A stretch of DNA of 64,000 nt from Clavibacter sp. A6099. Lineage in GTDB: Bacteria > Actinomycetota > Actinomycetes > Actinomycetales > Microbacteriaceae. A model generated the notes under the pieces. The model ran no database searches. It was not told the DNA's origin and worked only from the letters and a program-made list of their open reading frames with translations. The stretch covers positions 2,356,001 to 2,420,000 of the forward strand of contig NZ_CP083439.1 of NCBI RefSeq assembly GCF_021919125.1, written 5' to 3'. The translations under genes and the position numbers were made by a program. This document shows positions 1-64,000 of this stretch, piece by piece. Every line of letters begins with the position of its first letter. The first letter of the stretch is position 1.

Positions 1-810
1 GACGAGCTGCTCGACGCCGTCCTCGGGGTCGCCCGGCAGGCGCTCGCCGCCCTGCCCGACGACGCCGAGCTCGTGGGCACGGGCCTCGCCGCCGCCGGTC
101 CGGTCGACGTGCCGCACGGCCTCGTCTCGCCGCTCAACGTGCCCGCCTGGCGGGACTACCCGCTGCGCGACCGCCTCGCCGAGCTCACCCCCGGCGTGCC
201 CACCACGCTGCAGATGGACGGCCTCGCCATCACGCTCGCCGAGCACTGGGTCGGCGCCGGCCGCGGCCACGACCACGTGATGGGCATGATCGTCTCCACC
301 GGGATCGGCGGCGGGCTCGTGCTCGGCGGCCGCACCGCCGCGGGATCGACGGGCAACGCCGGCCACATCGGCCACGTCGAGGTCGCCGGGTTCGACGACC
401 CGTGCACCTGCGGCGGGCAGGGGTGCGTCGAGGCCATCGCGTCGGGGCCGAAGAGCGTCGCCTGGGCGCGCGCGCAGGGCTGGACGGGATCCACCGGCGA
501 GCATCTGGCCGCCTCCTACCGGGACGGCGACGCGACGGCCGTCGCGGCCGTCCGGCGCGCGGGCCTCGCGATCGGCCGGGCCATCGCGTCCGCGAGCTCC
601 CTCGTGGACCTCGACGTCGTCGCGATCGGCGGCGGGTTCAGCCGCGTCACGCCCGACCTCTTCGACATGATCCGCGAGCCGATCGCGCTCCGCGAGCAGT
701 TCGGCTTCGTCACGAAGACGCGCGTCGTCCCCTCCGGCCTCTCGTCCGACGGCCCGATCATCGGCGCGGGCGCGCTCGTGCACCGCAGGGAGATGGTCCC
801 CAGCTTCTGA
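1..810 (+). CDS. ROK-family sugar kinase or regulator, 5' end outside window
   Basis: The reading frame is open from base 1 to the TGA ending at 810, so at least 269 residues are here and the N-terminus lies upstream. The C-terminal two thirds show the ROK signature: a glycine-rich GIGGGLVLGG stretch, the zinc-binding CTCGGQGCVE motif, and a late GGGF turn of the sugar-kinase/actin fold. ROK proteins are glucokinases, N-acetyl sugar kinases or xylose-repressor-type regulators. With the N-terminus missing I cannot see whether a DNA-binding helix-turn-helix precedes the kinase fold. It converges on the phosphoesterase gene at 881. The family is certain, the substrate unknown. Confidence 0.88.
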   Translation, partial: DELLDAVLGVARQALAALPDDAELVGTGLAAAGPVDVPHGLVSPLNVPAWRDYPLRDRLAELTPGVPTTLQMDGLAITLAEHWVGAGRGHDHVMGMIVSTGIGGGLVLGGRTAAGSTGNAGHIGHVEVAGFDDPCTCGGQGCVEAIASGPKSVAWARAQGWTGSTGEHLAASYRDGDATAVAAVRRAGLAIGRAIASASSLVDLDVVAIGGGFSRVTPDLFDMIREPIALREQFGFVTKTRVVPSGLSSDGPIIGAGALVHRREMVPSF

Positions 811-818
811 CGGCGGCC

Positions 819-837
819 GTCGGGCGGATCCCCCGAC
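819..837. terminator. Short hairpin between convergent genes
   Basis: GTCGGG (819-824) and CCCGAC (832-837) form a 6-bp stem with a 7-base loop between the convergent ROK and PHP genes. There is no T-run, so it is a weak candidate for a shared terminator. Confidence 0.3.
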
Positions 838-880
838 CCCTCCCGACGACCGCCGCCCGGCCGCCGACCGCCGCCCGCCG

Positions 881-2482
881 CTAGGACAGCTCGGCGTAGA
901 GCGGGCTCGTGTAGAACCAGAGGTCCTTCCACGGGTCCGCGTCGCCCAGCACGTCGATCGCGGGGCCGGCGGGGTCGATCGCCTGGCCGAGGAAGCCCGG
1001 CTGCTGGCGCTTGCCGTCGGTGCCGCGGAGTCGCACGTAGAAGCGGTCGCCGGGCACGGTGATCTCCTGCGACAGGTGGTAGCCGCCCGGGATCGCCGTG
1101 AGGCGCGCCACCGGGAGCTGCGCGACCACGCGCGTCGCGGGCGCGGTCATGGAGTCGCGGTCGGCGGCGGGGCCGTCGATCCGGCCGACGATCACGTCCA
1201 CGCGCGCGAGCTCCGGCACGAAGCCGGCGCGGTTCGGGCGCGACGCCGTCATGATGTCGGCCGTCACCGTGACCCTGCGGTCGCGCTTGCCGATGAGCGT
1301 CCCGCCGAGCGGGACGGTGCGGCCGCGCTCGAGGACGAGGCGCGCGTCGATCGAGTCGACGAGGCCGCCGTGGTCCACCCACACGCGGCCGGCGCGGATC
1401 GCGTCGAGCACGGAGGTGTGGTCCTGGCGGACCGCGCCCACGTGCGTGCGGCTGTAGTGGCCAGGCCAGAAGTCGTTCTCGTCGGTGTCCACGCCGCCGC
1501 GGTAGACGGGATCCACCATGCGGCCGTCGCGGTCGTAGTCGCTGCCCGGGCCGACCTCGGTGGTGTCGAGGTAGACGTTGTGGCTGTCGCTCGTGGCCGT
1601 GACGACGAAGTGCCGCCCCTCGGCGAGCATCGAGTCCCAGACGCCGCCGACCGTCGCGGTGACCCAGTCGAAGCCGCCCCAGGTGCGGTATGACTCGGCC
1701 GGGTAGCCGGGGAACGAGTACGTGCCGCGGGAGTTGCCGTAGAGGCCGCGCCCGCCGGTCGTGCTGTGCGGGGACGGCAGACCGCCCGCCTGGTGGCCGG
1801 GCGCGCCCTCCATGCCGAGGACCACGCGCGGGCCCGCGTCCTGCCACGCCCGCAGCTCGTGCGGCGAGTCGATGCCCTGGCGCGACGGGTGGTTGGGGAG
1901 CATCACGGCGTCCTTCACGCGGCGCGAGGCGACGGCCTGGTCGAGGAAGCGGATCCCCTCGAGCGCGAGCGCCTCGTTCGCCGGGGTGCCGTCGCGCGTG
2001 CCCTTCACACGGGCGTCCCAGCGGTCCTCGATCTCCCTGAGGACGCCGACCGCGTCGCCCTGCGGGTGCACGAACACGGTCGCGTGCTCGGCGCCCGGGA
2101 TGTTCCACTCGAGGCCGTGGAAGATCACGATGTCGGAGCCGAACTCCTTCCGCGCCTCCTCGATGAACGGCACGATCGCATCGACGCTGCCCTTCGTGGA
2201 GTGGGCCGTGTTGCCGTGGTCGGTGAGCACGATCCACTGCACGCCGTTGGCGACGGCCTGGCGGATGTGGTCGCGGACGCGGTACTTGCCGTCGTTGCTG
2301 AAGAGCGTGTGGACGTGGTGGTCGCCCTCGAGCCAGAGGTAGCCGCCGACCTTCGCGGGCGCACCGGCGGCGCGGGCGGCGGGTGCGGGTCCGAGAGCGG
2401 CGATGGCGGCGCCGGCTCCGACCACCGCACCGGTCTGGAGCAAGCCCCTGCGGCTCACCGTCGTGCGTGCGTCGTTCGTCAT
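881..2482 (-). CDS. Tat-exported PHP-domain phosphoesterase
   Basis: The product has 533 residues. The ATG at 2480-2482 is preceded by a good ribosome site, CGGAGGAC, and opens a twin-arginine signal (SRRGLLQTG, then a long Ala/Gly hydrophobic stretch ending near ARAAG, about residues 10-40). The mature part begins with the PHP metal-site pattern DHHVH and, 35 residues on, LTDHGN; later histidines (GLEW, PNHPSRQG, SDSHN) complete a likely multi-metal site. PHP proteins hydrolyse phosphoesters. This one should act outside the membrane, since Tat carries folded, often metal-loaded proteins. A much longer reading frame running upstream to about 4522 crosses other genes and is not real. The substrate is unknown. 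Confidence 0.88.
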   Translation of the reverse strand: MTNDARTTVSRRGLLQTGAVVGAGAAIAALGPAPAARAAGAPAKVGGYLWLEGDHHVHTLFSNDGKYRVRDHIRQAVANGVQWIVLTDHGNTAHSTKGSVDAIVPFIEEARKEFGSDIVIFHGLEWNIPGAEHATVFVHPQGDAVGVLREIEDRWDARVKGTRDGTPANEALALEGIRFLDQAVASRRVKDAVMLPNHPSRQGIDSPHELRAWQDAGPRVVLGMEGAPGHQAGGLPSPHSTTGGRGLYGNSRGTYSFPGYPAESYRTWGGFDWVTATVGGVWDSMLAEGRHFVVTATSDSHNVYLDTTEVGPGSDYDRDGRMVDPVYRGGVDTDENDFWPGHYSRTHVGAVRQDHTSVLDAIRAGRVWVDHGGLVDSIDARLVLERGRTVPLGGTLIGKRDRRVTVTADIMTASRPNRAGFVPELARVDVIVGRIDGPAADRDSMTAPATRVVAQLPVARLTAIPGGYHLSQEITVPGDRFYVRLRGTDGKRQQPGFLGQAIDPAGPAIDVLGDADPWKDLWFYTSPLYAELS

Positions 2483-2589
2483 CCGTGTCCTCCGTGTCGC
2501 CGTGCGCGTGGATTTCCCACGGTGCCGAATCAATGCGACGGGCGGTGGACCCGGGATGGACGGCGGGCTGTCGGGAGGTGAACGGAGCG

Positions 2590-2625
2590 CGCGTCGGGGC
2601 GCGCGATGCCGGGCGACCCGACGCG
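2590..2625 (-). terminator. Hairpin terminator candidate after the MFS gene
   Basis: CGCGTCGGG (2590-2598) pairs perfectly with CCCGACGCG (2617-2625), leaving an 18-base GC-rich loop. It starts 12 bases past the stop of the MFS gene. No T-run follows. The rest of the 155-base gap (2483-2637) carries the leader of the phosphoesterase gene; I see no clear promoter boxes in it. Confidence 0.5.
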
Positions 2626-2637
2626 ATCCGTGGGGCG

Positions 2638-3903
2638 TCAGCCCTCGCGCGCGGACTCGCGGGGCGCGCGGTCCCAGGTGTCCTCGAGCATGCGCGGCCG
2701 GGCGAGGTAGAAGCCCGACGCGGACGCGACGGCGACCATCGCGAACAGCATGAGCAGCGGGACGGTCCAGCCGCCGGACAGCTCGTGCAGCACGCCGAAC
2801 AGCAGGGGTCCGATCGCGCCGATCGAGTAGCCGATGCCCTGGACGAAGCCGCTCAGGGCCACCACTCCCCCGTGCGTGCGGGTGCGGAGGTTGATGAGCA
2901 CGAAGACCAGCGGGAACAGCAGCGGGCCGGATCCGGCGGCCGCCACCCACAGGAGCGGCGCGGCGGCGGGTGCGACCAGGAGGCCGACGTAGCCGACGAC
3001 GAAGAAGAGCACGCCGACCTGGATCAGGATGCCGACGTTCCTCATGCGCGCCGCGAGGATCGGCATGACGATGGCCGCAGGCAGCCCCATGAACCCGAAC
3101 ACGGCGAGCAGAGCGCCCGACGCGACGGGCGTCTGCCCCGCGGTGTCCTGCAGGAGGGCGGGCAGCCACGCGAACATGGCGTACGCGTTGAACGACGACG
3201 CGGCCTGGATCCCGACGAGCGCCCACGCGACCGGCGAGCGGAACACGCGGCCGGTGACGGCGGCGGGCGCCTCCTCCACCTGGTCGCGCGCGGCCGCGGC
3301 GGCGCGCTCGCGCCGGGTGTCGCGGCGGTGGTTCACCAGCAGCGCGATCCACGGCACCAGCGCGACGACCGCGATCGCGGCCCAGGCGCCGATCGCCACG
3401 CGCCAGCCCGCGCTGTCGGCCAGGGGCGCCGCGACGAGCGACGGGACGCCCGTGCTGATCGACAGCATCACGGTGGTGAGGGAGGTGAGCGGCCCGATCC
3501 GGCCGGGGAAGTACTTCTTCACGAGCGGCGGCAGGAGCACGTTGCCGAGGCCCATGCCCGCGAGCGACAGGATCGTGCCGACGCCGAAGACGACCACGGT
3601 GCCGGATCCGGCGCGCAGCAGGTGCCCGAGCACCATGGCCACGAGGCCCACCACCACGGTGAGCTCGAGGCCGAGGCGGCGCGAGATCGCGGGCGCGAGC
3701 AGGCCGAAGAGCGCGAAGCAGACGGGTGGCAGGGCGCCGAGCACGCCGATCGAGACGCTGTCGAGCGGCACGTCGCGGCCGATCTCGTCGACGATCGGCG
3801 AGAAGACGGCCACGGCCGTGCGGAGGTTCAGGGCGACCAGCACGATGCCGACCAGGGCGAGGAGCGCGCCCGCGCGGGGAGCTGCGGGAGTCGTCGTCAC
3901 CAC
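2638..3903 (-). CDS. MFS transporter, CynX/NimT-like
   Basis: 421 residues, almost entirely hydrophobic, with about 12 membrane helices and a basic central loop (RRDTRRERAAAAARD) between helices 6 and 7, as in the major facilitator superfamily. The N-terminal pattern VALNLRTAVAVFSPI resembles the CynX/NimT group (cyanate or nitroimidazole transport proteins), but the substrate cannot be read from sequence. Two tandem GTG codons (3903, 3900) could start it. A TAGAAT box (3907-3912) ends 6 bases before the second, so a leaderless start at 3900 is likely. It diverges from the gene at 3938. Confidence 0.87.
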   Translation of the reverse strand: MVTTTPAAPRAGALLALVGIVLVALNLRTAVAVFSPIVDEIGRDVPLDSVSIGVLGALPPVCFALFGLLAPAISRRLGLELTVVVGLVAMVLGHLLRAGSGTVVVFGVGTILSLAGMGLGNVLLPPLVKKYFPGRIGPLTSLTTVMLSISTGVPSLVAAPLADSAGWRVAIGAWAAIAVVALVPWIALLVNHRRDTRRERAAAAARDQVEEAPAAVTGRVFRSPVAWALVGIQAASSFNAYAMFAWLPALLQDTAGQTPVASGALLAVFGFMGLPAAIVMPILAARMRNVGILIQVGVLFFVVGYVGLLVAPAAAPLLWVAAAGSGPLLFPLVFVLINLRTRTHGGVVALSGFVQGIGYSIGAIGPLLFGVLHELSGGWTVPLLMLFAMVAVASASGFYLARPRMLEDTWDRAPRESAREG

Positions 3904-3906
3904 CAG

Positions 3907-3912
3907 ATTCTA
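3907..3912 (-). promoter_or_regulatory. -10 box TAGAAT, leaderless start of MFS gene
   Basis: Minus-strand TAGAAT ends 3 bases before GTG 3903 and 6 before GTG 3900. The spacing favours GTG 3900 as the leaderless start. Confidence 0.5.
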
Positions 3913-3924
3913 CGGCGGCCGGAA

Positions 3925-3930
3925 TAGGCT
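3925..3930 (+). promoter_or_regulatory. -10 box TAGGCT, leaderless start of gene at 3938
   Basis: TAGGCT ends 7 bases before ATG 3938, with no Shine-Dalgarno in between. This predicts transcription starting at or next to the A of ATG. Confidence 0.55.
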
Positions 3931-3937
3931 CTCGGCC

Positions 3938-4624
3938 ATGAGCGAGATCTCCCGGCACCTGCCCCTCAGCCAGCGCGCGTCCGAGCCCGAGGCGAAGGTG
4001 ACCGGGATCTGGAGCGCGGAGATCGCGGACGTCCTCGACCGCACCGCCGACCTCCTCGCGTCCCTCGACGCCGACGGCTGGGAGGCCGCGAGCATGTGCG
4101 ACGGCTGGACCGTCCGCGACGTCGCCGGCCACATCGTCTGGCGGGTCGGCGCGAGCAACGCCGCCATGGTGCGCACGGCCGTGGGGTCGATGCGCCGCCG
4201 CCCGCACCTCAACCCCATGCACGTGATGGACGAACTCAGCGCCGACGAGGCCGCCCGCTCCCCCGAGGACCTCGTCGCCCGGATCCGCGCCATCGCCGCC
4301 GACAAGCGCGCCGGGAAGGGCCGGAAGCGCCTGCCGGAGCTGCTCGAGGTGGTCGTGCACGCCTTCGACATCGCGCACGCGCTGAAGGCGGACCTCGAGC
4401 TCGACCACCGCGCGACCGGCGCCGTCGCCGTGGCGCGCGCCGCGATCGCGCCCGCGCAGATCCGCGGGGTGCTGCGGGCGCGCACGCTGCGCGCGTCGGA
4501 CGCCGGCTGGAGCGTGGGCCACGGTCCCGTGATCGAGGCGACCGCGTCGACGCTCGTCATGTACCTCTTCGGCCGCACGCCCCGCCCCGAGGGCGACGCG
4601 GCGCGGCCCGCGGGCGACGCCTAG
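3938..4624 (+). CDS. Maleylpyruvate isomerase-family (DinB-fold) mycothiol-dependent protein
   Basis: 228 residues. The first half carries the MDMPI N-terminal pattern: a helix ending DGWTVRDVAGHIVWR, whose His is a likely metal ligand, with further histidines around VVHAFDIAHAL. Members of this DinB-like four-helix fold are metal enzymes that often use mycothiol as cofactor, such as maleylpyruvate isomerase. Most paralogues, this one included, have no known substrate. A mycothiol-synthesis gene (mshB-like, 51185) lies in the same window, so the cofactor should be available. ATG 3938 is chosen because a -10 box sits 7 bases upstream. The 3' end overlaps the convergent ribF by 4 bases. Confidence 0.82.
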   Translation: MSEISRHLPLSQRASEPEAKVTGIWSAEIADVLDRTADLLASLDADGWEAASMCDGWTVRDVAGHIVWRVGASNAAMVRTAVGSMRRRPHLNPMHVMDELSADEAARSPEDLVARIRAIAADKRAGKGRKRLPELLEVVVHAFDIAHALKADLELDHRATGAVAVARAAIAPAQIRGVLRARTLRASDAGWSVGHGPVIEATASTLVMYLFGRTPRPEGDAARPAGDA

Positions 4625-5553
4625 ATCCCGAGCACCCCGCGCGTGCGCACCACGTCGTCCGTCATCTGCGCGATGAGCGGCTCGCGCCCCTCGTAGGCGA
4701 CCATGCCGCGGATCCGGGCGACGAACACGACCTCGACCTCGTGGTCGTAGAGGTCGAGCGTCTCATCGAGCACGAACGCCTCGACGACGCGCGGCCGGAC
4801 GCCCGCGAACGTCGGGTTGGTGCCGACCGAGATGGCGGAGGGGTACGTGCGGTCGCCGTCGCGCAGCCAGCCCGCGTAGACGCCGTCCGCGGGGATCAGA
4901 CCCTCGGCCTCCGGCGACAGGTTCGCGGTGGGGAAGCCGAGCTCGCGTCCGCGCTTCTCGCCGTGCACGACGACGCCCCGGACGGCGGGCGCTCGGCCGA
5001 GAAGCTCGGCGGCGGCCTCGACGTCGCCGCGGTCCATGAGGTCGCGGATCCACGTGGACGACACCTTGCGGCTGCCGTCGGGCATGACGTCGCCGACGAC
5101 GACCGTGCGGAAGCCGTGCCCCTCGCCGAGGCGCGTGAGCGTGGCCGCGTCGCCCGCGCCCTGCGCGCCGAAGCGGAAGTCCTCGCCCACGAGCACGACG
5201 CGCGCACCGAGGGCGTCGACCAGCACCGTGCGCACGAACTCCTCCGGGCTCAGCCGCTGGAGGCGCTCGTCGAACGGGAGCATGAGGGTCGCGTCGACGC
5301 CGAGCTCCGCGAGCAGCTCGATCTTCTGCCGGTTGCTCACGAGGCTCTGCGGCCGCGCCGCGGGCGCGAGGAGCGCGGCGGGGTGGCGGTCGAACGTGAC
5401 GACGGCGGACGACAGGCCCTCGTCGGACGCGATGCCGAGGAGGCGACGGATCACCGCGCGGTGACCCGCGTGGACGCCGTCGAACTTGCCGATGGTGACG
5501 GCGCTCGGCCCGAAGCCGCCCGGCACGTCGGCCGGGTCGTGGACGACGAGCAC
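4621..5553 (-). CDS. ribF: Bifunctional riboflavin kinase / FAD synthetase
   Basis: 310 residues. The N-terminal FAD-synthetase (nucleotidyltransferase) domain shows TIGKFDGVHAGH near residues 18-29 and VSSTWIRDLM near 160; the C-terminal riboflavin kinase domain shows GRELGFPTANL and SVGTNPTF. It phosphorylates riboflavin to FMN and adenylates FMN to FAD in the cytoplasm. The GTG at 5551-5553 gives the usual start just before the first beta strand (VLVVHD) and lies 2 bases after the stop of the upstream membrane-protein gene, so the two are probably cotranscribed. Length and motifs are normal. Confidence 0.96.
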   Translation of the reverse strand: MLVVHDPADVPGGFGPSAVTIGKFDGVHAGHRAVIRRLLGIASDEGLSSAVVTFDRHPAALLAPAARPQSLVSNRQKIELLAELGVDATLMLPFDERLQRLSPEEFVRTVLVDALGARVVLVGEDFRFGAQGAGDAATLTRLGEGHGFRTVVVGDVMPDGSRKVSSTWIRDLMDRGDVEAAAELLGRAPAVRGVVVHGEKRGRELGFPTANLSPEAEGLIPADGVYAGWLRDGDRTYPSAISVGTNPTFAGVRPRVVEAFVLDETLDLYDHEVEVVFVARIRGMVAYEGREPLIAQMTDDVVRTRGVLGI

Positions 5554-5555
5554 GG

Positions 5556-6017
5556 TCAGCGGTCCCCGCGCACGGGGCGCTCGTCCACGGCGCTCACGCG
5601 GGAGCGGCCCCCGCTGCGGAGCCACCACAGGCCGAGCACCGGCAGCACGAGCGGGATGAAGACGTAGCCGTATCCGTAGACCGACCACACGCTGTCGTGC
5701 GGGAAGAGCTGCGAGTCGACGAGGCTCAGCGTGCCGACGACGAGCACACCGACGAGCTCGAACGCGATGGTGGCGAACGCGATCCGGTACCAGCGCCGGG
5801 CGGCCTCCGAGGTGCGCGCCGGCGCGACCAGGGCGACGGTCGCGACGATGTAGACCACGGCGGCGAGCGCGGAGAGCGCGTAGGCGACGGGCGCCTCGTC
5901 GAACTTGGTGAGGATCTGCGTGACCGATCGGCCCGTCGCGGCGAGGGCGAGCAGCCCGTAGAAGAAGACCAGGACCCGTCCGAGACCGGTCATGCGCGAG
6001 GTACGGGAGTCAGTCAT
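5556..6017 (-). CDS. Four-helix membrane protein of unknown function
   Basis: 153 residues with four clear hydrophobic segments (about 11-28, 44-64, 78-100 and 115-134) and short charged ends. I recognise no catalytic motif. It resembles small conserved membrane proteins common beside ribF/truB in actinobacteria, and the 2-base gap to ribF suggests one transcript. A GATAAT box stands 10 bases before the ATG, so the message may have almost no leader. Function unknown. Confidence 0.78.
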   Translation of the reverse strand: MTDSRTSRMTGLGRVLVFFYGLLALAATGRSVTQILTKFDEAPVAYALSALAAVVYIVATVALVAPARTSEAARRWYRIAFATIAFELVGVLVVGTLSLVDSQLFPHDSVWSVYGYGYVFIPLVLPVLGLWWLRSGGRSRVSAVDERPVRGDR

Positions 6018-6027
6018 GGCACCTGCG

Positions 6028-6033
6028 ATTATC
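6028..6033 (-). promoter_or_regulatory. -10 box GATAAT before the membrane-protein/ribF pair
   Basis: Minus-strand GATAAT, close to the consensus TATAAT, ends 10 bases before the ATG at 6017. A GTGACC about 19 bases further up could be a loose -35. The message would have a leader of only a few bases. Confidence 0.5.
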
Positions 6034-6055
6034 CCCTACCCGAGGGAGAGGGCGG

Positions 6056-6424
6056 TCACGCGGACTGCACGTTCCAGATGACGTCCATCCGGTAGACCAT
6101 GATCGCGATGGCGAGGCACGAGGCCCCCAGGATGATCGTGCTCCAGCGGGTGCGCTCGACCAGCGCCCAGAAGACGGCGAGCGGCGGGATCAGCAAGCCG
6201 CTCAGCAGGTAGGCGTAGAACTCGATGAGGCTGCCCGACGGCGGGTCGCCGACCGCGGGCGCGACGATCGCGATGACGAGCTGGACCACGAGCAGCACCT
6301 CGACGAGCGCGGTCGGGAGCACCGTGAGGTCGCTCGGCTTCCGCCCGATCGCGCCGACGACGAGGCACAGCACGCCCGCGACGACCGCGACGGCGATCTG
6401 CGCGACCGTGAACCAGCCGATCAC
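6056..6424 (-). CDS. Small four-helix membrane protein of unknown function
   Basis: 122 residues with four hydrophobic segments: VAQIAVAVVAGVLCLVV, LVEVLLVVQLVIAIV, YAYLLSGLLIPPLAVF and TIILGASCLAIAIMVY. No enzymatic motif. The GTG start (6422-6424) overlaps the truB stop by 3 bases (GTGA junction), so translation is probably coupled to truB. The final residues VIWNVQSA follow the last helix directly. Function unknown; it may be a partner of the similar-sized protein encoded at 5556. Confidence 0.78.
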   Translation of the reverse strand: MIGWFTVAQIAVAVVAGVLCLVVGAIGRKPSDLTVLPTALVEVLLVVQLVIAIVAPAVGDPPSGSLIEFYAYLLSGLLIPPLAVFWALVERTRWSTIILGASCLAIAIMVYRMDVIWNVQSA

Positions 6425-7380
6425 GACGCGCCCCGGTCGTCGGCCGGGAAGTTGACGATGGACGTGCCGGTGCGACCGCGGAAGCCGACCAGCCCCACGA
6501 GCCGGCCGTCGGGCGCGACCGCGGCGAGCGGATCCTCCGTCGGCGCCTCGTCGGGCGTCGTGAGCTTCTTGCCGTGCCCGAGGTCGACGGCCTCCTGCTC
6601 GGTGAGGTGCAGCACGTCGAAGAGGCGCGCGGCGGCGTCGGCCGGCGGGATGAGGCGGTCGGCGACGACCATCTCGTCGATCGGCACCGCGTCGTCGACG
6701 TGGAAGGGGCCGACGCGCGTGCGGCGGAGCGCGGTGAGGTGCCCGCCGACGCCGAGCGCGCGCCCGAGGTCGCGCGCGAGCGCCCGCACGTAGGTGCCGG
6801 ACGAGCAGGTGATGCGCACGTCGAGGTCGAGCTGCGCGCCGTCCTCCTCGCCCTCCTCGGGCTCCACCGCGTCGAAGCGCAGCACGTCGAACGCGGAGAC
6901 GGTGACCTCGCGCGCGGCGAGCTCGACGTCCTCGCCGGCGCGGACGCGGGCGTAGGCGCGCTTGCCGTCGACCTTGATGGCGCTCACGGCGCTCGGCACC
7001 TGCGAGATCGTGCCGCGGAGGTCGGCGACGGCGCGCTCCACGTCGGCGACGGCGAGGTCGCGGATCCGCCCGGGCTCGGCACGCGAGACGACCTCGCCCT
7101 CGCGGTCGTCGGTCGTGGTGGCGCGGCCGAGGCGGATGGTCGCCAGGTACTCCTTGTCGAGGCCGACGAGGTGGGTGAGCAGGCGCGTGGAGCTGTTGAC
7201 GCCGAGGATCATGAGGCCGGTCGCCATCGGGTCGAGCGTGCCCGCGTGCCCGACCTTGCGGGTGCCGGCGAGGCGGCGCGTGCGGGCGACGAGGTCGTGG
7301 CTGGTCCACTCGCCGCGCTTGTCGATGAGGAGCAGGCCGCTCGCGGTCGAGGGCGCGGCGCGGGGGGTCGGGGTTTCCAT
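6421..7380 (-). CDS. truB: tRNA pseudouridine(55) synthase
   Basis: 319 residues. The TruB catalytic motif AGTLDPMATGLM carries the nucleophilic Asp50, and the family's conserved start LLLIDKRGEWTSHDLV is intact. The motifs VDGKRAYARVRAGE and SSGTYVRALARDLG, then a C-terminal PUA-like part, follow in the normal order. It makes the universal pseudouridine-55 of the tRNA T-loop. It heads a minus-strand group with a small membrane protein. In many actinobacteria truB follows rbfA; here rbfA lies 2.7 kb away with three unrelated genes between. Confidence 0.96.
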   Translation of the reverse strand: METPTPRAAPSTASGLLLIDKRGEWTSHDLVARTRRLAGTRKVGHAGTLDPMATGLMILGVNSSTRLLTHLVGLDKEYLATIRLGRATTTDDREGEVVSRAEPGRIRDLAVADVERAVADLRGTISQVPSAVSAIKVDGKRAYARVRAGEDVELAAREVTVSAFDVLRFDAVEPEEGEEDGAQLDLDVRITCSSGTYVRALARDLGRALGVGGHLTALRRTRVGPFHVDDAVPIDEMVVADRLIPPADAAARLFDVLHLTEQEAVDLGHGKKLTTPDEAPTEDPLAAVAPDGRLVGLVGFRGRTGTSIVNFPADDRGAS

Positions 7381-7438
7381 GGCCCCACCATCATGCCGTG
7401 CCCGGCGGTGCCCCCGGCTCCCTCGGATCCGCCCGGCT

Positions 7439-7444
7439 TAGGAT
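7439..7444 (+). promoter_or_regulatory. -10 box TAGGAT before the ketopantoate reductase-like gene
   Basis: TAGGAT ends 22 bases before GTG 7467. Between them lies an unusually strong purine ribosome site (AGGAGGCGGAGGAGGA), so this transcript has a short conventional leader, unlike many neighbours. Confidence 0.45.
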
Positions 7445-7466
7445 CGGAGGAGGCGGAGGAGGACGC

Positions 7467-8462
7467 GTGCGGATCGGTGTCTTGGGTGCTGGCGCGGTCG
7501 GCGGCACGCTCGCGGCGCTCCTCGAACGGGCCGGCCACGAGGTCGACGTCACCGCGCGCGGCCCGCATCTCCGGGCGATCCAGGACCGCGGCCTGCGCCT
7601 AGCCGGCGGCTACGGCGACCACGTGGCGCGCGTCGCGGCGGCCGAGCGGCTGGGCCGCCCGCCCGAGCTCGCGATCGTCGCCACCAAGATCGCCGACGCC
7701 CGCGACGCCATGGCGGAGAACGCGGGATGGCTCCGCGGCATCCCCGTGCTCGTCGTGCAGAACGGCCTCTCCGCGATCACGATGGGCGTCGAGTGCCTGC
7801 CGCGCTCGCAGGTCGTGGGTGGGCTCGCGCTCGCGGCGACGTCGCTCACCGAGCCCGGGCTCGTCACGGTCACGTCGCCCGCAGGCATGCAGATCGGCTC
7901 CGCGGACGGCCCGGGAGGCGACGGCGTCGCCCTCGTGCGCGACATGCTGGATCCCGTCATGCCGATCACGGTGGCCGGCGACTTCCGCGGCGCCCAGTGG
8001 ACCAAGCTCGTCATCAACGGGATCAACGCGGTGCCGGCCGTCACCGGCCTCAGCGTGCAGGCGGTCATCGCCGAGCCCGTGCTGCGGCGCATCGTCACGC
8101 GCGCCATGCAGGAGACCGTACGCACGGGCCTCGCGCGCGGCGTGACGTTCGGACGGCTCGGCGGGCTCACCCACCGCCGCCTGCGGCTGTTCGCGTCGCT
8201 GCCGCTCCCCCTGGCCGAGCGCCTGCCGGTGTCGCTCGCCCGGAACATGGGGCAGGTGCCGAACCCCGGGTCGACGCTGCAGAGCATCCGCCGCAACCGG
8301 CTGACCGAGGTGGACCATCTCAACGGGGCGGTCTCGGCCCTCGCGCCCGGCGCCGGGCAGGACGCGCGCGTCAACGCCGCGCTGGTGCAGCTCGTGCACG
8401 GCGTGGAGGCCAGCGGCCGCCACATCTCCCCCGCGGAGCTCGCCCGGCTCGTGCCGCGCTGA
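7467..8462 (+). CDS. Ketopantoate reductase (PanE/ApbA) family dehydrogenase
   Basis: 331 residues. The start is the GTG at 7467, behind a very strong AGGAGG-type ribosome site; it gives the N-terminal Rossmann motif GVLGAGAVGGTLA. The catalytic-domain signature KLVINGINAVPAVTG (Lys and Asn of the PanE family) lies near residues 180-195, and TEVDHLNG near 292 matches the conserved E-x-D-x-x-N pattern. The family reduces 2-dehydropantoate to pantoate with NADPH, in coenzyme A synthesis, but includes many paralogues with other substrates. It stands alone, so I do not assign panE. Confidence 0.85.
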   Translation: MRIGVLGAGAVGGTLAALLERAGHEVDVTARGPHLRAIQDRGLRLAGGYGDHVARVAAAERLGRPPELAIVATKIADARDAMAENAGWLRGIPVLVVQNGLSAITMGVECLPRSQVVGGLALAATSLTEPGLVTVTSPAGMQIGSADGPGGDGVALVRDMLDPVMPITVAGDFRGAQWTKLVINGINAVPAVTGLSVQAVIAEPVLRRIVTRAMQETVRTGLARGVTFGRLGGLTHRRLRLFASLPLPLAERLPVSLARNMGQVPNPGSTLQSIRRNRLTEVDHLNGAVSALAPGAGQDARVNAALVQLVHGVEASGRHISPAELARLVPR

Positions 8463-8467
8463 TCCCC

Positions 8468-8502
8468 GCGTCCGGTCTGATGCCGGATGAGCGGCCGGAC
8501 GC
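8468..8502. terminator. Hairpin between convergent genes
   Basis: GCGTCCGG (8468-8475) and CCGGACGC (8495-8502) form a perfect 8-bp stem around a 19-base loop, between the stops of the convergent genes at 8462 and 8512. Probably a two-way terminator. Confidence 0.5.
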
Positions 8503-8511
8503 CGGGAGGCC

Positions 8512-9078
8512 TCAGCAGCTGTCGGCGAAGACGCGGCGCGGGAGCTCGGGGTCGGTGACGTCCACGATCATGGTCGCCGCGCGTCGCGGGTTGACCTGCC
8601 GGATGTAGCGAGCGTGGGCCTCCTGCGCGGCGGATCCGGCGCCGCCACCCGAGGTCGCGAGCGGCTCGTCGGGCAGCAGCAGGTAGACGACCGCGTTCCA
8701 GAGGCCCCGGAGCTCCGGGGTCTGCAGGGCGTCGCCGGCCACGATCAGCACCGCGTCGTCAGGGGCGTCGTCGACGGGATCGCCATCCGGCCGGAGCGCG
8801 AACGGCGTGCCGGGCTTCCGGAACGGCCGCACGACCCCGTCGCGGAGGGCGCCGGCGTCGGCGGGGCCGCCGTCGGACGCGAAGTCCGCGGCGGCGGCGA
8901 CGTACGCCCCGCGGCCGTCCGCGCGCAGCACGTCCGCGAGGTCGTGCGCGAACGCGCTCGGGTCCGCGAGCGGTCCGCCGTCGACCGCGAGGAACGCGCG
9001 GCCGTGGCCGTAGTTGTGCAGGAACTCGTCGGCGAGCGAGGAGAGGACCTCGGCGCGGGAGGCGCGGTACAGGGGCAT
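8512..9078 (-). CDS. Uridine-kinase-like protein lacking the P-loop
   Basis: 188 residues. The layout follows the actinobacterial uridine-kinase-like P-loop family: an N-terminal helix (RAEVLSSLADEFL), a strand AVDG, a helix FAHDLADVL, then AAAADF, DDAVLIVAGDAL, TPELRGLWNAVVYL, a RYIRQVNP helix and a terminal IVDVTDPELP strand. Where the family has a G-x-G-A-G-K-T/S Walker A loop, this protein reads GGPLADPSAF (34-43): no lysine and no glycine loop. Nucleotide binding by the normal mode is therefore unlikely, and it may be a pseudo-kinase. The ATG has a -10 box 6 bases upstream. Confidence 0.72.
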   Translation of the reverse strand: MPLYRASRAEVLSSLADEFLHNYGHGRAFLAVDGGPLADPSAFAHDLADVLRADGRGAYVAAAADFASDGGPADAGALRDGVVRPFRKPGTPFALRPDGDPVDDAPDDAVLIVAGDALQTPELRGLWNAVVYLLLPDEPLATSGGGAGSAAQEAHARYIRQVNPRRAATMIVDVTDPELPRRVFADSC

Positions 9079-9084
9079 GCGCCG

Positions 9085-9090
9085 AGCCTA
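9085..9090 (-). promoter_or_regulatory. -10 box TAGGCT, leaderless start of gene 8512-9078
   Basis: Minus-strand TAGGCT ends 6 bases before the ATG at 9078. It is only 14 bases from the plus-strand -10 box of mutY, so the two divergent leaderless promoters overlap. Confidence 0.55.
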
Positions 9091-9104
9091 GGCTCATCGT
9101 CTCG

Positions 9105-9110
9105 TACGCT
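9105..9110 (+). promoter_or_regulatory. -10 box TACGCT, leaderless start of mutY
   Basis: TACGCT ends 6 bases before ATG 9117 and no ribosome site intervenes. Confidence 0.5.
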
Positions 9111-9116
9111 GGCCGG

Positions 9117-9995
9117 ATGCCGGAGACCGCCCTCGCCCGAGACGTGAACGCGTGGTTCCGGGAGAACGCGCGGGACCTGCCGTGGCGGCGCGAGGGATTC
9201 GGATCCTGGGGCATCCTCGTCAGCGAGTTCATGCTCCAGCAGACGCCCGTGGTGCGCGTCATCCCGCGGCTCGAGGAGTGGCTCGCGCGCTGGCCCGTGC
9301 CCGCGGCCCTCGCGTCGACGCCCGCCAGCGAGGCCGTCCGCGCGTGGGGCCGCCTCGGCTACCCGCGGCGCGCGCTGAACCTGCACGCGTGCGCGGTCGC
9401 GATCGTCGAGCGGCACGGCGGCGAGGTGCCCGAGGACGTGGACGCCCTGCTCGACCTCCCGGGCGTCGGCCCGTACACCGCGCGCGCGGTCGCGGCGTTC
9501 GCGTTCGGCCACCGGCATCCCGTGGTCGACGTCAACGTGCGGCGGGTGCTCGCACGCGCGATCGCCGGCCAGGGCGACCCCGGACCGGCGCGCACGAGCG
9601 TCGACCTCCAGGCGATGGAGGCGCAGCTGCCCGACGACGTGGCGGAGGCGCGGGTGTTCAACGCGGGCGCGATGGAGCTGGGCGCGGTGATCTGCACGGC
9701 CCGCGCGCCGCGCTGCGACGACTGCCCGGTCCGCGACCTGTGCGCCTGGCGCGCCGCGGGGTACCCGGTCTACGACGGGCCGGCGCGCGTCGTGCAGAAG
9801 CGGTTCGAGGGATCCGACCGCCAGGTGCGCGGCCTCCTGCTCGCGGAGCTGCGGTCGAGCCACTCCCCCGTGAGCGCGGCCGACCTGGCGACCGCGTGGC
9901 CGGAGCCCGTGCAGCGCGGGCGCGCGCTCGACGGGCTCATCGCCGACGGGCTCGCGGTCCGCCAGCCCGACGGGACGTACGCCCTGCCGAGCTGA
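9117..9995 (+). CDS. mutY: A/G-specific adenine glycosylase
   Basis: 292 residues. It removes adenine mispaired with 8-oxoguanine in base excision repair. Catalytic Glu37 sits in SEFMLQQTP, the helix-hairpin-helix is LPGVGPYTA (about 114-122), catalytic Asp138 is in VVDVNVRRVL, and the iron-sulfur cluster ligands are Cys193, 200, 203 and 209 (C-x6-C-x2-C-x5-C). After the cluster only about 83 residues remain. They look like a small winged-helix-type tail rather than the NUDIX-like MutY_C domain that reads 8-oxoG in longer MutY proteins. The short form is usual in this group of bacteria. Confidence 0.93.
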   Translation: MPETALARDVNAWFRENARDLPWRREGFGSWGILVSEFMLQQTPVVRVIPRLEEWLARWPVPAALASTPASEAVRAWGRLGYPRRALNLHACAVAIVERHGGEVPEDVDALLDLPGVGPYTARAVAAFAFGHRHPVVDVNVRRVLARAIAGQGDPGPARTSVDLQAMEAQLPDDVAEARVFNAGAMELGAVICTARAPRCDDCPVRDLCAWRAAGYPVYDGPARVVQKRFEGSDRQVRGLLLAELRSSHSPVSAADLATAWPEPVQRGRALDGLIADGLAVRQPDGTYALPS

Positions 9996-9997
9996 CG

Positions 9998-10032
9998 CGC
10001 GCCACCGGCCGATGCGGATGCCGGCCGGCGCG
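9998..10032. terminator. Hairpin between convergent mutY and rbfA
   Basis: CGCGCC/GGCGCG (9998-10003 with 10027-10032) and CCGGC/GCCGG (10005-10009 with 10020-10024) stack into a hairpin with a small asymmetric bulge, in the 42-base gap between the two stops. Confidence 0.45.
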
Positions 10033-10037
10033 GAGGA

Positions 10038-10550
10038 TCAGTGGGCGGGCTCGGACCCGGGCGCCGGGCGATCGACGTCGTCGCCGTCCTCGTCGTCCGA
10101 CTCGTCGTCCTCGTCCTCGTCCTCCCCGATCACGCGGGGCTTGACGTACGGGTCCTCGTCGCCCGCGTAGACGCCGGCCTTCGCCTGCGCCTGCACGTCC
10201 GCGTCGCGTCGCCGCGCCTCCTCCAGGAGGGCGTCGATCGCGGCCGCGTTCTCGGGCACGCCGTCGAGGATGAACTCGAGCGACGGCGTGAGGCGCGCGG
10301 TGATGTTCTTGCCCACCTCGCTGCGGAGCATGCCGGTGGCGGACTTGAGGGCGGCTGCCGTGTCGGCGCGCTCCTCGTCGGTGCCGTAGACCGTGTAGAA
10401 GATGCTGGCGTGCTGCAGGTCGCCCGTGACGCGCACGTCGGTGACGGTCACGAAGCCGAGCCGCGGGTCCTTGATGCCCCGGTCGAGCTTGCGCGCGACG
10501 ATCTCCTTGATGCGGTCGGCCATCTTCCTGGCCCTCGCGTGATCGACCAT
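10038..10550 (-). CDS. rbfA: 30S ribosome-binding factor A
   Basis: 170 residues. The N-terminal 115 or so form the KH-like RbfA domain: ARKMADRIKEIVARKL at the start, DPRLGFVTVTDVRVTGDLQHA, and SEVGKNITARLTPSLEFILD. RbfA binds the immature 30S subunit and helps process the 16S rRNA 5' end. The last 40 residues are a disordered tail with a long Asp/Glu run, an extension common in actinobacteria. A GGAAGGA ribosome site stands 7 bases before the ATG. It lies downstream of infB across a 231-base gap holding a hairpin and a tandem repeat. Confidence 0.94.
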   Translation of the reverse strand: MVDHARARKMADRIKEIVARKLDRGIKDPRLGFVTVTDVRVTGDLQHASIFYTVYGTDEERADTAAALKSATGMLRSEVGKNITARLTPSLEFILDGVPENAAAIDALLEEARRRDADVQAQAKAGVYAGDEDPYVKPRVIGEDEDEDDESDDEDGDDVDRPAPGSEPAH

Positions 10551-10600
10551 GGTCGACGTCCTTCCGTGACGCTGCTCGCCGGGCGTGCTCGTCCGGCGTC

Positions 10601-10730
10601 GTGCTCGTGCCCCGCTGGTGGCGGGTACTGCCGGACGCGAGCGCCCGGGCCGTGCTGGTGCCCCGCTGGTGGCGGGTACTGCCGGACGCGAGCGCCCGGG
10701 TCGTGCTGGTGTGCCCCGCGGGTTGCGGGA
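10601..10730. repeat. 51-bp tandem repeat in the infB-rbfA spacer
   Basis: Two 51-base copies, 10601-10651 and 10652-10702, differ at only a few positions. A third, degenerate copy starts at 10703 and fades after about 27 bases. Each copy contains CCCGC-5 bases-GCGGG; in the third copy the loop sequence changes but the stem is kept, which hints that RNA structure matters. The repeat lies in the rbfA leader region (rbfA starts at 10550, minus strand). It is not a CRISPR, because there are no spacers. Confidence 0.85.
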
Positions 10731-10736
10731 CGGGGA

Positions 10737-10768
10737 GGGCCCCGCTCCCCTGGTGGGGAGCGGGGCCC
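10737..10768 (-). terminator. Strong hairpin after infB
   Basis: A perfect 14-bp GC-rich stem (10737-10750 with 10755-10768) closes a 4-base loop, starting 13 bases past the infB stop. No T-run follows, as is usual for high-GC actinobacterial terminators. It separates infB from rbfA, so rbfA may need its own promoter or be expressed by read-through. Confidence 0.7.
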
Positions 10769-10781
10769 GGATCGGCCGGGG

Positions 10782-13616
<2,835 letters not shown>

Positions 13617-13712
13617 TGTTCTCCTGTCTGGGGGTCCTCTCCCAGGCAGGAGGGGACCGCTAGTGCTGGACGGATCTCATTTCGAGCCGCTCATTAGTTG
13701 TCCATGTGCCGT

Positions 13713-14006
13713 TCAGCCTGTTCTCTCGGATGCTCGCGCGCTCGGCTGGGCCGCGAGCCGCTCTCGTAGTCCCCCAAGAGCTGCGGGGTCGAGCGCCGCA
13801 TCGCTCCGCAGGGCCCGCCCGAAGGCACGCCGCGCGATCGCTCTGTCGATGCACTCGATGGTCGGATGGATCCACGCGCCCCTGCCGGCCATCACCGCGC
13901 GCTCGTCGATGACGAGGGAGCTGGTGGGGGGATCGGCGACGATCCGCAGTAGCGCGGACCTCGGGGCACGCCGACGACAGCCGACGCACGTTCTTTCCGG
14001 ATCCAT
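13713..14006 (-). CDS. ylxR: YlxR-family (DUF448) RNA-binding protein
   Basis: 97 residues. The family signature PERTCVGCRRRAPRSALLRIV is at the N-terminus and GRGAWIHPTIECIDRAIARRAFGRAL in the middle. YlxR is a small basic nucleic-acid-binding protein encoded between nusA and infB in many bacteria. Members have been linked to nucleoid or transcriptional roles, and its place in this operon suggests work with the transcription-translation machinery. A GGAGGGGG ribosome site stands 4 bases before the ATG. The 96-base gap to infB holds no clear promoter. Confidence 0.9.
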   Translation of the reverse strand: MDPERTCVGCRRRAPRSALLRIVADPPTSSLVIDERAVMAGRGAWIHPTIECIDRAIARRAFGRALRSDAALDPAALGGLRERLAAQPSARASERTG

Positions 14007-14056
14007 ACTACCCCCTCCGTCCGGCGGCGGTGGGGCCGGGTCGTGGCGGGCGGCGC

Positions 14057-15064
14057 TCAGTCGTCGCCCTCGAGGATCGAGTCGGGCTGGATGTCGATCT
14101 TCGCGCCCGTGAGCTTGGCGGCGAGGCGGGCGTTCTGGCCCTCCTTGCCGATGGCGAGCGACAGCTGGTAGTCGGGCACGAGCGCGCGGACGGCCTTGGT
14201 CGCCTGGTCGATGACGAACGAGCTCGTGACGCGGGCGGGCGAGAGCGCGTTGCCGACGAACACGGGGAGCGACTCGGAGTAGTCGACGATGTCGATCTTC
14301 TCGTCGTTGAGCTCCGCCGTGACCGCGCGGACGCGCTGCCCCAGCTCGCCGATGCAGGCGCCCTTGGCGTTGATGCCGGGCTCGGTCGCGCGCACCGCGA
14401 TCTTGGTGCGGTGGCCGGCCTCGCGGGCCAGCGACACGATCTCGACCAGACCCTGCGCGATCTCCGGCACCTCGAGCGCGAACAGCTTGCGGACGAGCGA
14501 CGGGTGCGTGCGCGAGACCGTGATCTGCGGTCCCTTGGCCCCGCGGGAGACGCTCGTGACGTAGACGCGCAGGCGCGAGCCGTGCACGTACTTCTCGCCG
14601 GGGACCTGCTCCTCGGGCGGCAGGATCGCCTCGATGGTGCCGAGGTCGACGTGGATCATGCGCGGGTTCGGGCCCTGCTGGACGACGCCCGCGACGATGT
14701 CGCCCTCGCGGCCCTTGAACTCGCCGAGGATGCGGTCGTCCCCGATGTCGCGGAGGCGCTGGTTGATGACCTGCTTGGCGGCGAAGGCGGCGATGCGGCC
14801 GAAGTCGCTCGGGCTGTCCTCGGACTCGCCGATGACGAGGCCGTCCTCGTCGAGCTCGGGGACGTGCACGGACACGTGGCCGGTCTTGCGGTCCAGGTGC
14901 ACGCGCGCGGGGGGCACGCCGTCGGCGACGGGCTTGGCGTCCGCCTGGTCGGTGTGCTTGAGGTAGGCGGTGAGGATGGCCTGCTCGATGATCGAGACGA
15001 GCTCCTCGAACGGGATCTCGCGCTCGCGCTCCATCAGGCGCAAGACGCTCAGGTCGATGTCCAC
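14057..15064 (-). CDS. nusA: Transcription termination/antitermination factor NusA
   Basis: 335 residues: an N-terminal RNA polymerase-binding domain ([20 protein letters not shown]), an S1 domain (about 110-180) and two KH domains ([53 protein letters not shown]). It ends right after KH2 with no C-terminal acidic repeats, the short form usual in Gram-positives. The start is GTG 15064, behind AGAGGAG. The gene upstream is proS, not rimP. A strong hairpin lies in the short gap before nusA. Confidence 0.96.
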
Positions 15065-15093
15065 GGTGCGACTCCTCTATTCGGTTGGAAACA

Positions 15094-15133
15094 CTCGAGG
15101 CTACCCGACCGGGAGGGGTCGGGCAGCCTCGAG
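15094..15133 (-). terminator. Strong hairpin between proS and nusA
   Basis: A 17-bp stem (15094-15110 with 15117-15133), continuous apart from one G-U pair in the RNA, closes a 6-base loop. On the minus strand it is followed by TGTTT. It starts 18 bases past the proS stop and ends 29 bases before the nusA start. It could end proS transcripts or act as an attenuator that NusA itself controls. Confidence 0.72.
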
Positions 15134-15150
15134 CGGGGGCGCGCTGCGGA

Positions 15151-16923
15151 TCAGCTGTCGGCGGTGAGCGCGCCCACGACGTCGGCGAGCGCGACGGGCG
15201 TGCGCTCGTTCGTGCGGCGGTCCCAGAGCTCGGCCATGCCGTCGACCGCGCCGCGGCCGACGATGACGATGGTGGGCACCCCGATGAGCTCGGCGTCGCC
15301 GAACTTCACGCCGGGCGACACCTTGGGGCGGTCGTCGAAGAGCACGTCGAGGCCGGCGGCGTCGAGAGCGTCGACGAGCTCCTCGGATGCGGAGGCGATC
15401 TCGTCGCCCTTGCCGGTCATGACGACGTGCACGTCGAACGGGCTGATGGACGCGGGCCAGAGGAGGCCGCGGCCGTCCTGCGTGGCCTCGGCGACGAGGG
15501 CCAGGTTGCGCGTGATGCCGATGCCGTAGGAGCCCATCGTGACGGTGACGAGCTTGCCGTTCTCGTCGAGCACCTTGAGGCCGAGGGCCTCCGCGTACAT
15601 GCGGCCGAGCTCGAAGACGTGGCCGATCTCGGTGCCGCGCGCCGTGCTGATGGGTCCGGATCCGTCGGGAGCGGGGTCGCCGTCGCGCACGTCGGCCGCC
15701 TCGACGACGCCGTCTGGCGTGAAGTCGCGGCCGGCGACGAGCGAGAGCACGTGCTTCCCGGCGACGTTGGCGCCTGTGATCCACGAGCTGCCGTCGACCA
15801 CGCGGGGGTCGACCACGTAGCGCACCTTCGTGGCGGAAGTGGATCCGAGCACGGGGCCCTCGGCGGACCACGGGCCGATGTAGCCCTTCACGAGGCCGGG
15901 CTGCTTCGCGAGGTCGCCCTCGGTGGCGGGCTCGACCTCGGCGGGGAAGAACGCCACCTCGGCGCGCTTGAGGTCGATGTCGCGGTCGCCGGGGATCCCG
16001 ACGACGACGAGCTCGCGCGTGCCGTCGAGGTGGGTGAGCGCGAGCACGATGTTCTTCAGGGTGTCCGCGGCGGTCCACGCCCGGCCGTCCTCGCGGGGCT
16101 CCCGCGCGTTGGCGAGGTCGACGAGGGTGGCGATGGTGGGGGTGTCGGGCGAGTCGAAGACGCGCGCGGCGGGCTGGCCCTCGATGGGGATCGACTCGGG
16201 CACGAGCGTGGTGAACGCCTCGACGTTGGCCGCGTAGCCGCCGGGGCTGCGCACGAACGTGTCCTCGCCGATGGGCGTGGGGTGCAGGAACTCCTCGCTC
16301 TTGGACCCGCCCATGGCGCCCGCGTCGGCCGCGACGATGACGTACTCGAGGCCGAGGCGCTGGAAGATCCGCTCGTAGGCGTCGCGCTGGGCCTGGTAGC
16401 TGACGGCGAGGCCGGCGTCGGTGTGGTCGAAGGAGTAGGCGTCCTTCATGGTGAACTCGCGGCCGCGGAGGATGCCGGCGCGGGGGCGGGCCTCGTCGCG
16501 GTACTTGTCCTGGATCTGGTAGATCGACAGGGGCAGGTCCTTGTACGACGAGTAGAGGTCCTTCACGAGCAGCGCGAAGAACTCCTCGTGCGTGGGCGCG
16601 AGCACCATGGGCGCGCGCTTGCGGTCCTCGAGGCGGAACATCCCGGGGCCGTACTCGTCGTATCGCCCGGTGGCCTGGTACGGCTCGGCGGGCAGCAGCG
16701 CGGGGAAGTGCACCTCCTGGGCGCCGATGCGCTCCATCTCCTCGCGGACGATGGCCTCCACCTTGTTCTTGACGCGGAGGCCGAGCGGCAGCCAGGCGAA
16801 GATGCCGGGGGCCTGGCGGCGGATGTAGCCGGCGCGCACGAGGAGGCGGTGGCTGGCGACCTCGGCGTCGACGGGGTCTTCCCGGAGGGTGCGGACGAAG
16901 AGCTTGGAGAGGCGTGTGGACAC
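15151..16923 (-). CDS. proS: Prolyl-tRNA synthetase
   Basis: 590 residues, the bacterial type. It starts [16 protein letters not shown] and contains class II motif 1/2 regions ([63 protein letters not shown]). An editing insertion (about 230-400) and the anticodon-binding domain ([28 protein letters not shown]) follow. It charges tRNA-Pro. The GTG start has a TAGGCT box 6 bases upstream and no ribosome site, so the message is probably leaderless. Confidence 0.96.
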
Positions 16924-16929
16924 CGGATC

Positions 16930-16935
16930 AGCCTA
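16930..16935 (-). promoter_or_regulatory. -10 box TAGGCT, leaderless start of proS
   Basis: Minus-strand TAGGCT ends 6 bases before GTG 16923. It also supports that GTG as the true start. Confidence 0.55.
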
Positions 16936-16954
16936 GCGATCCGCCCGGGCCCGC

Positions 16955-17956
16955 TCAGCGCGCGGCGGCGTACGAGAGGCGGAGGCGCTCGAAGCCCTCG
17001 TCGAGGGAGACGGCCGGGGTCCAGCCGAGCGCGCGACGCGTCTCGCGCTGGTCGAACCAGTGCGCGGTGGAGAGCTGCTCCGCGAGGAAGCGGGTCATGG
17101 GCGGCTCGTCGGATCCCGGACGCACGGCCCACACGCGCTCCACCGCTCCCCCGGCGGCGCGGGCGAGGGCGGCGGGCACGCGCATCCGCGGGGCGGGCAC
17201 CCCGGCCGCGCGGCACATGCCCGCGAGCAGCTCGGCGACGGGTCGCGGCTCGCCGTTCGTGACGACGTAGGCGCGGCCGTGCGCGGTGTCGGCGGCGGCG
17301 AGCGCGGCGACGATGGCGTCGGCGGCGTTGTCGCGGTAGACGGTGTCGATGAGCGCGGCGCCGTGGCCGAGGAGCGGGAGGCGCCCGCGGGCGGCCCGGT
17401 CGACGATGCGGGCGACGAGCTGCGCGTCGCCGGGGCCCCAGACGAGGTGGGGGCGGACGGCGAGGACGCGCATCGCCGGGTCGTCGGCGTCCAGCGCGAT
17501 GAGCTCGCCCTCGGCCTTGGTGCGGGCGTAGTCGCCGCGGGCGCGGACGGGATCCGCGGGGCCGGCTCCGTCGCCTGTGATCGAGAGGCCCGTGTGCGCG
17601 ACCGACGGCGAGGAGACGTGGACGAACCGCGTCACGCCCGCCGCGCGCGCCGCCCGGAGGAGCCCGCGCGTTCCCTCGACGTTGACGGTGCGGAAGTCGG
17701 CCGGATCCCCCGCGAGCGAGACCTTGGCGGCCAGGTGGATCACGGCATCGACGCCCTCGACCGCGCGGACGACGGAGGCCTGGTCCGTGACGCTGCCGCG
17801 GAGGTCGACGACGGATCCCGGCACGGGCGAGGTGCCGCTCGCCGCGAGGCCGGACGGCTGGCGCTGGAAGGTGCGGACGGCGTGCCCCGCCGCGGCGAGG
17901 CGCTCGGCGACGGCGCGGCCGAGCATGCCGCTGGCGCCCGTGACGAGGACCATCAC
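16955..17956 (-). CDS. oleD: OleD-type NAD(P)H-dependent 2-alkyl-3-ketoacid reductase
   Basis: 333 residues of the short-chain/extended epimerase family. The nucleotide-binding motif is VLVTGASGMLGRAV at the N-terminus, and the catalytic set is Ser in VHVSSPSVAH plus Tyr and Lys in GDYARTKAEGE. It is the last gene of oleA-oleBC-oleD. OleD reduces the beta-keto acid made by OleA to a beta-hydroxy acid, which OleC then closes to a beta-lactone. The start is GTG 17956 or the next ATG 17953; both overlap the oleBC stop (GTGATG), so translation is coupled. The ole context makes the assignment secure; sequence alone would say only epimerase/dehydrogenase. Confidence 0.88.
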   Translation of the reverse strand: MMVLVTGASGMLGRAVAERLAAAGHAVRTFQRQPSGLAASGTSPVPGSVVDLRGSVTDQASVVRAVEGVDAVIHLAAKVSLAGDPADFRTVNVEGTRGLLRAARAAGVTRFVHVSSPSVAHTGLSITGDGAGPADPVRARGDYARTKAEGELIALDADDPAMRVLAVRPHLVWGPGDAQLVARIVDRAARGRLPLLGHGAALIDTVYRDNAADAIVAALAAADTAHGRAYVVTNGEPRPVAELLAGMCRAAGVPAPRMRVPAALARAAGGAVERVWAVRPGSDEPPMTRFLAEQLSTAHWFDQRETRRALGWTPAVSLDEGFERLRLSYAAAR

Positions 17957-20622
17957 GGGGCGCTCACGCGTCCGCCCGAGAGGATCCCGGCGGCCCAGCG
18001 GCCGAGGCGCGCCCGGTCGACCTTGGAGTTGTGGCGCACGTCGGTCGGCAGGACGGGGACGACGATCACGGCCGCGACGGGGATGCCGACCGCGGCGCGC
18101 ACGGCGGCGGCGAGGTCAGGATCCGCGAGGCCGACCCGGCGCGCGGCCGGCTCGCTCTCGACGACGAGGACGAGCTGCTGCACGCCGGCCGGCCCGACGC
18201 CCACGGCGGCCGCGCGGCCGACGCCCGGCGCGGACTCGGCGCGCTGCTCGGGGCCGACGGGCGTGAGCACGCCGTCGGCAGTCGTGATCGCGTGCGGCAG
18301 GCGGCCCTCGATCCAGAGGGCGCCCGTGGCGTCGAGGTGGCCGACGTCGCCCGTGCGGTGGCGGCGGATGCCGTCGGCCGAGTCGCGGCGGGCCGCGCGG
18401 TCGGTGACGTGCAGGCGGTCGTACCGGTCGTGCACGTGCGGCGCGGACGCGACGATCTCGCCCGTGATGCCGGGCGCGTCGGTGAGCGCGCCCGTCGCGG
18501 CGCCGTCGGCGTCGAGCGGGCTGATGCGGATCGCGACGGGGTCGACGGGCGTGCCGACGCACACGCCGGCGTCGCCGCGGCGGGCGGCGGCGCGGATCCC
18601 CTCGAGCGTGATGTCGGTGAGCAGCAGCCCCTCGGTCATGCCGTACGGCGTGTGGACCTCGGCGGCCGGCACGAGCGCGGCGGCGCGCGTGAGCAGCGCC
18701 TCCGACAGCGGGGCGCCGGCGGAGAGCAGCGACCGGACCCGGCCGAGCGCGGCGCGGTCGTCGTCGGTGAGCGCGTCCGCGGTGGCGACCACGTTGGCGA
18801 GCGCGGCGGGCGACGCGAAGACGACCGTGGCGTCCGCGGCGCGGGCCGCGGCGGCGAGGGCGGACGCGGTCAGGTCGCGCGGGCGGGTCACGTCCATGTC
18901 GGGCGTGACGCTCGTGGCTCCGAGCGCCGGACCGAGCAGCGCGAACGGCGCGAACCCGGCGACGAGGCCGGTGCCGATGCCCACGTCGAAGCGGGACCCG
19001 AGGGTGTCGCGGAGCGCGGCCAGCTGCCGGTTCGTGTACACGACGCCCTTGGCGGGGCCGGTGGATCCCGAGGTGAAGAGGATCGCGGCGTCGTCGTCCG
19101 CAGCGGGCTCGGGCGGGAGGACCTGGGCCCGTCCGTCGCGGGCGATCTGCGGCAGGCTCGCGGCGACGCCGAGCGCGCGGGCGACGGGCGGCGCGAGGGT
19201 GGTGACGGAGACCCGCTCCCCCGGCCAGCCGAGGGCGCGCGCGAGGGCGAGGCCGGCGGGGATGCCGACGACCATGTCGGGGCGGGATCCCGCGACCGCG
19301 CGACCGAGGCCCTTCACGCCGAGGCCCGCGTCGGCGACCACGACGATCGCGCCGATGCGCAGGCACGCGTAGAGGAGGGCGGTGAGGTCGGCGCCGGGCG
19401 GGACGAGCAGCGAGACGCGGTCGCCGGCGCGGAGGCCGCGCGCATGCAGGCCGGCGGCGATCTCGCGGACACGGCGCGAGAGCAGCCGCCAGGAGACGGT
19501 GCGCGAACCGCCGCCGCCGCCGCGCGGCGCCATCTCCACGAGGACGGGGTCGTCGCTGTCGCGCAGCTCCTCGAGGAGGGCGCCGAGCAGGCGCGCGGGC
19601 GGGGAGGCGACGGCGGCCGAGGGAGCGGACGCGGATCCCGGTGCGACCCGGTCCGCGAGCCAGTCGAGCGCGGCCGTCGCGTAGTCGTGGTCCTCCGCGA
19701 CGAGGTGCCCGGCGCCCTCGACCCGGTGCACGTCGGCGTGCGGCAGGCGCTCGAGGAGGTCGGACAGGTAGACGTCGCTGAAGATCGGGTCGCGCGGGCC
19801 CCAGACGAACAGGGCCGGCAGGTCGAGGTCGCGGAGGCCCTCGGCGATGGACGTGAGGGTCGCGTGGCTGGGGTGCGCGGGGCCGACCGGGATGTCGGCG
19901 ACGAAGCCGCGGATCCCGGCGCGGCGGTCGGCACCGCGGTAGGGCGCGGCGAACGCACGGCGCACGGCCGGATCGAGCGGGGGGTGCGCGAGCGCGAGCG
20001 TGGTGGCGAGGAAGCCGGGCGTGCCGCGCGTGGCGGCGTCGTGGATCCCGGTGGCGAGCGCCAGGCGCAGGGGCCACGGGATGGGCACGCCCTCCTCCTG
20101 GTGCACGGCCGTGTTGAGCGCCATGACCCCGGCGAGCACATCGCGGTTGCGGAGCGCCCAGCCGAGGCTGACCACACCGCCCCAGTCGTGGCCGAGCGTG
20201 ACCACGGGCGCCGTGGCGCCCGGTCCCGACAGCCCGAGCTCGTCGGTCAGCGCCTGCAGGTCGTCGAGCCGCGTCGGGAGCGTGCGCGTCACGCCCGTGC
20301 GCTCGGAGAAGCCCATGTCGAGCTGGTCGACGGCGACCACGCGCCAGGCCGGCCGCGACGGATCCCGCTCGGCGCGCGCGAGCGACTCCGCCGCCATGCG
20401 CCGCCACAGGTACGACCAGGTCGGGTTGCCGTGCACGCAGAGGATCGTGCCCGCGAGGGGCGCGCCCGTGGCCGCCAGCCGCTCCCCGGTGTCGAGCAGG
20501 TGCCAGCCGTGGCCGCCCGCGCGCGTGACGCGCGACCATGCGGGATCGAGACCAGGCAGCGGATGCCCGTCGGGGCCCGTCACGGGGACGGTCGCCGGGG
20601 CGACCGCGGCCGATGCGCTCAC
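17953..20622 (-). CDS. oleBC: OleBC fusion: beta-lactone decarboxylase plus beta-lactone synthetase
   Basis: 889 residues in two enzymes. The N-terminal 330 or so form an alpha/beta-hydrolase of the haloalkane dehalogenase type (CVHGNPTWSYLW, nucleophile Asp in LGHDWGG, late His in GAGHLVAEDHD); this is OleB, which removes CO2 from a cis-beta-lactone to give the olefin. The rest is an AMP-forming ligase fold (ILFTSGSTGPAKGVVY, TPYGMTEG, GDVGHLDATGALWIEGR, HNSKVDRARLG); this is OleC, which makes the beta-lactone using ATP. The fused form is typical of actinobacteria, and fusion should pass the reactive lactone directly between sites. The GTG start lies 7 bases after the oleA stop. Confidence 0.93.
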   Translation of the reverse strand: MSASAAVAPATVPVTGPDGHPLPGLDPAWSRVTRAGGHGWHLLDTGERLAATGAPLAGTILCVHGNPTWSYLWRRMAAESLARAERDPSRPAWRVVAVDQLDMGFSERTGVTRTLPTRLDDLQALTDELGLSGPGATAPVVTLGHDWGGVVSLGWALRNRDVLAGVMALNTAVHQEEGVPIPWPLRLALATGIHDAATRGTPGFLATTLALAHPPLDPAVRRAFAAPYRGADRRAGIRGFVADIPVGPAHPSHATLTSIAEGLRDLDLPALFVWGPRDPIFSDVYLSDLLERLPHADVHRVEGAGHLVAEDHDYATAALDWLADRVAPGSASAPSAAVASPPARLLGALLEELRDSDDPVLVEMAPRGGGGGSRTVSWRLLSRRVREIAAGLHARGLRAGDRVSLLVPPGADLTALLYACLRIGAIVVVADAGLGVKGLGRAVAGSRPDMVVGIPAGLALARALGWPGERVSVTTLAPPVARALGVAASLPQIARDGRAQVLPPEPAADDDAAILFTSGSTGPAKGVVYTNRQLAALRDTLGSRFDVGIGTGLVAGFAPFALLGPALGATSVTPDMDVTRPRDLTASALAAAARAADATVVFASPAALANVVATADALTDDDRAALGRVRSLLSAGAPLSEALLTRAAALVPAAEVHTPYGMTEGLLLTDITLEGIRAAARRGDAGVCVGTPVDPVAIRISPLDADGAATGALTDAPGITGEIVASAPHVHDRYDRLHVTDRAARRDSADGIRRHRTGDVGHLDATGALWIEGRLPHAITTADGVLTPVGPEQRAESAPGVGRAAAVGVGPAGVQQLVLVVESEPAARRVGLADPDLAAAVRAAVGIPVAAVIVVPVLPTDVRHNSKVDRARLGRWAAGILSGGRVSAP

Positions 20623-20629
20623 GCCCCGG

Positions 20630-21661
20630 CTACCAGAGGATCTCGGTCATGGCCGTGTTGAGGCCGGAGCCCACGCCCATGCAGAGCACGCGGTCGCCGC
20701 GGCTGAGGCTGTCGGCCTGGTCGGCGAGCGTGATGGGGATGCTCGCGGGCCCGACGTTGCCGTAGCGCGGGTAGGTCAGCGGCACGCGCGACTTGTCGAG
20801 CTTCGCGGCCTTGACGATGGCGTTCGTGTGCACGTCCGAGACCTGGTGGAGGATGTAGCGGTCCATGTCCGACCAGTCCCAGTCGTCCTGCGCGGCTTCC
20901 TTCCACGCGTCGACGACGAGCTCCATGCCGCCGCGGAGCAGCTCCTTCGTGTCGGTGAACATGCCGTCCACGTCGCCGATGCAGAGCTCGTGGTGCTGGG
21001 TGGCCGCGCGCGTGACGCCGCCGAGGATCCGGTGCCCCTCCGGGTGGTCGCTCGTGCGGCCGAGGACGGCCGCCGCTGCACCCGCGCCGAGGGTGAGGCT
21101 GGGGAACTCGCTGAGGAAGTCGGCGCGCGTGGTCTCCGGGCGGAGCAGGCGCGCGACCGTGTTGTGGCGGATCTCGCCGGCGTCCTCGCCGTCGACGATC
21201 ATCGCGTAGTCGATCTGGCCCGAGTCGATGAGGTGGCCGGCGAGCGTCATCGCGTTGACGAAGCCGAGGCACGCGTTGGCGATGTCGAAGTTGAGGGCCG
21301 ACGACGGCAGCCCGAGCCCGTTGTGGATGCTGACCGCGACGCTCGGCTCGAGGTGCGCGCGCGTGACGGACGTGTTGATGAGCAGCCCGATCTGCGACGC
21401 CTCGACGCCGGCCTGGGCGAGCGCCTTGCGTCCGGCCTCCGTGGCGGCCGCGTCGAACGACATGGACGTGTCCCAGTTGCGCCGCTCGAGCACGCCCGCG
21501 ACGCGCTGCAGCAGACCGGTGGGGAGGCGGAGCCGGGACAGCACGGGCTTCAGGCGGTCGTCGATCTCGACGGAGGTCACGGTGTGCGGGGCGAGGACGC
21601 TGGCGAGCCCCAGCAGGGAGGTGTTCCGATGCCGGAAAGTGGCGTTACCGTTCAACAGCAT
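20630..21661 (-). CDS. oleA: OleA: acyl-CoA head-to-head condensing thiolase
   Basis: 343 residues, the KASIII-like thiolase fold. The nucleophile is Cys131 in IANACLGFVN, with His272 in LHQVSDVHTN and Asn302 in YGNVGPAS. Glu105 in AHLEP is the OleA-specific glutamate that reaches the partner subunit's active site, which separates it from ordinary FabH. Spacing among Cys, Glu, His and Asn fits characterised OleA. It joins two fatty acyl-CoA chains into a long beta-keto acid, the first step of olefin synthesis. A TAGGCT box lies 51 bases before the ATG. The sequence GAGG abuts the ATG, so the ribosome site is poorly spaced. Confidence 0.93.
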   Translation of the reverse strand: MLLNGNATFRHRNTSLLGLASVLAPHTVTSVEIDDRLKPVLSRLRLPTGLLQRVAGVLERRNWDTSMSFDAAATEAGRKALAQAGVEASQIGLLINTSVTRAHLEPSVAVSIHNGLGLPSSALNFDIANACLGFVNAMTLAGHLIDSGQIDYAMIVDGEDAGEIRHNTVARLLRPETTRADFLSEFPSLTLGAGAAAAVLGRTSDHPEGHRILGGVTRAATQHHELCIGDVDGMFTDTKELLRGGMELVVDAWKEAAQDDWDWSDMDRYILHQVSDVHTNAIVKAAKLDKSRVPLTYPRYGNVGPASIPITLADQADSLSRGDRVLCMGVGSGLNTAMTEILW

Positions 21662-21712
21662 CCTCAGTTCGTGGGGCGGTCCGCCGGGCGGACGACTAGC
21701 AGAGCCTACGCG

Positions 21713-21718
21713 CAGCCG
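21713..21718 (-). promoter_or_regulatory. Candidate -10 box TAGGCT of the ole operon
   Basis: Minus-strand TAGGCT in the 107-base gap between ispG and oleA predicts a leader of about 45 bases. No convincing -35 box. ispG read-through could also supply transcripts. Confidence 0.35.
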
Positions 21719-21768
21719 GCGCGCGCGGACGCACGCCGCCCGCGCGGGCGGGTGGGGAGAGAAGGGGA

Positions 21769-22914
21769 CTAGACCAGGATCTCGGGGCTGCCGATGGATC
21801 CGGCGGGCATCTCCGCGGCGAGGCGGTTGGCCTCCTCGATGAGCGTCTGGACGATCTCGGCCTCGGGCACGGTCTTGATGACCTCGCCCTTGACGAAGAT
21901 CTGCCCGCGGCCGTTGCCGGACGCGACGCCGAGCTCGGCCTCGCGGGCCTCGCCGGGCCCGTTCACGACGCAGCCCATGACGGCGACGCGCAGCGGGACG
22001 TTGACGTGCTTGAGGCCCTCGGTGACCTGCTCGGCGAGCGAGTAGACGTCGACCTGGGCGCGGCCGCAGCTCGGGCAGGAGACGATCTCGAGCTTGCGCT
22101 CGCGGAGGTTGAGCGACTGGAGGATCTGCAGGCCCACCTTCACCTCCTCGGCCGGCGGCGCGGAGAGGGAGACGCGGATGGTGTCGCCGATGCCCTCGGA
22201 GAGCAGGATGCCGAACGCCGTGGCGCTTTTGATGGTGCCCTGGAACGCGGGGCCGGCCTCGGTGACGCCGAGGTGCAGGGGCCAGTCGCCGCGCTCGGCG
22301 AGCAGGCGGTAGGCCTTCACCATGATGACCGGGTCGTTGTGCTTGACCGAGATCTTGAAGTCGTGGAAGTCGTGCTCCTCGAAGAGGCTGGCCTCCCACA
22401 CGGCGGACTCGACGAGCGCCTCGGGCGTGGCCTTGCCGTACTTCTGCAGGAGGCTCGGGTGCAGGGATCCGGCGTTGACGCCGATGCGGATGGAGACGCC
22501 CGCGTCCTTGGCGGCCTTCGCGATCGCGCCGACCTGGTCGTCGAACTTGCGGATGTTGCCGGGGTTCACGCGCACCGCGCCGACGCCGGCGTCGATGGCG
22601 GTGAAGACGTAGCGGGGCTGGAAGTGGATGTCCGCGATGATCGGGATCTGGCTCTTCTTCGCCAGGATGTGCAGCACGTCCGCGTCGTCCTGGTGGGGCA
22701 CCGCGACGCGCACGATGTCGCAGCCCGTGGCCGTGAGCTCGGCGATCTGCTGGAGCGTCGCGTTGATGTTGGTCGTCTGCGTGGTCGTCATCGACTGGAC
22801 GCTGACCTGGGCGTTGCCGCCCACCTTCACCTTGCCGACGCTGATCTGACGGGTCTTGCGGCGGGGCGCGAGGACCTCAGGGACCTTCGGCATTCCGAGA
22901 TTGACTGCTGGCAC
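21769..22914 (-). CDS. ispG: (E)-4-hydroxy-3-methylbut-2-enyl-diphosphate synthase
   Basis: 381 residues. It reduces MEcPP to HMBPP, the next-to-last step of the non-mevalonate isoprenoid pathway. The TIM-barrel part has [11 protein letters not shown] and [10 protein letters not shown]; the [4Fe-4S] ligands are the two Cys of [10 protein letters not shown] and the Cys of [14 protein letters not shown] 22914 is preferred over the internal ATG eight codons on, because a TAGGCT box ends exactly 6 bases before it. It precedes the ole operon on the same strand. Its pathway partner dxr lies 3.6 kb upstream in the usual ispG-rseP-dxr order, with two foreign genes inserted. Confidence 0.96.
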
Positions 22915-22920
22915 GGGAAG

Positions 22921-22926
22921 AGCCTA
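22921..22926 (-). promoter_or_regulatory. -10 box TAGGCT, leaderless start of ispG
   Basis: Minus-strand TAGGCT ends 6 bases before GTG 22914. Confidence 0.55.
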
Positions 22927-22996
22927 CGTCCGATTCCTGCGCGCCCGGTGCGACGGGGGCGCGGGGCCCCGCCGTCGCGGCCCGGCCCGGCCCGGG

Positions 22997-23034
22997 GTCA
23001 GGCGCTGGGCGACGTCAGGCGCTGGGCGACGTCA
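22997..23034. repeat. 17-bp tandem repeat at the rseP stop
   Basis: GTCAGGCGCTGGGCGAC occurs at 22997-23013 and 23014-23030. A third copy starts at 23031 and breaks after GTCAGG. On the minus strand the rseP TGA (23032-23034) lies in the first bases of that partial copy, so each unit repeats the stop-codon context. Confidence 0.8.
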
Positions 23035-24450
23035 GGTCAGCCGGACGGGGTTCACCAGGTCGGCGAAGATCAGCAGCGCGCTCATGGCGCCGAAGACGAT
23101 CACGACCACGAACGTCAGCGGCATGAGCTTCGCGACGTCGACGGGTCCCGGATCGCGCCGGCCGAACGCCTTCGCGAGGAAGCGGCGGACGCCCTCCACG
23201 ATCGCGCCGAGCACGTGCCCGCCGTCGAGCGGCAGGAGCGGCAGCAGGTTGATCATGCCGAGCGCCACGTTGAGGGAGGCGACCAGGCCGATCATCGCCG
23301 AGGCGCGCGAGGCGACCGGCGTCTCGTCGAGGCTCGCGATCTCGCCGGCGACGCGACCGACTCCGACGACGCTCATCGGGCCGTTCGGATCCCGCTCGCC
23401 GCCGCCGAACGCGGCACGGCCGACGTCGACCAGGCGCTGCGGGAGGTTGAGGATCAGGTTGCCGACCGCGGCCATGTTCTCGCCCGTGGTGGCGAACGCG
23501 GCGGAGAGCGGCTGCTGCTGCACGGCCTGCGTCGGGCTGAAGCCGATGAGGCCGACCTCGCGCGTGACCGGGTTCCCCTGCTCGTCGACCTCGGGGGCGC
23601 CGCGGGATCCGGGGACGGCCTGCTCCGAGAGGACGGGCGTGATGGCGAGCGTCTGCCTGGCGCCGCCGCGCTCCACGACGACGTCGAGCTCCTTGCCGGC
23701 GGATGCCTGGACCGTGCTCGTGACCTGGTCCCAGGCGGTGACCGGCGAGCCGTCGATGCTGACGATCGTGTCGCCGGGCTGGAGGCCGGCCGCGGCACCC
23801 GGGGCCTCGGGAGCGCCGGCGGGGCAGGTGGCGGCGTCGGCCGACGCGGTGGATCCGGCGGGCACGATGCACGCGTTCACCTGGCCGACCGTGGTGGTGG
23901 GCGTCGTGACGCCGAAGCCGCAGAGCACGACCGCGAACAGCACGATCGCCAGGATGAAGTTCATCGCCGGGCCGCCGAGCATGATCACCATGCGCTTGGG
24001 GACGGACAGCTTGTAGAAGGCGCGGTCCTCCTCGTCGCCGACGCTCTCGGCGCTGGCCTGGCGGGCGTCCTGCACGAGGAGGTCGAAGAACCCGCGGCCG
24101 GCACGGTCGTCGGCCTCGGAGGCTGCAGGGGACCCGGCGTCGGCGCGTCGGGTGTCGGGCCCGACGAGCTGCGCGATCCCCGTGCTGCTCGTGCCGGCGC
24201 GGGAGCTCTGCGGCGGGAACATGCCGATCATCGAGATGTAGCCGCCGAGCGGGATGGCCTTCACGCCGTACTCGGTCTCGCCCTTGCGGCGGCTGAAGAC
24301 GGTCGGCCCGAAGCCGATCATGTACTGCGTGACGCGCACGCCGAAGAGCTTGGCGGGCACGAGGTGACCGACCTCGTGGAGGCCGATGGACACGGCGACG
24401 CCGACCACGATGATGAGCACCCCGAGGATGTAGAGGAAGACGCCGTCCAT
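23032..24450 (-). CDS. rseP: Site-2 intramembrane metalloprotease, RseP/Rip1-like (M50)
   Basis: 472 residues. The zinc motif HEVGH (25-29) is in the first membrane helix and the LLPLLPLDGGH motif in the third, with a PDZ domain between (AAGLQPGDTIVSIDGSPV). The region before and inside the PDZ has two extra low-complexity insertions (residues about 65-115 and 165-200), making it longer than typical. Such proteases cut anti-sigma factors and other membrane proteins to pass on envelope-stress signals. The ATG 24448-24450 has a TAGCCT box 8 bases upstream. It sits between ispG and dxr as in most actinobacteria. Confidence 0.92.
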   Translation of the reverse strand: MDGVFLYILGVLIIVVGVAVSIGLHEVGHLVPAKLFGVRVTQYMIGFGPTVFSRRKGETEYGVKAIPLGGYISMIGMFPPQSSRAGTSSTGIAQLVGPDTRRADAGSPAASEADDRAGRGFFDLLVQDARQASAESVGDEEDRAFYKLSVPKRMVIMLGGPAMNFILAIVLFAVVLCGFGVTTPTTTVGQVNACIVPAGSTASADAATCPAGAPEAPGAAAGLQPGDTIVSIDGSPVTAWDQVTSTVQASAGKELDVVVERGGARQTLAITPVLSEQAVPGSRGAPEVDEQGNPVTREVGLIGFSPTQAVQQQPLSAAFATTGENMAAVGNLILNLPQRLVDVGRAAFGGGERDPNGPMSVVGVGRVAGEIASLDETPVASRASAMIGLVASLNVALGMINLLPLLPLDGGHVLGAIVEGVRRFLAKAFGRRDPGPVDVAKLMPLTFVVVIVFGAMSALLIFADLVNPVRLT

Positions 24451-24458
24451 GGTGGGAG

Positions 24459-24464
24459 AGGCTA
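24459..24464 (-). promoter_or_regulatory. -10 box TAGCCT, near-leaderless start of rseP
   Basis: Minus-strand TAGCCT ends 8 bases before the ATG at 24450. Confidence 0.45.
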
Positions 24465-24555
24465 CCTCCCGCACCCTGGGCGGACGCCGCCGTGGCGCGG
24501 ATCCGCAGGCTGGCCGCCGACCCGGCCGGGCGGGTGTCGCCCAGGAGCCCCGGGC

Positions 24556-24561
24556 TAGTCT
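24556..24561 (+). promoter_or_regulatory. -10 box TAGTCT of the kinase/lipoprotein pair
   Basis: TAGTCT ends 8 bases before GTG 24570, a possible leaderless start. ATG 24588 would then have an 18-base leader containing AGAGG. Confidence 0.4.
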
Positions 24562-24587
24562 GGGAGCCCGTGACGAGAGGTGCGCCC

Positions 24588-25841
24588 ATGCCCGGAGAAC
24601 GGCCCGACCCACTCGCCGGCACGCTGCTGGCCGGTCGCTACCGCATCAGCGGGCTGCTCGGACGCGGCGGCATGGCCACCGTGTACCGCGCATCCGACGA
24701 GACGCTCGGCCGTGAGGTGGCCGTCAAGGTCTTCGCGACCGACTCCGCCGACCCCGGCGAGGTCGAGCGCCAGGAGGGCGAGGTGCGCATGCTCGCGGGG
24801 CTCAGCCACCCCGGCCTCGTGACGCTCTTCGACGTGGGCGACGACGTCGTCGCCGACCGCGCGCTCGCCTTCATCGTGATGGAGATCGTCGACGGATCGA
24901 CGCTCGCCGACCGCATGAAGGAGGGGCCGCTGCCCGGTCCCGAGGTGGCGCGCATCGGCGGGATCCTCAGCGACGCGCTCGGCTACATCCACCGCCGCGG
25001 AGTCGTGCACCGCGACGTGAAGCCCGCCAACGTGCTGCTCGCGCGCCCCGAGGAGGACGACGAGCCGGCGGTCGCCAAGCTCACCGACTTCGGCATCGCC
25101 CGGCTCGTGGACGGCACGCGCCTCACGTCGACCGGATCCATCATCGGCACCGTCAGCTACTTGAGCCCCGAGCAGGCGCTCGGCGAGGAGGTGGGCGCGC
25201 CCACCGACGTCTACGCGCTCGGCCTCGTGCTCCTCGAGTGCCTCACCGGCCGCCGCACCTTCCCGGGCACGGCCGCGGAGTCGACCATGGCGCGCGTGGT
25301 GCGCGACCCGGAGATCCCCGCCCGGCTCGGCGCCTCGTGGGTGGACCTCCTCTCCCGCATGACCCGCCGCGATCCCGCGACCCGGCCGACCGCGCGCGAG
25401 GTCGCCGCCGAGCTGCGCACCGGACGCGCACCCGAGTCCGCGGTGGATGCCCCGACCGCCACCTCGACGCGGGTGATGCCCGCTGCGGCCGCTGCCGGGT
25501 TCGGCGCGGCCGGGGCCGGGGCTGCTGCTGCCGCGCCGTCCGCGGATCCCGATGCCCGGACCGAGCGGTTCGCGGCCTCGCCGACGACGCCTCCCGCGCG
25601 CGGCGCGGACCCCACCTCCCGGACCTCCACGGTCGCCGCCGCGGATCGCGCCCCCGCGAAGCGCCGCGGCAACCGGGCGCTCAGCGTCGGCGTCGTGTCC
25701 GTGCTCATCGCCGCGGCCGCCGTCGTCGGAGTAGTGGGCGTCCAGGCGCTGCAGACCCGTGACACCTCGTACCCGTCCGTCCCCGGACCCCTCGGCGCGA
25801 GCCTCGAGGAGCTGCAGAAGAGCGTGGAGGACGCCCCGTGA
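24588..25841 (+). CDS. Membrane Ser/Thr protein kinase (PknB-like)
   Basis: 417 residues. An N-terminal Hanks-type kinase domain (about 15-280) is complete: LLGRGGMATVY glycine loop, VAVKVF lysine, HRDVKPANVLL catalytic loop, DFGIARL metal site, and a GTVSYLSPEQ activation-loop end. A 90-residue Ala/Thr-rich linker leads to one membrane helix near residues 370-390 (LSVGVVSVLIAAAAVVGVVG) and a short 25-residue outside tail without PASTA repeats. The start is ATG 24588, behind AGAGG; GTG 24570 is an alternative. The last four bases overlap the lipoprotein gene (GTGA), so the two are coupled, and that lipoprotein is a candidate sensor partner. The pair interrupts ispG-rseP-dxr. Confidence 0.9.
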   Translation: MPGERPDPLAGTLLAGRYRISGLLGRGGMATVYRASDETLGREVAVKVFATDSADPGEVERQEGEVRMLAGLSHPGLVTLFDVGDDVVADRALAFIVMEIVDGSTLADRMKEGPLPGPEVARIGGILSDALGYIHRRGVVHRDVKPANVLLARPEEDDEPAVAKLTDFGIARLVDGTRLTSTGSIIGTVSYLSPEQALGEEVGAPTDVYALGLVLLECLTGRRTFPGTAAESTMARVVRDPEIPARLGASWVDLLSRMTRRDPATRPTAREVAAELRTGRAPESAVDAPTATSTRVMPAAAAAGFGAAGAGAAAAAPSADPDARTERFAASPTTPPARGADPTSRTSTVAAADRAPAKRRGNRALSVGVVSVLIAAAAVVGVVGVQALQTRDTSYPSVPGPLGASLEELQKSVEDAP

Positions 25842-26449
25842 TCCGCACATCGACCCGCCCGACCGACGGTCCCCGGCAGCGCTCCCTCCGCGGTCGCGCC
25901 GCCGTGGGCCTCGCGGCCACGACCACGGCCGTGCTCCTCCTCGCCGGCTGCGCGGGATCGTCCACTCCGGAGGACCGCGCGCTCGACGACCTGCAGCAAC
26001 GCACGCTCTCGGTGACCCAGTCGTCCGCGGACGGCGACTACGCCAAGGCGCTCGCGCAGCTCGAGGAGCTGCGCACGGCGGTCGAGGCCGACCTCGCCGA
26101 CGGGTCCATCGACCAGGCGCGACGCGACGAGGTCATCGCGCGCATCGACGCGGTGCGCGCGCAGCTCGAGGCCGCCCGCGACGCGGCGGAGACGACGCCG
26201 ACGCCGTCGCCGTCGCCGTCCGCGAGCCCCTCGCCGTCGCCGTCGCCCTCGCGGACGGCGACGCCGTCGCCCTCGCCCAGCCCGAGCCCGAGCCGCACGG
26301 CGACGCCCGCTCCCCCGGCCAGCCCGAGTCCGGCTCCGGGCGGCGGGAACGGGAACGGGAACGGCGGAGCCGGCAACGGCAACGGCAACGGCGGTGGGAA
26401 CGGCGACGGCGGAGCCGGCGACCCCGGGAACGGGAACGGGAACGGCTGA
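25838..26449 (+). CDS. Lipoprotein with Pro/Ser and Asn/Gly low-complexity tail
   Basis: 203 residues. A signal peptide ends in the lipobox LLAGC (Cys38). A helical, probably coiled-coil region (about 45-115, EDRALDDLQQR to QLEAARDAAE) follows. Then comes a 50-residue Thr/Pro/Ser run that may span the peptidoglycan, and a Gly/Asn-only end. No enzyme motif. The GTG start overlaps the kinase stop by 4 bases. A kinase-coupled wall-spanning lipoprotein could sense the envelope, but this is inference. The gap 26450-26565 to dxr holds nothing I can name. Confidence 0.78.
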   Translation: MIRTSTRPTDGPRQRSLRGRAAVGLAATTTAVLLLAGCAGSSTPEDRALDDLQQRTLSVTQSSADGDYAKALAQLEELRTAVEADLADGSIDQARRDEVIARIDAVRAQLEAARDAAETTPTPSPSPSASPSPSPSPSRTATPSPSPSPSPSRTATPAPPASPSPAPGGGNGNGNGGAGNGNGNGGGNGDGGAGDPGNGNGNG

Positions 26450-26565
26450 CCCGAGGGGCGGATCGACGTCCGGCCGCCTCGGCAGGATGTGCGGGATCGC
26501 CGCGGTCGACCTGGTCCCGACGGTCGAGGCGGTCGCAGCCCTCGGCGACGGTCAGGCCGGGAGGG

Positions 26566-27648
26566 TCAGACCCCGAGCACCCGGTCGGCCTCGGCGCGCG
26601 CCCAGCGCTCGGCCTCGGCCAGCGACTCGCGCGTGAGCGGCCCCGACGCCGGCTCGTGGGCGTCGACGACGCGGCGGATGGTGTCCACGATGTCGAGGAA
26701 CCCCGCGCGCCCCGCGTGGAACGCCTGCACCGCCTGCTCGTTCGCCGCGTTGTAGACGGCCGGGTACGTGGATCCGGCGACGCCGACCTGCTTGGCCAGC
26801 AGCACGGCCGGGAACGCCTCGTCGTCGAGCGGCTCGAAGGTCCACGTCGCCGCGCGGGTCCAGTCGATGGGCACGCCGACGTCGTGCATGCGGTGCGGCC
26901 AGTTCAGCCCGAGCGCGATGGGGAGGCGCATGTCCGGCGGGGACGCCTGGGCGAGCGTCGACCCGTCGATGAACTCGACCATGGAGTGGACCATCGACTG
27001 CGGATGCACGACGACGTCGATGCGCTCGTAGGGCACGTCGAACAGCAGGTGCGCCTCGATGACCTCGAGGCCCTTGTTCACGAGGGTCGACGAGTTCGTG
27101 GTGATGACGAGGCCCATGTCCCAGGTGGGGTGCGCGAGCGCCTCGCGCGGCGTCACGTGCTCCAGCTCGGCGCGCGTGCGCCCGCGGAACGGGCCGCCGG
27201 AGGCCGTGACGACGAGCCGCCTGACCTCCTCGGCCGTGCCGCCGCGGAGCGCCTGCGCGATGGCGGAGTGCTCCGAGTCGACGGGGACGAGCTGGCCAGG
27301 CGCGGCGAGGGAGCGCACCAGCTCGCCGCCGACGATGAGGGACTCCTTGTTGGCGAGGGCGAGGGTCCGGCCCTCCTCCAGCGCGGCGAGCGTGGGGCCG
27401 AGCCCCACGGATCCGGTGATGCCGTTGAGCACGACGTCGGCGTCGACCGAGCGGATGAGCTGCTCCGCCTCGTCCGCGCCGAGGGCCGTGTGCTCGACGC
27501 CCGCGACGCGCGCCTGCTCGGCGAGCGCCTCGCGCTTGCTGCCGGCGCCGAGCCCCACGACCTCGAACAGCTCCGGGTGCCGGGCGATGACCTCGAGGGC
27601 CTGCACACCGATGGAACCCGTGGATCCGAGGATGATGACCCGGCGCAC
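26566..27648 (-). CDS. dxr: 1-deoxy-D-xylulose-5-phosphate reductoisomerase
   Basis: 360 residues. It catalyses the NADPH-dependent first committed step of the non-mevalonate pathway. Motifs run in order: [11 protein letters not shown] (NADPH), [32 protein letters not shown] (metal Asp/Glu), [31 protein letters not shown] and YNAANEQAV. The start is GTG 27648, which opens [10 protein letters not shown] and lies 8 bases after the upstream FKBP stop. It belongs functionally with ispG at 21769. Confidence 0.96.
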
Positions 27649-27656
27649 GGCTCGCC

Positions 27657-28679
27657 CTACTGGCCCGCGGCGGCGGGCTGGGTGCCGAGGATGTCGACGA
27701 CGAACACGATGGTGTCGGTGCCGCCGATGTCGGCGCCCTGGCCCTTGTCGCCGTAGCCGTCGGCGGGCGGGATGATCGCGATGACCTGCGAGCCGACCTT
27801 CTGGCCGACGAGCGCCTTCGTGAACCCGGGGATGACCTGCGACGTGACGAAGGTCGCGGACTGGCCGCGGTCCCAGCTGGAGTCGAAGACCTTCTTGGTG
27901 TTCCAGTTGATGCCCGTGTACTGCACGGTGACGCTCGCGCCGTCGGCGACCTCGGCGCCGTCGCCGACCTTCAGGTTCGCGATCTTCGTCTCCGTCGGCG
28001 GGGCGGCGTCCGGGATGGTGATGGTGGGCGCGCCGTTGTCCGCGAGCGTGACGGCCGGGAAGCCCTCCGGCGCGGGCTGGTCGACGCCGTCGGCGCGGGT
28101 GGCGGCCTGGCTCAGCACGTCGACCACGATGACGATGGGGTCGTCGGCGCCGAGGCCGAGGGTCGTCGCCTGCTCGGCGGCGAAGCCGTCGGCCGCGGGG
28201 ACGACCGCGACGATGCGCGATCCGACCGTGGTGCACTCGACCGCGCGGACGACGCCGGGGACCAGCGCGCCGTCGTTCATGGTGGCGGGCAGCGGCGAGT
28301 CGGCGTTGTAGGCCAGCTGCGCGATGGCCTCGCCGGTCTTCCCGTTGTAGGCGGCGAGCGCGATGTTCGCGGTGGCTCCTGCCGCGATCTCCGCGCCGTC
28401 GCCCTCCGTGACGATGGTGCGCTCGGTCGTGTCGACCGTGAGCGGACCGTCGACCGTGACGTCGGGTGCCTTGCCGAAGTCGCCGGAGACCTTGACGGAC
28501 TTCGACGCGTCACCCGACGGGGTGTCGATGCAGGACGCCCCCGCGGTGCGTGCGCCGGCCGTCGGGCTCGCGGACGGATCCGCGTTCGGCGTGCCGCTGC
28601 CGGAGCAGGCGGACAGCGCCAGGACGGCGGCCGCGGCCAGGGTGAGGGGGATGCGTCGCTTCACGTGAGTCGCTTTCAT
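27657..28679 (-). CDS. FKBP-type peptidyl-prolyl isomerase lipoprotein, two FKBP-like modules
   Basis: 340 residues. A lipobox (LSAC, Cys25) follows a short signal peptide. Residues 60-190 form a worn FKBP-like module ([28 protein letters not shown]). Residues 230-330 form a normal FKBP module: [58 protein letters not shown]. It should assist folding of exported proteins on the outer face of the membrane. The first module lacks the aromatic V-x-Y-T-G and V-F-D-S-S residues, so it is probably inactive or structural. ATG 28679 is used, but GTG 28664 also fits; neither has a strong ribosome site. Confidence 0.87.
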
Positions 28680-28774
28680 CGGCGCGGCGGACGCACCAGG
28701 TATGTGGGAGGGACTCGCACAGTCTGCCCGAACCGGCCGGGGACCGCCTGACAGGGCGCGAGCCGAGCCCGGGG

Positions 28775-29278
28775 TCAGGCGCTCGCGGCAGCCGCGGGGT
28801 CCGCGGGGGCCGCGAGCACCGTGCGCGGCTCGTGGTGCACGGGGAAGTTGACGGAGCTCGCGATGAAGCAGCGCTCCGAGGCGCCCCGGTGCAGCGACGT
28901 CGCGAGGTCCACGTGCGCGGGATCCCGCACGGTGACGACGGGTCGCAGCGTGACCTCGACGAAGTGCCCGCCCCCGTCGTCCGTCTGCCGCATCGTGCCG
29001 GTGGGCTCGTCGCTGTAGCCCACGACCACGACGCCCGCCATGGCGGCGGCGTGCAGGTAGCTGAGCAGGTGGCACTGCGCGAGCGCGGAGATGAGGGTCT
29101 CCTCCGGGTTCCAGCGGTCGACGTCGCCGCGGAACGGGCGGTCGGCGGATCCCAGGAGGTCGGGCTTGCCGGCCGCGCGGACGACGTGGTCGCGGCCGTA
29201 GGAGCGGTAGTCGGACGTGCCGGATCCGCGGTCGCCCGTCCACTCGAGGGACAGGGCGTACCGGTGCTCGATCTGCAT
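28775..29278 (-). CDS. OsmC-family peroxiredoxin-like protein
   Basis: 167 residues. The OsmC/Ohr fold has its two redox cysteines in place: Cys69 in SALAQCHLLSYLHA and Cys137 in ASERCFIASSVNFPV, with WNPEETLISA before the first. Family members detoxify organic hydroperoxides, or in some branches have unknown substrates. It diverges from gabT, and both genes have -10 boxes close to the start codon. Confidence 0.88.
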   Translation of the reverse strand: MQIEHRYALSLEWTGDRGSGTSDYRSYGRDHVVRAAGKPDLLGSADRPFRGDVDRWNPEETLISALAQCHLLSYLHAAAMAGVVVVGYSDEPTGTMRQTDDGGGHFVEVTLRPVVTVRDPAHVDLATSLHRGASERCFIASSVNFPVHHEPRTVLAAPADPAAAASA

Positions 29279-29284
29279 GGGATC

Positions 29285-29290
29285 ACGCTA
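29285..29290 (-). promoter_or_regulatory. -10 box TAGCGT, leaderless start of osmC-like gene
   Basis: Minus-strand TAGCGT ends 6 bases before the ATG at 29278. Confidence 0.5.
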
Positions 29291-29334
29291 GCGAACGGCG
29301 CCGCGGCCCTTCCGGATCCCGCTGCCCGCGCGGG

Positions 29335-29340
29335 TAAACT
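29335..29340 (+). promoter_or_regulatory. -10 box TAAACT before gabT
   Basis: TAAACT ends 9 bases before ATG 29350. No ribosome site lies between, so the leader would be 0-3 bases. Confidence 0.5.
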
Positions 29341-29349
29341 CGCCGGATC

Positions 29350-30765
29350 ATGACAGACACCCTGGACTCCGCCCGCGTCGGCATCCCTGCCGGCTCCGCC
29401 TCCGACTCCCCCGCCGCGTCCGCCCGCGACGCGCGCCCGCAGGTGCCGCAGGAGCGACGCATCGTGACGGAGATCCCCGGCCCGCTCTCGCGTGAGCTGC
29501 ACGAGCGCCGGAAGCGCGTGGTGCCGCCCGGCGTCTCCTCCCTGCTCCCCGTCTACATCTCCCGCGCGCACGGCGCGATCGTGGAGGACGTGGACGGCAA
29601 CCGCTTCATCGACCTCGGCGCCGGCATCGGCGTGACCACGGTCGGCCACACGCGCCAGGAGGTCGTGGACGCGGCGACCGCCCAGCTCGGCGACGTGATC
29701 CACACCCTCTTCACCGTGACGCCGTACGAGGAGTACGTGCGCGTGGCGGAGCTGCTCGCGGAGCACACTCCCGGCACCCACGAGAAGCGCACGGTGCTCG
29801 TGAACTCGGGCGCCGAGGCCGTGGAGAACGGCGTGAAGATCGCGCGCAAGCACACGGGCCGGCGCGCGGTGGCGGTGCTCGACCACGGCTACCACGGCCG
29901 CACCAACCTCACGATGGCGATGAACTACAAGGCGTCGCCCTACGGCACCGGCTTCGGGCCCTTCGCCGGCGACGTCTACCACGCGCCGAGCTCGTACCCC
30001 TATCACGACGGCCTCTCGGGCGCCGAGGCCGCGGCCCGCACCATCTCGTACCTCGAGAAGCGCATCGGAGCGACCGACCTCGCCTGCGTCGTGGCCGAGC
30101 CCATCCAGGGCGAGGGCGGCTTCATGGTGCCGGCCGACGGCTTCCTGCCCGCGCTCCAGGAGTGGTGCACGGCGAACGGCGTGGTCTTCATCGCGGACGA
30201 GATCCAGTCGGGCCTCGCGCGCACCGGCCGCTTCTTCGCGAGCGAGCACCTCGGCCTCGTGCCCGACCTCGTGCTCACGGCCAAGGGCATCGCGGGCGGC
30301 CTGCCGCTCGCGGGCGTGACCGGCCGCGCCGAGATCATGGACTCCGCGCTCCCCGGCGGGCTCGGCGGCACGTTCGGCGGCAATCCCGTCGCCGCGGCCG
30401 CCGCGGTGGCCGTGTTCGAGGCCATCGAGACGCACGGGCTGCTCGACGAGGCCACGCGCATCGGCGACCACCTGCACCACGCGCTCGCGGACCTGCAGGA
30501 GGAGCACGACATCATCGGCGACGTGCGCGGCATCGGCGCGATGGTCGCCATCGAGCTCGTGCAGCCGGGCACCGGATCCACCACGAAGGAGCCGAACGCG
30601 GACGCGGTCGCCGCCATCGCGGCGTACTGCCACGCGCACGGCGTGATCATCCTCACCGCCGGCACGTACGGCAACGTCCTCCGGTTCCTGCCGAGCCTCG
30701 CGATTTCCGAGGAGCTGCTCGACGACGCGCTCGGCGTGATCGCCGACGCGTTCCGGGCGCTCTGA
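29350..30765 (+). CDS. gabT: 4-aminobutyrate (or related omega-amino acid) aminotransferase
   Basis: 471 residues, a class III PLP aminotransferase. VLVNSGAEAVENGVKIARKHTGR, AVLDHGYHGRTNLTMAMN, VAEPIQGEGGFMVP and FIADEIQSGLARTG, then the PLP lysine in LTAKGIAGGLPLAGV, are all present. It transfers the amino group of GABA to 2-oxoglutarate, giving succinate semialdehyde. The N-terminal 45 residues are a Ser/Ala-rich extension. No succinate semialdehyde dehydrogenase gene is beside it, so the exact substrate is open. Its TGA shares one base with the ATG of the asparaginase gene, so the two are cotranslated. Confidence 0.9.
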   Translation: MTDTLDSARVGIPAGSASDSPAASARDARPQVPQERRIVTEIPGPLSRELHERRKRVVPPGVSSLLPVYISRAHGAIVEDVDGNRFIDLGAGIGVTTVGHTRQEVVDAATAQLGDVIHTLFTVTPYEEYVRVAELLAEHTPGTHEKRTVLVNSGAEAVENGVKIARKHTGRRAVAVLDHGYHGRTNLTMAMNYKASPYGTGFGPFAGDVYHAPSSYPYHDGLSGAEAAARTISYLEKRIGATDLACVVAEPIQGEGGFMVPADGFLPALQEWCTANGVVFIADEIQSGLARTGRFFASEHLGLVPDLVLTAKGIAGGLPLAGVTGRAEIMDSALPGGLGGTFGGNPVAAAAAVAVFEAIETHGLLDEATRIGDHLHHALADLQEEHDIIGDVRGIGAMVAIELVQPGTGSTTKEPNADAVAAIAAYCHAHGVIILTAGTYGNVLRFLPSLAISEELLDDALGVIADAFRAL

Positions 30766-31775
30766 TGGCGGCGGCCGTCCAGACGATCCCCGTCCAGGGC
30801 GCCGTGGAGCTCGCGGTGCTCGAGCGGAGCGGCTTCGTGGAGTCGCGTCACATCGGCGCGGCCGTCGTGCTGTCGCCCGAGGGCGAGGTGCTGCGAGAGG
30901 TCGGCGACGCGACGACGCCCGTGTTCCCGCGCTCCAGCATGAAGCCGTTCCAGGCCCTCGCCGTGCTGGCGAGCGGGGCGGAGCTCACCGAGGAGGAGCA
31001 CGTGCTCGCCACGGCCAGCCACGCCGCGACCGCGCGTCACGTGGAGGTCGTGCGGGGGATCCTCGCCAAGGCCGGGCTCGACGAGTCCGCGCTGCGCTGC
31101 CCCGCCGACTGGCCGCTCGACCGGGCCGCGCGCGACGAGCTCGTGCGCGCCGGGATCCCCGCCTCCCCCGTCCACATGAACTGCTCCGGCAAGCACGCCG
31201 CGATGCTGCTCGCCTGCGTGACGAACGGGTGGTCGACCGAGGACTACCTGCACCCGGACCACCCCCTGCAGGTGCGGATCCGCGACGTGGTCGAGCGCTT
31301 CACGGGAGAGCGGATCGCCACGACGGGCGTCGACGGGTGCGGCGCACCCGTGCACGCGATGTCGCTGACGGCGCTCGCGCGCGGGATCCACCGCATTGCG
31401 ACATCCGCGCCCGGCTCGCCGTTCGCGCTGTACCGGCACGCGGCAGCGCTGACCGCTGCGGTGCGCGCCCACGGCTGGGCGATCGACGGCCCTGGCCGCG
31501 CGAACACCGTCGTGATCGAGCGGCTGGGCCTCTTCGCCAAGGGCGGGGCCGAGGGGATCATGATCATGACGGCCCCCGACGGCACGACGGTGGCCTCGAA
31601 GACGCTCGACGGCAGCCTCCGGGCGTCCACCATCGTGGCGCTCGAGCTCCTGGCCGAGGCGGGCGCGATCACGCGGGACGACGTGGAGCGCGTGCGCCCC
31701 GAGCTCGACCTCCAGGTGCTCGGCGGCGGGGTGCCGGTGGGCGAGATCCGGGTGTCGCCGACGCTCATCGGCTGA
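30765..31775 (+). CDS. L-asparaginase II-family protein
   Basis: 336 residues of the bacterial asparaginase-II family, distinct from the E. coli AnsA/AnsB fold. Family-typical segments are FPRSSMKPFQALAVL near residue 50, ATASHAATARHVEVV, HMNCSGKHAAML, GVDGCGAPVHAMSL, GPGRANTVVIE and KTLDGSLRAST. It should hydrolyse asparagine to aspartate and ammonia. The ATG overlaps the gabT stop (TGATG). The coupling suggests a joint role in amino-nitrogen use. The 3' end overlaps the convergent FtsK-type gene by 11 bases. Confidence 0.86.
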   Translation: MAAAVQTIPVQGAVELAVLERSGFVESRHIGAAVVLSPEGEVLREVGDATTPVFPRSSMKPFQALAVLASGAELTEEEHVLATASHAATARHVEVVRGILAKAGLDESALRCPADWPLDRAARDELVRAGIPASPVHMNCSGKHAAMLLACVTNGWSTEDYLHPDHPLQVRIRDVVERFTGERIATTGVDGCGAPVHAMSLTALARGIHRIATSAPGSPFALYRHAAALTAAVRAHGWAIDGPGRANTVVIERLGLFAKGGAEGIMIMTAPDGTTVASKTLDGSLRASTIVALELLAEAGAITRDDVERVRPELDLQVLGGGVPVGEIRVSPTLIG

Positions 31776-34700
31776 TCCCGGCGGGCTGCGCGCGTCGCGG
31801 CGGGGCGGCGGGGCGCGCTGCGGGCAGCGCAGCTTCCGCGGGCAGCACGGGCACCGCGGGCGCCGCCCCCTGCGCCGGCGCGTCGGGCTGCCCCGCCGTC
31901 GCCGGCGGCCACGAGCAGCGGCGCACGTCGCCGTCGGGGGCGACGAGCCAGGCGCGCCCGGCGATCGGGGCGAGCGGCGGCGGCACCGCGCGGACGCGGA
32001 GCAGCGTGCGGGCGTCCCGCGGGGTGCAACCCTCCAGCACGACGTCGCCGGCGCGGCGGATGTCCGCGAGGAGCGGACCGCGCATCAGCCAGGCGTCGGG
32101 ATCCCCCACCACGACCCGGGGACACGCCGCGCGGCCTCCGCCTCCGTGAACGCCGCGGCCGACGGCGGCCCGCCCCGAGATCCCGCTCCCCTCCGCTGCC
32201 GCACCGGGGAACGGCTGGTCCGCGGACCAGCCCGGCGGGATCCGGGCGGCCTCGATCGCGTCGACGCCCCGCTCGCGGAGTCGCGCGACCGCGGCGACGG
32301 GCGACGGCGTGACGAGCGCGTGGACGGCGTCACCCGAGAGGACCACGATGGGCGCGGGGTCCGCCTGCCCCGGCGCACGGGAGCCCTCCGCGTGCCGGGT
32401 GGACGCGCTCTCGACCTCGGGCGGCGTGGCCACCTGGATCCGCTCGCCGCGCCACTCCCCCGCTCCGGGCATCGCGCGGGCATCGAAGAGGCCGCTCTCG
32501 CCGCCCGCCAGGACGTGCTCCTGCCTGCTGGGGAGCGGGAGTAGCACGGGCGGTCCCGAGGCGGTCGCGACGCACTGGAGCGGCCCGCCCGCCCGCCGGC
32601 CGGCGACGGCGAGCGCCACCCCGGCGTGCGGCCCCTCGCGGACGATGGCGCCCAGCCCCTCGAGCAGGGCGGCCTGGTGCTCGGGTCCCAGGCGGGAGAC
32701 GGCGACGTCGAGGTCGTCGGCCAGCACGACGAGCGGATCCCACGGGCCGTGCGGGTCGCGGATGCGGGCGACGACGCCGGCGACCGCGTCCCAGCAGCCC
32801 TCCGCGTCCGCGGGCATGTGGATCACCTCGACGCCGGCCACGGCGGCGGACGCGGCGATGGTGCGCAGGCACGTGCTGCGGCCGGATCCCGGGCCGCCGA
32901 CGACGAGCAGGTGGCCGTCCGTCGCCGGGCACCACACGGCGGTCGCCCGCCGCTGCTCCGCGGGCAGGTCGACGAGGGCGAACGGGATGGCGGACGCGCC
33001 GGGTGCGGGGATCGCGGATCCGCGCCGGGAAAGGGGCGGCACCGCGTCGAGGTCGGCGAACGGGATGGACGCGGGCAGCGGATCCAGCCACGGCCGCCGC
33101 ACGAGGACCGGCGTCGCGCGCACGGCGGCGACGCGGGCGAGGTCGTCAGCCGTCGTGACGGCCACCTGGAACGGTCGCGTGGGCGCGCCGTGCGCCCCCA
33201 CGAGGCACCGGCCCGCGGGCGCGTCGGCGAGGCGCGCCGCCTCGCCGGTGCCGAGGAGCGCCCGGCTGTCGGCCTCGTTGTTGACGCGGAGCGAGAGGCG
33301 GAGGTCGCAGTTGGCGAGCACCGCGTCGCGCACGACGCCGGCCGGGCGCTGGGTGCAGAGCACGAGGTGCATGCCGAGCGAGCGGCCCCGGGCGGCGATG
33401 TCGGCGACGACCTCGTGCAGCCCGTACTGGTCGGCGAGGAGGGCGGCCAGCTCGTCGACGACGATGACGAGGCGCGGCAGCACGCCCGCCGCGGCGGGGT
33501 CGTCGACGTCGCGGGCGCCGGCCTCGCGGAGGACGCGCTCACGATGGCGGATCTCCGCGCGGAGGCTCTCGAGCGCGCGGCGCGCGCCCTGGCCGTCGAG
33601 GTCGGTGACCAGGCCGACGGCGTGCGGCAGGACGAGCAGCGGGTCGAACGCCGCGCCGCCCTTGAAGTCGACGAGCAGCACGGTGACCTCGTCGGGCGGG
33701 TGCGCCGCCGCGAGCGCCGCCATCCACGTGACGAGGAGCTCGCTCTTGCCGCTGCCCGTGGTGCCGGCGACGACCGCGTGCGGGCCGTCGGCGACGAGGT
33801 CGACCGACACGGGACCGTCGTGCCCGACGCCGATGACCGCCGCGAGCGTGCGCGGACGGCGGGGGTGCGGCAGGCGGTCCCGCTCCGTGACGGATCCGTC
33901 GCCCGCCGCGACCCCGTGAGCCGACGGGGCCGGGTCGCCCGCGGCCGGCTCGTCGACGTCCGGCGGCTCCGCGAAGTGCAGATCCGCGAACGGCACGCGC
34001 GACGGGAGGGGCGCCCGCGCCGCCGCGAGCCCGCGCCGCCGCGCGAGGTCGGCCAGCTCGTCCGCGAGGCGCTCCACCTCCGTGAGGGACACGAGGTCGG
34101 GATGCACCAGGCCGGTGCGGGTGAGGCGCGGAGCCGGGATGCCGTCGCCGTCGGGTGAGAGGACGGGCGCCGCGGGATCCGCGGAGGCGCCGGGGCCGAG
34201 GGCGGCCGGGGCGTCGGGCGCCGGGTCGGCCGCGAGGATCCGCGCCGTGCCGGGGCTCCGGACGTCGAGCACCGTGCGGCACGCGGCCGGGAGCGACTCG
34301 ACCCGCGGCGCCGCAGCGAGCACGACCTCCCGACCGCCGAGCGCGAGCCGGATCGCCCAGGCGCCCGGCTCGCCCGTCGCGGTGACCTCCGCGGCCGATC
34401 GGTCGGCGCCGGCCCGCTCCTCGCGGAGCCCGTCGGTCGCATGCGGGAGCCGCTCGAGCCAGTCCCACTCGGGCCCGGCCGGGCGGGACGCGATGCGCAG
34501 GTCGTCGGGCGGGAGGGCGTGCACGAGCTGGACGACGACGCCCCGGAGCACGGGCGCGACCAGGGCGGAGGCGCCCCGCACCCCGAGGCCGCCGGTGACG
34601 GAGACGAGGACGGGCCCGTCGGGGACCCAGCGGACGAGATCCGCCCACCGCGCGGGGTCGTGCGGGGAGGTGACGGAAGCCGAGCGCGCGCCGGCGGAGA

Positions 34701-35232
34701 CGCGACGGGCACTCCGCCGCAGGATGCGCAGGAGCGGACGGCGCAGCAGCGTGCCGCGCCCGTCGCGGGCGTCGGAGTCCGGCACCCGCGCGTCCGGGTC
34801 GCCCCGCCAGACCATGCCGCTCGGCACCTCGCCCGTGCCGAGCGCCATCGGGAGCGGGCCGGCACCGCCCGGATCCGCCCGCCAGAGGAGCGCGGGGTTG
34901 GCGCTGCCGTCGAGGATCTCGCGCGCGGACGGCGCCCGCGACCGGAGGGCGACGCGGACGGCAGCGATCCTCGCCCGCACCTCGGCGTGCAGGTGCGCGA
35001 CCGCGGCGCGGGACTCGCGCTCCGCGCGGCGGGCGGAGCGCCGGCCGGAGATGCGCTGGTCCGCGACGCCCGCGACCGCGACCACGGGCCCGAGCGCCGC
35101 GAACAGCAGCGCGTACGGCGAGCGCGTGACGGCCCAGACGGCGACGCTGACGACGAGGGGCGCCGCGACTCCGAGCACGGGGAACGGGGGCGGCGGCGCG
35201 GGAACGGGTGACGGGGGCGGGGAGATGTCCAC
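31765..35232 (-). CDS. EssC/EccC-like FtsK/SpoIIIE ATPase
   Basis: 1155 residues from GTG 35232 (GTG 35265 is also possible; neither has a clear ribosome site). Two membrane helices near the N-terminus (VLGVAAPLVVSVAVWAV and LLFAALGPVVAVAGVA) precede a basic stretch and a long middle part. The first ATPase domain has Walker A GTTGSGKSE near residue 490 and Walker B LVIVVDELAALL near 590, followed by the FtsK-like CTQRP motif. A second nucleotide site, GGPGSGRST near 780 with VVLADDLD, follows, then a degenerate C-terminal part. Two N-terminal helices plus tandem ATPase domains is the architecture of type VII secretion motors rather than chromosome-pumping FtsK. No WXG100 substrate or EccB/D/E gene is in the window. 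It closes the PFNA-like locus. Confidence 0.85.
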   Translation of the reverse strand: MDISPPPSPVPAPPPPFPVLGVAAPLVVSVAVWAVTRSPYALLFAALGPVVAVAGVADQRISGRRSARRAERESRAAVAHLHAEVRARIAAVRVALRSRAPSAREILDGSANPALLWRADPGGAGPLPMALGTGEVPSGMVWRGDPDARVPDSDARDGRGTLLRRPLLRILRRSARRVSAGARSASVTSPHDPARWADLVRWVPDGPVLVSVTGGLGVRGASALVAPVLRGVVVQLVHALPPDDLRIASRPAGPEWDWLERLPHATDGLREERAGADRSAAEVTATGEPGAWAIRLALGGREVVLAAAPRVESLPAACRTVLDVRSPGTARILAADPAPDAPAALGPGASADPAAPVLSPDGDGIPAPRLTRTGLVHPDLVSLTEVERLADELADLARRRGLAAARAPLPSRVPFADLHFAEPPDVDEPAAGDPAPSAHGVAAGDGSVTERDRLPHPRRPRTLAAVIGVGHDGPVSVDLVADGPHAVVAGTTGSGKSELLVTWMAALAAAHPPDEVTVLLVDFKGGAAFDPLLVLPHAVGLVTDLDGQGARRALESLRAEIRHRERVLREAGARDVDDPAAAGVLPRLVIVVDELAALLADQYGLHEVVADIAARGRSLGMHLVLCTQRPAGVVRDAVLANCDLRLSLRVNNEADSRALLGTGEAARLADAPAGRCLVGAHGAPTRPFQVAVTTADDLARVAAVRATPVLVRRPWLDPLPASIPFADLDAVPPLSRRGSAIPAPGASAIPFALVDLPAEQRRATAVWCPATDGHLLVVGGPGSGRSTCLRTIAASAAVAGVEVIHMPADAEGCWDAVAGVVARIRDPHGPWDPLVVLADDLDVAVSRLGPEHQAALLEGLGAIVREGPHAGVALAVAGRRAGGPLQCVATASGPPVLLPLPSRQEHVLAGGESGLFDARAMPGAGEWRGERIQVATPPEVESASTRHAEGSRAPGQADPAPIVVLSGDAVHALVTPSPVAAVARLRERGVDAIEAARIPPGWSADQPFPGAAAEGSGISGRAAVGRGVHGGGGRAACPRVVVGDPDAWLMRGPLLADIRRAGDVVLEGCTPRDARTLLRVRAVPPPLAPIAGRAWLVAPDGDVRRCSWPPATAGQPDAPAQGAAPAVPVLPAEAALPAARPAAPPRRAQPAGISR

Positions 35233-35322
35233 CGGGCGAGGACACCACGGACGTCGTGCCCCCACGGGGCAGCGCCCGCACCTCGTGGACGCCGCGCGCG
35301 ACGGGATCCTGGGGAGGAGCCG

Positions 35323-37869
35323 TCAGGGGCGCGGGCGGCGAGGCCGGGCACGCGCTCCCGAGGAGCGCGCGCGGCCGTCGCCATCGCCGCCCGCGGCGCG
35401 CCCGCGCCCGCGCCCGTGACGCAGCGACGCCAGCGACACCATCGCGCGGAGCCGCTGCCGCCGGGTCCGCCCCGCGTCCATGCGCGCCGCCAGCTCGTCG
35501 ACGCGGCGCCAGGAGGCGTCGGCGAGCGCATCCGGCACGTCGCCCGGCGCGAACGCCGACTCGTCGGCGACGTCTGCGAGCCCGCGCGCACCGCCCACGC
35601 CCACGCGCCGCGCCACCTCGCGCCGCGTGGCCGCCACGGGCGGCACGAGGCCGCGGTCGAGCGCGCCGTCGCGGAACTCATCCCACGCGCCGCCGACCCG
35701 GTCGCGCGCGGCGGCCGCCCCGCGACGTCGACGCCGCCGCGTGGCCTTCGCGCCCACCACGGCGAGGAACGGCGACGCCGCGAGCCCGAGCCCGAGCAGC
35801 GACCAGCCGGCCACGCGCACGGCGGCGAGCACGGCCTGGAGCGCGGGATCCGCCTCCGGCCGGTCGTCCCGGCTCGCGTCCGGGGGCGTGCGGTCCTCGG
35901 GCTCGGCCTGCTCCTCGACGGGCGGCGGCAGCACCGTCTGCGGGCGGGCGACCTCGGTGGGCTCGTCGGGCAGCGCGTCCGGCACGTCGCGGACGGGCGG
36001 GTTCGGATCCACCGCGACCCAGCCGGAGGACGCCGTGTCGACCTCGATCCAGGCGGTGACGTCGGATCCCCGGATGGGCACTGGCCCGCCGAGCGCCTCC
36101 CGCACGGCCGCCTCTCCGGGCGCGAAGCCCATCACGACGCGGACGGGGAAGCCGAGGTCGTCGGCCATGAGGGCGGCCGCGACCGCGTACTGCTCCGCGT
36201 CGCCGAGCATGGGGCGGGTGGTGAGGAGGTCGGCGATGCGCTCGGCCGAGTGGCCCGACCTGCTGAAGGGCGCGTCGCCGACGCCGTGGCTGACGTACCC
36301 GTCGGCGCGGAGGGCGGAGATCGCGGCGACGAGCTGCGCGCCGGGCGACGCCGAGGTGCCGGCGCCCGCGTCCGTGCCGCCCGCGGTCGCGCCGTCGGGT
36401 GCGGCGGTGGACGCCTCCACGCGCGCGGCGACCTCGTCGGGCACGCCCGTGGGCCGCGGGGCCACGGCGTCGCCCGGGCGCTCGTCGGCGAGCGCCTCCA
36501 GCGGCGGCGTCGACGCGACGACGGCCTCGATCTCGTACGCGTCGCCCGCGGTCAGCCCGCCGATCACGGCGCCGGTGGCGGTCGCGTCGTCGTAGTAGAA
36601 GGAGTCGGCGAGGCGTCCGCCGTCGTCGCCCGCGAACGCGATGCGCTCGAGGCGGCCCGCGCCCGGCAGCCACACGCCGCGGTAGGCGTCGACGACGACG
36701 TCGAGGGTGACGTCGTCGCCGGGGACGCCCGTCTGGTCGAGCCGGTACGGCACGCGTGCGAACGTGCCGGAGGCCTGGCCCGTGCGCGACGCGTCGACGC
36801 TGCCGCGCGCGCCGCCCGTGCCGTACACGACGCCGTCGTAGGTGTCGAGCGCGGCGAGGCGTACCCGGCCGCCGACGGGCAGGCCCGCGACCGTGAGCAG
36901 CGTCTCGTCGGCCGTCGGCGTCTTCCAGTAGGTGCGGAAGGACGAGAGCGGGCTGACCTGCTCGCGCGGGTCGAACGGCTGCTCGACCGTGGAGCGGAGG
37001 CCGGCGCGGGACGCCTCGGGCGGGGCGGTGCCCGTGGCGGCGACGCCGGCGGCCAGGGCGGCCGCGAGCACGACGACCGCGGAGACCCCGGCGCGCGTGC
37101 CCGAGCGTCGCCGGTCCGACGCGGACTCCACGGGGATCCCCGCCTGCCGGCCGAGGCGGCGGACCGCGCGGTGGCGTCGGCGCCAGCGGCAGCGCGCGAT
37201 CCAGAGCAGGGCCGTCGCGAGCCAGGCCAGCGCGACCGGGACGAGGAGGCCCGCGGCGTCGGGCGCGTCGGGGCCCTGGCTGCGGTCGGGGCCGAGGGCG
37301 GCCGCGGCGACGAGGATCACGAGGGAGGGGATCACCGCGAGCTCGGGCCGCCGGGAGCGCAGGGCCACGGAGACGCCGATCACCGATCCCAGCAGCACGA
37401 GCGCGAACGCGGGCACGAGGAGCGCCTGGTAGTCGCCGACCGGGAGAGCGATGGTCACGAGCCGCACGATGCCGAGCGACGCGCCCTCGACGAGCTCGCC
37501 GAGGCCCGCGAGCGTCGGGCGCCAGCCGTCGACCGCGCCGGAGGGCACCGCGAGCGGCACGCCGAGCGCGAGGAACGCCACGAGGATCGCGGACGCCACC
37601 ACCGCGCTCCCCCAGCGGAACCGGGCGCCCGCGACCGCGACGAGCGCGCCGACGACCAGCGTGATCCCCGCCATCCGCACGAACGACGCGTCGCGGTAGA
37701 CGGGCCAGAACGCGGCCGCGGCGAGGCCGGTGAGGAGGGCGATCGCGAGGACGGGGACGAGGGTGCGGCCGGGGTCGCGGGATCCGGCCGGGATCCGGGG
37801 GCGGGCGGCGGCGCGACCGGGAGCCGCGCGGCGGGCGACGCGGGCGCCGGCGGAACCCCGCGCGCTCAC
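35323..37869 (-). CDS. TgpA-like membrane transglutaminase fold, catalytic Cys and His replaced
   Basis: 848 residues from GTG 37869, which overlaps the DUF58 stop by 4 bases. Five to six N-terminal membrane helices (first VLAIALLTGLAAAAFW) are followed by an extracellular region. The transglutaminase core is clear: MLGDAEQYAVAAALMADDLGFPVRVVMGF, then VTAWIEVDT, then GWVAVDPNPP. The catalytic triad should be Cys-His-Asp. Here the Cys position is Ala558 (codon GCG, 36196-36198), the His position is Thr605, and only Asp621 remains. A last membrane helix (about 695-715) and a basic, Arg-rich cytoplasmic tail follow. It cannot act as a cysteine transamidase; a structural or binding role in the PFNA-like complex is likely. 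Confidence 0.88.
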   Translation of the reverse strand: MSARGSAGARVARRAAPGRAAARPRIPAGSRDPGRTLVPVLAIALLTGLAAAAFWPVYRDASFVRMAGITLVVGALVAVAGARFRWGSAVVASAILVAFLALGVPLAVPSGAVDGWRPTLAGLGELVEGASLGIVRLVTIALPVGDYQALLVPAFALVLLGSVIGVSVALRSRRPELAVIPSLVILVAAAALGPDRSQGPDAPDAAGLLVPVALAWLATALLWIARCRWRRRHRAVRRLGRQAGIPVESASDRRRSGTRAGVSAVVVLAAALAAGVAATGTAPPEASRAGLRSTVEQPFDPREQVSPLSSFRTYWKTPTADETLLTVAGLPVGGRVRLAALDTYDGVVYGTGGARGSVDASRTGQASGTFARVPYRLDQTGVPGDDVTLDVVVDAYRGVWLPGAGRLERIAFAGDDGGRLADSFYYDDATATGAVIGGLTAGDAYEIEAVVASTPPLEALADERPGDAVAPRPTGVPDEVAARVEASTAAPDGATAGGTDAGAGTSASPGAQLVAAISALRADGYVSHGVGDAPFSRSGHSAERIADLLTTRPMLGDAEQYAVAAALMADDLGFPVRVVMGFAPGEAAVREALGGPVPIRGSDVTAWIEVDTASSGWVAVDPNPPVRDVPDALPDEPTEVARPQTVLPPPVEEQAEPEDRTPPDASRDDRPEADPALQAVLAAVRVAGWSLLGLGLAASPFLAVVGAKATRRRRRRGAAAARDRVGGAWDEFRDGALDRGLVPPVAATRREVARRVGVGGARGLADVADESAFAPGDVPDALADASWRRVDELAARMDAGRTRRQRLRAMVSLASLRHGRGRGRAAGGDGDGRARSSGARARPRRPRP

Positions 37870-39326
37870 GTCGCGCTCCGCTGCAGGGCGCCGCGCAGGT
37901 CGTCGAGGTAGCCGATCGTGAGGACCGACAGGTCGCCGAGGCGGCGGAGGCCCGGCTCGACCTCGGGGTCGCAGACGACCGCGACCACCTGCACGCCGGG
38001 CGGGAAGCCGACGGCGGCGGCGCGGATCGCGGCGGGTGTCGCCCCGGTGCCGCACACGAGGAAGACGACGGACACGCCCGCGACCTCGTCCGCGGCCGCG
38101 CGGGCCAGCTCACCGAGCGACGCCGCCCGGTCGGAGGCGCCGATCTCGGCGAGGTCGTCGAGGAGGCGGTCGCGCGTGACGGTGGCGAGGCGGCGGAGGC
38201 GGGCGGACCGGGATCCGGGCGGGCCCTGGCGCGCGACGGTGCGGGCGAGCCCGGGCAGCGTGGGCGCGGTCGGGAGGCGGCGCGTGCGGCGGCCCGCCCG
38301 GTCGGCGCTCGCGACGACCTGGAGGGTGCGCGCGTCGACGATGGCGCGGGCGCCCAGGGATCCGACGACGCTCACGGCCAGCTCGAACTCGGCGTCGGCG
38401 GTGGATCCGGCGAGCGCGCCGGCCGCGGATCCGGCCGCGACCGTGGTGCCGCCCGCCGGGATCGCCGCCGCGTCCTCGACCGGGCCGGGTGCGCCGCCGC
38501 CGTAGTCGCCCGCGTGCAGCGACAGCGCGACCATGATGTGGCTCCGCCTGGTCTCCTCGAACCGCCGCACCATGTGCACGCCGGTCTTCGCGGTCGAGCG
38601 CCAGTGGATGTGCCGCACCGGGTCGCCGGGCACGTACTCGCGGAGCGACTGGAACGACACGTCGCTGTCGGTGAGGTCGCGCGTGGCGCGTCCCTCGAGG
38701 TCGCGGACGAAGCCCGTGCTCGTGCTGGGCATCGCGAGCGTGCGCGGGTGCACGAGCAGGCGGGTAGCGGCGGCCTCGGCGGACTCGCGGCGCACCAGCC
38801 CGATCGGGTCGCCGCGGACGATGCGCGCGGGGCCGAGCGCGATCACGCCGCGGCGCGAGGTGGGCACGACGAACACGTCCTCGTGCGAGTGGCCGTGCGC
38901 GAGGGAGGGCACGTGCACCTCGGCGAGACCGGATCCGACGGGCACCTCCACCGTGAGCCCCACGGCCCGGCGGCGCAGCGGGTTCCGCACGGCGACCGTC
39001 GCGGGCGCGCGCTCCCCCGCGACCACGCGGTCGCGAGGCAGGCGCAGCGACACCTCGACCCCGGAGGATCCGACGAGGTGCAGCAGCGCGATGACCCAGA
39101 GGGCGGCGGCGGTCCAGGCGACCGCGACCAGCTCGCGCCAGCCGAGCGCGTAGCCCAGGGCGCCCGCGACGACGGCTGCCAGCGCGACCACGCGGCCGAG
39201 CGGCGTGACGACACCGACGAGGCGCGCGATCGCGTGGCGCGGCGGGGCGGTTTCGGGTTCGAGCGGGGACGCGACGGCGGCGGGATCCGGGGCGGCGGCC
39301 GCGCCGCGCGTCCCGACCGCGCTCAT
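37866..39326 (-). CDS. DUF58 membrane protein
   Basis: 486 residues. Two N-terminal membrane helices (about 40-80) precede an outside beta domain and the DUF58 signature SFQSLREYVPGDPVRHIHWRSTAKTG near residue 225. A vWA-like C-terminal part with Ala-rich inserts follows. DUF58 proteins are regularly encoded next to MoxR ATPases and transglutaminase-like proteins and probably form a membrane complex with them; the molecular activity is unknown. The ATG overlaps the moxR stop, and the stop overlaps the transglutaminase-like start, so translation is coupled on both sides. Confidence 0.9.
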   Translation of the reverse strand: MSAVGTRGAAAAPDPAAVASPLEPETAPPRHAIARLVGVVTPLGRVVALAAVVAGALGYALGWRELVAVAWTAAALWVIALLHLVGSSGVEVSLRLPRDRVVAGERAPATVAVRNPLRRRAVGLTVEVPVGSGLAEVHVPSLAHGHSHEDVFVVPTSRRGVIALGPARIVRGDPIGLVRRESAEAAATRLLVHPRTLAMPSTSTGFVRDLEGRATRDLTDSDVSFQSLREYVPGDPVRHIHWRSTAKTGVHMVRRFEETRRSHIMVALSLHAGDYGGGAPGPVEDAAAIPAGGTTVAAGSAAGALAGSTADAEFELAVSVVGSLGARAIVDARTLQVVASADRAGRRTRRLPTAPTLPGLARTVARQGPPGSRSARLRRLATVTRDRLLDDLAEIGASDRAASLGELARAAADEVAGVSVVFLVCGTGATPAAIRAAAVGFPPGVQVVAVVCDPEVEPGLRRLGDLSVLTIGYLDDLRGALQRSAT

Positions 39327-40396
39327 CCGCCCGACCGCGCGCCGGCGGCGGAGGGCCCGGCGGCGGAGGGCCCGGCGGCGGAGGGCTCGGCGACGTGCGA
39401 CCCCGCGGCGGCCCGGGCGCCCGACGCCCCCGCGTGCCCGTCGCGCGGCGGCGCGGTCTCGATGAGGATCTGCGACAGCACGCTCGTGGGCGTCACGCCG
39501 TCGAACTCGGCCTCGGGATCCAGCAGCAGGCGGTGCGCGAGCACGGGCTCGGCGAGCGCCTTCACGTCGTCGGGCACCACGTAGTGCCGGCCGTCGGCGG
39601 CGGCCCAGGTGCGGGACGCGCGCACGAGCGCGAGGGCGCCGCGCACGCTCGCCCCCAGCCGCACCTCGGGCGCGGTGCGGGTCGCGTCGACGAGGCGCAC
39701 CACGTAGTCGGCCACCGCGGGATCCACGTGCACGGTCCCCGCGCGCTCCTGCAGCGCCCGCACGGCGGCGGCCGACGCGACGGGCGCGAGCGTCACGTCG
39801 TGCGCGCTGACGGAGGCACCCTGCAGGATCCGCAGCATCGACTCGTGGTCCGGGTACCCGATGGAGGTGCGCAGCAGGAACCGGTCGAGCTGCGCCTCGG
39901 GCAGCGCGTAGGTGCCGGCCTGCTCGATGGGGTTCTGGGTGGCGATGACCATGAACGGGTGGCCCACCTCGTACGGCGTGCCGTCGACCGTGACGCGGCC
40001 CTCCTCCATCACCTCGAGGAGCGCGGACTGCGTCTTCGGGCTCGCGCGGTTGATCTCGTCGGCCAGCACGATGCTCGCGAAGACCGGCCCGCGGTGGAAC
40101 TCGAACTCGCCCGTGCGCTGGTCGTAGACGCTGACGCCCGTGATGTCGCCGGGCAGCACGTCGGGGGTGAACTGCACGCGGCTGTGCGTGCCGTCGACGG
40201 TCTGCGCCATGGCGCGGGCGAGCGAGGTCTTGCCGGTGCCGGGCACGTCCTCGAGCAGCAGGTGGCCGCCCGTGACCATGGCCGTGAACGCGAGGCGCAC
40301 GACGTGGGACTTGCCCAGCAGCACCTGCTCCACGTTGCGCACGAGCCGCGCGAACTCGTCCTGGAAGGCGCGGGCCTCGTCGGCGGTCATCGTCAT
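39323..40396 (-). CDS. MoxR-family AAA+ ATPase
   Basis: 357 residues. Walker A EDVPGTGKTSLARAMA near residue 50, the MoxR pattern VQFTPDVLPGDITGVSVYD, Walker B SIVLADEINRASPKTQSALLEVMEE, sensor 1 ATQNPIEQAGTYALPEAQLDRF, and the AAA lid VRLGASVRG are all present. MoxR proteins act as chaperone-like ATPases that mature or remodel partner complexes, here presumably DUF58 and the giant FN3 protein. ATG 40396 has GAGAGG 9 bases upstream and is preferred; GTG 40462 would overlap the upstream gene by 8 bases but lacks a ribosome site. The C-terminal tail holds a PSAAG repeat encoded by a 15-bp tandem repeat. Confidence 0.92.
   Translation of the reverse strand: MTMTADEARAFQDEFARLVRNVEQVLLGKSHVVRLAFTAMVTGGHLLLEDVPGTGKTSLARAMAQTVDGTHSRVQFTPDVLPGDITGVSVYDQRTGEFEFHRGPVFASIVLADEINRASPKTQSALLEVMEEGRVTVDGTPYEVGHPFMVIATQNPIEQAGTYALPEAQLDRFLLRTSIGYPDHESMLRILQGASVSAHDVTLAPVASAAAVRALQERAGTVHVDPAVADYVVRLVDATRTAPEVRLGASVRGALALVRASRTWAAADGRHYVVPDDVKALAEPVLAHRLLLDPEAEFDGVTPTSVLSQILIETAPPRDGHAGASGARAAAGSHVAEPSAAGPSAAGPSAAGARSGG
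39344..39388. repeat. 15-bp tandem repeat in the moxR 3' end
   Basis: Three copies of GGCGGCGGAGGGCCC (39344-39358, 39359-39373, 39374-39388, the last with one change) encode the disordered PSAAG-type tail of the MoxR protein in frame. Confidence 0.85.
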
Positions 40397-40454
40397 GGGT
40401 TCGTGCCTCTCGGGTGCGGCCTCGGGTCCGGCGTCGGAGCCGCGGGAACGGCCG

Positions 40455-43400
40455 TCATCCACGGTGGGCGTACGTGTACAGCGTGCCCGAGTTCGCGGTG
40501 ACGCGCACCTCGAGGATCCGCTCGCCGCCGGCCGGGACCGTGCAGGACCCGGCAGCGCCCGAGGACGCGTCGGTCCACGCGCCCTGGCCGCCGCAGCGCC
40601 ACTCGCTGCGCGCGTACCCGCCGCCGTCGGCGACGCGCGCGCCGCGTCCGGCGGCCGGCGGCATCGAGGTCCACGAGAAGGTCGTGACGCCCGCGTCGTC
40701 GGTGGCGGACCGCACGTCGCCCGCGCGCGCGTCCACCGCGGTGCCGGCGGAGACCGGATCCGACCAGCCGCTCGAGCGCGGGCGCCCGTCGCCCGAGTCC
40801 TCGACGACGCGGACCTGGATCGTCGCGCCGACCCCGGTGCGCGGCAGCGTGAGGGCCTGGCCGACGCCGATGGGAACGCCGTCGCCCTGGCCGTCGACCC
40901 GGTACAGCAGCTGCGCGGACGCGGACGCGCTGCCCGGCCGGTAGCGCGCGTCGGCGAGCACCGCGCGGAAGACGCCGTCGCCCGGCCGGTCGGGGCTCGG
41001 CAGGTCGACGCGGACGACGGGCGTGGACGGCGCGGTGCGCGGGGTCAGCTGGCCGGCCTCGACGACCGTGCAGCCCTGGCTGTTGGCGGCGAGCACGGCG
41101 AACGCGACGGGCTGGTCGGTGGCGAGGCCGGTGAAGACGTGGCTGGTCGCGCCGCCCACCTCGACCGCGGGACCGTGCTCGGCCGACCACGGCGACACGC
41201 CCTCGGTGGGCACCGTGCAGCCGGGCGCGGATCCCGGGGCGTACGCGGCGACGAGGTAGCGGATCCCGTCGACGCCCTGGCCCTGGAACGCCGGCCACGA
41301 GACGGTGACGCGCGTCTCGTCGGCCGCGTCGGCGACCGCGGCGGGCGCGCCGGTGGCGGTCGGGGCGCCGCGCGGCGTGCCGGTCGCGGTGGCGGCGAGC
41401 CACGCGGTCCCGTCCTGCACCTGGGCGCTGTTGCGCGCGGCCACCGAGACCGCGACGGGCACCTCGGCGACGAGCGACGGATCGCGCACCTCGACGCTCG
41501 TGGCGTCGGAGGCGACCTGCCGCGTGAGGCCGCCCACCCCCACGACGTACTGCGTGACCGGGCTCGACGACGACGGCACGGCCGACGGCTGCCACGAGAG
41601 GCGCAGCCCGTCGACGAGCGGCTCGACCGCGAGGCCCGCGGGCGCGGCCGGGAGCACGTCCGACCACAGGCCCGAGATCGAGACGGGGTCCGAGGTGCCC
41701 ACGCCGTTCACCGCGGAGACCTCGACCTGCACCGGGTTCGCGGGCCCGTTGCCGGGGGTCGGCACGGTGCAGGTCGTCGACGGGCAGGTGACGGTCGCGG
41801 TCGCGGTGCCGCCGCGGAGGACGCGCAGCTGGTAGCCCGTGATGGCGGATCCGTTGAAGGCGCCCGGCTCGAACGCCACCGTCAGCGACCGGTCCGCGAA
41901 GCCGGAGGCGCGGAGGGCCGAGACCGGTCCCGGGCGGTCCTGCACGTGGATCACGACGGTGCCGAACGCGGCCCGCCCCGCGTCGCCCGTGGCGTCGCGC
42001 ACCTCGTACTGCACGCGCACGTCGCCGGGCTCGGCGTCGGCGGACGCGCTCACGGCGAGCGTCGCGCGGTCGGCCGACGGCGTGACGGTGACGCCCGCGG
42101 GGAGGCTCGCGCCGTCGGCACCGCGGATGGACGCGACCGTGAGCGGCGTGCCCGGGAAGGGGTTGCCGGCCTGGTCGTTGGCGAGCACGTCGACGGAGGT
42201 GGAGGATCCGCGCGTAACGGTGCCCTCGTCCGTCGCGGGCTGCGCGAGCGGGCGCGTCGACGGCACGACGCGGAGGTCCACTCGGCCCGCGCGCCCGGTC
42301 TGCGTGGCGTCGCGCACGCTCACCGGGAACGACGCGGCCTGCCCCGTCGCGACGCCCTCGTCGGCGGATATGCGGAGCGTGCCGCCGTCGACGGACGCGC
42401 GGAACCCGGCGGCGACGGATCCCTCCAGCGCGAAGGCGAGCTGCCCGCGGTCGTCCTGGTACGGGTAGGTGGTGAGGCGGCCGAGGTCGACGTCCTTGGA
42501 CTGACCCGGCTCGAGGTCGATGACCGCGCCCGTGAAGACGGGCGGCTGGTTCTCGGTGGGCGTCACGGTGATCGGCAGCACGAGCGCTGCCGTGCGCCCG
42601 CCCGCGCCCGACCCGTCGGTCACGGTGAAGGAGATCGCCGCCGGCCCGAAGTACCCCGGCTCGCTGCGGTACGCGATGGTGTCCTCGTCCACGAGCTCCA
42701 CGGGCCCGTCGGCGTGCGTCGCCGACAGCGAGTTCGGATCCGCGATGCGCACGGCCCGGCCGCCCGCCGCGACCACCTGCCGGTCGAGCTCGACCACGAG
42801 CCGCTCGCCGCTCGGCACGGTCGGCCGCGGCTCGCCCACGCGCAGCTGCGGCAGCGTGTCCTCGAAGCCCGGCACCCAGACGAAGGCCGTCGCGGAGACG
42901 GACGGGTCGTCGGGCTGCGCCACCGTGAACGGGACGATGCGGCGCTCGTCGCCGACCTCGACGCGGATCCGGCCGTCGCCCGTCACCAGCGCCACGTCCT
43001 CGTAGCCGGCACCGACGGCGAGCACGAGCGACGACGCGTCGCCCTCCGCGGAGAAGACGTTCCGCATGACGTCGACGTCGACGCTCGACCGGTCGAGCAC
43101 GTCGGAGAGCTGGAGCACCGTGTCGCGCGCGATCGGGCGGGTGGGCGGCGCGGCGGGATCCACGATCACGGTGAGGAACGCCTCGTCGCTGCCGCCGCGC
43201 GCGTTGCGCACGCCGTACACGAAGCCGTAGCGCCCGGCCGCGTCGGGCGCGACGACGCGCACGGTGTCGCCGTCGAGCCCCGCGACGAGGCCCTCGGCCT
43301 GCGGCTGCACCGAGACGAGCGAGAGCGCGCCGCCGTCGGGATCCGTGTCGTTCGCGAGCACCTGCACGCGGAGCACGCGGCCGGGCCGCACGGTCACGGT

Positions 43401-46400
43401 GTCGGCGGTGGCGACGGGGTTCCTTGCGCCCTCGACGCGCGGGCTGATTCCCACGCGGATCGTCCCGGTCGCCCGCGCGCCCAGCCCGTCGACGACGGCG
43501 TACGCGAACGCGTCCGTTCCCGTGGAGTAGTCGCCCGCCTGGTAGTCGATCCAGTCCGGGCCCACCTCGACGACCTGGCCCTTCTCGGGCCCGGTGTCCT
43601 GCCCGAGGAGCCGCACCGAGTCGCCGTCGGGGTCGATGCCGGTGAGCGGCACGGGGATCCGCACGGTCTCCCCCGCGAGCACTCGCGCCGTCAGCGGTCG
43701 CGGCACGGGCTCGGCGTTGGTCGCCACGTCGGCCTCGCGCACGGAGACGGTGAGCGTCGCGGTCGCCCACTGCCCGTCGGGCGCGACCGCGCGGTAGACG
43801 GCGGTGTAGTCGCCCGTGCGCTCGGGCGCGAGGTAGCGCAGGCGGTCCTCGCTCGCGAAGAGGAGGCCGGCGCCCTCGGGCAGCGGATCCACGAGCACGG
43901 GGTCGAGGCGCAGCCGGTCGCCGTCGGGCTGCTGGTCGTTGGCGAGCACGGGGATGTCCACGGCGTCGCCCACGCGCACGGCCACGCGGTCGTCGGTCGC
44001 GACGGGCGGCTGGCGCACGGCGGGCTCGGGCACCTCGATCACGGTGATCACGCCGGTCGCCTCGGCCACGCCGTTGCTCACGCGGTACTCCACGTCCACC
44101 GGACCGTCGAGCGGCCTGGTCAGGCTGATCCGCACGAGCCGCTGCCCGACGACCTCCGCGCGCACGCCCACCGCCTCGTCGGGCGCGACCGCGCCGGTGA
44201 TCACGAGCACCCCGCCCGCGGGATCGAAGTCGGTCTGGAGCACGTCCACGTCCTGCGCCTGGAGGGCGCGCACGAACACGGTGTGCGGCACCGTCACGGG
44301 CCGGCCGTCGGACGCGGGGGCGCCGCGCACCTCGACGCGCACGACGCCGGTCGCCGTCGTCCGCCCGTCGGTCACCGTGTACTCGAGCAGGTGCGTGCCC
44401 GCCTGGCCGCCCTCGAGGCGGAAGGTGCCGGCCTCGAGGTCGGGCGTGATCTGCAGGCCGGCCCGCGCGGGCACGGCCGCCAGCCGGATCGCGCCGCTCC
44501 CGCCGCGCGCGTGCGTCAGCGGCTCGACCGTGATCTCGCGCCCGATCGCCGCCTGCACGACGAAGCCCTCGGCGACGAGCGGCACGTCCCCGGCGCGGCG
44601 CACCGTGACGACCAGCTCGCCCGAGCCCTCCTCGCGCCCGTCGGACACCTGCAGCGCGACGGTCCGCGTGTCGCCTCCCGCCCCGGCGTCCGTGTAGACG
44701 ACGCGCCCCTCTGGCTTCCAGCTGACGGCGTCGGGCGCGGGGACGCTCGCGCGCGTGAGGTACATCGGATCCCCGTCGGGGTCGTACCAGCCGCCCAGCA
44801 CGTCGGTCTGCAGCCGGTCGCCCTCCGCGACCGTGCCGGTCGCGGGCCGCGCCTGCTCGGGCGGCGCGTTCTCGTCGGCCCCGCGCACGGCGACGCGGAC
44901 GTCGGCCGTCGCGGTGCCGCCGCGTCCGTCGCTCACGACGTAGGAGAACCGCACGGTGCCGGATGCGCCCGCGGCGAGCGCGAGCTGGAGGCCCTGGCCC
45001 TCGTCCACGATGTCGACCGCCCCGACCGCGGCGTCCACGGGCGTGACGGAGTCGATCACGAGCACGTCGCCGTTCGGGTCGTGGTCGTTGAGGAGCACGG
45101 GCAGCGCGGTCGTGCGGCCGGGGCGCGCGCCGAGGTCGTCGTCGACCGCGACGGGCGGCTGCTGCACGCGGTCGGTCTCGGGCGGGGTGTCCGCCGTGTT
45201 CTGCTCGACGACGGTGTCGGAGCGGTCCCGGTCGATGAGGTCGGCCCAGTTGTCGATGAGGCCCGCGTCGCGCTGCACGGCCCATGCGGTGCCGCCGCGC
45301 ATGTCGTTGAGCACGACGCGCGTGCCGTCGACGAGGAAGCGCAGGGCGGCCTGCTGCGGCATGGATCCGAGGTCGCCCGTGGCGCCCGCCGTCGTGCGCC
45401 TGGCGTCCCGGTCGCCGTCGCCCCCACCCGCGAGGACCGCGGGCGCGAGGCAGCGCTGCCAGCCGGATCCGTCGGCCCAGCCCGCGTACTCGCAGCCGGC
45501 GACGCGGACGGGACGCGCGGGGTCGCCGCGGACCGCGTCGCTCACGACGACCGGATCCCCGCCCGCGACCGGCACCTCGACCAGCCCGCCCGAGTGCGCG
45601 ACGAGCACGCCGCCGGCATCCGACGACGCGCGCTGGAGGGCGACGCGCGCGTCCGCGGCCACGGATCCGGCGAGGTCGACCGTCCGCCCGTCGACGAGGA
45701 GGGCGCGCGCGTCGGCGTCGTACAGCGCCCACCGGCCGTCGACGGACGTGAGCGCGAGGCGCTGGCCGGCGGGGCGGCCGGGATCCCCCGCCTGGACGGT
45801 CTCGCCCGCGACGGCCGCCGCGGGGTCGGCCGGTGTGTCTGCCGCGGCGTCCACGGGCGCGCCGACGGGCCCGACGTCGACCGTCTCCCGCACGGTGTCC
45901 TCGGTCGCGGCCTGGATGCGCGACAGCGTCCCCGTCGCGGCGGAGTACACGAGCAGCGTGCCGTCGTCGCCCATGGACGCGACGGCGTCGGCCCCGAGGA
46001 TGAGCGTGGGCGCGCTCGCGGCGTCGAACGCGGAGAGGCCCGCGACCGGCACGAGCCACAGCTGGCCCGTCGCCGGCACGAGGATCGCCGCGCGGGACCC
46101 CGCGAGCATGACCTCGGCGCCCGCCGGCAGCGGCGCCGTGTCGACGACCTGGCTCGTCGCGTCGTCGACCACGTCGAGGCGCGAGCTGCCGCGGTCGGCG
46201 AGCAGCACGGTGGATCCCGTCTGCAGCACGTCGATGTCCTCGCTGCGGGAGTCGACGACGCTGTCGAGCTCGAGCACGGCCGTGTTGGCGCGGCCGATCG
46301 CCTGCTGCGCGGAGTTGACGACCCACACGGATCCGTCGTCGAGGTCGACGCGCTGCGCCTGGTAGCCGTCGGAGACGAGGGCGAAGCCCGTGAGCAGCGC

Positions 46401-46469
46401 GAGCACGACGGCGCCGCCGGTGACGGTCGTCGCGGCCTGGCGGTGGCGGCGGATCCACTCGCGGATCAT
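40455..46469 (-). CDS. Giant membrane-anchored cadherin/Ig-like repeat protein with FN3 domains
   Basis: 2004 residues. A short basic start (IREWIRRHRQ) and one membrane helix (about 14-34) leave almost all of the protein outside. Residues 40-470 look like a beta-propeller or WD-like region with scattered TLLVYS/GQLWLVPV strands. About eleven cadherin/Ig-like repeats follow to about 1520, several with the hallmark V-L-A-N-D-x-D-P-D-G-D turn (VLLNDHDPNGD, VLANDQQPDGD, VLANDTDPDGG). About three FN3 domains (PVSALRASGFADRSLTV, LAVEPLVDGLRLSWQ, TVSWPAF) and a Cys-containing C-terminal domain end it. The Asp-rich turns suggest calcium binding. Its ATG overlaps the kinase stop (ATGA). It is the FN3 member of a PFNA-type cluster and may sense or contact the wall, the host or other cells. 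Confidence 0.9.
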   Translation of the reverse strand: MIREWIRRHRQAATTVTGGAVVLALLTGFALVSDGYQAQRVDLDDGSVWVVNSAQQAIGRANTAVLELDSVVDSRSEDIDVLQTGSTVLLADRGSSRLDVVDDATSQVVDTAPLPAGAEVMLAGSRAAILVPATGQLWLVPVAGLSAFDAASAPTLILGADAVASMGDDGTLLVYSAATGTLSRIQAATEDTVRETVDVGPVGAPVDAAADTPADPAAAVAGETVQAGDPGRPAGQRLALTSVDGRWALYDADARALLVDGRTVDLAGSVAADARVALQRASSDAGGVLVAHSGGLVEVPVAGGDPVVVSDAVRGDPARPVRVAGCEYAGWADGSGWQRCLAPAVLAGGGDGDRDARRTTAGATGDLGSMPQQAALRFLVDGTRVVLNDMRGGTAWAVQRDAGLIDNWADLIDRDRSDTVVEQNTADTPPETDRVQQPPVAVDDDLGARPGRTTALPVLLNDHDPNGDVLVIDSVTPVDAAVGAVDIVDEGQGLQLALAAGASGTVRFSYVVSDGRGGTATADVRVAVRGADENAPPEQARPATGTVAEGDRLQTDVLGGWYDPDGDPMYLTRASVPAPDAVSWKPEGRVVYTDAGAGGDTRTVALQVSDGREEGSGELVVTVRRAGDVPLVAEGFVVQAAIGREITVEPLTHARGGSGAIRLAAVPARAGLQITPDLEAGTFRLEGGQAGTHLLEYTVTDGRTTATGVVRVEVRGAPASDGRPVTVPHTVFVRALQAQDVDVLQTDFDPAGGVLVITGAVAPDEAVGVRAEVVGQRLVRISLTRPLDGPVDVEYRVSNGVAEATGVITVIEVPEPAVRQPPVATDDRVAVRVGDAVDIPVLANDQQPDGDRLRLDPVLVDPLPEGAGLLFASEDRLRYLAPERTGDYTAVYRAVAPDGQWATATLTVSVREADVATNAEPVPRPLTARVLAGETVRIPVPLTGIDPDGDSVRLLGQDTGPEKGQVVEVGPDWIDYQAGDYSTGTDAFAYAVVDGLGARATGTIRVGISPRVEGARNPVATADTVTVRPGRVLRVQVLANDTDPDGGALSLVSVQPQAEGLVAGLDGDTVRVVAPDAAGRYGFVYGVRNARGGSDEAFLTVIVDPAAPPTRPIARDTVLQLSDVLDRSSVDVDVMRNVFSAEGDASSLVLAVGAGYEDVALVTGDGRIRVEVGDERRIVPFTVAQPDDPSVSATAFVWVPGFEDTLPQLRVGEPRPTVPSGERLVVELDRQVVAAGGRAVRIADPNSLSATHADGPVELVDEDTIAYRSEPGYFGPAAISFTVTDGSGAGGRTAALVLPITVTPTENQPPVFTGAVIDLEPGQSKDVDLGRLTTYPYQDDRGQLAFALEGSVAAGFRASVDGGTLRISADEGVATGQAASFPVSVRDATQTGRAGRVDLRVVPSTRPLAQPATDEGTVTRGSSTSVDVLANDQAGNPFPGTPLTVASIRGADGASLPAGVTVTPSADRATLAVSASADAEPGDVRVQYEVRDATGDAGRAAFGTVVIHVQDRPGPVSALRASGFADRSLTVAFEPGAFNGSAITGYQLRVLRGGTATATVTCPSTTCTVPTPGNGPANPVQVEVSAVNGVGTSDPVSISGLWSDVLPAAPAGLAVEPLVDGLRLSWQPSAVPSSSSPVTQYVVGVGGLTRQVASDATSVEVRDPSLVAEVPVAVSVAARNSAQVQDGTAWLAATATGTPRGAPTATGAPAAVADAADETRVTVSWPAFQGQGVDGIRYLVAAYAPGSAPGCTVPTEGVSPWSAEHGPAVEVGGATSHVFTGLATDQPVAFAVLAANSQGCTVVEAGQLTPRTAPSTPVVRVDLPSPDRPGDGVFRAVLADARYRPGSASASAQLLYRVDGQGDGVPIGVGQALTLPRTGVGATIQVRVVEDSGDGRPRSSGWSDPVSAGTAVDARAGDVRSATDDAGVTTFSWTSMPPAAGRGARVADGGGYARSEWRCGGQGAWTDASSGAAGSCTVPAGGERILEVRVTANSGTLYTYAHRG

Positions 46470-48046
46470 CGCGGGAGCTCCGCGCACTTCTCGGTCGATG
46501 CGTCCCCGGCGATGCCGTCGCGCGTGACGGTGACGCGGATGCAGGCGCGGCCGTCCGCTCCGGCACCCGCGGTGCCGCCCGATCCGGACGTCACCCGGAA
46601 GGTCGTGTCGCGCTGGGTGCTCGGCAGCCCGCCATCGCGCACCACCTGGTACGCGTCGTCGGCGCCGAGGCCGGGGTCGCTCCAGGAGAACAGGACGCCG
46701 TCGGCGGCGGCGGACGCCTGGATCTCGCCCACCACCGGGATGTCGCGCGTCGCGGTGCCGCCGCCCGACCCGCCGAGCAGCACGCCCACGCCCACGCTCG
46801 CGGCGATCGCGCCGGCGGCGGCCGCCGCGAACGCCACGCGGTGCCGTGCGAGGAACGCGCGCCGGCCGGCGACGGCGGGCCGGGCCGGGGCGGAGAGGCC
46901 GACGGGCCCGGAACCGGACCGGCCGAGGGAGGTGGACGCGGATCCCGCCCGCACCTGATCGGACGCGGTCGCCGGGGAGCCGGGACGCGCCGCGCCCGCC
47001 GTCTGCCGCGCCACCGCGGACGTCGCGGGTGCCGCCTTCCGCCGCGCGCGCCGGACGCCCGCCGCGCCGCGCGCGCCGCCCGGCCCGGTCGTCCCCGGAT
47101 CCACCTGCGCGATGCCGCGCACGCGCGTCGGGTCGTCGTCCTCGTCGACGCCGGCCGCCACGGCCGACGCCCACTCCTCGCTCGCGACCTCGAGCGGCGT
47201 CTGCGCGAGCCGCAGCTCCGCCTCCACCGCCTGCAGCTCGCGCACGAACGCGAGCGCCGACTCCGGCCGGGCGTCCGGCTGCCGCGACATCGCGCGGCGC
47301 AGCACCAGCTCGAGCCGCTCGGGCACGTCGGCGCGCCCGGTCGGCAGGGGCCGCGCCCGCTGGATCCGCGCCACGAGGTCCGCGGGCGCGTTCTGCCCGC
47401 CCGGCACCTCGAAGGGGCTGCGGCCCGCGAGCAGCGAGTACACGGTCGCGGCGAGCGACCACACCTCGCTCCGCACGGTGCCCGGGCTCTCGTCGGCGAG
47501 CACCTCGGGCGCCGACCACGGGATCGACAGGCCCACGGCGTCGGTCGCGGCGGCGTCCTCGAGCGTCGAGGCGATGCCGAAGTCGCTGAGCACGGGGTGC
47601 CCGAACGCGGTCGTGAGGATGTTCGCCGGCTTGATGTCGCGGTGCAGCACGCCCGCGCGGTGGGCGGTCTCCACGGCGCTCGCGATGCGGATCCCCACGC
47701 GCAGCACCTCCGCGACGCCGAGCGGCTCGCGGCGGTACCGGTCGCTGAGGCTCGACGAGCACAGCTCCATCACGAGGTACGGGCGGCCGTCGGCGGCGAC
47801 GGACGCCTGGTGCACGGTGAGCACCGACGGGTGCGCGCTCAGCTGCGCCATGAGGTCGGCCTCGGCGCGGAACATGGCGCGGAGTCGCTCGGTCACGATC
47901 TCCGCGAGCATCACCTTCACGGCGACCTGGCGGCGCGGCATGTCCTGCTCGTAGAGGAACACGTCGGCGAAGCCGCCGGAACCGAGGACCGTCACGTAGG
48001 TGAACCCCGGCAGCACCGGCGGGGCGGACGGCAGGCGTCTGGCCAT
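46466..48046 (-). CDS. Membrane Ser/Thr protein kinase of PFNA-like cluster (Pkb2-like)
   Basis: 526 residues. The kinase domain (about 15-280) has VLGSGGFADVFLYEQ, VAVKVM, HRDIKPANIL, SDFGIAS and WSAPEVL, so it should be active. A long Ala/Arg-rich linker leads to one membrane helix near residue 410 (AFAAAAAGAIAASVGVGVLL). An outside domain of about 95 residues with FN3-like strands (GVLFSWSDPGLGADDAYQVV) and two Cys ends the protein. It is the first gene of a minus-strand locus and overlaps the giant FN3 gene by 4 bases. In bifidobacteria the corresponding kinase phosphorylates neighbouring products; that role here is inferred. Confidence 0.91.
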   Translation of the reverse strand: MARRLPSAPPVLPGFTYVTVLGSGGFADVFLYEQDMPRRQVAVKVMLAEIVTERLRAMFRAEADLMAQLSAHPSVLTVHQASVAADGRPYLVMELCSSSLSDRYRREPLGVAEVLRVGIRIASAVETAHRAGVLHRDIKPANILTTAFGHPVLSDFGIASTLEDAAATDAVGLSIPWSAPEVLADESPGTVRSEVWSLAATVYSLLAGRSPFEVPGGQNAPADLVARIQRARPLPTGRADVPERLELVLRRAMSRQPDARPESALAFVRELQAVEAELRLAQTPLEVASEEWASAVAAGVDEDDDPTRVRGIAQVDPGTTGPGGARGAAGVRRARRKAAPATSAVARQTAGAARPGSPATASDQVRAGSASTSLGRSGSGPVGLSAPARPAVAGRRAFLARHRVAFAAAAAGAIAASVGVGVLLGGSGGGTATRDIPVVGEIQASAAADGVLFSWSDPGLGADDAYQVVRDGGLPSTQRDTTFRVTSGSGGTAGAGADGRACIRVTVTRDGIAGDASTEKCAELPR

Positions 48047-48118
48047 GGCCCCCTCTTCGGGTCGGGACCGACGGCAGGGGCTGTTGCGGGCGGCGGATGG
48101 ATCTCTCGCTGTGAGACG

Positions 48119-48160
48119 AGTCTAGGTCGCCGATCCGCGCGGGTACACGGGTCGGCGACC
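48119..48160 (-). promoter_or_regulatory. Candidate promoter and inverted repeat upstream of the PFNA-like locus
   Basis: Minus-strand TAGACT (48119-48124) is a -10 candidate 72 bases before the kinase ATG. Directly upstream, GGTCGCCGA (48125-48133) and TCGGCGACC (48152-48160) form a 9-bp inverted repeat with an 18-base centre that covers the spacer/-35 zone. It may be an operator. It could instead be the terminator of gltA, whose stop is 44 bases away on the same strand. The rest of the 157-base gap shows no other feature. Confidence 0.4.
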
Positions 48161-48203
48161 TCCGGACGCCCCCTGTTCGGGAGCGACGGTCGTGCTGGTC
48201 GGG

Positions 48204-49544
48204 CTAGTCGCGCGGCGGCAGGTCGCGCGCGGGCCGGCCGATGTAGAGCTGCTGCGGGCGGCCGATCTTGGTGGCCTGGTCCTCGTTCATCTCGCGCCAG
48301 TGCGCGATCCAGCCGGGCAGGCGCCCGATGGTGAACAGCGCCGTGAACATGCGCGTGGGGAAGCCCATCGCCTTGTAGATGACGCCCGTGTAGAAGTCCA
48401 CGTTCGGGTAGAGCTTCCGCTCGATGAAGTAGTCGTCCGCGAGGGCGACCGCCTCGAGCTCCTTGGCGATGTCGAGCAGCGGGTCCTGGATCCCGAGGGC
48501 CGCGAGCACCTCGTCGGCGCTCTCCTTCACGAGGCGGGCGCGCGGGTCGAAGTTCTTGTAGACGCGGTGCCCGAAGCCCATGAGGCGGACGCCGTCCTCC
48601 TTGTTCTTCACGCGCTCCACGTAGCGGTCGACGCCCTCGCCGGAGTCGCGGATGCGGCCGAGCATGGCGAGCACGGCCTCGTTCGCGCCGCCGTGCAGCG
48701 GGCCGAAGAGCGCGCCGATGCCCGCGGAGACGGAGGAGAACATGTTCGCCTCGGTGGATCCGACGAGCCGCACGGTCGACGTCGACGCGTTCTGCTCGTG
48801 GTCCTCGTGCAGGATCAGCAGGCGCTCGAGCGCGCGGCTGACCACGGGATCGACCTCGTAGCGTTCCGCGTTGTTGCCGAAGTTCAGCCGCAGGAAGTTG
48901 TCGACGAAGCTCAGCGAGTTGTCCGGGTAGAGGAACGCCTGGCCGAGGCTCTTCTTGTGCGCGTACGCCGCGATGACGGGCAGCTTCGCCAGCAGGCGGA
49001 GCGTGGAGATCTCGACCTGCTCGGGGTCGTGGACGCTCAGCGAGTCCTCGTAGTAGGTGGAGAGGGCCGAGACCGCGCTCGAGAGCACCGACATGGGGTG
49101 CGCGTTCGTGGGCAGCGCGCGGAAGAGGCCCTTGAAGTCCTCGTGCAGGAGCGTGTGGCGACGGATGTCGTCCTCGAACCCCGCGAGCTCGTCGCTCGTC
49201 GGCAGCTCGCCGTGGATGAGGAGCCAGGCGACCTCGAGGTAGCTCGACTGGCGCGCGAGCTGCTCGATGGGGTAGCCGCGGTAGCGCAGGATCCCCTGCT
49301 CGCCGTCGATGTAGGTGATGGCCGAGCGGGTCGACGCGGTGTTGACGAAGCCGTTGTCGAGCGTCGTGAGGCCCGTCTTCTTCGTGAGCGCCGAGATGTC
49401 GATGCTGGACGCGCCCTCGACCGCGGGGAGGATGGGGAACTCCACCCGTCCGCCCGGGTACGTCAGGGTCGCCGTGGGCTTCTGCTCCGCCTGGGGCTCG
49501 TCCGCCTTCGGCCGGTCGTCCGCCTGCTGCCCGCCATCGGTCAC
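48204..49544 (-). CDS. gltA: Citrate synthase
   Basis: 446 residues, the type II form. Catalytic residues are visible: His in FGPLHGGANE, His in MGFGHRVYKNFDPRA, and Asp in YPNVDFYTG. A YIDGEQGILRYRGYPIEQLA segment near residue 80 is typical. It condenses oxaloacetate with acetyl-CoA at the entry of the TCA cycle. The GTG start (49542-49544) opens a 25-residue acidic, Gln-rich extension. It has its own promoter about 95 bases upstream. A hairpin candidate lies 44 bases after the stop. Confidence 0.96.
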   Translation of the reverse strand: MTDGGQQADDRPKADEPQAEQKPTATLTYPGGRVEFPILPAVEGASSIDISALTKKTGLTTLDNGFVNTASTRSAITYIDGEQGILRYRGYPIEQLARQSSYLEVAWLLIHGELPTSDELAGFEDDIRRHTLLHEDFKGLFRALPTNAHPMSVLSSAVSALSTYYEDSLSVHDPEQVEISTLRLLAKLPVIAAYAHKKSLGQAFLYPDNSLSFVDNFLRLNFGNNAERYEVDPVVSRALERLLILHEDHEQNASTSTVRLVGSTEANMFSSVSAGIGALFGPLHGGANEAVLAMLGRIRDSGEGVDRYVERVKNKEDGVRLMGFGHRVYKNFDPRARLVKESADEVLAALGIQDPLLDIAKELEAVALADDYFIERKLYPNVDFYTGVIYKAMGFPTRMFTALFTIGRLPGWIAHWREMNEDQATKIGRPQQLYIGRPARDLPPRD

Positions 49545-49638
49545 GGCGCCTCCTCGAGTGTGTGGTGGATGACCCGGGGGGATGCGCGCCGTCGAGCGCT
49601 CGTGGCGCCGTCGCGGCGTCGGGATCCGAGCCGACTAC

Positions 49639-49668
49639 AGCCTAAAGGGCTGACAGGGACACTGTCGC
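49639..49668 (-). promoter_or_regulatory. gltA promoter candidate with palindrome
   Basis: Minus-strand GCGACA (49663-49668) and TAGGCT (49639-49644), 18 bases apart, form -35/-10 boxes and predict a leader of about 85-90 bases. The 15-base palindrome GACAG-GGACA-CTGTC (49652-49666) lies between and over them and could be an operator. Confidence 0.45.
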
Positions 49669-49705
49669 CTCCGCCAGCATCCGGCCGGATCCGTTGGAGG
49701 TCGCG

Positions 49706-50818
49706 CTACGCGGTGGAGGAGGCGCGGAGCCGGGCGGCGGCTTGCGCGATGCGCTCGTCCGTCGCCGTGAGCGACAGGCGCACGTGCTCGGGAGAGGCGT
49801 CGCCGTAGAACGGGCCGGGGCCCGCGAGGATCCCGATGTCGGCGAGCTCCGCGATCCCCTCCCAGGCGTCCCGGCCGCGGGTCGCCCAGAGGTAGAGGCC
49901 CGCCTCGCTGCCGTCGATGCGCCAGCCGGCGTCCTCGAGCGCGGGCCGGAGCGCGTCGCGGCGGGCGCGGTACAGCTCTCGCTGGGCGCGCACGTGGTCG
50001 TCGTCGCCGAGCGCCACGGTCATGGCGTGCTGCAGCGGCGCGGGCGGGAGGAGCCCCGCGTGCTTGCGGACGCGGATCAGCCGGGCGATGAGGTCCCGGT
50101 CGCCCGCGACGAGGGCGGCCCGGTACCCGGCGAGGTTCGACTGCTTGCTCAGCGAGTAGAGCGCGAGGACGCCCGCGTGGTCGTCGCCGACGACGCGCGC
50201 GTCGAGGATCGAGGGCGTCGGGCCCGAGGCCCACTCCCCGTCCCAGCCGAGCTCGGCGTAGCACTCGTCGCTCGCGATGACGGCGCCGAGCTCCCGGGCG
50301 CGGGCCACGGCGGCGCGCAGCGCGTCGACGCCGAGCACGCGGCCGTCCGGGTTGCTGGGCGAGTTCAGCCAGACGAGGCGCGTGGACGCGGGCCACTCCG
50401 CCGGGTCGTCGGCCGGCACGCTCTCGGCGCCGGCGAGCGCGGCGCCGATCGCGTAGGTGGGGTACGAGACGCGCGGGTGCACGACGGCGTCGCCCTCGCC
50501 GAGCCCGAGCATGAACGGCAGCCAGGCCACCATCTCCTTGGAGCCGATGGTCGGCAGCACCTGGTCGACGTCGAGCGTCGCGTTCCGGCGCCGGGCGTGC
50601 CAGTCGACCATCGCCCGCCGGAGCTCAGGCGTGCCGACCGTCGTCGGGTACGCGTGCGCGTCGGTCGCCCAGGCGAGCGCGTCGCGGATGAGCGTGGGCG
50701 TCGGATCCACGGGCGACCCGATGCTGAGGTCGACGATGCCGTCCGGGTGCCGCCCGGCCCGCTCGGCGTACGGGGCCATCTGGTCCCAGGGGTAGTCGGG
50801 GAGCTCGCCGAGGGCCAC
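49706..50818 (-). CDS. dapC: Succinyldiaminopimelate transaminase
   Basis: 370 residues, a class I/II PLP aminotransferase. Seen are IDLSIGSPVDPTP, YPTTVGTPELR, NSPSNPDG, SDECYAELGWDG and the PLP lysine in YSLSKQSNLAGYRAA. In actinobacteria the gene directly after fdxA is dapC, which makes N-succinyl-L,L-diaminopimelate for lysine and peptidoglycan. That neighbourhood, with the fdxA stop 5 bases upstream, decides the assignment over other aminotransferases. GTG 50818 gives the family start (ALGELPDYPWDQ); there is no clear ribosome site, as expected for a coupled gene. Confidence 0.9.
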   Translation of the reverse strand: MALGELPDYPWDQMAPYAERAGRHPDGIVDLSIGSPVDPTPTLIRDALAWATDAHAYPTTVGTPELRRAMVDWHARRRNATLDVDQVLPTIGSKEMVAWLPFMLGLGEGDAVVHPRVSYPTYAIGAALAGAESVPADDPAEWPASTRLVWLNSPSNPDGRVLGVDALRAAVARARELGAVIASDECYAELGWDGEWASGPTPSILDARVVGDDHAGVLALYSLSKQSNLAGYRAALVAGDRDLIARLIRVRKHAGLLPPAPLQHAMTVALGDDDHVRAQRELYRARRDALRPALEDAGWRIDGSEAGLYLWATRGRDAWEGIAELADIGILAGPGPFYGDASPEHVRLSLTATDERIAQAAARLRASSTA

Positions 50819-50823
50819 GCGCG

Positions 50824-51144
50824 TCAGCCGTTCTGGACGGGGAGCGCCGCGATCACGGGGTGGTCGCCCGCGGTGACGCCGACCTTGGTCGCGCCGCCCG
50901 GGGATCCCATCTCGGCGAAGAACTCGACGTTGGCCGTGTAGTAGTCGGACCACTTCTCGGGCAGGTCGTCCTCGTAGTAGATGGCCTCGACCGGGCACAC
51001 CGGCTCGCAGGCGCCGCAGTCCACGCACTCGTCCGGGTGGATGTAGAGCGACCGCTCGCCCTCGTAGATGCAGTCCACCGGGCACTCGTCGATGCAGGCG
51101 CGGTCCTTGACGTCGACACAGGGCAGGGCGATGACGTAGGTCAC
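50824..51144 (-). CDS. fdxA: Seven-iron ferredoxin
   Basis: 106 residues. The N-terminal half holds the cysteine pattern for one [3Fe-4S] and one [4Fe-4S] cluster: [20 protein letters not shown] and [17 protein letters not shown]. It is a small electron carrier of the FdxA type. The GTG 51144 opens [11 protein letters not shown], exactly the family start; AAGGAC stands 11 bases before it. It is cotranscribed with dapC. Confidence 0.94.
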
Positions 51145-51181
51145 TTCGGGCGGGTCCTTCCGGGAGCGGTGCGGCCCGACG

Positions 51182-51187
51182 AGTCTA
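51182..51187 (-). promoter_or_regulatory. -10 box TAGACT before fdxA
   Basis: Minus-strand TAGACT overlaps the stop codon of the upstream deacetylase gene (51185-51187) and would give fdxA a leader of about 30 bases with an AAGGAC ribosome site. Confidence 0.4.
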
Positions 51188-52543
51188 CGCGGCGCGCGAG
51201 CCCGTCCCGGCCGGGGCCGGGGCGTCGGATCCCGCGGCGGCGGCGGGATCCGGGCGGGCGTCGGCGCCGGGCGCGCGCGTCGAGAACCGGGGCCACACGA
51301 CCACGGCCGCGACGAGGATCGCGGGCGCAACCGCCCACACCTGGCTCAGCCCGTCGTCGGGGAACAGCACGGATCCGCTCGGCCCGCGCGTGCCGAGGAC
51401 CGCGACGGCCGCGACCACGCCGAGCCCGAGGCAGAGCGCGTGCAGGCGGTCGACGAGGAGCAGGCGGAACGCGACCAGCAGGCACGCGAGCGTCGCGAGC
51501 GCGAGGACGAGGCCGACCGGCAGCGCGATCCCGCCCACCGGCAGGGTCGCCCGGTGCGCGGCCGTGCCGACCGCGCCCACGAGCAGGCCGAGCACGAGCG
51601 ACGCGACCGCCGTGCCGATCCGCTGCGCGCCGCGCGGGGGACGCGGGGTCCCGTCGGCGGCGGCGGCGCCGGCCGGCCGGTGCAGCCGGAACAGCTCGAC
51701 GGGCGCGATGGGCGCCCCGATGCCGTGCGAGAGCGCGAACTGGTCGCCGTCGACGACGGTCTGCGTGCGGTGCGCGGCGATCGCGCGGATCTTGGCGTCG
51801 AGCACCTCGGACGCGTCCACGGCCAGGTCGACCTGGTCGTCCGCCAGCACGAGCGTCCCGGCCGGATCCGCCTCGGGCGCGGGGAAGCGCCCCCGCGCGG
51901 CCACGAGCTCGTGCGCCTCGCGCGCCGAGGACGCGGTCGTGGTGATGAGGTACGCGGGGATCCCCGCCTCCTCGGCCGCCCAGGTCGCGATGACGTGCGT
52001 GCGCACGTGGTCCGGGTGCCCATAGCCGCCGTGGTCGTCGTAGGTGATGACGCTCGTGGCGTCCGTGTCCGCGATGACCGCGAGCACGTCGCGCGCCTCG
52101 TCGGCCTCGTCGCCCGCGCACAGCGAGTCGGGATCGAGCGGCCGCAGCGCCACGGGCACGCCCTCGTCGCCCCACTCCATGCCGGAGTCGACGTAGCGGC
52201 GGGGCTCGAGGCCCTTCCAGCGGGCATCCGGATCCCCGAGGAAGCGGTGGTCGGTGACGCCGAGCGCGGCCATGGCGTCGGCCAGCTCGGTCTCCCGGTG
52301 GTCGGCGAGCGCGCGCAGGTCGCCCTCCAGATGGCGGAGCTCGTCGGGGATCACGTCGCCGCGCTCCCCCCGCGTGCACGTGAGCACGGTGACGGGGACG
52401 CCGTCGCGCACGAGCCTCGCGATGGTGCCGCCCGTGACGATGCTCTCGTCGTCGGGGTGGGCGTGCACGAACAGCACGTGCTCGCGCTCGGGACGGGCGG
52501 TGCGGGCGGCCCGATCGGGGCGTCGGGACGTGCCGGAGGTCAT
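51185..52543 (-). CDS. MshB-like PIG-L deacetylase with C-terminal membrane domain
   Basis: 452 residues. The first 290 or so are a PIG-L/LmbE zinc deacetylase: [14 protein letters not shown] (ligands His29, Asp32), [13 protein letters not shown], and [16 protein letters not shown]. This matches MshB, which deacetylates GlcNAc-inositol in mycothiol synthesis. Unlike MshB of about 300 residues, it carries a further 150 residues with about five membrane helices ([18 protein letters not shown] onward) and a disordered Pro/Ala tail. The enzyme part should face the cytoplasm. A TAGGAT box ends 6 bases before the ATG. A mycothiol role is likely but other PIG-L substrates are possible. Confidence 0.85.
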
Positions 52544-52549
52544 CCGGCG

Positions 52550-52555
52550 ATCCTA
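52550..52555 (-). promoter_or_regulatory. -10 box TAGGAT, leaderless start of mshB-like gene
   Basis: Minus-strand TAGGAT ends 6 bases before the ATG at 52543. Confidence 0.55.
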
Positions 52556-52603
52556 GCCGCGGGCCGCGGGCCGCTCCCTGGGCACCCGCCCGGGACGGTC
52601 GAC

Positions 52604-52657
52604 TGGACGCGATCCCGCCCCCGCGCTACTGTGCACGAGGTAAGGCAAGCCTCACCT
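52604..52657 (+). promoter_or_regulatory. efeU promoter with DtxR/IdeR-type iron box
   Basis: TGGACG (52604-52609), 17 bases, then TACTGT (52627-52632) give -35/-10 boxes. The predicted start lies at about 52639, at the left edge of the near-palindrome AGGTAAGGCAAGCCTCACCT (52638-52657). This matches the DtxR/IdeR consensus core AGG-T-AGGC..GCCT-ACCT. An iron-loaded repressor bound there would block transcription, so efeUOB should be on when iron is scarce. Confidence 0.75.
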
Positions 52658-52720
52658 ACATTTCCCCACACTAGCAATAGGGCGCGTCCCGTCGCGTCCG
52701 CCGCCCGGAGAGGCGCACGC

Positions 52721-53605
52721 GTGTTCGCGAACTACCTGATCGGCCTGCGCGAGGGCCTCGAGGCCGCGCTGGTCGTCACCATCCTCATCGCCTACGTCGT
52801 CAAGATCGGCCGCCGCGACGTGCTCGGCCGGCTCTGGCTCGGCGTCGGGCTCGCCGTCCTCCTCGCCCTGTCCGTCGGCGCGATCCTCACCTACGGCGCC
52901 TACGGCCTCACCTTCGAGGCGCAGGAGGCCATCGGCGGTTCCCTCTCCATCGTCGCGACGGGCCTCGTCACCTGGATGGTGTTCTGGATGCTGCGCACCG
53001 CGAAGGACATGCGCTCCGAGCTGCAGGGCGCCGTCGACCGGGCCATCGCGGGCGCGGCGTGGGGCCTCGTCGCCGTGGCCTTCCTCGCCGTCGGCCGCGA
53101 GGGGATCGAGACGGCGCTGTTCCTCTGGTCGGCCGTGCAGGCCACCGGTGCCACCACCATGCCGCTCGTCGGCGCGGGCCTCGGGCTCGTCACCGCCGTC
53201 GCGCTCGGCTGGCTCGTCTACCGCGGGGTGCTCCGCATCGACCTCGCGCGCTTCTTCACCTGGACGGGCGCGCTCCTCATCGTCGTGGCGGGCGGCGTGC
53301 TCGCGTACGGCGTGCACGACCTCCAGGAGGCGGGGATCCTGCCCGGGCTCGGCGCGCTCGCGTTCGACGTCTCCGGCGCGGTCCCGCCCGGATCCTGGTA
53401 CGGAACGCTGCTCAAGGGCACCGTCAACTTCTCCCCCGCCACCACCTGGCTCGAGGCGATCACGTGGGTGCTGTACGTCGTGCCCACGCTCACCGTCTAC
53501 CTCCGGCTCGCGCGGCGAGGACAGCGGGCGCGCCCGGCACCCGTCGCCTCCGCTGCTCCCGCCGCCTACCCCGCCCGCGTCGCCGACGCGCCGGCCGCCC
53601 GCTGA
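52721..53605 (+). CDS. efeU: Ferrous/ferric iron permease EfeU (FTR1 family)
   Basis: 294 residues with seven membrane helices. Both FTR1 iron-binding R-E-G-x-E motifs are present: LREGLEAALVV near residue 8 and VGREGIETALF near residue 127. It is the membrane channel of the EfeUOB system. The GTG 52721 has GGAGAGG 9 bases upstream. The short Ala/Pro tail after the last helix is cytoplasmic. First gene of the operon, behind an iron-responsive box. Confidence 0.94.
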   Translation: MFANYLIGLREGLEAALVVTILIAYVVKIGRRDVLGRLWLGVGLAVLLALSVGAILTYGAYGLTFEAQEAIGGSLSIVATGLVTWMVFWMLRTAKDMRSELQGAVDRAIAGAAWGLVAVAFLAVGREGIETALFLWSAVQATGATTMPLVGAGLGLVTAVALGWLVYRGVLRIDLARFFTWTGALLIVVAGGVLAYGVHDLQEAGILPGLGALAFDVSGAVPPGSWYGTLLKGTVNFSPATTWLEAITWVLYVVPTLTVYLRLARRGQRARPAPVASAAPAAYPARVADAPAAR

Positions 53606-53682
53606 CCCGTCGGCTCCCCCGCACCTCCCGCTCTCCTCCCCATCCACCGCCCGGCACCGCCGGCCCGCTCCCCCGAGGACAC

Positions 53683-54900
53683 ATGAAGCGCTCGACCCTC
53701 CCCGCCGCCGCCCTGCTCGCCGGCGCCGCCCTCGCCCTCTCCGGCTGCGTCGCGAACACCCCGACCGGATCCGCCGACGCCGGCGCAGGTGCCGCGTCCG
53801 CCGACTCCGGCGTCACGCAGCTCACGGTCGACAGCTCCGCCGACGCGTGCACGGTGTCCGCCGCGACCGCCCCCAGCGGCACGGTCTCGTTCCACGTCAC
53901 GAACTCCACCGACCAGGTGACCGAGTTCTACCTGCTCGCGGACGACGGCCTGCGCATCGTCGGCGAGGTCGAGAACGTGAGCCCCGGGATCGAGCGCGAC
54001 CTCGTGCTCACCGCCCAGCCCGGCAGCTACTACACCGTCTGCAAGCCCGGCATGGTCGGCGACGGCGTCGGCCGCGCGCCCTTCACCGTCACGGGTGACC
54101 AGGTCGCGCTCGCGGGCGACGCGGAGCAGCAGGGCCAGGACGCGGCCGCCGCGTACCTCGCCTACGTCAAGGACCAGGTGGGCCGCCTCCTCCCGGCCAC
54201 GCAGGAGTTCGCCGCCGCGTACCTCGCGGGCGACGACGACAAGGCGCGCGCGCTCTACCCCACTGCCCGCGCGTACTACGAGCGCGTCGAGCCCGTGGCG
54301 GAGTCGTTCGGCGACCTCGACCCGGAGATCGACTTCCGCGAGGCCGACGTCGAGCCCGGCACCGAGTGGACCGGGTGGCACCGCATCGAGAAGGACCTCT
54401 GGCAGCCATCGCCCGACGCGAACGGCGGCGACGTCTACACGCCGCTCGCCGCGGCGGACCGCGCGCACTTCGCCCAGGAGCTCACCGCCGACACGCAGAA
54501 GCTCTACGACGCCGTCCACGCGGACGGCTTCTCGGTCGACATCTCCACGGTCTCCAACGGCGCCGTCGGGCTGATGGACGAGGTCGCCTCCGGCAAGATC
54601 ACCGGCGAGGAGGAGATCTGGTCGCACACCGACCTCTGGGACTTCCAGGCGAACCTCGAGGGCGCGCGCGTCGCGTACGAGGGCGTCCGCGACATCGTCG
54701 CGCCCAAGGACCCGCAGCTCGTCGCCACGCTCGACGCGCAGTTCGCGTCGCTCGAGAAGGACCTCGCCGCCTACGGATCCCTCGAGAAGGGCTTCACGAC
54801 CTACGACGAGCTGACCACCGAGCAGGTCAAGGGCCTCGCGGACGGCGTGAACGCGCTGGCCGAGCCGCTGTCGAAGCTCACCGGCGCGCTCGTCGGCTGA
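53683..54900 (+). CDS. efeO: Iron-uptake lipoprotein EfeO (cupredoxin plus M75 domain)
   Basis: 405 residues. The lipobox ALSGC (Cys22) anchors it to the outer membrane face. A cupredoxin-like domain (about 45-140, VSFHVTNSTDQVTEFYLL, SYYTVCKPGM) is followed by the imelysin-like M75 domain with the metal motif GWHRIEKDLW (His233-x-x-Glu236). It binds iron outside the cell and passes it to EfeU. GAGGAC stands 5 bases before the ATG. The stop shares a base with the efeB ATG. Confidence 0.94.
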   Translation: MKRSTLPAAALLAGAALALSGCVANTPTGSADAGAGAASADSGVTQLTVDSSADACTVSAATAPSGTVSFHVTNSTDQVTEFYLLADDGLRIVGEVENVSPGIERDLVLTAQPGSYYTVCKPGMVGDGVGRAPFTVTGDQVALAGDAEQQGQDAAAAYLAYVKDQVGRLLPATQEFAAAYLAGDDDKARALYPTARAYYERVEPVAESFGDLDPEIDFREADVEPGTEWTGWHRIEKDLWQPSPDANGGDVYTPLAAADRAHFAQELTADTQKLYDAVHADGFSVDISTVSNGAVGLMDEVASGKITGEEEIWSHTDLWDFQANLEGARVAYEGVRDIVAPKDPQLVATLDAQFASLEKDLAAYGSLEKGFTTYDELTTEQVKGLADGVNALAEPLSKLTGALVG

Positions 54901-56222
54901 TGACGGACCACGAGACCACCACGGCCGCCGACGCCCCCGCGACCCCGGCGTCCGCCGGCATCTCCCGCCGCGGGATCCTCGGCCTCCTCGGCGCGGGCGC
55001 GCTCGGCGGCGGCCTGGTCGGCTCCGCGGGCGGCGTCATGGCCGATCGCGCCTTCGCGGGCGCGCGCCAGGCCGCGGGCGGCGCCACGTACGCGTTCCAC
55101 GGCGCGCACCAGGCGGGGATCACGACGCCCGCCCAGGACCGCCTGCACTTCGCCGCGTTCGACGTCGCCGACATCGACCGCGCCGGCCTGATCTCGCTCC
55201 TGCAGGACTGGAGCGCCGCGGCCGCGCGCATGACGGCAGGCGGATCCGCGGGCGCGCTCGGCGCGGTCGACGGACCGTACGACTCCCCGCCCGACGACAC
55301 GGGCGAGGCGCTCGACCTGCCGCCCGCCGGCCTCACGATCACGTTCGGCCTCGGCCCGTCGCTGTTCACGACGGCGGACGGCGTCGACCGCTTCGGCATC
55401 GCCGACCGCCGGCCCGCCGCGCTCGTCGACCTGCCGCGCTTCCCGGGCGAGGCCCTCGTCCCGCAGGCCACGGGCGGCGACCTCTGCATCCAGGCCTGCA
55501 GCGACGACCCGCAGGTGGCCGTGCACGCGATCCGCAACCTCTCGCGCATCGCGTTCGGCCGGGCCTCCATCCGCTGGTCGCAGCTCGGCTTCGGCCGCAC
55601 CTCGTCGACGAGCCGCGCGCAGGTCACGCCGCGGAACCTGTTCGGATTCAAGGACGGCACCGCCAACGTCAAGTCCGAGGACACGCGCCAGGTCGACGAC
55701 CACGTCTGGGCCGACGCGGGATCCACCCCCGCCGAGGCGTGGATGCAGGGCGGCTCCTACCTCGTCGCCCGCCGCATCCGCATGACGATCGAGACCTGGG
55801 ACCGCTCGTCGCTCCGCGAGCAGGAGCGCGTGGTCGGCCGCACGAAGGGATCCGGCGCGCCCCTCAGCGGCGGCACCGAGATGACCGCCCCCGACTTCCA
55901 CGCCACCGGGCGCGCGGGCGCACCGCTCATCGATCCCGCGTCCCACGTGCGCCTCGCGCACCCGGACGCCAACGACGGCGCGGTGCTGCTCCGCCGCGGC
56001 TACAACTTCGTCGACGGCAACGACGACCTCGGCCGCCTCAACGCGGGCCTGTTCTTCCTGGCGTTCCAGCGGGATCCGCGCACGCAGTTCATCCCCATCC
56101 AGCGGAGCCTCGCCCGCGACGCGATGAACGAGTACCTGCGGCACGTCGGCGGCGGGATCTGGGCGGTTCCGCCGGGCGCCTCGCGCGACGGCTACGTCGG
56201 GGAGACGCTCCTCGCCTCCTGA
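54900..56222 (+). CDS. efeB: Deferrochelatase / DyP-type heme peroxidase EfeB
   Basis: 440 residues. A twin-arginine signal (ISRRGILGLLGAGALGGG, Arg23-Arg24) exports the folded heme protein. The DyP motif GFKDGTAN near residue 252 and the heme-ligand region DPASHVRLAHPDAN near 350 are intact. EfeB oxidises Fe(II) or releases iron from heme for EfeO/EfeU. The ATG overlaps the efeO TGA (TGATG). Length and motifs are normal. Confidence 0.95.
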   Translation: MTDHETTTAADAPATPASAGISRRGILGLLGAGALGGGLVGSAGGVMADRAFAGARQAAGGATYAFHGAHQAGITTPAQDRLHFAAFDVADIDRAGLISLLQDWSAAAARMTAGGSAGALGAVDGPYDSPPDDTGEALDLPPAGLTITFGLGPSLFTTADGVDRFGIADRRPAALVDLPRFPGEALVPQATGGDLCIQACSDDPQVAVHAIRNLSRIAFGRASIRWSQLGFGRTSSTSRAQVTPRNLFGFKDGTANVKSEDTRQVDDHVWADAGSTPAEAWMQGGSYLVARRIRMTIETWDRSSLREQERVVGRTKGSGAPLSGGTEMTAPDFHATGRAGAPLIDPASHVRLAHPDANDGAVLLRRGYNFVDGNDDLGRLNAGLFFLAFQRDPRTQFIPIQRSLARDAMNEYLRHVGGGIWAVPPGASRDGYVGETLLAS

Positions 56223-56223
56223 T

Positions 56224-56240
56224 CCGGCGCTCGCCGCCGG
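56224..56240. terminator. Hairpin after efeB
   Basis: CCGGCG (56224-56229) and CGCCGG (56235-56240) form a 6-bp stem 2 bases past the efeB stop; a second small GGCC hairpin follows. Shared with the convergent lipoprotein gene. Confidence 0.4.
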
Positions 56241-56262
56241 GCTGGCCCTGGGGCCCCCGGTC

Positions 56263-56772
56263 TCAGCCCGCGGGCATCACCACGTACGTGGCGACCGGGG
56301 ATCCGAGGTCGGCCGAGACCGTGACGATGACGGAGTACGCGTCGGTCGTGAACCGCCCGTAGCCGCTCTGCGCGTCGCTCGCGATGTCGCTCGACGCGTA
56401 GCCGGCGGCCTCGAGGCGCGCCCGGGCATCGGTGAACCCGCCCTCGACGTCCGGCACCGCGACCTGCGCCACCCAGCCGGCGTCCTCGGGGGCCGCTCCC
56501 CCGCCGAGCAGCTTCCCCTCGGCGAAGGGCACGGCGTCTGAGGGGAACGAGTCGGGGACGTGGCCGTCCGTCGACACCTGGACCTTGCCGAGCGTGTCGC
56601 CGATCACGTCCTCGACGCTGTGCCGCACCTGCTTCACGCCCTCATGCGCGGCGTCGCGGACGACCTCGCCCACCTGGCTGCATCCGGTGAGGACGAGGGC
56701 GGGGACGAGGACGAGCCCGGCCGCCAGCCCCCTCGTGCGGAGGGACCTGGTGGACGGGCTCGTCGGGGTCAT
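56263..56772 (-). CDS. Putative lipoprotein of unknown function
   Basis: 169 residues. The signal peptide ends in VLTGC (Cys31). The mature part has an amphipathic helix (QVGEVVRDAAHEGVKQVRHSVEDVIGD) and a C-terminal alpha/beta domain (ARARLEAAGYASSDI, YSVIVTVSADLG). No catalytic motif. It starts 6 bases after the typA stop, so it is probably cotranscribed with typA. Function unknown. Confidence 0.8.
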   Translation of the reverse strand: MTPTSPSTRSLRTRGLAAGLVLVPALVLTGCSQVGEVVRDAAHEGVKQVRHSVEDVIGDTLGKVQVSTDGHVPDSFPSDAVPFAEGKLLGGGAAPEDAGWVAQVAVPDVEGGFTDARARLEAAGYASSDIASDAQSGYGRFTTDAYSVIVTVSADLGSPVATYVVMPAG

Positions 56773-56778
56773 GCTGCG

Positions 56779-58686
<1,908 letters not shown>

Positions 58687-58773
58687 AGTGCTGTCCTTCA
58701 GTGGAGAGGGTGCCGGCCTTGTCATCAAGGGAGGAGGGCGAAGAGCCGCCGTCTGCTATTCCCAGCGACCACC

Positions 58774-58803
58774 AGCCTACCGTGCCGATGCAAACCGGGT
58801 CAG
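58774..58803 (-). promoter_or_regulatory. typA promoter candidate
   Basis: Minus-strand CTGACC (58798-58803) and TAGGCT (58774-58779) are 18 bases apart. The leader would be about 80 bases. The -35 overlaps the stop region of the upstream binding-protein gene. Confidence 0.4.
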
Positions 58804-60653
58804 GGAGCGTCGCGTGACAGCGTCCAGCGCCAGGCGTCGTCGAGGATCCCCGCCTGGTGCGGCGACACCTGGACCCCGCCGATCCCGTCGCGCACGGCCG
58901 CGAGCGCGGGCAGCTGGTACAGCGGCAGGCCGGCGCGGTCGCCGTACATGCGGCGGTCCAGGCGCAGGAGGAGCTCGTCGCGCGCGTCGGCGTCCTCGGT
59001 GCGGCTGAGCGACGCGAAGAGGGACGCGACGTCGGGGTCGGCCGTCGCCTGCCCGTCGCGGGCGTCGGCGCGCGACTCGTGCGCGGCGCGGATCCCGGCC
59101 ACGGACGGGTACGCGTCCTGGGAGGACAGGAGCGCGACGTCGTAGGCGCCGGGCTGGTCGAGCACGCTCTCCCACTGCGGGGTCGAGCAGTCGGTCACGA
59201 CGAAGCCGGCCTTCTCGGCGGAGTCCCGGATGGCGTCGAACGCGGCCACGCGGCGGGGGTCGGCGGGGTCGTAGAGCACGCAGACCTCGGGCGCCGTGCG
59301 GCCGACCGACGCGAGCAGCTGCCGCGCCTCGTCGATGTCCACGTCGTCGAAGCGGCTGGATCCGTTGGCGCGCACCTGGTCGTCGTAGCCGTCGGATCCG
59401 GGAGCGAGCACGAACGAGTCGCGCGTCGTGGCGTCGGGATCCGCCGGCAGCGCGGCCTGACGGACGATCGTGTCCCGCGGCACGGTGGAGAGGAACGCGG
59501 TGCGGACCGCGACGTCCGACATGGCCGGGTCGCGTGCGCCGAGGGTCTGCAGGTCGAGCCGCTCCCAGGTGTCTGAGGATCCGCGCACGACCTGCACGCC
59601 GGCGATCCCGGACAGCGCGTCGGACACCTCCGCGTCGGCCGCGGGCGCGATGACGTCGACCTCGCCCGCCTGGAGGGCGGCGACGGCGGCGGCGGGATCC
59701 TCGATGGCGGACACGACGATGCGCTCGACCGACGGCCGGTGCAGCCCCGTGTAGAAGCGGTTGGCGCGCAGCGTGATGGAGGTCCCCGGGTCGATCGACT
59801 CGATGGCGTACGGGCCGGAGCCCACGGCGCGATCCGGGTGCGCGGCGATCTCGGCCACGCCGAACCCGCGGTTCCACGCGTCGGAGATGGGCGAGAGGAG
59901 CTCGGGCGCGCGATCCTGCACGGCGTCCACGAGCGTCTGCTTCGCGCGGCCCGGGCTCGACATGTCGAGCGCGAGCTGCACCACGCTGTGCGCGGGCAGG
60001 CCCACCTCGAAGGCGAGCCGCCAGTCGGGCGCGTACTCGTCGAAGACCATGGTGATCGACCGGCCGCCGTCGCCGATCTCGGGCGTGCGGGTGACGTGCG
60101 AGAGCGTCTCGTCCGCGGCTGCGTCGAAGTAGACGGTCTGCTCCGGCAGCGGGCCCGTGTAGCCGCCCGTCGTCTCGTCGACGTACCCGGACGGGTCGAA
60201 GCCGGGGGTGTCGAGCGCGCCGGATCCGGCGGCCCAGGCGAGCAGGAGGTCCGCCGCGTCGACGGGCTCGCCGTCGGACCAGCGGACGCCCTCGGCGACG
60301 GTGTACTCCACCGTGAACGGGTCGCGCGAGACGACCTTCGCGGTCCCGAAGCCCGGGTCCGCCGCGACGGTGCCGTCCGCGGCGACCTCCGAGAACCGTG
60401 AGTTCGTCGCGTGCACGATCTCCTCGTTGCCCACGGTGCCCCCCGTGCGCGACGCCGCGTTGTAGGAGGTGAAGGAGGTGGGGACCGCGGCGCGGATCTC
60501 GGTGTCGGCCACCATCCCGGTGGTCGGCGAGCAGGCGGCGAGGCCGGCGACGAGCGCCAGCGCGACGGCGGCGGACGCACCGCGGACGGCCCGGCGGATC
60601 CCTCGCGGGCGCCGGGCTCGAGCGGCCCCGGGGCCTCGCGTGTCGCTGTCCAT
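58800..60653 (-). CDS. ABC transporter substrate-binding lipoprotein (oligopeptide/dipeptide type, SBP_5)
   Basis: 617 residues. The lipobox LAAC (Cys41) follows a long Arg-rich signal peptide. The mature part is a family 5 binding protein: VEYTVAEGVRWSDGEPVDAADLLLAW, GSGPYAIESIDPGTSITLRANRFYTG, VRTAFLSTVPRDTIV. It captures peptides or similar solutes outside the cell for the ABC transporter encoded upstream. A TAGGAT box ends 8 bases before the ATG, so it also has its own near-leaderless promoter, separate from the ATPase gene by a long hairpin. Confidence 0.9.
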   Translation of the reverse strand: MDSDTRGPGAARARRPRGIRRAVRGASAAVALALVAGLAACSPTTGMVADTEIRAAVPTSFTSYNAASRTGGTVGNEEIVHATNSRFSEVAADGTVAADPGFGTAKVVSRDPFTVEYTVAEGVRWSDGEPVDAADLLLAWAAGSGALDTPGFDPSGYVDETTGGYTGPLPEQTVYFDAAADETLSHVTRTPEIGDGGRSITMVFDEYAPDWRLAFEVGLPAHSVVQLALDMSSPGRAKQTLVDAVQDRAPELLSPISDAWNRGFGVAEIAAHPDRAVGSGPYAIESIDPGTSITLRANRFYTGLHRPSVERIVVSAIEDPAAAVAALQAGEVDVIAPAADAEVSDALSGIAGVQVVRGSSDTWERLDLQTLGARDPAMSDVAVRTAFLSTVPRDTIVRQAALPADPDATTRDSFVLAPGSDGYDDQVRANGSSRFDDVDIDEARQLLASVGRTAPEVCVLYDPADPRRVAAFDAIRDSAEKAGFVVTDCSTPQWESVLDQPGAYDVALLSSQDAYPSVAGIRAAHESRADARDGQATADPDVASLFASLSRTEDADARDELLLRLDRRMYGDRAGLPLYQLPALAAVRDGIGGVQVSPHQAGILDDAWRWTLSRDAP

Positions 60654-60661
60654 CGCCGTCG

Positions 60662-60667
60662 ATCCTA
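60662..60667 (-). promoter_or_regulatory. -10 box TAGGAT before the binding-protein gene
   Basis: Minus-strand TAGGAT ends 8 bases before the ATG at 60653. Confidence 0.45.
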
Positions 60668-60675
60668 CGCGAGCG

Positions 60676-60742
60676 GCACGACGAGGCCCGCCGCCCGCGC
60701 GCCCCCGCGAGGGGGTGCGTCGGACGGCGGGCCGGGTCGTGC
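60676..60742 (-). terminator. Long two-part hairpin between ABC ATPase and binding-protein genes
   Basis: GCACGAC (60676-60682) with GTCGTGC (60736-60742) and GGCCCGCCG (60685-60693) with CGGCGGGCC (60725-60733) stack across a 2x2 mismatch. A second hairpin, CCCCC/GGGGG (60702-60706 with 60711-60715), sits inside. It starts 9 bases past the ATPase stop. It is a terminator or a stabiliser of the upstream mRNA. Confidence 0.65.
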
Positions 60743-60751
60743 GGGCGCGGA

Positions 60752-62443
60752 TCAGGCCGCGGGCGGCTGCTGGTCGCGCAGCGCCTCGCGGAGCTCGCGG
60801 CGCTCCTTCTGCTGGTCGGGATCCGGCAGCGGGACCGCGGCGATGAGCTTCTGCGTGTACGGGTGCTGCGGGTTCCGGAGGATCGACTCCGTCGGCCCCT
60901 GCTCCACGATCTTGCCGTGGTTCATCACGACGATGCGGTCGGCGAGGAGGTCGACCACCGCGAGGTCGTGGCTCACGAACAGGCACGCGAACTGGAGCTC
61001 CTTCTGGATCTCCTGCAGCAGCGCGAGCACGCGGGCCTGCACCGACACGTCGAGCGCCGAGGTGGGCTCGTCGGCGACGAGCACCTTGGGCCGCAGCGCG
61101 AGCGCCCGCGCGATGCCGACGCGCTGACGCTGTCCGCCGGAGAGCTCGTTCGGGTACCGGTTGCGGAAGCTGCGGGGCAGCTCGACCTGCTCGAGGAGCT
61201 CCTCGACCCGGTCGCTCTGCTGCTTCTTCGAGAACTGCCCCGAGAGCTCGAGCGGCTCGCCGATGCTCTGGCCGATGGGCCAGCGCGGGTTCAGCGAGGA
61301 ACCCGGATCCTGGAACACGATGCCGATCTCGCGGCGCACGGCCCGGAGGTCCTTCGCCGAGATGCCGGTCATGCGGCGTCCGGCGACCGTGAGCTCGCCG
61401 CCCGCGACGGGCAGGAGGCCGACCGCGGCGCGCGCGATCGTGGTCTTGCCGGATCCCGACTCCCCCACGACGCCGACGACCTCGCCCGGGTGGATGTCGA
61501 AGGACGCGCCCGAGACCGCCCGGAACGCCGGCACGCGGCCGAGCTTCGGGTAGTCGATGTCCACCTCCTTGAGGGAGATGGCGGGTTCCGTCGTGCGCTC
61601 GACGACCTCGACCTGCGTCGCCTCGCCCGTGCCGAGGTGGGGCACCGACGCGAGCAGCTGCTTGGTGTACGGGTCCTTCGGCGACTGGAAGATCTCGCGC
61701 ACCGAGCCGCGCTCGACGATGCGGCCGCTCTTCATGACGATGACGTTGGTCGCGAGGTCGGCGACCACGCCCATGTCGTGCGTGATGATCACGATCGCGC
61801 TGTTGAGGCGCTGGTGGAGGCGGCGCAGCAGGTCGAGGATCTCGGCCTGGATCGTCACGTCGAGCGCCGTCGTGGGCTCGTCCGCGATGAGCATGTCGGG
61901 GTCGCACGACAGCGACTGCGCGATCATGGCGCGCTGGCGCTGTCCGCCGGACAGCTGGTGCGGGTAGGAGTCGAACGCCTTCTCCGGGTCCGGCATCTCG
62001 ACGAGCTTCAGGAGCTCGAGCGCGCGCACCTTGGCGGCCGACGGGATGATCGAGTTGTGGACGCGCAGGGCCTCCACGATCTGGAAGCCCACCGTGTAGA
62101 CGGGGTTGAGCGCGGTCATGGGCTCCTGGAAGATCACGGCGATGTCGTTGCCGCGCGCCTTCCGCAGCGTGGCCTGGTCGGCGCCGACCATCTCGACGCC
62201 CTTGAGCTTCGCGCTCCCCCGCACCCGGCCGTTCTTGGGCAGGAGGCCGAGCAGCGACATCGAGCTGACGGACTTGCCGGAGCCGGACTCGCCCACGATC
62301 GCGAGCACCTCGCCCGGGTTGACCTTGTAGTCGAGGTCGATGGCCGCGGGGATCCACTCGTCGCCGACCCAGAAGTCGACGCCGAGGCCGGAGACCTCGA
62401 GGATGGGGACGATCTCGTCCGATCCGTTCGCGTGAGCGGTCAT
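60752..62443 (-). CDS. Double-domain peptide ABC transporter ATPase
   Basis: 563 residues with two complete ABC domains in one chain, like DppD plus DppF or GsiA. The first has VGESGSGKSVSSMS, HQLSGGQRQRAMIA and ADEPTTALD; the second has VGESGSGKTTIAR, NELSGGQRQRVGIA and ADEPTSALD. It powers uptake of peptides or similar solutes through the permeases upstream. ATG 62443 has AGGAGG 8 bases before it. It diverges from the PH-domain gene that separates it from its permease. Confidence 0.93.
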   Translation of the reverse strand: MTAHANGSDEIVPILEVSGLGVDFWVGDEWIPAAIDLDYKVNPGEVLAIVGESGSGKSVSSMSLLGLLPKNGRVRGSAKLKGVEMVGADQATLRKARGNDIAVIFQEPMTALNPVYTVGFQIVEALRVHNSIIPSAAKVRALELLKLVEMPDPEKAFDSYPHQLSGGQRQRAMIAQSLSCDPDMLIADEPTTALDVTIQAEILDLLRRLHQRLNSAIVIITHDMGVVADLATNVIVMKSGRIVERGSVREIFQSPKDPYTKQLLASVPHLGTGEATQVEVVERTTEPAISLKEVDIDYPKLGRVPAFRAVSGASFDIHPGEVVGVVGESGSGKTTIARAAVGLLPVAGGELTVAGRRMTGISAKDLRAVRREIGIVFQDPGSSLNPRWPIGQSIGEPLELSGQFSKKQQSDRVEELLEQVELPRSFRNRYPNELSGGQRQRVGIARALALRPKVLVADEPTSALDVSVQARVLALLQEIQKELQFACLFVSHDLAVVDLLADRIVVMNHGKIVEQGPTESILRNPQHPYTQKLIAAVPLPDPDQQKERRELREALRDQQPPAA

Positions 62444-62514
62444 GCTGCGGCCTCCTGGCTGCTGGAAGTGGGGATGTCGAGGGGGGTCCACGCGGGCCGT
62501 GGGACGATGTGGCC

Positions 62515-63120
62515 ATGGATCAGCCCGTCGTCATCCGCCCGTCGTTCGGACGCCTGCTGACCGTGATCGTCTCGGCGATCGCGGTCCTGGTGCTCGTGAG
62601 CACCGTGGTCGGGGGTCGGGCCGACCTCCTGCCGACGGCGGTGTGGGGCCCGGTCATGCTGGCCTACGCGTCGTGGCTCGTCTTCTGGCACCCGTGGGTG
62701 CGCATCGCGACCGAGGGCGTGCAGATCCGCAACGTCTTCCGCACGCATGACATCTCGTGGCCCGCGATCCGGGACGTGGACACCAAGTGGGCCCTGAACA
62801 TCACGACCGCGCACGAGCGCGTCACGGCCTGGGCCGCTCCCGCGCCCGGTCGACGCTCCAATGCCTACATCACCACGAAGGAGGAGAAGATCCAGCCGTA
62901 CCTCAGCGCCATGATGCAGGACGCGCGCCGCGGCGACCTCCCCCGCACCGACTCCGGCGACGCGGCCACGGTGATCCGCCTGCGCCTGGCCGAGCTCCGC
63001 GAGGCGGGCCACCTGGGCGGTCCGGTCGAGGAGGAGGGCCGGCGCGTGCGCACGCACTGGGCCGAGATCGCCGTGCTCGCGGTGCTCGTCGTGGCCACGG
63101 TGCTGACCGGCCTGATCTGA
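62515..63120 (+). CDS. PH-domain-containing membrane protein
   Basis: 201 residues. Two membrane helices near the N-terminus (LLTVIVSAIAVLVLVSTVV and AVWGPVMLAYASWLVFW) precede a bacterial PH-like domain (VRIATEGVQIRNVFRTHDISWPAIRDVDTKWALNI). A linker and a last helix (IAVLAVLVVATVLTGLI) end it. Such proteins are widespread in actinobacteria with unknown function. ATG 62515 has GGGA 10 bases upstream; GTG 62509 is possible. It lies antisense between two genes of one ABC transporter. Confidence 0.82.
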   Translation: MDQPVVIRPSFGRLLTVIVSAIAVLVLVSTVVGGRADLLPTAVWGPVMLAYASWLVFWHPWVRIATEGVQIRNVFRTHDISWPAIRDVDTKWALNITTAHERVTAWAAPAPGRRSNAYITTKEEKIQPYLSAMMQDARRGDLPRTDSGDAATVIRLRLAELREAGHLGGPVEEEGRRVRTHWAEIAVLAVLVVATVLTGLI

Positions 63121-63173
63121 GGCACGACCTGCGGCGGTCCCGCGGCTGAGGGCCCGGCTCGCCGCCGGGACCG

Positions 63174-64000
63174 TCATCGGCCGTCCGTGCTGTCGGGCGC
63201 CTGGCCGTCGGCGGGACCGTCGGCCTGTGCGTCCGGTCGCGAGGAGCCGACGGGCGGCGGGACGCGGACGCCCTCGGCACCGGAGCCGGTCGACGGACCT
63301 GCGTCGCGGCGGGTGCGCCCGGTGAGCATGGCGAACATCTGCTTGTAGGGGCCCTGTCCACCCGGCATGCGGCGCTGGCGCGGGTCGAACGCGTCGCGCA
63401 GGCCGTCGCCGATGAAGTTGATCGACAGCGCGATGATGATGATGAAGAGGCCCGGGAACCAGAACAGCCACGGTCGGGTCGCGAAGGCGCCCTGGTACTC
63501 GTTGATGATCTGGCCGAGCGAGACGTCGGGCTTCACGATGCCGAACCCGAGGAACGACAGCGCCGCCTCGAGCAGGATGGCCGCGCTCATGAGCAGGGTC
63601 GTGGAGACGATGACCACGCCGATGGCGTTCGGCAGGATGTGCCGGAACACGATCCGGCTGTTCGAGGCTCCGGCGACCCTCGCGGCGTCCACGAACTCGC
63701 GCTCGCGGAGGCTCAGGAACTCGCCGCGCACGAGGCGGGCGAGCGACGGCCAGCCGATCAGGCCGAGGACGATGCCGAGGACCACCGCGCCGAGTCCGCC
63801 GAAGGTGCGGCCGAGGACGGCCGCGATGACGATCACGGGGATCACGATGATGAGGTCCGTGAAGCGCATCAGCAGGGAGTCGATGCGGCCGCGGAAGAAG
63901 CCGGCGACGGCGCCGACCACGATGCCGATGAACGCGGCGATGATGCCGTAGAGCACCATCACGACGATGGACTGCTGCGTGCCGCGCATGACGCGGGCGA
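63174..64000 (-). CDS. Oligopeptide-type ABC permease (DppC/OppC-like), 5' end outside window
   Basis: The frame is open to the right edge, so the true start lies outside; an internal Met at 63989 begins RGTQQSIVVMVLYG. About five membrane helices remain, with the permease EAA loop EFVDAARVAGASNSRIVFRHILPN near the middle and the DppC-type SLGQIINEYQGAF and FIGDGLRDAFDPR ends. A 70-residue disordered tail follows. It forms half of the membrane channel served by the ATPase at 60752. Confidence 0.92.
   Translation of the reverse strand, partial: ARVMRGTQQSIVVMVLYGIIAAFIGIVVGAVAGFFRGRIDSLLMRFTDLIIVIPVIVIAAVLGRTFGGLGAVVLGIVLGLIGWPSLARLVRGEFLSLREREFVDAARVAGASNSRIVFRHILPNAIGVVIVSTTLLMSAAILLEAALSFLGFGIVKPDVSLGQIINEYQGAFATRPWLFWFPGLFIIIIALSINFIGDGLRDAFDPRQRRMPGGQGPYKQMFAMLTGRTRRDAGPSTGSGAEGVRVPPPVGSSRPDAQADGPADGQAPDSTDGR

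Follow-up and report, generated by a model that had tools for sequence, protein, structure and literature searches.

A conserved, under-described actinobacterial envelope locus in which a PFNA-like gene cassette adjoins an EccC/EssC-like ATPase

Six open reading frames (ORFs), all on the minus strand, span positions 31765 to 48046 of the 64,000-nucleotide stretch analyzed here (C1:2356001-2420000, hereafter the window), which is part of a 3.33-Mb genome in two contigs. In order, they encode a kinase, an FN3 protein, a MoxR protein, a DUF58 protein, a transglutaminase-like protein (TGM), and an ATPase (Table 1). All six genes reported in the initial annotation were recovered, with Pfam and NCBIfam domains that fit, and its three 4-base stop/start overlaps were found as ATGA at the kinase/FN3 and MoxR/DUF58 junctions and GTGA at the DUF58/TGM junction. 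The FN3 and MoxR genes overlap by 8 bases, assuming that MoxR starts at its first GTG. A 90-base gap had been described ahead of the ATPase; this spacing holds for a start at the GTG at 35232, but it is 57 bases if the GTG at 35265 is used. Upstream of the kinase lies a citrate synthase gene on the same strand, and downstream an L-asparaginase II ORF on the opposite strand converges on the ATPase gene and overlaps its stop by 11 bases, so that no co-directional gene closely follows the ATPase. A simple scan of positions 31500 to 48300 found no promoter-like and no terminator-like sites, a result of little informative value about the transcript in DNA of 75 to 81% GC. The closest relatives of the FN3 protein, among the best 80 of 390 loci, were Clavibacter records with 94, 93, and 90% identity over the best segment, and the host is accordingly taken to be a Clavibacter or a near neighbor of that genus. 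The first five genes had been likened to the PFNA cluster of bifidobacteria, and their domains and their order do agree with pkb2-fn3-aaa-duf58-tgm as given in the available portion of the published description (PMC8430577).

TABLE 1 Genes of the locus, with positions in the window
Feature	Position	Strand	Evidence
Membrane Ser/Thr kinase, 526 aa	46466..48046	-	Pkinase 4.9e-37; HRDIKPAN and SDFG motifs; hydropathy
FN3-type giant envelope protein, 2004 aa	40455..46469	-	Big_9/cadherin-like repeats, C-terminal fn3 domains
MoxR-family AAA+ ATPase, 379 aa from first GTG	39323..40462	-	AAA_3 5.9e-62, AAA_lid_2; PGxGKT and DExNR motifs
DUF58 membrane protein, 486 aa	37866..39326	-	DUF58 9.5e-9; hydrophobic stretches near 36-94
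TGM, polytopic membrane protein, 848 aa, GTG start overlapping DUF58 stop	35323..37869	-	Transglut_core 1.9e-10, TgpA_N 2.2e-8
Short EccC/EssC-like membrane ATPase lacking an FHA domain, 1166 aa; GTG 35232 as alternative start	31765..35265	-	FtsK_SpoIIIE

Hydropathy placed a single transmembrane (TM) helix in the kinase near residues 406 to 424, and the roughly 100 extracytoplasmic residues beyond it had no Pfam match when the C-terminal piece was scanned. When the C-terminal 504 residues of the FN3 giant were scanned alone, fn3 (PF00041) was matched at 1.6e-11. The N terminus of this protein was modeled as a short tail, one TM helix, and a predicted beta-propeller at about residues 43 to 412. 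The structure matches listed for the model were WD40, BamB, and cd1 propellers, and a profile of the same region found weak matches among PDB sequences, the best being an S-layer YVTN propeller at 0.017, with an EssC fragment at 0.28. Kinship of this N terminus with EccB was considered and set aside, as the model consists of a TM helix and a beta-propeller and EccB was absent from the match lists, an absence that does not by itself exclude it. The canonical metal-site motif of DUF58 proteins is DxSxS. This pattern was found in none of 134 distinct DUF58 sequences, a count with no control family, from which nothing is concluded.

The description of the fifth protein as transglutaminase-like is borne out by its TgpA_N and Transglut_core matches, but the domain appears catalytically dead. 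In an alignment to TgpA (6g49; a weak match, 0.0026), A558 replaces the catalytic Cys and T605 the His, while the Asp is kept as D621. Residues at these positions were counted in 130 distinct relatives with scores of 250 bits or more against our own TGM profile, lower-scoring rows having been dropped. None of the 129 relatives with a residue at the Cys column has a Cys there (A in 51, Q in 28, G in 20, D in 13, E in 10, S in 7); of 128 relatives, 7 have the His and 107 the Asp. Five loci of family f4, which judging from gene order is probably Bifidobacteriaceae, read GDSEQYA at this site, with the His absent and Y or H in place of the Asp. Because the Cys is absent throughout the relatives and the f4 loci are alike, TGM looks like a pseudoenzyme across the whole sample, probably bifidobacterial f4 included. 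Any enzyme assay of the PFNA “transglutaminase” should take its missing cysteine into account.

Hydropathy and an AlphaFold model agree that the sixth protein has two TM helices at its N terminus and tandem ATPase domains after them. Its top match was EccC, across 604 residues that cover several ATPase domains, and the two-helix, tandem-ATPase layout of type VII secretion motors that had been claimed for it is thus sustained. Chain matches reached 7.6e-48 for EccC and 3.6e-35 for YukB/EssC versus 6.3e-18 for FtsK chains. These matches make it very improbable that the protein is an FtsK paralog that translocates DNA rather than a motor for protein secretion, as do its N terminus, where two TM helices and a stalk are unlike FtsK, and the presence elsewhere in the genome of a separate FtsK-like gene, 36% identical to the ATPase over the first ATPase domain (D1) only. 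All scores against the NCBIfam EssC/EccC models were below the cut-offs (238.4 versus 778.4, 209.8 versus 509.15, and 150.2 versus 346.55). Four long relatives likewise remained under the NCBIfam cut-offs, with EssC scores of 517 to 534 bits.

Conservation of the neighborhood in Microbacteriaceae was assessed in 100 genomes from 78 genera, evenly drawn and at least 90% complete, of which 59, host included, encode the short ATPase at E < 1e-70. Stretches of 20 kb around the ATPase were taken from the other 58 genomes, and 57 of these were informative, the remaining one being a 6.6-kb contig. The order FN3-MoxR-DUF58-TGM-ATPase occurred on one strand in 38 of the 57, with a TGM-ATPase gap of 60 to 4301 bases (median, 918), and the kinase was detected in 36 of these 38 linked relatives, the remainder being cut by the end of the stretch. 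Across the family, the ATPase is therefore mostly with the cassette and not mostly apart from it, and the retention of order and strand upholds the proposal that the six genes form one unit.

In the other 19 of the 57 relatives the ATPase lies apart from the cassette. Okibacterium may illustrate such a split, with the genes from the kinase through TGM together in one locus (L102) and, in genome G002, a PP2C gene adjoining the ATPase about 230 kb away, provided, as we infer, that L102 and G002 are the same genome. These 19 loci bear on an alternative that we regard as rather unlikely, in which the cassette serves adhesion or sensing, the role proposed for it in bifidobacteria, the ATPase is some other envelope pump, and two separate functions share a conserved neighborhood. 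The separate loci themselves fit that alternative, whereas the constancy of order and strand in every one of the 38 linked loci argues against it, as does the PP2C gene that precedes the separate ATPase on the same strand, 89 to 1955 bases away, in 16 of the 19. Three of these 19 genomes had no FN3-propeller match anywhere.

Named GTDB records were scanned with an FN3 alignment, which gave 80 loci, the best 80 of 390, of which 71 were long enough to judge. Our own profiles detected all eight genes (PP2C, kinase, FN3, MoxR, DUF58, TGM, FHA, and ATPase) in 47 of these best 80. The short ATPase stood behind TGM in 48 of the 71 informative loci within the same best 80 of 390, and of these 48, 44 hold a PP2C gene and 44 a zinc-ribbon FHA gene scoring above 100 bits. 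In the other 23 of the 71 (again from the best 80 of 390), no short ATPase was present within at least 4 kb past TGM, which counts in favor of separate functions. Curtobacterium, Frigoribacterium, and Herbiconiux records are among these 23 ATPase-free loci of the best 80. Among the 41 family genomes lacking the short ATPase, 29 encode an FN3-propeller protein, and together with the 23 ATPase-free loci this indicates that the cassette needs no short ATPase nearby. Work on adhesion and cytokine binding by FN3, published for bifidobacteria (PMC8430577, available portion), likewise favors separate functions.

A quick tree of 79 first-domain sequences placed the 59 short ATPases in one clade (SH-aLRT, 99) that includes the Clavibacter-type genus, with the long forms of family f1 outside. 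The linked state is widespread in the short-ATPase clade and the separate state scattered, and “linked” and “alone” states required 12 and 10 changes on this tree. Since starred branches force only one change, repeated separation of the ATPase from the cassette is suggested only; there is modest support for an old cassette-ATPase linkage in Microbacteriaceae with later separations.

In the 64-kb window, no PP2C or FHA match was found with our own profiles. About 1.1 Mb from the locus, at C1:1281256-1283216, the gene for a 375-aa FHA protein overlaps a PP2C gene by 4 bases. The FHA domain of this protein is C-terminal and weak (20.9 bits versus a cut-off of 20.7), and the PP2C gene, at C1:1282380, has up to 61% identity to PP2Cs of eight-gene loci. 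Ortholog copies that are 98 and 96% identical were present in both other genomes of the genus that were searched, so that all three keep PP2C in trans. Four FHA matches occur in the genome: a 216-aa ORF, which we take to be of the GarA/OdhI type, two matches near 24 kb beside another PP2C match, and the 375-aa protein. A zinc-ribbon FHA protein was sought in two of these four, and the CxxC zinc ribbon was absent from both the 216-aa and the 375-aa ORFs. At a threshold of E < 1e-60, chosen after the list had been inspected, PP2C was found in 9 of the 10 genomes whose ATPase is separate versus 2 of 12 that have neither an ATPase nor an FN3 match (Fisher p 0.002, uncorrected for kinship). Adding the three Clavibacter genomes, one of which supplied the query, raised the first count to 12 of 13 (p 0.0002, also uncorrected for kinship).

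The dispersed PP2C and FHA genes also raise the prospect, which we consider improbable, that a type VII secretion system (T7SS)-like island has degenerated here into a relic that no longer secretes and is kept only for kinase signaling or FN3 wall maintenance. The local loss of PP2C and zinc-ribbon FHA, a locus without a WXG100 gene, and the interrupted TGM/ATPase matches of one Clavibacter draft (L092) would fit such decay, but the frames are open and long, all six genes are retained in all three Clavibacter genomes of the family sample, and the same number of genomes keep PP2C in trans. The short, fast-evolving ATPase speaks on both sides, as the Walker A lysine of the second domain (D2) is conserved in 18 of 37 aligned short ATPases while that of D1 is invariant in all 37, and D1 is active-looking.

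Across the order, 81 of 159 genomes, spread over 12 families, matched an FN3-propeller profile. The surroundings of the cassette were viewed in 14 genomes from ten families besides that of the host, 13 of them informative (G203 ends at TGM). A second, long EssC-like ATPase was again near the cassette in 7 of the 13 genomes and 7 of the 10 families (f3, f5, f9, f10, f12, f17, and f19), which argues against separate functions; on the other side, all four informative f4 genomes, f13, and f6 showed no ATPase near the cassette, and f6 yielded the FN3 gene alone. The long ATPase of f19 is divergent. PP2C, FHA, and kinase genes stand beside the long ATPase in f3, f5, f9, f10, f12, and f17, the FHA genes of f3 lying beyond it.

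WXG100-like genes, detected with our own profile, occur near the long ATPase in f5, f9, f10, f12, and f17. When eight such stretches were compared with Pfam, three passed the cut-off (f5 and f12), four fell below it (f9, f10, and f17), and one was unmatched. Eleven further loci of the host family were chosen for nearby FN3 and long-ATPase matches, so their linkage is selected and their content alone is informative. At least 6 of the 11 hold a WXG100 gene over the Pfam cut-off (L174, L176, L180, L181, L188, and L190), and L174 also encodes a protein with a Pfam T7SS_signal domain and an ATPase with a fused FHA domain. FHA-type matches were found in four long ATPases. A fixed link is countered by genome G025, whose long ATPase and a WXG100 gene share a stretch that lacks the cassette (L192). 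Pfam scans of 20 neighbor proteins of long loci found no EccB, EccD, EccE, or mycosin and no EsaA, EssA, EssB, or EsaB. Around the present locus, no WXG100 gene was found in the window with our own profile or within 300 kb. The sole copy in the host genome by Pfam search, at C1:2715007, is 327 kb away and has a histidine kinase as its neighbor. WXG100 genes occurred in 69 of 69 genomes searched, ATPase present or not. WXG100 is thus no marker for this system, and it was rejected as the locus's own cargo.

The locus is real, conserved, and under-described. We think it probable that it is a compact and partly dispersed representative of an actinobacterial envelope system, in which a kinase-PP2C-FHA circuit and a MoxR/DUF58 chaperone pair serve an EccC/EssC-like motor and the FN3 giant, a membrane-anchored propeller/Ig/FN3 protein. 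The analysis establishes gene content, conserved order, and linkage that recurs within Microbacteriaceae and also, beside a longer ATPase, elsewhere in the order, along with an active-looking D1 and an apparently dead transglutaminase domain. In such a system, the kinase, with its cytoplasmic domain, one TM helix, and outer domain, would phosphorylate an FHA ligand and/or MoxR, and together with PP2C would set the phosphorylation of FHA ligands. FHA, which is fused to EssC in long forms, could then couple phosphorylation to the motor, and MoxR with DUF58 might assemble or remodel a complex that TGM and the FN3 giant form in the membrane. The ATPase would power either movement of a protein substrate across the membrane or assembly and display of the giant surface protein. 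In full versions, the cargo is likely to be WXG100-like proteins, and for the short-ATPase form, secretion is a candidate function.

The initial annotation had presented a PFNA locus “extended” by an ATPase, a description that is probably backwards. With a long EssC-like ATPase near the cassette in 7 of 10 other families sampled, bifidobacterial PFNA looks like a reduced form, possibly of a wider kinase-controlled secretion system, rather than a cluster that was extended here. Short-ATPase loci of Microbacteriaceae, moreover, usually hold PP2C and zinc-ribbon FHA genes, which are absent locally here. Tentatively, and with less than even confidence, PFNA and its relatives could be seen as one half, that of envelope and control, of a type VII-like export machine of a distinct actinobacterial class. 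The FN3 giant, the pseudo-transglutaminase TGM, and DUF58 would form its extracytoplasmic assembly, with MoxR as the loader and kinase, phosphatase, and FHA as the switch. In the full form, the motor would be long and carry a fused FHA domain; Microbacteriaceae would have a short motor and a separate FHA protein, and bifidobacteria would have lost the motor. If this is true, the bifidobacterial “immune communication” operon is a motor-less descendant. A host-interaction cluster of gut bifidobacteria would thereby be connected with a secretion motor carried by relatives from soil, plants, and water, and a kinase-phosphatase-FHA switch for a type VII-like system is a testable proposal.

Among known systems, EccC of ESX and EssC/YukB of T7SSb provide the best structure and sequence matches of the ATPase and share its TM pair, stalk, tandem FtsK/SpoIIIE-type domains, and active-looking first domain. 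The present protein differs in being short, without a fused FHA domain, under the NCBIfam cut-offs, and without an adjacent WXG100 gene, and in its PFNA companions. In type VI secretion, PpkA-PppA-Fha1 is a threonine phosphorylation pathway that consists of a kinase, a PP2C phosphatase, and an FHA protein. It too sets kinase, PP2C, and FHA beside a secretion machine, but that machine is unrelated and the pathway is a functional analog only; the resemblance of the proposed switch to it is one of analogy.

No paper naming both PFNA and type VII secretion was found in open-licence PubMed Central, and the link may be known elsewhere. A term search of two PFNA papers gave no mention of an FtsK/EssC-like gene, and the available portions of PMC3482391 and PMC7159879 do not describe a locus of this type. 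Within the same order of bacteria, a T7SS-like cluster is reported for Bifidobacterium choerinum AGR2158 and Bifidobacterium dentium Bd1, as a type VII/WXG100 cluster of 15 ORFs (PMC4965825, available portion). In bifidobacterial PFNA, the order is pkb2-fn3-aaa-atp-duf58-tgm, and some species add prpC, a hypothetical gene, and fha. According to the available portion of PMC8430577, B. longum GT15 co-transcribes the eight genes, and the MoxR protein encoded in the same cluster as Pkb2 is phosphorylated by this kinase. As far as that portion goes, the likeness extends to five core genes in equal order with the kinase leading, a large fn3-bearing protein, and PP2C and FHA genes in both sets. prpC and fha, optional in the published definition, are absent from this window, their counterparts being the PP2C and FHA genes at C1:1.28 Mb. 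The locus thus differs from PFNA, as described there, in the EccC/EssC-like ATPase that follows the cassette, in PP2C and FHA genes located elsewhere in the genome, and in a protein of about 2000 aa with a predicted propeller.

Besides the kinase of the six-gene locus, a second Ser/Thr kinase gene lies in the window about 20 kb from the locus (see the table). Elsewhere on the same contig, the genome carries a lone WXG100 gene (G000:C1:2715007-2715261, in L194 at 8999-9289; PF06013, 70.9 bits), which lies immediately downstream of a gene for a histidine kinase with a HAMP domain. All 69 family genomes searched had one or more WXG100 matches.

Second kinase gene of the window
Feature	Window position	Strand	Match and length
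Second Ser/Thr kinase	24492-25841	+	Pkinase 6.8e-46, 449 aa

In the Clavibacter michiganensis CASJ009 draft (L092), profile matches to the transglutaminase-like membrane protein and the ATPase were split into several pieces, and both frames therefore look interrupted in this draft. One stretch (L200, G030:C12:270000-289999) held two PFNA-type cassettes in tandem on the same strand. In several loci with the longer EssC-like ATPase, the kinase was followed by a protein of about 240 to 300 aa (family F6, e.g., L175:2351-3211), and one member had no Pfam match. The single protein encoded at L190:12204-13904 is a fusion of zinc-ribbon, RDD membrane, and FHA domains, and may represent a membrane-bound variant of the zinc-ribbon FHA protein that usually accompanies the short-ATPase locus in Microbacteriaceae.
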